Assembly: GCA_027858275.1 (NCBI GenBank)
Contig: JAQIDA010000101.1
Coordinates: 1-35,304, forward strand
Reading direction: 5' to 3'
DNA from: Candidatus Kapaibacterium sp.
GTDB taxonomy: Bacteria > Bacteroidota > Ignavibacteria > Kapaibacteriales > UBA2268
DNA length: 35,304 nt
Below, in pieces: positions 1-35,304 of the stretch (position 1 is the stretch's first letter; the number at the start of each line of letters is the position of its first letter). Under the pieces are notes generated by a model that saw only the letters and a list, made by a program, of their open reading frames with translations, had not been told where the DNA came from and ran no database searches. A program made the translations under genes and the position numbers.

Positions 1-3000
1 GCAGGAGCTATGCGACTTTTCATACTTTTGTCGCGGAAGTTACTGACGGATTGTTGCGAATCAAAGCCTCAGCTTCGGCAGGGGAGACCATGATTAACGG
101 TATATCAATTATTCAAGTAACTGAAGATCAGATTGCTCCTGCGCGTCCGACCGAGACGATTGTCACAGGCGGCTTCGACAGGATGATTGTCAATTGGGAC
201 CCGAACTATGAAGCGGATCTCACGGGATTTAATATATACCGAAAATTGGCGGCGGAGGAATTTATAAAATTGAATGCAGAGCCGTTGCTTTATACTATGT
301 ATATTGACGATGATGTTGAGGTTGGAGTTGAGTATTTCTATACGATGACGAGCGTGGATATTTGGGGCAATGAAAGCGAATTTTGTACTGAAATATCAGG
401 AATCGCCGTCGGAGATGAAGCCTCGCAGCTGCCGATTTATGAGCTGACCGTCACACAGGCAAATCTGGACAAACTCAATGAGGATTATCTCTCCGATGAT
501 TATGTTGACTGTGAATTTAAATACGGCGGCAAGACTTGGAGCAATGTGAAAATCCGCTATCGAGGCAGAACCACAAGGGGCTACCGCAAAAAAAATTATA
601 AAATCAAATTCGATTCCGAAGACCTTTTTGATAATATGAGAAGCTTGAATCTTACTTCCGAAATGGGCGATTTGAGTTTAATCAAAGATTTGTCAATCTA
701 CGAAGCGAAGAAATTAGCCGGGCTGCCGACGCACAATGTTTATCCTCTGCATTTGAAATTAAACGGAGAGTTTATCGGCGTTTACGTTCAGCGAGAGCAG
801 GAGGACGATGCTTTTGTTTCGAGGTTGGAACTTGGTTCGGGCAATTTGTATAAACCGCTTTATCGCGCTTATTCCAATCTTGAGACTCTCGATGATTTCA
901 AAAAAGATTACTCAAAAGAGACCAATCCGAACAGCGGATTTCAGGATATAATCAGCCTCACGAGATTTGTTAATGAAACGCCCGATGCTGAGTTATTCGA
1001 AGAGCTGCCAAGGAGATTCCATATTGATGAATTTTTCACATCTTTTGCGGTATTGAATTTATTCGCCGACTTAGATCATTCTTGGGGCAATTTCTATTTG
1101 TTCCGCAGTTTCGAGGATAATAAATGGCGCGAAATTCATTTCGATCACGATTACAGCCTGCATAATTATAATTATCCATTCCGATTATATACGAAGGAAG
1201 CAAGGGCTGCAGGGCTCTATCACTGGATTCTGAATAAACTCTATTACTCTGATGATTACCGTTGGTACTATTGTCACAAGTATGATGAGCTGTTGAACGG
1301 CGCGCTTAGAGAAGATTCCGTTGAAACCATGATGAAGCAGTTTTTTGCGGATGTTAAATTTGACGCGCATAGAGATATCTATAAAAATTCCCATGAGGAC
1401 AATGTCAGTTTCGACAATTATTTGTTCAGCATTCTCAGTAATGTTCGGAAGCGCGCGGCTTTGATTCGGGACAGTATTGCCGTTGAATCTCCGGCCGGCT
1501 ACGATCCCCTCTATAGATTGTTCGTAAATGAAATTATGCCGGACAACGATAAGGCTCATAAATCTTCGGATGAATTGTATCATCCTTGGATTGAGATATA
1601 TAATGATAATGTGATCCCTGTGGATGTTTCCGCGTGCAAGATTCAGATAGACAGCGGAGAAATGTGGACGATTCCGGCGGGCAGCATTGTCGATCCTAAG
1701 GGACATATTATTATATATACTGATTGCCCGGCCGAACAAGGGGGGCTTTTCAGCGATTTGACGATGCCGGAAGAGGCGAGTGCGATTACTCTATATTATC
1801 CCGACGCTGTTGAAATATGCGCAGAGATGGATTTTGATATTCCCGATACGGATCAGTCTTACGGACGGAAAGAGGACGGCAGCGCTGAATTAATTACGTT
1901 CAATCAGGCATCTCCGAATAAACAGAATTTTACCGAGCCCGGCAACTCGCTGCGAGGCATTGTCTTTATTAATGAGATTATGCCGGCTAATACTCAAACT
2001 GTTGCGAACAGCGACGGAGAATTTGAGGATTGGATTGAGTTGTATAATGCCGGCGTCGATATTGATATGTCCGGCTATTGGCTCAGCGACAACCGGGACG
2101 CTCCGTTCAAATGGCAATTCCCTAAAGGATATTATCTCAAAAGCAAATCCACGACAAAGTTTTTCGCTGACGGGCTGGGCGCGGATAATACTAACAACTT
2201 GAACTTCAAATTGAGTCGATCGGGTGAAGAAGTGCTGCTTACATCGCCGGACGGACTCGAAACTATTGATTATATTAAATTCCCCGAATGCGCCGACGAT
2301 GTATCCTACGGCAGAAACGGTGACGGCAGTCACGAATGGATTTCTTTTGCAGCCGCTACACCCGGCAAATCGAATATTCCGAAGACTGTTGACGGCAAGA
2401 TTTATATTAATGAGTTTATGGCGAAAAATTCCGAAACGATTCTCGATGAGAACGGGAACGCCGGCGATTGGATTGAATTATACAACCCGGATTCTGTCGA
2501 CAGAGATATAGGCGGTTGGTTCCTGACTGATTCCGATAATAATCTGAGCAAATGGCAAATTCCTGTCGGCAGCCTCATTGAGGCTTTTTCTTTCTTGTTG
2601 ATATGGGCGGACGGCGATCCGGAAGCAGGCGAATTTCATGCTAATTTCAAATTGGGCGGCACAGGGGAGCAGGTGCTTCTTGTCGGTCCTGACGGTGCGA
2701 CGATTATCGACTCCTTGAGTTTTGGAGTGCAGGAAGATGATATTTCCTACGGCAGATTTATTGATGCAGGAGCCGAATGGATGTTTTTTGAAGAGCCGAC
2801 TCCCGGCGCGACAAACAATGTTTATGATGAAAATGATGAACTTGTAGAAATTCTCTCTATTTCCCCGAATCCTACGGAAGATGTCGCGTATATTGAATAT
2901 AAAACTTTGACCGCCGGACCGGTGCGTTTATTTATATTCGATAATTCCGGGCGCAAAGTGTTCGAAAAGCTCTATGATCAGCTCCAAGTGGGCGAACATG

Positions 3001-3101
3001 CAGAAAAAATCGATGTTTCTGCTTTGTCAATAGGAAATTATTACTATATTGTCAAAGTGGGTAGTACTATAAAGATGAAAATGTTTGCTAAGATGAAGTA
3101 G
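1..3101 (+). CDS. 5'-partial secreted CotH-kinase family protein: end of a malectin-like domain, FN3-like domain, CotH, three lamin-tail (LTD) domains, T9SS type A-like sorting domain
   Basis: The frame stays open upstream of the listed TTG start at 51; from nt 3 it reads RSYATFHTFVAEVTDGLLRIKASASAGETMINGISI, typical of a malectin-like domain end. Three repeats VNEIMP../INEIMP../INEFMA.. followed by W(I)E(I/L)YN are LTD-like. The C-terminus ISPNPTEDVAYIEY...VRLFIFDNSGRKVFEK...GNYYYIVKVGSTIKMKMFAKMK fits a T9SS type A domain. Confidence 0.88.
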   Translation, partial: RSYATFHTFVAEVTDGLLRIKASASAGETMINGISIIQVTEDQIAPARPTETIVTGGFDRMIVNWDPNYEADLTGFNIYRKLAAEEFIKLNAEPLLYTMYIDDDVEVGVEYFYTMTSVDIWGNESEFCTEISGIAVGDEASQLPIYELTVTQANLDKLNEDYLSDDYVDCEFKYGGKTWSNVKIRYRGRTTRGYRKKNYKIKFDSEDLFDNMRSLNLTSEMGDLSLIKDLSIYEAKKLAGLPTHNVYPLHLKLNGEFIGVYVQREQEDDAFVSRLELGSGNLYKPLYRAYSNLETLDDFKKDYSKETNPNSGFQDIISLTRFVNETPDAELFEELPRRFHIDEFFTSFAVLNLFADLDHSWGNFYLFRSFEDNKWREIHFDHDYSLHNYNYPFRLYTKEARAAGLYHWILNKLYYSDDYRWYYCHKYDELLNGALREDSVETMMKQFFADVKFDAHRDIYKNSHEDNVSFDNYLFSILSNVRKRAALIRDSIAVESPAGYDPLYRLFVNEIMPDNDKAHKSSDELYHPWIEIYNDNVIPVDVSACKIQIDSGEMWTIPAGSIVDPKGHIIIYTDCPAEQGGLFSDLTMPEEASAITLYYPDAVEICAEMDFDIPDTDQSYGRKEDGSAELITFNQASPNKQNFTEPGNSLRGIVFINEIMPANTQTVANSDGEFEDWIELYNAGVDIDMSGYWLSDNRDAPFKWQFPKGYYLKSKSTTKFFADGLGADNTNNLNFKLSRSGEEVLLTSPDGLETIDYIKFPECADDVSYGRNGDGSHEWISFAAATPGKSNIPKTVDGKIYINEFMAKNSETILDENGNAGDWIELYNPDSVDRDIGGWFLTDSDNNLSKWQIPVGSLIEAFSFLLIWADGDPEAGEFHANFKLGGTGEQVLLVGPDGATIIDSLSFGVQEDDISYGRFIDAGAEWMFFEEPTPGATNNVYDENDELVEILSISPNPTEDVAYIEYKTLTAGPVRLFIFDNSGRKVFEKLYDQLQVGEHAEKIDVSALSIGNYYYIVKVGSTIKMKMFAKMK

Positions 3102-3128
3102 AACAGTGTTACGACATCCGTTTTGGCT

Positions 3129-3211
3129 GCCCGGTTCGCTGAGCGGAGCCGAAGCGAGAGATACGCTAAGACACTTCGACTCCGCTCAGTGAACGGAGAT
3201 TGAAGCCGGGC
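3129..3211. repeat. Large imperfect inverted repeat in an intergenic region
   Basis: GCCCGG/TTCGCTGAGCGGAGCCGAAGCG (3129-3156) is the imperfect reverse complement of CACTTCGACTCCGCTCAGTGAA (3172-3193) ... CCGGGC (3206-3211); the mismatches are transitions. Confidence 0.75.
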
Positions 3212-3239
3212 GACCACACAGGGATCGCCACTACGAAGA
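3206..3239. repeat. Intergenic repeat copy 1 (CCGGGCGACCACACAGGGATCGCCACTACGAAGA)
   Basis: Differs at one position from the copy at 3885-3918. Confidence 0.85.
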
Positions 3240-3275
3240 CAAAAAATGTTTGATAATTATTATTAGAATCGTGTT

Positions 3276-3614
3276 ATGGAGAGTATACAAATTTTTACTA
3301 CCCCGATTTTGGATGGTTATGAAATCACTGAATATCACGGACTCGTCACGGCTCGGTCGGTCAGAGCGATGAATGTTTTTCGCGATATTATGACTCAGTT
3401 CCGCGACCTCTTCGGCGGTCGGTCGGAATCTTATGAAAATATCATGGATGAGCTGCAACTTGATGCTCTGCATGAATTAGAGATCAGAACAAGAGACAAA
3501 GGCGCTAACGCCGTGGTTGGACTTTTAATTGATTTTGACAACATAGGCTCGAAAGGTAATTCGCTGTTGATGGCTTTTGCTAAAGGCACGGCAGTTACTA
3601 TTCGCAAAAAATAA
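3276..3614 (+). CDS. YbjQ / UPF0145-like (heavy-metal-binding domain) protein
   Basis: 112-aa ORF with TTPILDGYEITEYHGLVTARSV...ELQLDALHELEIRTRDKGANAVVGLLIDFDNIG...LLMAFAKGTAVTI, matching the YbjQ fold pattern. Confidence 0.85.
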   Translation: MESIQIFTTPILDGYEITEYHGLVTARSVRAMNVFRDIMTQFRDLFGGRSESYENIMDELQLDALHELEIRTRDKGANAVVGLLIDFDNIGSKGNSLLMAFAKGTAVTIRKK

Positions 3615-3836
3615 TTGTTTCGCTAATTATTACGTAATCATCCCCCCGTCTGAGCTGCCTGATTTGTAGTTCTCGGATTATGCAGGACAATTATTTATTC
3701 CCACAACAAAATTATGTTAACCGGCTCGATTTTGGCTACAGTTAACATTGACCTAAAATTAACGCAGCATCGAGGCTTTAGCCCGATGTCTTATTGCGGC
3801 AAGCTGAAGCATGCCGTTGCGAGAGACAGGGAAGAA

Positions 3837-3868
3837 GACGGAATCCACTGAAGAAAGTGGAATCCGTC
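3837..3868. repeat. Near-perfect inverted repeat
   Basis: GACGGAATCCACT-gaagaa-AGTGGAATCCGTC, 13-bp arms with one mismatch. Confidence 0.7.
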
Positions 3869-3884
3869 GAAGAATTTTGTATCT

Positions 3885-3918
3885 CCGGGCGACCACACAG
3901 GGATCGCCCCTACGAAGA
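3885..3918. repeat. Intergenic repeat copy 2 (CCGGGCGACCACACAGGGATCGCCCCTACGAAGA)
   Basis: 33 of 34 positions identical to 3206-3239; contains the palindrome GGGCGA...TCGCCC. Confidence 0.85.
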
Positions 3919-4004
3919 AAAATTTGGTTCATATAAATGAAATATATTTTGAATTATGAATTTTGGAGGAAACATAGAATAAACGTTTGTACAACTTATA
4001 TTTA

Positions 4005-4122
4005 GGGCTTTAAAAGCCCGGTGAAAACTCCCGAGCGAATGTAGTACTTCTTCACAATCCATTGTGACGAAAGCATAGGTCTTCCCTGTACTGCTGCTAT
4101 AGTAGCCGCTGTATGGGCTCGG
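4005..4122 (+). ncRNA. Candidate structured 5' leader RNA upstream of the 841-aa surface protein
   Basis: Nested complementarity: GGGCTT/AAGCCC (4005-4019); CCGAGC (4031-4036)/GCTCGG (4117-4122); GTAGTAC (4041-4047)/GTACTGC (4088-4094); TCACAAT/ATTGTGA (4052-4067); CTGC-tata-GTAG (4094-4105). Confidence 0.5.
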
Positions 4123-4195
4123 ATGTGCTTCTAAGTAGAAATGCTTAGTTTATGACATAATTGTGAAAAATCGGTAATAATACTGATAGATATAG

Positions 4196-4251
4196 AACTA
4201 CTCTTGCGTAGTTTTGATTCTTATTGCAGAAGACCCTGTTTTTTGCAGGGT
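4196..4251 (+). promoter_or_regulatory. Two leader hairpins, the second attenuator-like
   Basis: AACTAC-tcttgc-GTAGTT (4196-4213) and ACCCTG-ttttttg-CAGGGT (4233-4251), about 70 nt before the ATG at 4321. Confidence 0.45.
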
Positions 4252-4320
4252 TTGTCGTGTCGAAAAAGAGACTTTGGAATAAATAATTACTTGTTTTATT
4301 AACAACAGAAGGAATCAGAA

Positions 4321-6846
4321 ATGACTACCTTAACTTTTACTAAACGTTTTTTATCGCTCGTAGCACTAATGGGGATTGTCCTCATGGCTACAGGGCTCCA
4401 CGCTCAGAATTTGGTCAATGGCGCCGAAGGTGTTATTGTGAATTATGGAACAATTAAATTTGTCGTAACAGACGGTGAATTTCAAAATGAAAATGCCGAC
4501 GGTACTATCGCCACTATCTTGGATAATGATAACGGCACAATCGAATTTGCGAACACTGACAATGTGTTTGCAGGTACAAATGATATCGGCGCCAGTACGG
4601 CTATGCGTCTTGGCGGTTTAATGTTGTATTCTCTTGGAACGGCAACACAGAACATTCAAGGTCGTTATTATACTAATCTTGAAATGGCAAACGGTACCGC
4701 AAATACCGCTGTAGTGAAACAATTTGGTGCTTCTCTTGTTTATTGCTCAGGCGCTTACACTGCAGCCGGTGCTGATCGCGACTATGGTACAGGTGAATTT
4801 TCTTATGACGGAGCTGCTGCTCAGACTATCTTCGCTGAAGCCGGTGCTACAGGTAATGCTAACATCTATAACATTTTGAACTTTGAAGATGTCGGTGTAA
4901 AAACTTTGACTGCCGGTGAAACAAATAATGTTGAAACTTCTTCAACAATGCTTGCTTCAACAGTTGGCGGCGGTGTTGACATCCAAGGTATTTACCAGTC
5001 ATTAGGTAATGCAACTTTCGATCAGATCGCCAACGCCGGTGATTTGCTTGTTACCGGGGCCGGTGCTGAATACAACAATACTAACGGTGCAGCTACTTTT
5101 AACGCGAACGTGACTGTTGCAGCCGGTACGATGACTGCAGGCGGAAGCGGCGGTATGACATATAACACCGGACTTTTGGCAGTTAGTGCTGCAGGTGCTG
5201 TAAGAACAAACGGAACTGCAGGAGACGGATTAGGTGATATCACTTTCAATTCAACTACAACCGTAATAGGAACAAGTTTCTTGACTACTGACGGTGACGG
5301 TGACTTGATTGTTAATACCGGTACTGTAACTATTACTGACGGTACATTCGGAGTTACTGCTACCAGTGACAACGGTCAGGGTACTATCAACTCAGGCGGT
5401 ACATTAGCTCTTGCTGATGTAGGAGGATCCGATGCTTTGGGTCACGTGGATATTGCAACCGGGCAAACTCTTGAAAATACCGGTATATTCACTAATGCAA
5501 CAGCATATGCCAGCAGAACAAATATGCTTTTTGCTGATGATTCAGAAATGATTTATAACGGTGCAGGTCAGTCTATCGTTGGTACAATTGCTGCAAATCC
5601 TTATGGTAATTTGCAATCAATTGGCGCAACAAAAGCCGGTGCTGAAAATCATATTAATATTTCGAGTGATTTACTTGTAACAACTGAAGTGCTTGATATG
5701 ACTGCAGGCGCAGGCCCATTTACATTGACAATGCTTGACCATACAGGTGAGGCACTTTATACAGGTTCAACAGACGGTGTTGTATTTGAGGTTGCCGGTT
5801 CATTCCAGAGAATGTATAATGTATATGATGGAGGTGACGCTTACACCGGTGCTACACCATTAACATACAACAATGTTGACACAAAAGTCAGCATAACAAC
5901 ATTAGGCAGTCTTGTTGACTTGACACTGAATATTTTACCTGAAACGAATCCTGATCCTTCAGTTCCGGCATTTAGCTTAGCTACTGATGTGAATCGTAAA
6001 ATTACATTTTCATACAATAGTACAGCAAATGATTGGGTTTCTGAAGTAACTATGGGTTATAGATCAAGTGAAGAACCAACAGACGGAGACGTTCCGATCG
6101 CAGCCTTGCGTTTCAGAGAATATGAATCTCCCACCAACCCATCTCATAAAGTATCGACTAATGAGTTGATCGGCAGAAGCACACCAGCTGATTATACTGA
6201 TGGTTTTGCATGGATCTCTTTGGCAGGTATCGAACCGGGTACCGGCACTACGCTTGCTGAAGTTATTAACACTAATGACTTGTATTTGAGCGGTGCTCCA
6301 ACATCATTTATCACTATTAACCACGGTCGTTGGTCAAATCCTGCAACATGGGATGAAGGCATTCAGCCGAGTTCAAGTGACTTTGCTATTGTTCGCCACA
6401 ACGTTCATGTTGGTTTCCGTAGAACCTCATTTGACGGTGGTGTTGCAGGCGGTCAGAATGATGAAGGCGACTTTGCCGGAGTTACTAACGATCGCTTAGC
6501 ATCAGAGATCGAAATTATTGTACCTGATGGCACATATACAACTCCTGCTCTTATCTTTGGTAATAATGTCGGCGGCGCAACTGATGAAGAGTTACCTTTA
6601 ACTCCATGGAAACTTGCTGATGTCTCTACTGCTAACCTGACTAACTTGAATGCCAATGCTACAGGTACAGGTTTAGCCGGGTATACAAGTACAGTGTTTG
6701 ACAACGATGTTCGTAATAGTGCTACAGCAAACTATTATCACGGTTTGATGTTCTTGAACACAAACACAGCAGTAACATTGCTTACACTGACAAACAGTGG
6801 TGCAATGGCTGTTGGTGAAGATGTTACAGTAACAGTTGGTGAATAA
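4321..6846 (+). CDS. Secreted S-layer/adhesin-like beta-strand repeat protein (841 aa)
   Basis: Signal peptide MTTLTFTKRFLSLVALMGIVLMATGLHAQ; very rich in Gly/Ala/Thr/Asn with few Lys/Arg; beta-repeat motifs such as FSYDGAAAQTI and MIYNGAGQSIVG; GRWSNPATWDEG module near the C-terminus. Confidence 0.85.
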   Translation: MTTLTFTKRFLSLVALMGIVLMATGLHAQNLVNGAEGVIVNYGTIKFVVTDGEFQNENADGTIATILDNDNGTIEFANTDNVFAGTNDIGASTAMRLGGLMLYSLGTATQNIQGRYYTNLEMANGTANTAVVKQFGASLVYCSGAYTAAGADRDYGTGEFSYDGAAAQTIFAEAGATGNANIYNILNFEDVGVKTLTAGETNNVETSSTMLASTVGGGVDIQGIYQSLGNATFDQIANAGDLLVTGAGAEYNNTNGAATFNANVTVAAGTMTAGGSGGMTYNTGLLAVSAAGAVRTNGTAGDGLGDITFNSTTTVIGTSFLTTDGDGDLIVNTGTVTITDGTFGVTATSDNGQGTINSGGTLALADVGGSDALGHVDIATGQTLENTGIFTNATAYASRTNMLFADDSEMIYNGAGQSIVGTIAANPYGNLQSIGATKAGAENHINISSDLLVTTEVLDMTAGAGPFTLTMLDHTGEALYTGSTDGVVFEVAGSFQRMYNVYDGGDAYTGATPLTYNNVDTKVSITTLGSLVDLTLNILPETNPDPSVPAFSLATDVNRKITFSYNSTANDWVSEVTMGYRSSEEPTDGDVPIAALRFREYESPTNPSHKVSTNELIGRSTPADYTDGFAWISLAGIEPGTGTTLAEVINTNDLYLSGAPTSFITINHGRWSNPATWDEGIQPSSSDFAIVRHNVHVGFRRTSFDGGVAGGQNDEGDFAGVTNDRLASEIEIIVPDGTYTTPALIFGNNVGGATDEELPLTPWKLADVSTANLTNLNANATGTGLAGYTSTVFDNDVRNSATANYYHGLMFLNTNTAVTLLTLTNSGAMAVGEDVTVTVGE

Positions 6847-6867
6847 TTCTAAATTTATAATTTAGAA
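6847..6867 (+). terminator. AT-rich hairpin immediately after the stop codon
   Basis: TTCTAAAT-ttata-ATTTAGAA. Confidence 0.5.
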
Positions 6868-6892
6868 CGTGATTAATAAAACAGGTATAACT

Positions 6893-6917
6893 CGGAGGGC
6901 GATAAGCTCGCCCTCCG
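6893..6917 (+). terminator. GC-rich intercistronic hairpin (attenuator / mRNA stabiliser)
   Basis: CGGAGGGCGA-taagc-TCGCCCTCCG, perfect 10-bp stem, no strong U-tract. Confidence 0.6.
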
Positions 6918-6941
6918 ATATTAATAGGACTCACTCAAAAC

Positions 6942-9002
6942 ATGCTTAAAAAAATGAAAATATTGTCAAATATATTGATCCTTATAGGATTTATTCTCCT
7001 TGCAGTTCAGCAGCCGAGCAATGCTCAGCAGCTGAACAGCACGGGGAATATTATCAATAAGGGCAAGATCATTGTCAAACAACAGGCAGTGATTGAGCAA
7101 GCGTCAATAGACGGTGAAGTTGAGTTTGTTTGGGATCGAGACGGAATGAGACAATATATACCTCAAATTTCTTATGAAAGCGTAAAATTTTCGGGTAGAA
7201 CACCAAAGTATTTGAGTGATACTACTAAAATTCTCACGGCACGCAAAAAATTCGTTTCGGAAATAACTGAAATCATAATGGTTCCGCAATCAATGATCTA
7301 CTCGCAAGGGGTTACCGAGCATGAGGCTCAGATTAATCCTGCCTATGGATACGGAACGGTAAAACTCAACGGACTGAATGCTCAGGATATATCGGGCAAA
7401 GGCGGCTTCAAAGTGCTTGAGCTTGACAATTGGTCAGGTGCGGACGTCATCAAAGGGGGCGGTTTTGTGGTAAACACAAAATTAGAACTAACCCGCGGCG
7501 AGATGCGCAACGACTCGGTCAGTAATTTCCTGATGAAAGATTCCGCGTTGATAGTCCGTAACGACGAAGGATCACTGAGATACGAGGCGAACTTCGAAGA
7601 CCATATCGATGTTCACTATATCGGATCGAACACTTACTCAATCGCAACCGGCGGAGAAATCCCGAGCGATCCGGCAATCTTGCAGACAATGCAGGTGAGG
7701 AATCGCGGCGGCGTAGATTTGAGCATGGACGTTACAGTAAACGATACACTGCTTGTCGCAAGTCATGTAAACACTGAGCCGACGGCAGACCTCAAGGTTT
7801 TGACCTATACATCGGCAAAGAATCCAATATATGAGGAACATGACGCAGAAGTAATCGGCAGTCTCAGACGAACAAATCTCAAAACAGACAGTTCGCAGAT
7901 ACTGTTCAACAATCGTTATACTTATGCACTGTTTGAAAATGCGGCAGCGGCAGGAGCAGTGAAAGAATTGACTTTCAGAGTCAAACCACTGGAATGGCCG
8001 ATCTTCACATTGGACGTAGACAGAGTAAAAAGATATTTTGCCATAAGCGCGCGCGACGAAAATTCCTCAGACCTGAGCGCTGTTCCGAATATGCAAGTCG
8101 GCTACGGCTGGCGTCAATTCGATGACAGTGTAGAGGTGGATGAGTCGTTGATATTGCGCAATAGTTTCGCAGAACTCGGATTCGAGCGATGGGTAAACGG
8201 CGAATGGGAATTTATAGAAAGCTCGCAAATGCCTGCTCAGCTGGACGGAGCTCTGGGCTGGGCTTATAGCTATGCGACAATAGTAACGGAATTCGGCGAA
8301 TTCGCTGTTGGTTTGAATACAAGTATGCCTTTGCGCATGAGAGCCATAGCGTTTTTGGAAGGCGCGTATCGCAAGGAAATGATGTCGGATGAACTCCGCA
8401 TTAAAAAGCTGATACCGACCACCCCGGATAATTCATATCCTTATAATCTCGATCCTACACGGGCTTCGATTGCGGTGATCGCGATCCCTGATTCGGTAGT
8501 TGATTGGGTGGTTCTCGAATTTAGATCCTCTCTGACCGGCGAAGCCTTGTTCTATAAGACCTGCTTTGTCAGAACAGACGGAACGTTGGTGAACCAACAA
8601 GGTGACGAGTGGATACAGTTGGATGCATTCAGAAGAAATGCTGAATTCTACGTGGCAGTGCGTCACAGAAACCACTTGAGCATAATAACAGAGAGCAAAA
8701 TGGAGTTTGTAACAGACTCCAATTTGAACGTAATTGATTTTACTAATCCGTCATTAGTACTCGGCGGCTCAGCCTCCTTGAAGCTAATCGGCAGAAACTC
8801 ATTGGGCAAGTTGATATTCGCAATGCCCGGCGGGGATACTGACGGCAACGGAGAAATCAATCGTGACGATCTGGAAAGAGCATGGATACAACGTGACAAC
8901 GAAGGATATTTGAGATCAGATATCCACATGAGCGGAATTATCAATACAAGAGATTTTAACTATATCTGGAACAATCAGGGGCGTACAAGCCAGATCAAAT
9001 AG
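6942..9002 (+). CDS. Secreted protein with beta-repeat N-terminus and C-terminal dockerin-like EF-hand pair
   Basis: Signal peptide MLKKMKILSNILILIGFILLAVQQPSNAQ; repeat VKLNGLNAQDISGKGGFKVLELDNWSG; C-terminus GDTDGNGEINRDDLERAWIQRDNEGYLRSDIHMSGIINTRDFNYIW. Confidence 0.85.
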   Translation: MLKKMKILSNILILIGFILLAVQQPSNAQQLNSTGNIINKGKIIVKQQAVIEQASIDGEVEFVWDRDGMRQYIPQISYESVKFSGRTPKYLSDTTKILTARKKFVSEITEIIMVPQSMIYSQGVTEHEAQINPAYGYGTVKLNGLNAQDISGKGGFKVLELDNWSGADVIKGGGFVVNTKLELTRGEMRNDSVSNFLMKDSALIVRNDEGSLRYEANFEDHIDVHYIGSNTYSIATGGEIPSDPAILQTMQVRNRGGVDLSMDVTVNDTLLVASHVNTEPTADLKVLTYTSAKNPIYEEHDAEVIGSLRRTNLKTDSSQILFNNRYTYALFENAAAAGAVKELTFRVKPLEWPIFTLDVDRVKRYFAISARDENSSDLSAVPNMQVGYGWRQFDDSVEVDESLILRNSFAELGFERWVNGEWEFIESSQMPAQLDGALGWAYSYATIVTEFGEFAVGLNTSMPLRMRAIAFLEGAYRKEMMSDELRIKKLIPTTPDNSYPYNLDPTRASIAVIAIPDSVVDWVVLEFRSSLTGEALFYKTCFVRTDGTLVNQQGDEWIQLDAFRRNAEFYVAVRHRNHLSIITESKMEFVTDSNLNVIDFTNPSLVLGGSASLKLIGRNSLGKLIFAMPGGDTDGNGEINRDDLERAWIQRDNEGYLRSDIHMSGIINTRDFNYIWNNQGRTSQIK

Positions 9003-9079
9003 TTCTGATTTTAAATTTTCTTGTATTTATAATTATCGGAGACAGTGATACAGAAAATTGTTTGTAAATAGAGTTTTGA

Positions 9080-9110
9080 CGGCATAGCGGCGACAGCCTG
9101 TGTTATGCCG
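9080..9110 (+). promoter_or_regulatory. Intergenic stem-loop
   Basis: CGGCATA-gc-GGC-gaca-GCC-tgtgt-TATGCCG, a 7-bp outer stem and a 3-bp inner stem. Confidence 0.5.
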
Positions 9111-9218
9111 GACACTTAGGAACGACTACAGCACTATAAAAAAAAGAAGATAAAAGAAGGATATAACAATTAACTATTCCATACAACATACACTGCAATC
9201 GCTGAGAAAGGACAGACT

Positions 9219-10517
9219 ATGAGAACAATGATTAAATACTCAATATTGATTGTTGTCTTCTCCATAGTGATGTCCCAAAACGCGGTATCTCAACGTACAG
9301 ATACACTGGTGACGGTATGGATAACTAATGTTGAACGTCCGGCACCTGATGAGCTTCAGTTTGATTTGCTTCTGGCAAGTAATTCCGAGGAGCTGATCTA
9401 TTGGGCAAACGGTACATTTGATATAGCATTCGCCTCAGGTTTTGTGATTGATCCTACAACAGTGTCTCTCAGTTTAGAAGCTGTTCAGGATGTGATTTAT
9501 CAACCTTTAGCCGGCGATCCGATTCCCACGGATACCTATTATATGACTCCAAGAATATTCCCCGGCAGATTCAGTATAACGATCGTAGGCCCTGAACTCT
9601 ATGTGGACACCTATCCGATATTGCCTTATGACACATTGCGTCTCGGCAGATTCAGTGTAAAAACCACAGACGGAACGAATCTAACTTCAAATTTCATGTG
9701 GCTGAATCCTATCTATTATTATCAGGCATTGGCATACAAATTAGACAAACCCTTGATTTTGCCCCCGTCGAATATATTGGCGGAAGTAAATCATAATATA
9801 GAATTTTCTGATATAAACACGCTTTATACAGCCGAATACAAGGCTCAGGACATCGACAAACCAGAATTCATACTTGATTATTTCAATGTGGAATATATTG
9901 GTAAGATGGTGATGCAGATAGATTTCGCCACAATTCAGGAAGCATATAACTATGGCTTTATTATTACTCGCGCCTATAAGTACAGGTCGACTGATGACGA
10001 AGCTACGTTGGATTATAAAGATACAATCGCTCATTACAGAATCGGTCATAACAGATATAATCCTGACTTGGTAGGACTCGGCACCCGAAAACCGGGCAAA
10101 GTCTACGCAACTCTGTATGACACAGTAGACCACAGACAGTTGACCTATTGTTATGAGCTCTTGTACCAAGATTGGGATTGGAATATTAATTTCCTCGCGA
10201 GAGATTGCGAGTTTGTCCCGCACGCTTTGATCACCGAAGCATTCACAGCCCCGTCGCCGTTCAGCCACGAGACAACGATCACATACAGAGTTGAGGATAA
10301 TGTACTAATGTCCGCAAAAGTATATGATCTGCGCGGCAAGCTGGTCAGCACAATATTTGAGAACAAAGAACATCCTCCGGGATACCATACGGTGAAATAC
10401 GTAATTCCGGATTTCGCCTCAACGGGAGTATATAACATATTCCTCAGAGCGGTGCCGGTCGATGATCCGGACGTAGAATATTCTCAGGCAGTTATAAAAA
10501 CGCAATATATAAAATAA
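9219..10517 (+). CDS. Secreted protein with C-terminal T9SS type A-like sorting domain
   Basis: Signal peptide MIKYSILIVVFSIVMSQNAVSQ; C-terminus APSPFSHETTITYRVEDNVLMSAKVYDLRGKLVSTIFENKEHPPGYHTVKYVIPDFASTGVYNIFLRA. Confidence 0.85.
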   Translation: MRTMIKYSILIVVFSIVMSQNAVSQRTDTLVTVWITNVERPAPDELQFDLLLASNSEELIYWANGTFDIAFASGFVIDPTTVSLSLEAVQDVIYQPLAGDPIPTDTYYMTPRIFPGRFSITIVGPELYVDTYPILPYDTLRLGRFSVKTTDGTNLTSNFMWLNPIYYYQALAYKLDKPLILPPSNILAEVNHNIEFSDINTLYTAEYKAQDIDKPEFILDYFNVEYIGKMVMQIDFATIQEAYNYGFIITRAYKYRSTDDEATLDYKDTIAHYRIGHNRYNPDLVGLGTRKPGKVYATLYDTVDHRQLTYCYELLYQDWDWNINFLARDCEFVPHALITEAFTAPSPFSHETTITYRVEDNVLMSAKVYDLRGKLVSTIFENKEHPPGYHTVKYVIPDFASTGVYNIFLRAVPVDDPDVEYSQAVIKTQYIK

Positions 10518-10545
10518 TAAGCTAATGTAACATCACAGGAAATCC

Positions 10546-12495
10546 GTGAACAGAAAATTCGAATATATAAACACAAAGATGAATAAGATCAAAGCGATTG
10601 GCGCTGCTCTTGTTCTGTTGTTGTTTGTCGGAAGCAATCTGTTCGCCGATGTGAAGATATTATATCCTCTCAACGGAGAAATCCTGAGAGCCGGCGAGAC
10701 TACAGAAATCCGCTGGGAAAGCATTCCTAATTCAGTATACACAGTAAAGTATTCAACAGATGAGGGTACGACTTGGGAGTTGATCGCGGAAGATATAACA
10801 GCAGACAGATACAACTGGTCGGTTTTGACGGATATATTAGATGTTAAATTCCGAGTAGAAGAACGCAGCACAATCCCTCCGAGACTTTTGCGCCGGATGG
10901 AAGACGTTCACGATCATAATGTTTATTCAGTAGCGATGTCTCCTGACGGACAAAAAATGATCACAGCAGGCCGCGACATGAGAGTAAAAATATGGAATAT
11001 CAGCGATCTGACATTAGACGAACAGATAGTCACAGGCGACAGCGGGTCAGTCTATGACGCTATGTTCGCGGGCAACAGCGAGTCAATAATATATGTCAAA
11101 GAGAACGAATTGGTATACAGAGATTTAACAGACGACAGCGAAACAACGATGACAGGATTGTTTACGGATCTAATCAGATCAGTCGCATATCATAATGAAA
11201 AAGATATTTTTGCCGCCGCGTCATACGACGGTAATATGAAGATATTTACAAAAGCCGGATTTACTGAAATCGCATCGTATTCAACGGGTGCGGAGTCAGA
11301 ATTATACAAAATAGTCTTCTCGCACAGCGGCGATTTGGCGGCATTCGCGGGCGGCGCGGGCATAATCTATATATTTGATATACAGAACAACACAGTTATT
11401 GGTCAGATGACAGGTCACGGCGACGTAACGAATAAATTGGTATGGTCTCTGGCATTTTCGCAGGACGATCAATCATTAGTTTCATGCGGAGTTGACGGCA
11501 CGGTAAGGGTCTGGGATTTGACCACATTCGAAGAAAAAGTTTTAATTGACGCGCACAGCTTCCACATTCGCGCAGTTGATTGGCATCCTACTGAAAATAT
11601 GATATTATCCGCTTCTTTGGATAAATATATTAAACAATGGGATCCGACTGACGGTGCAAAAATCAGTGAATCGATGCAGCACGGCGGTCAGGTGTTAGAC
11701 GCAATGTATTCGTCCACGGGCGACACAATCATAAGTTGCGGTCGCGATCACGCAATGAATATATGGAAGAATATCCAAACGGATTACAGCGAGGACAGCG
11801 TTGATTGTCTCGTGAGATATCCTGCGACCGTTTCATTGCCGCACATTGTAAGTGCCGCGGACAGAAAAGTAAAAATTCCGCTAATCTTTGAATCAAATTT
11901 GATTCCTCCGGGCGGCGAAAATAAGTATTTCGACGCTGAAGTCAGCATTGAAATTCCTTCAAAATTATTAGATATATCCCTTCAGGGCGAACATTATATG
12001 CTGTTCAATGATCCTGACACAGTGAATATCAGCTTAAAATCAATAATCTTAGACGGAGCGATTCTGACCCTCGACGGTTTGACGATTGCCGGTATCCCGA
12101 ATATAGCTGATTTGAAGATATTAAACATAGAAACTACAGATGAAAATTATTACATCATAGATAAAATTGACGGTTCGATACGAGTACCCTCTGATTGCAT
12201 AGGAGATTCTTTTCGCGGCGTAAGCTTTGCTTCGGAACCGCTTTCAATGAAACTGAGCCCTGCTCCGGTTTCGTCAACAGTCAAAATCAGTATGAATTTG
12301 ATCGAAGAGGGCAGGCACAAATTAGAACTAATCAATTTGCAAGGCGAGATAATAAGTGTTTTGGAAGTCGCGGATTATAATCCGGGACCGCATATAACAA
12401 CAATTGATATGTCGGATTTTGCCTCGGGACATTATTTCTTGAGAATTGTCGGTCCGACTCGTTCCTTAACCGGATCATGTGTGATTTCGCGTTAA
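10546..12495 (+). CDS. Secreted WD40 beta-propeller protein with N-terminal Kre9/KNH-like domain and T9SS type A-like C-terminus
   Basis: VKILYPLNGEILRAGETTEIRWESIPNSVYTVKYSTDEGTTWELI; WD40-type repeats (HNVYSVAMSPDGQKMITAGRDMRVKIWNI, VWSLAFSQDDQSLVSCGVDGTVRVWDL); C-terminal LSPAPVSSTVKISMNL...HKLELINLQGEIISVL...GHYFLRIVG. The GTG at 10546 has an upstream caggaa; an ATG at 10579 is the alternative start. Confidence 0.85.
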   Translation: MNRKFEYINTKMNKIKAIGAALVLLLFVGSNLFADVKILYPLNGEILRAGETTEIRWESIPNSVYTVKYSTDEGTTWELIAEDITADRYNWSVLTDILDVKFRVEERSTIPPRLLRRMEDVHDHNVYSVAMSPDGQKMITAGRDMRVKIWNISDLTLDEQIVTGDSGSVYDAMFAGNSESIIYVKENELVYRDLTDDSETTMTGLFTDLIRSVAYHNEKDIFAAASYDGNMKIFTKAGFTEIASYSTGAESELYKIVFSHSGDLAAFAGGAGIIYIFDIQNNTVIGQMTGHGDVTNKLVWSLAFSQDDQSLVSCGVDGTVRVWDLTTFEEKVLIDAHSFHIRAVDWHPTENMILSASLDKYIKQWDPTDGAKISESMQHGGQVLDAMYSSTGDTIISCGRDHAMNIWKNIQTDYSEDSVDCLVRYPATVSLPHIVSAADRKVKIPLIFESNLIPPGGENKYFDAEVSIEIPSKLLDISLQGEHYMLFNDPDTVNISLKSIILDGAILTLDGLTIAGIPNIADLKILNIETTDENYYIIDKIDGSIRVPSDCIGDSFRGVSFASEPLSMKLSPAPVSSTVKISMNLIEEGRHKLELINLQGEIISVLEVADYNPGPHITTIDMSDFASGHYFLRIVGPTRSLTGSCVISR

Positions 12496-12540
12496 GCGAA
12501 ACTTGAATTAGAATATTAACGGTATAGAGAGTTATCTTAT

Positions 12541-15372
12541 ATGAAAAAGCTAAATCAAATAACATCTGTCGCAAGACTTACGAGCGCTGCCTTGTTGGCA
12601 GTGCTGTTTATGTTTTCCGCACGCCCTGCAGAGGCTCAGACAGATAATGTCGGGATTGGAACAGTAACCCCTGACAACTCGTCGATACTCGATTTGACTT
12701 CTACCAGCAGAGGCTTTCTAACACCAAGAATGACTGCCGCTCAACGCGACTCAATAACGGCACCGGTAGTTGGTCTGATAATTTATCAGACCGACAACAC
12801 GCCGGGATTCTATTACTACAACAGTACGTCATGGGTGAAAATATCGGATACTATAGCAGGTGTTATAACAGGTGGCGGTACTGACGGGCAGCTTAGTTTT
12901 TGGACATCTACCAGCGCAGTTTCCGGGGACAATGATCTGTTTTGGGACAATGTTAATAAACGTCTCGGTATCGGAACGACTTCTCCTCATACACTCTTAG
13001 ACGTGGAAGGAACTGCTTTACTCGGAGCTCCTTCTTCAGCACCCGATGCTGATGATTTTAATAATTCACAGTGGACTTTATGGCTTGATGAAGCGAATGA
13101 TGACTTTGAATTGAGAGCTAAGAAATCTGACGGATCTATGATTGCCCTAACTGTCAATGATGTAAACCCGGGTGGTGCTACAGGCGAATTGCAATTCAAT
13201 AACGGCGGTGCTTTCGGAGCAAGTTCAAGTTTATATTGGCTTAGTTCTAGTTCTAGACTGGGAATTGGTGCCGGAACTACTCCAAACGCAGATTTGGATG
13301 TCGAGGGAACCGTAATTCTTGGTGCTCCTTCATCTGAGCCTGCAAACACTGATTTCGCTGTTTCGCAATGGTCTCTTTGGCTCAATGAGGATATTGATAA
13401 ATTTCAGTTAAAAGGCAAAAAATCTGACGGTACTACGATAATTAGAAGTTCTCTCGCAACAGCTGCGGGCATCGACGGTGAAATACAATATAATTCGGCC
13501 GGTTCTTTTGCTGCAAGCACAAATTATATGTGGGATAGTGCTAACGGGCGTCTCGGTGTAGGAAATGCTGCTCCCGTAGCCAGAATAGATTTGAAGGATG
13601 TATCCGGCAACGGCGGCATCCGAATTGCAGACAGTGAGATAACTCTACCCGGTGTAGTCAGATGGACAGGATCAGATTTTGAAGGATATACAGGATCATT
13701 GTGGGCATCCTTTACTTCCTCCGGCGGCGGCGGCGACGGCGGCGGTGATGTTTGGGCTGAGAACGGATCTTTCGGACGTGTTGCAGTTTTCAATTCATCT
13801 ACAACTATTACGGGTACAGATGCCTTCTTTTGGGATCTCAGTACCGAACATCTGGGAATTGGTGCCGGAACTACTCCAAGTGTAGATTTAGATGTTGAAG
13901 GTACAGTCCTTCTGGGCGCTCCGGATACACTTACCTCCGACGCAACATTTGCTAATTCGCAGTGGACTTTATGGCTTGATGAAACTGAAGACCGCTTTAA
14001 ATTGAGAGCGAAACAATCTGACGGTACTACTATGATGTCTCATAGGATAGGTGATGTGACTGCTGCGGGAAATACCGGTGAAATTCAATTTAATGAAGGC
14101 GGTGCACTCGGCGCAAGTTCAAATCTGGTATGGTCAAATACAACTGTAAGTCTCGGAATTGCTGCAGGTGCAACCCCGTCAGCCAATTTGGATGTTGTGG
14201 GAACTGCAATTCTTGGTGCTCCTTCATCTGCACCGGCAGACGCTGTTTTCGATAATTCCCAATGGTCTATTTGGCTCAATGAGGATATTGATAAATTTCA
14301 GTTAAAAGGCAAAAAATCTGACGGTACTACGATCATTACAAGTTCTCTCGCAACAGCTGCGGGCACCACCGACGGTGAAATACAATATAATGACAACGGT
14401 TCTTTTGCTGCAAGCCCAAATTATATTTGGGACAATACTAATATTCGACTCGGTATCGGTGCAGGTGCTCCCACCAGCACAATTGACGCTGTAGGCGGAT
14501 CGGCTCTGTTGCCGGCTCCTAACGCTCCTCCGGACGATGGGGATTTGGACAATTCACAATGGTTACTGTGGTTGGATGAATCAAGTACTCTTACCACCAG
14601 ATTTGAATTAAAAGCAAGAACAAGTGGCGGCACTATTGTATCTCAGAGTGTCGGATTGGCCGCGGGTAATACAGGTGAAGTACAATTCAACGACGGCAAC
14701 GGCGTATTTGATGCCAGTTCAGATTTGGTCTGGGACAATACAAATTCACGTCTCGGAATCGGTACCGGCACTCCGAAAGTTGCTTTAGATGTTGTTGGTC
14801 GAGCTGTTCTCGGTTTCCCCAACACAGCACCGGGTAATGCTGAACTCGGAACTTCACAATATTCAATTTGGATTGATGAAACTTCAAGTGATTTCAAAAT
14901 AAAAGCTTATAACTCTTCCGACTCAATAGTGTCTAGAACGCTTGCAGAGGCTTATGCTATGAGTTACAGAACAACTGAGACATCTGCTGCTGCAGATACA
15001 TATGACGGTGTTCCTTGGGAAGCTGATGTCGCTATGGATCTCGGTCATTATACCAGATCAAGTGATGTTATTACTGTGGCTAAAGCAGGGCTATACAGGA
15101 TTTCTTATGCGCTTAGCATTCGAGCAGGTACAGCAACTAATAATGTAATTGAAGCATGGGTTAGAAGCGGATCCACAAATCTCCCGGGAAGTTATGCTTC
15201 AGCCTTTATTTTGGATGACAATGACGATGATGACAGATCTACGGCATCAAATTCATTTTTAGCGGATTTAGCCACAGGTGCAACAATAAAGATTTATGCT
15301 AATTCGCCAAGCAGTACTTTATTTTTCATTCTTCCGAATTCGCAGATCACAATTGAGAGATTAAGAAATTAA
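12541..15372 (+). CDS. Secreted tail-fibre-like repeat protein with C1q/TNF-like C-terminal domain
   Basis: Signal peptide; NVGIGTVTPDNSSILDLTSTSRGFLTPRMTAAQRDSI...GLIIYQTDNTPGFYYYNSTSWVKI; repeats of RLGIGAGTTP..DLDVEGT..LGAPSS......QW.LWL(N/D)E; C-terminal AGLYRISYALSIRAGT...IEAWVRSGSTNLPGS...FLADLATGATIKIYAN.....ITIERL. Confidence 0.85.
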   Translation: MKKLNQITSVARLTSAALLAVLFMFSARPAEAQTDNVGIGTVTPDNSSILDLTSTSRGFLTPRMTAAQRDSITAPVVGLIIYQTDNTPGFYYYNSTSWVKISDTIAGVITGGGTDGQLSFWTSTSAVSGDNDLFWDNVNKRLGIGTTSPHTLLDVEGTALLGAPSSAPDADDFNNSQWTLWLDEANDDFELRAKKSDGSMIALTVNDVNPGGATGELQFNNGGAFGASSSLYWLSSSSRLGIGAGTTPNADLDVEGTVILGAPSSEPANTDFAVSQWSLWLNEDIDKFQLKGKKSDGTTIIRSSLATAAGIDGEIQYNSAGSFAASTNYMWDSANGRLGVGNAAPVARIDLKDVSGNGGIRIADSEITLPGVVRWTGSDFEGYTGSLWASFTSSGGGGDGGGDVWAENGSFGRVAVFNSSTTITGTDAFFWDLSTEHLGIGAGTTPSVDLDVEGTVLLGAPDTLTSDATFANSQWTLWLDETEDRFKLRAKQSDGTTMMSHRIGDVTAAGNTGEIQFNEGGALGASSNLVWSNTTVSLGIAAGATPSANLDVVGTAILGAPSSAPADAVFDNSQWSIWLNEDIDKFQLKGKKSDGTTIITSSLATAAGTTDGEIQYNDNGSFAASPNYIWDNTNIRLGIGAGAPTSTIDAVGGSALLPAPNAPPDDGDLDNSQWLLWLDESSTLTTRFELKARTSGGTIVSQSVGLAAGNTGEVQFNDGNGVFDASSDLVWDNTNSRLGIGTGTPKVALDVVGRAVLGFPNTAPGNAELGTSQYSIWIDETSSDFKIKAYNSSDSIVSRTLAEAYAMSYRTTETSAAADTYDGVPWEADVAMDLGHYTRSSDVITVAKAGLYRISYALSIRAGTATNNVIEAWVRSGSTNLPGSYASAFILDDNDDDDRSTASNSFLADLATGATIKIYANSPSSTLFFILPNSQITIERLRN
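13376..13439. repeat. 64-bp direct repeat, copy 1
   Basis: TTTGGCTCAATGAGGATATTGATAAATTTCAGTTAAAAGGCAAAAAATCTGACGGTACTACGAT, identical to 14270-14333; similarity continues downstream. Confidence 0.9.
14270..14333. repeat. 64-bp direct repeat, copy 2
   Basis: Identical to 13376-13439; offset 894 bp (298 codons). Confidence 0.9.
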
Positions 15373-15375
15373 AAT

Positions 15376-18300
15376 ATGAAGAGAATTGTTCTATATATTA
15401 CTTTGTCGTTGTTTGCGAGCTTCCTAATTAAATCGGAAGTATCGGCACAGACTACTGTTACCATGAAGTCCGGTTCGGGTTTATATATTAGCCCCGGCGC
15501 GACCTTCCATGTTAACGGCGGTTTGGTCAATGAAGGTACTATAACAGGCAATACCGGTAGGCTGAATGTTAGCGGTACTTATACGAATGAAGGAACGCAC
15601 AATGCTTCAAGTTCGACTATTTCTATTGGCGGAGACTTTGTTGATAATGCCACTTTCAACGTCGGGACTTGTACGCTGATAATGAACGGTCCGTCTTCTC
15701 AGACGATAACCGGTTCTGCAACAAATTCATTCTATGAATTATCAATAAATAAGACCGGCGGAATTCTCTATACTGATAAAGAATTGACAATCACTAAATA
15801 TTTGAGATTATTGTCGTCGCACAAGTTTGATATAAATGCTAATGATTTGATAATCGCTGAGACCGGCGAGATTTATTCAGATAACGCCGACGGTCAATAT
15901 TTCCATTCGGATAAATATATTGTAAGTTCACAGAGTTCTTCTACTGCCACAAGCGGGTATTTGATCCGACAGATACCACAAGGGACTCCCCCGTCACCTG
16001 ACGGAGTTGCTTATGTGTTACCCATTGGTAACGTAAATGGTTTTGGTTCTGCAATTATCAGATTTTTGCCTGATAAAGTTACTTTTTCGGCTAATGCTGA
16101 TTTGAGAATATTGCCGGTACCGGAAGAACATCCTAATTTAATTGTATCAGATCGTTCATTGCTTAAATATTGGCGTCTTGAACATAATAATATTACAATC
16201 GCAGACAGTGGCACGCATCTAAAATTCTACTATGATCTTTCAAATTCGGAAGTTGGTGGAGGTTCGGAAGGTAACTATATACCGTTATTTTGGGCAAATC
16301 CGGGTTGGATCACCCAAACAGGTGTCGGTAGCAGTCTAAATAGTACAACTAATGAAATACTATCCGAATTCTCGCCTTTAATCGCAGGAACTATAGAGGG
16401 TGATTGGACAGCAGGAGAAATTGAAGCTGCCGTTGCGGTTTATTACAGTCTTGGCGGACCTTGGAGTGTAAACACTTCATGGTCAAACGGTGGATATGGT
16501 CAAGCTCCTGCAGCTTTCGCTCCTTCTTCAAGTTCAGATATTGTTAGAATTGGTGAGGGGGAAACAATTACGATTAATTCAACCACAGCTATTGTCGGAA
16601 CAGTAACTGTGCAAGTTAACGGCAGACTGGATTGTGTCGGCGAAGCAGATCTTAGTGCCTTAGAATTTACTCTCGAAGAGGGAGGAACTCTCGGAATTGG
16701 CAGTGCTTTAGGAATAACAGATATTAACGGTGCTGACAAAGCCGAAGGGAATATTCAATCAACAGAGGTAAGAGATTTTAGCTCAGGTGCCGAATATCGT
16801 TATACCGGAACTTTAGATCAGATTACCGGTTTAGGTCTGCCGCTGACAGTCAGCAGACTCGTTTGTGATAAGACGAGCGGAAACTTGTTGCTGGCAAGGA
16901 ACACACAAATATCATCTTCATTTCATATTGAAGACGGAGTATTTAACGATAACAATAACAAGTTAGACGGGCAAACAGCCAGTCGTACTTTCACTATGAA
17001 TGGCGGTACGTTTATTGCTCACGGTCGTTTCCCCTTAAATTATGAACCTCCGACATTTAATGCCGGGACTATTTCATTCCAAGGAACCGGTGATTTGAAT
17101 ATTCCGTCAAGCGAATCCGCTTCGGAAACTTTGGCAGGGGTTGATCAATATTTCAATCTTGATGTCGCGGGAAACAGGGGTTATATAACAAGTGTTATAT
17201 TCATGCCGCAGGGTGAAGTAAGAATTGGCGGAGCATTGACTCTTGCTGACCTCGGTTGGACTTCAACCTTCCAGGGTGTGGATCATGTTCTAACAGTGAA
17301 TTCGACAATTCATTTTAACGGCAGCGGCGATCAGTCTATTCCGAGATATACCGATGATTTTCCCAACGGAGATGATTATCAAATAAAATATTATAATTTA
17401 AAAAGTTCAGGAACCGGAACTAAAAGTCTTATCGAAGCTGATTGTGATGTTTTCAATGATGTGATTATCGAAGGTGCTACTTTGCATGCCAATTCTTTCA
17501 ATATGAAAGTTCTGGGAGATTGGACAAATACTTCCGGCACATTTACTCATGATAATCAGCTGGTGACTCTATATACTCCTTCTGAAGGTATTGAAAATAC
17601 TATTACAGCCGGCGACAGTCCGTTTTGGAATTTGGATATAGGAAATGCAGCTGACGAAGCAACCGGAGACTATCGTTTGCTTGATGATATGACCATAGAA
17701 AACGGCTTCCATATATTGAATGCCAAAGCTGAATTGTTGATGAATTCATCAACATTTACCGTCAAAGGAACTTGGCTCAACGAAGGTACTTTTACTCCGG
17801 GTACGGGAACTGTACTTTTCAACGGCCTCGCGGCTAATCAGCAGATAACAAAAACAGGGACGGAAACTTTTTATAATCTTAAAATAGACAATTCAGGTAA
17901 TGTACTTGTTCCGGTCGGTTGTGATGTGGACGTTGCAAATGACTTAGAATTTGTTGCCGGCAACCTTGATGTTCGTACCAACGATCGTATAGTTTCTGTT
18001 TATAATAACACTACCAGAACCGGTACCGGACATGTTGACGGTCATTTGAGATTCAATGTCCCTGAGGGAGCAGTCGGCACAAAAGACTTGCATATTGGTA
18101 ACGGTACTGATTATTCACCTGTAGCAGTTGAATTTACAGGCACTGACGGAACAGCAGGATACTTGGATGTCATAACAAATGATCCCCAGACAATAGGTAT
18201 TCCTACGGATTTCAATGTGGCCAAATATATTAACCGACAATGGGAAATGTCTGTCCCTACAAATAGTGATTTTGTGTTGGGGACGAGAACCTATAATGCT

Positions 18301-21300
18301 ATATTGACTTATTTGGATGCAGATAAGGTCGGTGGTGCAAATCCTTTATTGTTGGAAACTCAGATATATGACGGTGCTTGGAACGCGACACAAGTCGGAA
18401 CAAGAACAGAAACACCAAATACTTGCCAATCTGTGGGCAACACAGTTATAGGTACATTATTCCTCGGTGAGCCTAATATATTCAATTTATACAGTATTTC
18501 AGACGGCGGCAATTGGTCAAATTTTGAATCATGGTCATCTGAAGGATACGGCAAAAGCAGCGTCCCTTCTACTTTCCCGATTGACGGTAATTCAAGATAT
18601 TATATAGGTGACGACAAAACAGTTAATCTCGGCTCTAATTTTACTATTAATGCCGGACGCGAAATTGTGGTTCAAGTGGATGGTAGTCTGGATTGTTCGA
18701 CAAACACAATCGACGGCAGCGGAACATTCACACTACAAAGCGGCAGTAGTCTTCTCATTGGTTCGCCTGACGGTATTGCGGCTTCCGGTGCAACGGGAAA
18801 TATCCATACTTCAACACGTTTGTTCAATGGCGTCGGCAACCATAATAGCGGCAATTTTGTTTATAACGGTGCTTCTGATCAGTTTACCGGTGATGGTATA
18901 CCGGATACTATTTCAACAATTGAAATCAATGCGCCCGGATATACTGTTGAGATGTCAAAAGATATTTCTGTAGCGGATACTTTGAACATTATTGATGGTA
19001 CATTAGATGTTTCAACATCAAATTACAGTATTGATATTTCCGGCGATTGGGAAAATACAGGAACATTTACTGAAAGATTAGGAGCTGTTACTTTCAACGG
19101 CAGCGAAGACCAACTGCTCAGAAATATAACCGGATACGGAGAGACATTCTATGACTTGGTTGTCAATAAATCAAACGGAGTTCTCGAATTAGATCAGAAC
19201 TCCGATATTTTGATTTCAAATCAATTGTCATTAACAACCGGATATATTGACGCTCGGTCGAATGAGGAATCTGTGACTGTTCTGGACGGTGCGACTGTCA
19301 GCCGGACTTCCGGCCATGTTGACGGCGAAATGAAAAAACATGTGCCGGCAGGAGCGACAAGCTCTGATATCGTATATGAAATTGGTGAAGGTTTGAGTTA
19401 TACACCTGCAAATCTTGGTTTTGTAGGAACCGGAGGAACTGCAGGCTATGTCAGAGTGAGTTCGGAGCCGGATAAACACGATGATTTTAGTGAAGATAAT
19501 AATTTGGATCCTGCCAGAGTTGTTGAACGACACTGGGATCTGTCTGCTGACGGTGACTTTGATCTTGGGCAAGACAGATCTATTAATGCTACTGTTACAT
19601 TTTTGAATCCTGATGATATTAACGGCGGGGCGGATCCCGAGAAATTCGTTATGAGATATTGGGCGGAAACTGTATGGAATTCAGCTGAGACCGGTTCTTG
19701 GACTGACACTACTACTCAAGGAACGAGTATTAGTTCTTTATGTGATATAATGGTAGGTCCGACAGGTCCACTACTTACGGTATATTATTCCAGCACATCA
19801 GGTTATTGGGACGATCCGAATACATGGTCTACCGTAAAATACGGCGGTGTTCCGGACGGATCCACACCGAGGAACAACGATATTGTTTTTATTGGTGATG
19901 GTGATCAAGTAAATTTAGGAGAAAGCAGAAGCATCCGATCAGTTACCGTTGAGAGATCACCCGGCGGTACAGGAAGCTTATTCTTATCTGATTCTGTGCT
20001 TTCCGGAGCACAATTTGTACTGAAGACCGGTGGTGTGTTAGGCATTGGTTCAGCTGCCGGCATAACTACAGGCACAACCGGAAATATTCAAACTAAAATC
20101 AGGAATTTCAATCCCTGGACACACAATTCCGGAAATTATATATATAACGGAACGGGCGACCAAGTTACAGGAAATGCATTACCTGCTGAATTTGCGACTT
20201 TAGAAGTAGATAACAACAACGGTACGGTTACTCTGCAAAGCTCAATAGGTTTGAGCTCTGATCTGACTTTGACGGATGGTATTCTTAAACCGTCGTCATC
20301 GGCAGTTGATGTTAATTTAGCGGGAGATTGGATTAATAATGCGTCTGTTTCGGCTTATGACGCTACCTCCAACAAAGTAACATTTGACGGTGAATCAAGC
20401 AGTACGATCAGTGGAACTTATGCAACAACGTTTTATAATGTTGATCTGGATAAATCGACATATAATCTCTCCTTAGAGACACATGCAACAGTTGCAAATG
20501 AATTTACATTTATCTCTGACGGTTTGCTTGTTCTCAATTCAAGTGATTTGACTATCGGCACAGCCGGCAGCATTGGCGGATCATCCCTCGGCAGTTCGAG
20601 AATGGTTCAATCTGACGGTACTGACACAGGCGGAAGAATTATTAAATTGTATTCGGGCTCGGGTTTGAACGCTTTCACGATTCCGATTGGTGTCGGCTCG
20701 GATTATAACCCTGCAGAGTTGAATGTTGCCGCTACTTTTGACGCCGGAGCTTATGCAGCTCTCAGACTGGTATCGGCTGTTCATCCGGATGCGATAAGTA
20801 CTGAAATGTTATCCAAATATTGGAATGTCAGTTCGGAAGGGATTTCAAATAATCTAGACTCTGCTAATTTAAAATACTATTATCTTAGTTCTGATGTTAA
20901 CGGAACTGTCGCGAATTACATGGCTGCGAGATACGCAAATGATGCTTGGGAAACTAACTTAGGTACATCGCGTGACGCGACAACTTCACCGATAACCGTT
21001 TTAGGTTATACTGAAGCTTTGGATGGTGATTGGACAGCCGGTGAAGCTACCGCGATATACAAAGGCAGAATCTTTTATAGTAGGGCCACAGGTAATTGGG
21101 GAGATGCGACAAGTTGGTCAAACGTGTCTCATTTAGGTTCGCCGTCAGCTTATACACCCGGAACTTTTGAGTCTGATACTGTGTTTATTGATGCCGGGCA
21201 TGTAATTGATTATAATCTTACATCCGTAACCGTAGGAGCTGTTACAATAGGCGGCGCTGAAACAGACGACGGCGATTTAGAATTTATACCCGATCTTAAC

Positions 21301-24300
21301 AAGACAATGACAATATTGGGTGATTTAACTATAGAATCTGACGGTTTCATGGATCAGGCCGGCAACGGCGGTCGAATTGATACTCTGTATTTACACGGCA
21401 ATCTTACAAATAATAATATAGGAACAGATGCCGTTGATTTGCGCCAAGGTGATTTGAGTTATACCATTTTGGAATTTGTAGGTGAATCAAGTTCTACAAT
21501 TTCCGGGCCGGGGAAATATAGGCTTTCAGGTGTTCATATCGATAAAGAAGCTATTACGGATATAGTCTATAATGAAGCAAGTGAATTCTCTGTTGCTTTG
21601 ACTGAAGCTGTCGGCGGTGATGATGATTTGGACAGACCTTTCAAATTGTTGACGGGTGTATATTGTCATAACAATGACGGCAGAGCCTTACTTGAAAGAG
21701 ATGAATTACCTTTAGCCGGTTTTGTTATGGGAGTCAATTCCGGAATTGATATTCGAAAGGGTGAATGTGCCTTTCTTGATGAATTTGAAACTAATACAAA
21801 CACTTTAGTTAGTATCAGCGGCGGTAAACTTGTTGTAGGAAATGGCCAAAATGAAGATTTCTTGTACGGATCCGGCACTAAGTATACTCAAAGCGGAGGT
21901 GAAGTTAACGTTTATGCGGCCTTCTCGGTCGTCAACACAACTTCTTCGATTAATTTTGATATGTCGGGCGGTTTTCTCACTGTGGTTATCGGAGATCATA
22001 GTAATGATGATGAAGGTCATATTGGATTTGATATACGAAGTCCGAGTTCGACCTATACTCAAAGCAGCGGTACAATAACGCTTGTAAGTTATTCTTCAAA
22101 TAAAGATTATGAAGTAAAAGCCTCAACAGTAAATGTAACCGGCGGAACTTTACAGATTGGTAAAGACGGTTTTTATCTTGGAGGTACAGGTGCTTCAATA
22201 GGTATTGGCAATGACAAACCGACTATATGGGATTTAAATATACGTTTTACTATGATGGGCGGTACTACTTATCGATCAATGATTATAACATCTCCTGTAT
22301 TGTATGTTCTGAATAATGTTGATATTCATCATTACGGATGTTTGGATCTTAATACTCTTTCTCTGTCTGTAGGCGGCAATTTTATAAACCGTGGCATGTT
22401 TACTTCAGACGGGTTGGGTTGGAACTCCGGCATAGGAGCAAAAGAAATAATTTTCAAGGGTGACAAAGATGTGATCGTCGCGACACAAGATTTTGTCAAC
22501 GACAACCCGGACGGAGCGACATTTGTTAACGAAGCATTCTACGATATTACCGTAGATAAGACCGGTGGTTCGATATCTCTCGGTGATTTTCCGTATTCTG
22601 ATATGATTGTCAGAAATAATTTAACATTCGCGGATAATAATGTTGCTAATATTATTTCCCGAACCAATGACAGATACGTTCATGTGGATCCTCAGGCAGC
22701 CGGTGATGCAGCGGCTGTCCAAAGAGTAGGTCTTGGATTTGTAGACGGCAGACTTAGAAAAGAAATTCCGTCAGATGACAGTTATACAAAATTTGAAATT
22801 GGAGCAGGAGCGGTTTACAGACCTGCGATATTGGAAATCCTTGGTACAGGAGGCAGCAATGCGCAGGAAGATGTGGACTTTATGGTTACGGACAGCAATC
22901 CGGCCAATATCCTCGAAAACCAAATAAATTTGGATTTGGACTTGAACATTCAATGTTATTGGACATTCTCTAATCCTGATGTTTTTGACCTTGACGGCAG
23001 GACATTTCATTTAACTCTTCAGTTTGACCCGAAGGATATTCCATCGGGTGGAAGTTGGGCTACATTAAATCAGTATTATGCCTCGTCAGTACCTTATTCG
23101 ACAACACAGATTGGTTTGCGAACCGACACTAGCACGCAATCACTCAGCAATTCTTTGTTGGGGGATTATATCTTGGGTGAAACTATCGGCTTTAATTATT
23201 TCTCAATTGCCGACGGCGACTGGAACGATGAAAACACATGGTCGAAAGAAAGTTACGGAGGACTTCCTGCGCCCGAATATCCTGACGGAGAAAATGATCG
23301 TGTTTATATTGGTGACGGAAAAGAAGTCATATTAAATAAAATTGTAAATACCAGAGGAGTTATTGTCCAGTCTTCAGGCGGGGGTGGTCAGCCGGGTGCT
23401 TTGTACGGCAAAGTTGACTCTTGGCTGCGCGGATTATCATTTATCCTTGAAGACGGAACAACTCTGTCTACTGAGCATTCGAACGGAATTACCGAGGCAG
23501 GTTCAGAAACCGGTTCAATTCGTACTGTTGCCCGTGATTACCGCTACTCACATTATAAATATACCGGCAAGGGGCAGAATCAATCAACAGGTCAGGGACT
23601 GCCGGACAGAATTATGTCACTGACGGTTGATAATACAGGTGTTGACGGCCAGAACACAGTAACTTTGACAAAGGAAATAGATTTTGTCGAAGATCTAAGC
23701 ATACTCAACGGTGTCTTTGATACAGGGTCTAAAGAGATTAAAATCGGCGGAAATTTCCTGATGGAAAACAGAGACACAAACAGAACAGAGTTTGAGGCAA
23801 GAACCGGAAAAGTAGTTTTCGAAGGTGATCAGGAGCAAATTGTTACAGTCAATGATCCGGGTGATTTAGAGTTTGAGCGTTTGATGTTGAATAAAACCGG
23901 CGGTGCTTTCCGTATGGCAGGAAATGACGCTGATGCAGACATACTTGTCAGAAGTTTGTTGAGATATGAGGCGGGTAATATAATAAATGTCGACGTCAGA
24001 ACGAATGACAGAAAACTAATCATTGAAAATGAAAATGGTGCTGAAATAGTGAATACCGGACTCGGCTATATTAACGGAAAACTGCAGTTGACAATACCCC
24101 CTGGTGAGTCCTCAACCACTTATTCAATTGGTTATTGGGACAATTATATGCCAATGACAATGACTATGGTAGGGACAGGCGGCATCCAAGGTCCTGTTAC
24201 AGCTGTGGTAGATTCCCTTGATGGTGATGATGAAGCGATTGTCAACAAGAAAATTGATCTGTATAGGAGTGTCCGGAGATTTTGGCAGGTTGAAGGTTTA

Positions 24301-27009
24301 GATGCATTTGCTCTTGCCGACAGAACAGTAATAACAAAGTTTGAATTCTCGACCGATTTCTTAGACTACTTTGACTATATCAGCGCGGTTATGCGCCGAA
24401 GAAGTATTCCCGATGAAGATCCGATTTGGTCAGGTATAAGAGGAGACCAATTGCTTTGGGACGTAGATTTAGTTTTAGAAGTAGCGTCTGTGACAATTAA
24501 AGACGTGTACCCGTCTAAGTATTGGCCCGGTTTAGGTAAGATATATGTGGGCGAAATGGCCACCAGAAAATTTTATAGTATTGACGGAGGCGGATTGTGG
24601 AACGATCCTGCGTCCTGGTCATTTGAAGGACACGACGGCGCCCCTACTGCGGGAGAATTCCCGAATAAGGACTGGCAGGCAGAGATTGATATTGATATGA
24701 GAGACATTGTTTGGATTGGTGACAATGATGAAATTATTTTAAATACATTGCCTGAGATTTCTGCACTTGAGATTCGCGCAACCGGATCACTCGTTATTCC
24801 CAATGACAGTGAATACGGTTCGGCAAGGGTCATTATACCGAGTTCTTTCGGATCTTCAAGGTTTGAAATGTTAGAAGACGGTTTGTTGGTTATCAAATCA
24901 GAATCAAGTTTAGAAAGCGGCGATGCCGGAATTATCCGATTCGCAGATGATGTGAGAACATATTCTCCTTTGGCTGATTTCGAATTCTCAGGTTCTTATG
25001 ATCATTATATTGGCGGAGCATTTCCTTCTGAAATAGGAGATTTGACGGTTAATACTGATATCAGTTCCAGATTAGTTTCTTTGAATTCAGGTAACTTTAT
25101 TATAAACAGAGATTTTAATATCCTGTCCGGTGATGTGCGACCTATGGATGCAACGACAAATGTGCGTTTGGGCGGAAGCATGATAATTGACGGAACTTAC
25201 AACGGTACTGTCAATCCGTCCGGTTCTTCAATATTATCAACGTTTACGTTCCAAGGCGGCGGAGATACGAATCAGGTTATCACAGGAACAGGTATTCCTA
25301 TGTTTGCCGATGTTACAATGAACAGGGGATCAGGGTCAGGTGCCGTTGATTTGGAAACAAGTATGACCATCACTCATGTTATGGATCTTCAAGAGGGCTC
25401 AAACACTAATCCGCAAATATTTTCTGTCGGCGACAATCAGCAGTTATGGATTACTAATCATGATGTGAATGCAATAATCGGTTACGGAGATACTACAGAT
25501 GTTCGTATGGTCAGAACTGCTGTCAGCACCGGCTCAAATTCTACTGTGGGTCTTTTGATGCGTGCAGTTACCCAGCCGCAGTCAGAGTCTTATATATTCC
25601 CGGTAGGCTCGTATGCTACTGAAGCAGGAGTGAATACTTATTCTCCTGCAGTATTTACTCCTGAAAATTCGGGAAGTGCAGGTTATATCGGTGTCAGGGC
25701 TTCTCGAGGAACCGGAATAAATTATAATCATGCAAGACTTTCAACAGTATCCCCAAATTATCTTCAGAGATATTGGACTCTTGATGCAATAACTGCTACG
25801 ATTCCGGGGCAGTGGAGATTCAATTATACTGACGGTGATGTTTTTGGAAATGAAACGGATATCGGAGTAATTTCAAAATACAATCCAGTCTATGAAGCAG
25901 CAAGCGGAACCTGGACTACAATCAACGGAACAATCAACCGATCGGCAAATTATTTCGAAACACCGGCGAGTTACCAACCCTCTGATTTCACGGGTGATTA
26001 TACTATGTCAAATGCTCGAAACTTCGGAGTTTTCTTCTATAGTCGCCAAAGCGGACCGTGGGATGAACCGAATACTTGGACTTTTTCACCTACACATTCG
26101 GGTGTGGCGGCTGACACTTATCCTCAAATAGGCAGTGATAATGTTGTTGTCGGAGGCGGTCTCTATGATTTGAACCAGCCCGATCATATTGTCTCGGTTA
26201 CAGAAGATATAAATACAATCGGTGATATCATTGTCGGTACTGACTTAAATAACACAGGTACTTTGAACTGCGGTCCTTATATCATCGAAGGTAGTTCATT
26301 TGAAATCAGAGATCATTCTACATTGCAAATAGGGTCTCCTGTCGGTATTTATGAAGTTGCCACTGTTGGAAATATTCAGACAACGTCAAGGCTTTTTGAT
26401 ACTGAAGCAATTTATGAGTTTAAGGGTGCAGACACTTCCGACCAAACTATGGGAGACGGCATGCCTTCTACTGTATTTGGGTTCATTGCAAATCATCAGG
26501 ACGCAACTCATAGTTTCTCGCTGGTTCTTGACAGAGATGTAAATGTTACTAAATTTGCAGATCTTATTGGAGGCAGAACTGATGCAGGTGATCACTATCA
26601 ATTCACTAATACCGCAACTGTTCCTGCTGATGGTCAATTTATTATTCGCGATGGTGCAGTATTGGCAATTGGCGGAACCAGAATATTTGACGGATTAAGC
26701 GCAAACAGCGTAACACAGGACTTTGTCCAAACAGCTGTTGGATATTTACTTGAAGTTGACAGTAATGTTGAGTATTACGGTAATCACACAATTACACCTG
26801 CACCAAATGACGGAGTAGGATACGGAAACGTTCTTCTTACCGGAAGTTCGGCTTGTATAATTAATCAGACGGTATTGTGTCGCGGTAACTTTTCTATACT
26901 GGACAACTCCTCGATTAATATTAATAACAGTTACAATCTTAAAGTGTTGAAAAATGTTGTTAATGAATCAGAAATTGAAAATAACGGTCTTATTGAGATT
27001 GGTGAATAA
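15376..27009 (+). CDS. Giant (3877 aa) secreted modular beta-repeat surface protein
   Basis: Signal peptide MKRIVLYITLSLFASFLIKSEVSAQ; about seven modules each starting (Y/F)(Y/F)S...G.W.....(S/T)W; recurring YNG.(S/G)DQ.TG.(G/A)(I/L)P, (F)NG...Q.I.G....FY.L.I.K..G, IG.G..Y.P and (Y/H/F/Q)W.(L/V/F/M) elements. Confidence 0.9.
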   Translation: MKRIVLYITLSLFASFLIKSEVSAQTTVTMKSGSGLYISPGATFHVNGGLVNEGTITGNTGRLNVSGTYTNEGTHNASSSTISIGGDFVDNATFNVGTCTLIMNGPSSQTITGSATNSFYELSINKTGGILYTDKELTITKYLRLLSSHKFDINANDLIIAETGEIYSDNADGQYFHSDKYIVSSQSSSTATSGYLIRQIPQGTPPSPDGVAYVLPIGNVNGFGSAIIRFLPDKVTFSANADLRILPVPEEHPNLIVSDRSLLKYWRLEHNNITIADSGTHLKFYYDLSNSEVGGGSEGNYIPLFWANPGWITQTGVGSSLNSTTNEILSEFSPLIAGTIEGDWTAGEIEAAVAVYYSLGGPWSVNTSWSNGGYGQAPAAFAPSSSSDIVRIGEGETITINSTTAIVGTVTVQVNGRLDCVGEADLSALEFTLEEGGTLGIGSALGITDINGADKAEGNIQSTEVRDFSSGAEYRYTGTLDQITGLGLPLTVSRLVCDKTSGNLLLARNTQISSSFHIEDGVFNDNNNKLDGQTASRTFTMNGGTFIAHGRFPLNYEPPTFNAGTISFQGTGDLNIPSSESASETLAGVDQYFNLDVAGNRGYITSVIFMPQGEVRIGGALTLADLGWTSTFQGVDHVLTVNSTIHFNGSGDQSIPRYTDDFPNGDDYQIKYYNLKSSGTGTKSLIEADCDVFNDVIIEGATLHANSFNMKVLGDWTNTSGTFTHDNQLVTLYTPSEGIENTITAGDSPFWNLDIGNAADEATGDYRLLDDMTIENGFHILNAKAELLMNSSTFTVKGTWLNEGTFTPGTGTVLFNGLAANQQITKTGTETFYNLKIDNSGNVLVPVGCDVDVANDLEFVAGNLDVRTNDRIVSVYNNTTRTGTGHVDGHLRFNVPEGAVGTKDLHIGNGTDYSPVAVEFTGTDGTAGYLDVITNDPQTIGIPTDFNVAKYINRQWEMSVPTNSDFVLGTRTYNAILTYLDADKVGGANPLLLETQIYDGAWNATQVGTRTETPNTCQSVGNTVIGTLFLGEPNIFNLYSISDGGNWSNFESWSSEGYGKSSVPSTFPIDGNSRYYIGDDKTVNLGSNFTINAGREIVVQVDGSLDCSTNTIDGSGTFTLQSGSSLLIGSPDGIAASGATGNIHTSTRLFNGVGNHNSGNFVYNGASDQFTGDGIPDTISTIEINAPGYTVEMSKDISVADTLNIIDGTLDVSTSNYSIDISGDWENTGTFTERLGAVTFNGSEDQLLRNITGYGETFYDLVVNKSNGVLELDQNSDILISNQLSLTTGYIDARSNEESVTVLDGATVSRTSGHVDGEMKKHVPAGATSSDIVYEIGEGLSYTPANLGFVGTGGTAGYVRVSSEPDKHDDFSEDNNLDPARVVERHWDLSADGDFDLGQDRSINATVTFLNPDDINGGADPEKFVMRYWAETVWNSAETGSWTDTTTQGTSISSLCDIMVGPTGPLLTVYYSSTSGYWDDPNTWSTVKYGGVPDGSTPRNNDIVFIGDGDQVNLGESRSIRSVTVERSPGGTGSLFLSDSVLSGAQFVLKTGGVLGIGSAAGITTGTTGNIQTKIRNFNPWTHNSGNYIYNGTGDQVTGNALPAEFATLEVDNNNGTVTLQSSIGLSSDLTLTDGILKPSSSAVDVNLAGDWINNASVSAYDATSNKVTFDGESSSTISGTYATTFYNVDLDKSTYNLSLETHATVANEFTFISDGLLVLNSSDLTIGTAGSIGGSSLGSSRMVQSDGTDTGGRIIKLYSGSGLNAFTIPIGVGSDYNPAELNVAATFDAGAYAALRLVSAVHPDAISTEMLSKYWNVSSEGISNNLDSANLKYYYLSSDVNGTVANYMAARYANDAWETNLGTSRDATTSPITVLGYTEALDGDWTAGEATAIYKGRIFYSRATGNWGDATSWSNVSHLGSPSAYTPGTFESDTVFIDAGHVIDYNLTSVTVGAVTIGGAETDDGDLEFIPDLNKTMTILGDLTIESDGFMDQAGNGGRIDTLYLHGNLTNNNIGTDAVDLRQGDLSYTILEFVGESSSTISGPGKYRLSGVHIDKEAITDIVYNEASEFSVALTEAVGGDDDLDRPFKLLTGVYCHNNDGRALLERDELPLAGFVMGVNSGIDIRKGECAFLDEFETNTNTLVSISGGKLVVGNGQNEDFLYGSGTKYTQSGGEVNVYAAFSVVNTTSSINFDMSGGFLTVVIGDHSNDDEGHIGFDIRSPSSTYTQSSGTITLVSYSSNKDYEVKASTVNVTGGTLQIGKDGFYLGGTGASIGIGNDKPTIWDLNIRFTMMGGTTYRSMIITSPVLYVLNNVDIHHYGCLDLNTLSLSVGGNFINRGMFTSDGLGWNSGIGAKEIIFKGDKDVIVATQDFVNDNPDGATFVNEAFYDITVDKTGGSISLGDFPYSDMIVRNNLTFADNNVANIISRTNDRYVHVDPQAAGDAAAVQRVGLGFVDGRLRKEIPSDDSYTKFEIGAGAVYRPAILEILGTGGSNAQEDVDFMVTDSNPANILENQINLDLDLNIQCYWTFSNPDVFDLDGRTFHLTLQFDPKDIPSGGSWATLNQYYASSVPYSTTQIGLRTDTSTQSLSNSLLGDYILGETIGFNYFSIADGDWNDENTWSKESYGGLPAPEYPDGENDRVYIGDGKEVILNKIVNTRGVIVQSSGGGGQPGALYGKVDSWLRGLSFILEDGTTLSTEHSNGITEAGSETGSIRTVARDYRYSHYKYTGKGQNQSTGQGLPDRIMSLTVDNTGVDGQNTVTLTKEIDFVEDLSILNGVFDTGSKEIKIGGNFLMENRDTNRTEFEARTGKVVFEGDQEQIVTVNDPGDLEFERLMLNKTGGAFRMAGNDADADILVRSLLRYEAGNIINVDVRTNDRKLIIENENGAEIVNTGLGYINGKLQLTIPPGESSTTYSIGYWDNYMPMTMTMVGTGGIQGPVTAVVDSLDGDDEAIVNKKIDLYRSVRRFWQVEGLDAFALADRTVITKFEFSTDFLDYFDYISAVMRRRSIPDEDPIWSGIRGDQLLWDVDLVLEVASVTIKDVYPSKYWPGLGKIYVGEMATRKFYSIDGGGLWNDPASWSFEGHDGAPTAGEFPNKDWQAEIDIDMRDIVWIGDNDEIILNTLPEISALEIRATGSLVIPNDSEYGSARVIIPSSFGSSRFEMLEDGLLVIKSESSLESGDAGIIRFADDVRTYSPLADFEFSGSYDHYIGGAFPSEIGDLTVNTDISSRLVSLNSGNFIINRDFNILSGDVRPMDATTNVRLGGSMIIDGTYNGTVNPSGSSILSTFTFQGGGDTNQVITGTGIPMFADVTMNRGSGSGAVDLETSMTITHVMDLQEGSNTNPQIFSVGDNQQLWITNHDVNAIIGYGDTTDVRMVRTAVSTGSNSTVGLLMRAVTQPQSESYIFPVGSYATEAGVNTYSPAVFTPENSGSAGYIGVRASRGTGINYNHARLSTVSPNYLQRYWTLDAITATIPGQWRFNYTDGDVFGNETDIGVISKYNPVYEAASGTWTTINGTINRSANYFETPASYQPSDFTGDYTMSNARNFGVFFYSRQSGPWDEPNTWTFSPTHSGVAADTYPQIGSDNVVVGGGLYDLNQPDHIVSVTEDINTIGDIIVGTDLNNTGTLNCGPYIIEGSSFEIRDHSTLQIGSPVGIYEVATVGNIQTTSRLFDTEAIYEFKGADTSDQTMGDGMPSTVFGFIANHQDATHSFSLVLDRDVNVTKFADLIGGRTDAGDHYQFTNTATVPADGQFIIRDGAVLAIGGTRIFDGLSANSVTQDFVQTAVGYLLEVDSNVEYYGNHTITPAPNDGVGYGNVLLTGSSACIINQTVLCRGNFSILDNSSININNSYNLKVLKNVVNESEIENNGLIEIGE

Positions 27010-27038
27010 AACCCAAAGTTGAATATGGCAGTTTTATT

Positions 27039-27074
27039 AATCCGATGATTATTTATTATCATCGGATTTTTTTT
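27039..27074 (+). terminator. Rho-independent terminator of the giant gene
   Basis: AATCCGATGAT-tatttatt-ATCATCGGATT followed by TTTTTT; perfect 11-bp stem. Confidence 0.9.
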
Positions 27075-27576
27075 GTTCTTTTCCGTCTTCTTGTTCTGCA
27101 GGTTTTTCTTCCGGGAATAATTGAAAATGACTCATAACAAACAGCCATTTGTCGTCAATCTTGTTGGCGACCATCGTATGTCGTCCTTCTCCGGTAATTT
27201 TTTCTTCTTTATAAGTCATATAGGATTTTATGTCAGTACTGACCCATGCGACATTGCCGGAATATTTAATTCTCAAGTTGGTATATTCATAATCATCCAT
27301 CTTCCAATCGAGATTGTCAAATTCCTCTTTAAAAATCTTTTTAATAGCGGCACGGCCTATGTAGGAATCGTTTTTTGCTCCGGCGAATACAGCAGCGTCT
27401 TTTGCGTAATCTTTCATTAGGGCATCGATATTCTTGCTGAGATATGCTTCACCGTTACGGTCTAACAGCTGTTGTATGCTTGCTTCTACAGATTCAGGGG
27501 CTTCTTTTTTTTCGAGGCATGATGTTAGAGAAAAAATAGTTAAAGCAAGTAAGATTAAGATAGTTTTCGAAATCAT
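27049..27576 (-). CDS. Lipoprotein with SnoaL/DUF4440-like (NTF2-fold) domain
   Basis: Lipobox LTSC near the N-terminus; IQQLLDRNGEAYLSKNIDALMKDYAKDAAVFAG...GRAAIKKIFKEEF...WVSTDIKSYMTYKEEKITGEGRHTMVANKIDDKWLFVMSHFQL. Confidence 0.8.
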   Translation of the reverse strand: MISKTILILLALTIFSLTSCLEKKEAPESVEASIQQLLDRNGEAYLSKNIDALMKDYAKDAAVFAGAKNDSYIGRAAIKKIFKEEFDNLDWKMDDYEYTNLRIKYSGNVAWVSTDIKSYMTYKEEKITGEGRHTMVANKIDDKWLFVMSHFQLFPEEKPAEQEDGKEQKKSDDNK

Positions 27577-27657
27577 AGTGAGACTCCCTGCAATATGGAG
27601 AAAACAAAATTTCTATAAAATAGGAAGTTTTGATTGTTTTGCAAGAGAAAATGGAAA

Positions 27658-28566
27658 TTATTTATTTGTCTGAAGCGCAGACTTGCTTTGTTCGCTCCGT
27701 CCGAAATACCAAGCCGCCACTGAAACTGAAATAATAATCGCACCTCCTGTTAAACTCCATACATCGGAGATTTCAGACCAGAACATATACCCGACAATCG
27801 CCGAGAAAATAATATGCGCGTAGTTATAGATTGCTAATTCCGATGCCGGAGCGAAACGGTAGGCATAAGTCAAAGCGAATTGTCCGCCGGCAGCGAAAAC
27901 CCCGGTTCCGATCAAATACATTAATTCTTCATAAGTAGGCATAACGAAAACTATGCTTGTAGGTATCAGCATCCCGACTACCGATATTAATGAGAAGAGA
28001 AAAACAATGGTTGCAGGCTTTTCACGAGGGCCCAGATAACGTATTACCGTGTAGGCTGATCCTGCAGCAAGTGCCGATCCTAAGCCTGCCAGTGCCGGCA
28101 TAATGCTCAAATCAAACTGCGGTTTGATAATCAACAAAGAGGCTAAGAATACTATAACAAGAAGCGGAATTTGAAACTTTTGGATTTTTTCCTTAAGGAA
28201 GAATTTTGCGAGAATAGTGACCACAAATGGCGAAAGTTTGTTTAGCATCGATGAATCGGCAAGATACATATTGTCGATTGCGTAGAAGTACAGAACAACG
28301 CCGCTGAGTCCGAAAAATGAGCGAAGCAGCAGGAATCCTCGATTTTCTTTTTTCCCAAAAAGAGGAACTTTGGTTTTATAAACGACGATTACGGCAATGA
28401 TCAGGCTTATTAAGTTTCTGAACAATACCTTTTCATATATAGGGATATCACCCGCGAACTTAACCATTGCTCCCATAAAAGCGAATGAAAGCGACGAGAT
28501 TAATATGAAATTTATGCCTTTTGAAATATCTGTCATTTTGTCGGAGACTGTCGAAATTAAACTCAA
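27658..28566 (-). CDS. EamA/DMT-superfamily transporter
   Basis: About 10 hydrophobic segments; SLSFAFMGAMVKFAG....YEKVLFRNLISLIIAV and two-fold repeat with SELAIYNYAHIIFSAIVGYMFWSE. Confidence 0.88.
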   Translation of the reverse strand: MSLISTVSDKMTDISKGINFILISSLSFAFMGAMVKFAGDIPIYEKVLFRNLISLIIAVIVVYKTKVPLFGKKENRGFLLLRSFFGLSGVVLYFYAIDNMYLADSSMLNKLSPFVVTILAKFFLKEKIQKFQIPLLVIVFLASLLIIKPQFDLSIMPALAGLGSALAAGSAYTVIRYLGPREKPATIVFLFSLISVVGMLIPTSIVFVMPTYEELMYLIGTGVFAAGGQFALTYAYRFAPASELAIYNYAHIIFSAIVGYMFWSEISDVWSLTGGAIIISVSVAAWYFGRSEQSKSALQTNK

Positions 28567-28880
28567 TTATGAACTTGATTACGGATGTCAACTTGTGATA
28601 TTGCAGTGCGAAAATGTTGTTAGGAGAAGCGGTAGCAGAAATAAACAAAAAAATCCGAAATCTTGAACTAACGGGTAGTATTTGGTTAGAATGTTGTTCA
28701 AAATTCCGGATATATAATTTATCGCGAATTAGCCTGACGAAAAAATCAAGTTCGGAAAATCAATTGGTGTGGGTAGTGACTATGCGAGTTGTTGCAGTAT
28801 TAACTTCCCGAACTATAAATATGATTAAGGGACTGTGTCTGTGTCGTTCTTGTCTGTCCGTGTCTTCTGTTATATCCCTT

Positions 28881-28980
28881 GACCTTACTTATTGTTAAAA
28901 AACAAACGGGACTTAGCAGCGAGGTTAAGGTCTGACTATGAATGTATGTGTTTTGCTGCGGAAATCCCGTTTTCTTTTCT
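28881..28980 (+). ncRNA. Candidate structured RNA with possible pseudoknot and U-rich tail
   Basis: AAACGGGA (28904-28911)/TCCCGTTT (28965-28972) and GCAGC (28916-28920)/GCTGC (28955-28959); GACCTTA (28881-28887) complements TAAGGTC (28926-28932) in the loop; the stem is followed by TTCTTTTCT. Confidence 0.4.
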
Positions 28981-29003
28981 AAGTTGTGTTTTAAAATTTA
29001 TCA

Positions 29004-29072
29004 GTCGAGTAAAAAGGGGATTATAATCAAGTGTCCGGCTACAATTATGTTTTCTTACCCTTTGAACTCGAC
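29004..29072. ncRNA. Candidate long imperfect hairpin
   Basis: GTCGAGT-aa-AAAGGG ... CCCTTT-ga-ACTCGAC, 7 + 6 bp stacked across a 2x2 internal loop. Confidence 0.4.
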
Positions 29073-29296
29073 GAATAAATTTAATTTATCTCAACTTAAT
29101 ATCTTTATTCGCGTTGATGTTTGTCTTGTTTTCAAAAGAACTTTATTAGTTGCTCAAGACATTGTTCGTTAGATTCTAATGCCCTTTTTCAACTATACAA
29201 ATTAACGAATAAAAAAAGTTAGTTTTTATAACGGTTAGTATGATAATTCTGTAGAATTGCCGGAGGAATATTTGTAGAGCCCGGGAACAGTATCGC

Positions 29297-29315
29297 TGTA
29301 GTAGTTAGCACTACA
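29297..29315. other. Intergenic hairpin
   Basis: TGTAGT-agttagc-ACTACA. Confidence 0.35.
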
Positions 29316-29327
29316 TACAGTGATTAT

Positions 29328-29354
29328 GGGAATCAACTTTAGTGGTTGATTCCC
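29328..29354 (-). terminator. Perfect 10-bp stem-loop just downstream of the two-component operon
   Basis: GGGAATCAAC-tttagtg-GTTGATTCCC, about 50 nt past the response regulator stop; no U-tract on either strand. Confidence 0.5.
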
Positions 29355-29403
29355 TTCACGTTGATACGAGATGCTTTATTCTGAGTCAAATATGTTTTCT
29401 GAT

Positions 29404-30036
29404 TTAATCGACCAATCGATTCTTGAGAGCGTAGTGCGTGATTTCGGAATTGTTTTTCATGCTCATTTTTTCGAGGATACGAATTCTGTACGTACTGATA
29501 GTATTGATGCTGAGAGAAAGTTCGTTAGCTATATCCGTCGCTGTTTTGCCGGAGGCAATCAAGCACATAACTTGGAATTCTCGATCAGACAGAGTGTCGT
29601 GCAAAGCCTTGTCGCCGCCGGCTTCTAAGTTAGAGGCTAAAAGCTCAGCTAAGAAAGCCGATATATACTTTCTGCCTTGTGAAACTTTTCTGATAGCTTC
29701 GATCAACACATCAGCTTCGGTTTCTTTGTTGACATACCCGGCCGCTCCTGCTTTGAGGACACGCAATGCGTATTGTTCTTCGGGATAAATAGTAAAGATA
29801 AGAACCGGCAAATCCGGGCAGATAGTTTTGATTTCTTTTAAAGTGTCCAGACCGTCTTTGCCGGGCATAGAAATATCAAGAATAACTACATCATATTTCT
29901 TGACTTTGATTTGATCAATAAGTTCGAAACCGTTGCTTGCTTCACCTGTGACTACGAGGTCCAAGGTCTCGTCAAAAATTTGTTTTAAGCCTTTTCTTAC
30001 GACTGCGTGATCGTCTGCTATAATAATTTTTATCAT
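29404..30036 (-). CDS. NarL/FixJ-family response regulator (REC + LuxR HTH)
   Basis: IKIIIADDHAVVRKGL...DVVILDISMPGKDGLDTL...KAGAAGYVNKE; HTH LSDREFQVMCLIASGKTATDIANELSLSINTISTYRIRILEKM. Confidence 0.95.
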   Translation of the reverse strand: MIKIIIADDHAVVRKGLKQIFDETLDLVVTGEASNGFELIDQIKVKKYDVVILDISMPGKDGLDTLKEIKTICPDLPVLIFTIYPEEQYALRVLKAGAAGYVNKETEADVLIEAIRKVSQGRKYISAFLAELLASNLEAGGDKALHDTLSDREFQVMCLIASGKTATDIANELSLSINTISTYRIRILEKMSMKNNSEITHYALKNRLVD

Positions 30037-30041
30037 TTTAT

Positions 30042-32492
30042 TCAGGTCTCCTGTTCAGGCATAGAAATAGTTACGCTGACGGTAGTGCCGGCTCCGGGTG
30101 AACCGATAATCTTGACATCTCCCCCTATTGACTTGGCGCGTTCTCTGATGCCTGCAAGGCCGAGAGATTTGTGTGCTTTTAATTGAGAGCCTGTGATTCC
30201 CACTCCGTTGTCAGCAATTATGAGTTCAACTATATTATCTTTTTTTATCAAACTGACGTCAACTCTCGAAGCTTTAGCGTGACGAGTAATGTTTGTCAAC
30301 GTCTCCTGCAATATACGAAACATTGCGGTAGCATAAGGGTCTTTAAATTTCATGTCGTCCGGTTCGATCCGAAGTTTGCATCGTACAGCGGTGCGTTTTT
30401 GGAATTCGTTGCTTTGCCATTCTATAGCCGCTATTAATCCAAAATGATCCAAAATAGACGGGCGCAATTGAGTAGAAATTGATCTTACTTTATGAATAGT
30501 CAAATCAATCAGATCCGCCATAGTTTTTGTCTTTTCAGTCAATATTTTCTCTTTGATATTCATCTTGCCGCTTAGCCAGACAAGATCAAGTTTCAGAGCT
30601 GTCAGAGCATAGCCGAGTTCGTCATGAATTTCGAAGGCTATAGCCTTTCGCTCTTCTTCACGGGCTGTTTGAAGATGCACGGCAAGGTTACGCATTTGTT
30701 CACGAGATTCTTTCAAGTCGTTTTCGTTCTGTTTACGAACTGTAATATTACGAATAATCGCTATCAGACCGAGAATTTTGTTTTTATCATTGACCAATGA
30801 GGCAATTGCGATTTCTGCCGGAATTTCTTCTTTAGTTTTTAGTTGGGCAACTATTTCAGTAGGTTTAATACTTCCTCGTTTAAGCACTTTTCTCATAAGT
30901 CCGAATGCAAGTCCGGCTTGTTCCGAGTCAGCTAAAAATTCTGTCAGTGCTTTGCCTTGAATCTCTGTCTTGCTATACCCAAACAAATTCGCAAAAGCTT
31001 CATTAACTTCAATTATTTCGCCGTTCCCGTCAGTCAGGACAATTCCGTCAGGGGCAGTTTCAACAAGAGTCCTAAATTTCTCTTCGCTTTTCTTTAAGTT
31101 CTCCTGAGCATTGCGGCTTTCGCTGATATCTTCAAAGATACAAACGATTTCTCCGGTCGGAAGTTTGTGAATATGATTTTCACGCCAAATAACGGTTTGA
31201 CCGTCTTCTTTGATAGTAATTAACTTGTTTGCCGGAGTGTTCGTTTCGTAAACTTGTTTGAATATTTCGAGAAGCTGCGGGGTATGCAGCATCGAAATAG
31301 GATCACTCAATCTGCACCCAATTATTTTTTCTTGGCTGATATTATCAATAATTTCAGCGGCATGATTGAATTTTTTAAGAACGAAATCTTTGCCGTTGTT
31401 TATTGAAGAATAAATTGCGGCACCGCTTCTCATTTTTTCAAATAATTCACGAAACATATTTTCGCTTTCGGCAAGAGCTTTCTCAGCGATGCGCCGTTCA
31501 GTTATATCTCTCTCAATCGCAGAAACCCCAATTTTTTTTCCGGTGGCATCAACGAAAGGACACAATGTTACTGATACATCTATTAGTGTTCCGTCTTTTC
31601 GTTCTCTTACAGCGTCGAAGCGTGATATAGTCTGAGTTCTGATTACTTTTTCGATGATTTCTTGGAGTTCGACTCGGTTGTCAAACGGAACAAAATTATT
31701 GCAACTTTTACCCGAAATATCCGCGTCGCTAAAGCCGTAAGTACGTTCAGCGCCGAGGTTCCAACTCAGAATTGTGCCTTTGAAATCCATACCGTAAATG
31801 GCATCATCGCTTGATTCAACAATTGAGGCCAAGAGATTTGAAGTGTGACCGAGGCGCATTCTTTCGGTAATATCCCTGGCAATAGCTATCGCTCCAAAAA
31901 TAATCCCGTTGTTATTACGCAAAGGTATGCCGATACCTTCCCAGTAGCTGCCGTATTGATCAGACAGAGTTGTTGATTGATATTTGATACCTTTTTCAAT
32001 CACTCCTGTGGTCAAAGCCGCATTTGAGTATGGGGTGATAACATTTTCGCCGATACTCTCGAAAGCATTGTTGCAAAGTCTGCCGATTGCATGATTATCG
32101 AAACTGAGAGCTGCCTTGTTCGCCCAAAGTATGCGCATATTTGTATCGACTTGGAGAATCATATCCGGCACACCGTCGAGAACAGCCTTGAGCTCAGCAG
32201 TGCTCTTTTGCATTTTGCGTTCAGCCTGCCTCAGTTTCAAGGATATAGTGCTTAGCTCTTGCACTCGGCGGACGGAAAAAACAAGGATAAAGACAAGAAA
32301 CACTGACAGAAAGACAATTATTCCTGCCGGTATGCTGACATTGGACAGATCTACGTTGATACTGAATATCACATATTTGTCGGCAACAGCCAATATCAGG
32401 ATAGTCAACAAACTCATCACAGAAATGATGATTATATCTTGAGTAATGCGGTTGCTGCTTCTGAATCTGCCTTGTTCTTTTTGCTTATCCAT
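30042..32492 (-). CDS. Membrane multi-PAS sensor histidine kinase (HisKA_3/HATPase_c)
   Basis: Two N-terminal TM helices; four PAS-like repeats (e.g. VETAPDGIVLTDGNGEIIEVNEAFANLFGYSKTEIQGK); H-box EERKAIAFEIHDELGYALTALKLDLVWL; C-terminal ATPase LIIADNGVGI...SLGLAGIRERAKSIGGDVKI...GTTVSVTI. Confidence 0.95.
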   Translation of the reverse strand: MDKQKEQGRFRSSNRITQDIIIISVMSLLTILILAVADKYVIFSINVDLSNVSIPAGIIVFLSVFLVFILVFSVRRVQELSTISLKLRQAERKMQKSTAELKAVLDGVPDMILQVDTNMRILWANKAALSFDNHAIGRLCNNAFESIGENVITPYSNAALTTGVIEKGIKYQSTTLSDQYGSYWEGIGIPLRNNNGIIFGAIAIARDITERMRLGHTSNLLASIVESSDDAIYGMDFKGTILSWNLGAERTYGFSDADISGKSCNNFVPFDNRVELQEIIEKVIRTQTISRFDAVRERKDGTLIDVSVTLCPFVDATGKKIGVSAIERDITERRIAEKALAESENMFRELFEKMRSGAAIYSSINNGKDFVLKKFNHAAEIIDNISQEKIIGCRLSDPISMLHTPQLLEIFKQVYETNTPANKLITIKEDGQTVIWRENHIHKLPTGEIVCIFEDISESRNAQENLKKSEEKFRTLVETAPDGIVLTDGNGEIIEVNEAFANLFGYSKTEIQGKALTEFLADSEQAGLAFGLMRKVLKRGSIKPTEIVAQLKTKEEIPAEIAIASLVNDKNKILGLIAIIRNITVRKQNENDLKESREQMRNLAVHLQTAREEERKAIAFEIHDELGYALTALKLDLVWLSGKMNIKEKILTEKTKTMADLIDLTIHKVRSISTQLRPSILDHFGLIAAIEWQSNEFQKRTAVRCKLRIEPDDMKFKDPYATAMFRILQETLTNITRHAKASRVDVSLIKKDNIVELIIADNGVGITGSQLKAHKSLGLAGIRERAKSIGGDVKIIGSPGAGTTVSVTISMPEQET

Positions 32493-32824
32493 TAATCACT
32501 GATTCTTTCATCTATTGAGATTGAAACCAATCTGTTTGTTTGGCCCAAAATATATTTTCGGATTAAGTTATAACATCTAATTATAATAATAACAAAAAAA
32601 ACACAAATTTGTGCGAATTTCTGAAGTTTAGCTGAAAATTGTTTGAAATTATCGGCTGAGATTCTGACCGTGAAGTGCTTTATACCGGCAGAAAATTCAG
32701 TTCTCACTAATTTTTCAAACTTTGTACCCTAATTGTCCGTCTACTTGTCATTATTATAGTGCCGAGACAATATTCATAATTATCGGCAGTATTTGTGATT
32801 CAACAGCAACCAACGGAGAGAATA

Positions 32825-35304
32825 GTGAAATTATTTATAACGACAATCATTTTTGCCATGCTTGCAACTTTAAGCACTCAGGCACAGTATATACCGCATC
32901 CTTATAACTTAGATTTTGAACGCGGTAATCCCGGCACATTGCCAGAAGGTTGGTCCGTCGAGCCGACCAGCGCGAAGAAAGGATACAAAGCAACGGTCAG
33001 TAATCAGGAATTTAAAACCGGCACTCAGTCTCTGGAGTTTAGCTATTTGGAAGACGAAGATGATCTGACAGGATCGATGTTCCAACGAATTGACGCCAAG
33101 CAATATCGCGGCAAAACAATTGTGTTCCGTGCTGCTGTCAAGGCTGACGTTTTCTCAAACGGCGGGCAGGCTTTTCTATATCTAATATCAGATATCCCCA
33201 AACGATACGGGGGAGAGCCGGATGAATTTACTTCTGAAGGGATTGTCGGAGATTGGGAATATTATCAAATAGTCTGCGAAATAAGTGCTGTCAGTGATTA
33301 TATTATTTTTGGCGCAGGACTGACCGGTGCAGGCAAGGTTTATATAGATGATATCAGTTTCGAAATAGATACAAAAGACAGTGAATCTTATTTCACGGCT
33401 CCTGAGCCGATCAGCAAACGAAGTATGGAAAACATTAGTGCCTTTGCAAAAATGGCAGGTTATGTGCGATATTTCTATCCCGGAACTGATGCGATAATTG
33501 ATTGGGATCGTTTCATTACAAACGGCATTGAATATGTCGAAGGTGCCAAAAACACTAAAAATCTTGCTAAAATCATGAACGATCTCTTTTGTCCGGTTGC
33601 TCCCGGCTTGGAAATATACAAGGGTAAACCGAAGAAAAAATCAAAGAAAGTAAATGTAAGACCAAAAGAAGCAGTAGGCGATTATGTACTTGCTTGTCGC
33701 CACGACGGCCCGGCTCTTGACGGAAATTACAAAGATTTTTCAAGCTCGATCATGAATCTCTATGAACCTACTAGATTGAGAGAAGGATCAGTAATTCAAA
33801 TCGCTTCAGGCGAAGAATTAGCAGGCAAAGATATCGTGCTTTCTGCTCGTATCTTGAATAAAACAGATGATGATCTCTCCAGCGAGCCGCAAATGTTTGT
33901 ACAAATCGACGGAGCAAAGGGAACCAAACCCGACCTGTATTTGTTGGAAACTAAGGTTGCAAAGTCAAGAAAATGGAAAACGTATTCTCTTGAAATAAAA
34001 GCAAGGGCAGACGCTCGAATAATTCGTACAGCTTTGGTTCTGGTTGGCGAAGGCAAGGCTCTTTTCGATGATGTCAAATTAACAATAAAAGCGGACTCTG
34101 TTGATAATAAAAATTATATAAGACATCAGGGTTTTGAGGAATACGAGCTCGGTTCGCTGACTTTGGGCTGGAAAATGCAAAATTCCGCGATTGCAGCGGG
34201 GTACAAAGCTGAAATCGTTCCAAAAGGCTACAGATCTAAAAAATGCTTGAGTATCTCAGCTTCAACTGAGAATAAAATCAAAGTTATCAAAAATAATGAA
34301 GTATACAGCCGAAAACTAAACGGCGGTATATCATTCAGCATGCCGCTGACATTGTATATGGACAGTGTCCGTACTTTGCCCTATCCGTACGGATGTGCTG
34401 AACTTCAGAATGTTAAGCCGAAAGATTTTGTTATGTCCGGCAGCGATCGTTCCTCACGATTGGCAATTGTAGCAATTGTTTGGAATCTGTTCAAGCACTT
34501 CGGTCTCAATGACAACAAAGCAAAAGTATGGGACAGGGCTCTTAAATATGCTTTGCAGGATGCAGCTATATGCAAAAATGACGATCAGTTCTTGGAAATT
34601 CTCGAATTGCTGACTGTTGAAGTCAATGACGGACAGTCCAGAGCATGGAAGAGCAAGGATCGAGTGCTGTTTTCATATCCTTTCAATTGGATATATCTTG
34701 ATAAAAAAGTATACATCAACAAAACCGCTGCAGATTTCACTGAGTTTTCTCCCGGCGACCAAGTATTATCAATCGACGGTATTTCAGTTAAAAGCGCGCT
34801 CAAAGAGTTTTCCGCATCTGTGTCTGCTGTCAGAACCGCAACTCGCTACAAGGCAACACTTGAAAAAATAAGACTCGGAAATAAAGGCGACGAAATAAAA
34901 TTGAAAATCAGAACTACATCCGGTAAAACTAAAAAAGTAACAGTCCGGAGAACATATCCGCCGGCTGATCTTGTGCCGTTCAAATATGACAGATTCTCGG
35001 AAAAAGCGCCGGGTATATTTTATGCTAATCTGACACAGATGAATGATCGAGGAATCAAATTAATAGTAAAAGATCTTGTTGACGCTAAGGGGATTATCTT
35101 TGATTTAAGAGGCAGTTCTCGTGTCAGTCCCGAATTCCTCGGACTCTTCGCTGATGAATCTTTAGACGGCCCGGAAATCAGTATTCCGATTTATATGATG
35201 CCGGATCACAACATGATTTCATATAAAACTATTAATAAACTGATCAGTGCGAAAAATCCAAAATTAGATATTAAAGTTGTATTTCTCGCTGATGAAAATA
35301 CAAT
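32825..35304 (+). CDS. 3'-partial secreted S41/TSPc-like peptidase with PDZ-like region; not in the supplied ORF track
   Basis: GTG start after a ggagag Shine-Dalgarno-like sequence; signal peptide MKLFITTIIFAMLATLSTQAQ; open frame at every segment checked to the window end, with SPGDQVLSIDGISVKSALKEFS (PDZ-like) and GIFYANLTQMNDRGIKLIVKDLVDAKGIIFDLRG (S41-like). Confidence 0.85.
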   Translation, partial: MKLFITTIIFAMLATLSTQAQYIPHPYNLDFERGNPGTLPEGWSVEPTSAKKGYKATVSNQEFKTGTQSLEFSYLEDEDDLTGSMFQRIDAKQYRGKTIVFRAAVKADVFSNGGQAFLYLISDIPKRYGGEPDEFTSEGIVGDWEYYQIVCEISAVSDYIIFGAGLTGAGKVYIDDISFEIDTKDSESYFTAPEPISKRSMENISAFAKMAGYVRYFYPGTDAIIDWDRFITNGIEYVEGAKNTKNLAKIMNDLFCPVAPGLEIYKGKPKKKSKKVNVRPKEAVGDYVLACRHDGPALDGNYKDFSSSIMNLYEPTRLREGSVIQIASGEELAGKDIVLSARILNKTDDDLSSEPQMFVQIDGAKGTKPDLYLLETKVAKSRKWKTYSLEIKARADARIIRTALVLVGEGKALFDDVKLTIKADSVDNKNYIRHQGFEEYELGSLTLGWKMQNSAIAAGYKAEIVPKGYRSKKCLSISASTENKIKVIKNNEVYSRKLNGGISFSMPLTLYMDSVRTLPYPYGCAELQNVKPKDFVMSGSDRSSRLAIVAIVWNLFKHFGLNDNKAKVWDRALKYALQDAAICKNDDQFLEILELLTVEVNDGQSRAWKSKDRVLFSYPFNWIYLDKKVYINKTAADFTEFSPGDQVLSIDGISVKSALKEFSASVSAVRTATRYKATLEKIRLGNKGDEIKLKIRTTSGKTKKVTVRRTYPPADLVPFKYDRFSEKAPGIFYANLTQMNDRGIKLIVKDLVDAKGIIFDLRGSSRVSPEFLGLFADESLDGPEISIPIYMMPDHNMISYKTINKLISAKNPKLDIKVVFLADENT

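Follow-up and report, generated by a model that had tools for sequence, protein, structure and literature searches.

We propose, at a probability of roughly 0.55, that a conserved locus of the Kapaibacterium order makes one T9SS-exported cell-surface assembly, likely an adhesion structure or an outer coat, anchored by an outer-membrane barrel protein that we call X. The window, the whole stretch of 35,304 nucleotides that was analysed, is an entire contig (C323) of a 2.68 Mb Candidatus Kapaibacterium genome that is 85% complete. Judged by gene order, its block of six genes (A to F; Table 1) is a rearranged copy of this order-specific locus, from which X, a receiver and a kinase have moved away and in which E and F have been placed after D. 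The locus points to an undescribed surface structure that has a dedicated signal for attachment or joining, because a C-terminal tail common to A and F was found in no other protein searched (a small protein preceding A in some lineages apart) and the cluster is kept across the order. With its own outer-membrane anchor and sensor over ten family-level groups, the locus probably encodes a core surface structure of the order. Few modes of sorting and anchoring surface proteins are known in Bacteroidota, and the tail would add one to them should it serve for sorting or joining. Our literature search returned nothing on the surface biology of Kapaibacteria.

The original prediction, made from the letters of this DNA, described six plus-strand genes with short gaps (3-216 bp), each with a signal peptide, and the ORFs agree with it: six co-directional reading frames span 4321-27009, separated by 95, 216, 28, 45 and 3 bp, and a signal peptide is recognisable by eye at the start of all six products. 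The block had been started at position 4005, which falls within a leader region upstream of the first gene. Gene D opens at a GTG, and an internal ATG at 10579 gives a proper signal peptide, so the gap between C and D is 28 bp from the GTG or 61 bp from the ATG. The T9SS translocon is present in the genome (SprA_N, 154 bits, on contig C262), and the type A T9SS signal matches there 141 times, in about 120 cases above the curated cut-off.

Table 1. Features of the window, in window positions.
Feature	Positions	Strand	Description
Candidate structured 5' leader RNA upstream of A	3995-4170	+	MFE -50.2 kcal/mol, z -2.9
Gene A	4321-6846	+	841 aa, secreted; divergent form of the shared tail at the C-terminus
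Gene B	6942-9002	+	686 aa; beta-rich N-terminal part related to A
Gene C	9219-10517	+	432 aa; order-specific N-terminal half
Gene D	10579-12495	+	WD40 propeller; ORF 10546-12495 is 649 aa from the GTG
T9SS type A signal of D	12259-12468	+	Por_Secre_tail (PF18962/TIGR04183)
Gene E	12541-15372	+	943 aa, tail-fibre-like
BclA/C1q-like tip of E	about 15010-15363	+	Weak: BclA_C 1.2e-4, below cut-off (Pfam)
Gene F	15376-27009	+	Giant protein, 3877 aa, with 8 related modules
Tail of F, VVNESEIENNGLIEIGE-stop	26911-27006	+	Profile match 1.6e-8, sole match in own genome
Intrinsic terminator-like hairpin after F	27039-27068	+	11-pair stem and T run

Of 60 relatives, 48 have a match to A and 58 one to C, although for C several of these cover its common C-terminal domain only. 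In 37 of the 60, drawn from all ten families sampled, A and C share contig and strand and are a few kilobases from each other; the remaining relatives, without this pairing, mostly have contig ends there, at least one of them (G041) showing no evident edge. Twenty-four neighbourhoods, selected for having matches, were mapped, as were the named loci. The usual order is response regulator, E, F, A, B, C, (D, in family f1), X, receiver and CHASE-PAS kinase, often with an added TPR protein and in several cases with NAD synthetase upstream (named from sequence). Named relatives with the locus are Candidatus Kapaibacterium or Kapabacteria MAGs, including the closed genome CP058732.1 (L104). Median gaps in the relatives are 8 bp for B-C, 10.5 bp for C-D, 2.5 bp for C-X, 33 bp for X-receiver and 26 bp for E-F, and the median of 216 bp between F and A leaves room for separate promoters. 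Lineages without F have a small protein of 127-168 aa directly before A.

The locus is not universal, since a full-length C is present in 38 of the 46 order genomes listed and missing from 8, some of which are complete (G036, G037). Outside the order C matches only over residues about 160-414, the same gene order was not found there, and full-length B and C are confined to Kapaibacteria. The gene-order conservation that had been looked to across FCB genomes thus holds for A-B-C throughout the Kapaibacterium order and does not reach across FCB. The retention of this neighbourhood over ten family-level groups supports a functional unit, as had been proposed for the six genes, whereas the natural unit is larger than these six: X, receiver and kinase belong to it, and E-F can separate from it. 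Two public records, named Chloroherpeton thalassium and Bradyrhizobiaceae (L115, L120), carry the Kapaibacteria locus and for that reason are probably mislabelled Kapaibacteria MAGs.

X is an outer-membrane barrel, usually with a C-terminal OmpA domain (PF00691, 1.8e-15 in a relative's X). In family f2 it is a barrel without the OmpA domain (hhalign 99.7%, E 1e-26), and where lineages lack F, D or the kinase it still follows C, there as a bare barrel. The X of the window's own genome and that of one relative match OmpA and not PorP_SprF (PF11751); the latter model has no match in the own genome, in a search whose control was uninformative. That no membrane partner accompanies the block, as first remarked, is true of the window and false for the system: X, receiver and kinase lie intact on another contig (C102:900-5227), so the missing partner exists in the same genome.

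The window order deviates in that E-F follows D, while elsewhere E-F lies upstream of A. In one relative (G032) the E-F pair and A are on different contigs, and in another (G008) F and A are separated by a contig end only; the placement of E after D in the window may also be an assembly join rather than a rearrangement. Near the block, on the minus strand at 29404-32492, are a LuxR-type response regulator and a multi-PAS HisKA_3 kinase. That this pair regulates the cluster is not established, the similarity being generic; more distant relatives (L126, L127, L129) carry genes with the C-terminal module of B beside response regulator-kinase pairs like it.

The repeat modules said to be shared within the block are real. 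F consists of eight related modules, starting at residues 1, 355, 1036, 1469, 1900, 2608, 3066 and 3552 (module cross-matches), which a BLAST self-comparison did not detect and a full-sensitivity profile search revealed; A and B have a region of about 360 columns in common (hhalign 98.7%), and a segment of A matches the end of F (profile comparison, 95.3%). A gave no Pfam family in 22 relatives apart from one chance match, and its description as S-layer-like is without database support. It has a single G-x-W...W module header, at residue 669, which is invariant in the 22 relatives. Neither A nor the end of F has a Pfam or NCBIfam match, and thus neither has a known T9SS CTD (type A, B or C), the type C model being contained in NCBIfam. 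The N-terminal region of E and the G-x-W...W modules of F resemble widespread secreted modules of Bacteroidota.

B contains a conserved VDWV/HRNHL module (alignment) and a widespread C-terminal module. Its end, at about 8832-8975, is weakly dockerin-like (PDB dockerin chains, E 0.006-0.6), Pfam gave no dockerin match on B, and no cohesin matched on the window proteins; a cohesin in C as the partner of B's dockerin was rejected, the searches having given it no support. The structure model of B (pLDDT 85) has no fold match in the PDB at E<=1e-3. The C-terminal domain of C, at about 10218-10514, resembles a type A signal in degenerate form. Por_Secre_tail matches weakly in 5 of 25 relatives (best 7e-4), and the C-terminal ends of C and D match each other (E 0.002); C is a candidate, and likely, carrier of a type A T9SS signal. 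D is the secreted WD40 protein that had been foreseen, with a certain Pfam match (4e-37), and its type A signal scores 31.5 bits against a cut-off of 27 (TIGR04183: 24.1 against 23). The D of one relative also carries this signal. D orthologues occur in family f1 only, and 11 mapped relatives have one flanked by C and X. The naming of B as dockerin-like and of E's tip as C1q-like thus corresponds to weak matches. E and F are retained in relatives as a neighbouring pair.

Homologues of F in relatives measure 3474-4840 aa and normally lie just upstream of A, and no type B CTD was found in F. A model of its end (mean pLDDT 78, built with eight sequences) gave no significant fold match in the PDB. 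Like the two-partner secretion proteins FHA and HxuA, the locus has large secreted beta-helical proteins, and the end of F is similar, non-significantly, to TPS domains; unlike them, it includes no TpsB-type transporter. With fold matches at E of at least 0.16, F as two-partner-secretion cargo was rejected.

Although A and F are different proteins otherwise, their C-termini have a common tail with a consensus of about NxGx[ILV]xNxGxIEIGx-stop, which in the window's A is divergent and missed by the tail profile. A regular expression for the tail matched 54 of 1495 neighbourhood ORFs (counted over two partly overlapping ORF sets), every one being A, F or the small protein before A. The tail profile gave 17 strong matches in 12 whole genomes, 17 of 17 being one of these same three proteins, and 24 matches at E<=1e-4 in 245 class genomes, all 24 within the Kapaibacterium order; mapped tail carriers were A, F or the small protein that replaces F. 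No match to known sorting domains was obtained for the tail. A general sorting tag was rejected, because the tail is restricted to these proteins and occurs at most two or so times per genome, against the 141 type A matches. We tentatively suggest, while thinking it less probable than its opposite, that the tail is a new locus-specific signal for C-terminal sorting and attachment, recognised by the barrel-OmpA anchor X; such a cargo-anchor pairing would be kept throughout the order and would not rely on T9SS domains of type A, B or C. The tail could be no signal at all, but only the last coil in which a solenoid naturally ends.

In the assembly that we favour, the block products would be exported by the T9SS, with C and D held at the surface via their type A signals. 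X would collect and hold A and F there through the shared tail, by analogy with PorP/SprF and type B cargo, and would link the assembly to the cell wall. F and A would be beta-solenoid rods and E a fibre with a binding tip, and a two-component system would control the structure in its likely role in adhesion or as a coat. We infer that the products physically co-assemble. Several observations count against this explanation: X is not PorP/SprF by sequence, the genome's own X is off the block, the tail of the window's A is divergent, and the dockerin and C1q assignments are weak.

Known systems offer partial parallels. A PorP/SprF barrel, usually the product of an adjacent gene, is required by type B T9SS cargo and retains it, and PorE links the type B cargo system to peptidoglycan via an OmpA domain (PMC12618676, PMC9143113). 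As in SprB-SprF and PG1035-PorP-PorE, the Kapaibacteria locus places large secreted proteins near an outer-membrane barrel, has cargo without a type A signal, includes a peptidoglycan-binding part of OmpA type, which in those systems is PorE and in this locus is fused to X, and occurs with a T9SS translocon. In contrast to those systems, A and F have neither a type A nor a type B CTD, X has its own OmpA domain and no PorP_SprF match, and the barrel follows C or D rather than the giant. Tail-fibre-like and multi-module adhesins of Bacteroidota are comparable in that the C-terminal module of B is widespread, and differ in that here one conserved order-specific locus includes A, C and X.

Other explanations fit parts of these data. 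In one that we regard as unlikely, the tail is a structural joint: the uncapped beta-solenoids F and A would stack their last coil onto the initial coil of A or B, in the order F-A-B, to form one rod or sheath. The tail of F is modelled as ordered strands up to its last residues (block pLDDT 87-93), a similar motif, GxIxNxGTI, is present at the mature N-termini of A and B, and most relatives possessing F show the gene order F-A-B. However, similarity between the tail and the N-terminus of B is weak (15% over 17 columns), motifs of the tail type are common in solenoid rungs, F and A are not linked in G032, and in the window F lies downstream of A. It is similarly doubtful that the locus encodes a co-regulated set of individual surface proteins (adhesins, fibre, propeller), inherited jointly without forming one structure. 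The ability of E-F to move independently, the confinement of D to one family and the small protein that some lineages have instead of F would all be expected of separate proteins, but A-B-C(-X) is retained order-wide with near-zero gaps, and neighbouring, otherwise different products have the tail in common. Finally, F is giant, modular, secreted and found in a T9SS genome, and its cargo-barrel neighbourhood resembles sprB-sprF (PMC12618676), yet we give very little credence to F as a SprB-kind gliding adhesin moved over the surface by the T9SS/gliding motor, as F lacks a type B CTD, X matches no PorP/SprF model, and the cell-wall-binding domain of X favours a fixed anchor over gliding.

Upstream of A, the candidate leader gave no Rfam match, is present in one copy in its own genome and had no homologue in 53 other family genomes. 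It was rejected as a known or conserved riboswitch, the lone match (G282:C28) being a chance one of about 26 bases at a gene end. A terminator-like hairpin follows it at 4224-4248, before A; in the half of the block with A to E (3600-15400) hairpins are at chance level, with 9 found against 9.3. In the stretch on the F side they are about twice the shuffle mean, and the hairpin after F is alone there in having both a long stem and a long T run (1 found, shuffle mean 0.0 in that stretch), in agreement with the strong terminator reported after the last gene.

Further genes were noted around the locus. In the window, the contig start truncates a CotH kinase-like protein at 3-3101, which has a type A T9SS signal as well as three lamin-tail domains. 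One relative (G009:C98; L059, L060 and L201 joined) has an ORF of 8395 aa about 7 kb downstream of C, with no match to F. In another (G042:C13; L065, L066) four proteins of about 1500 aa stand in a row downstream of X; G044, too, has after X a protein that is similar to these in size and in how its sequence begins. Between genes of the window, GGGCGACCACACAGGGATCGCC occurs in two copies, at about 3208 and 3888, and resembles a dispersed palindromic repeat.
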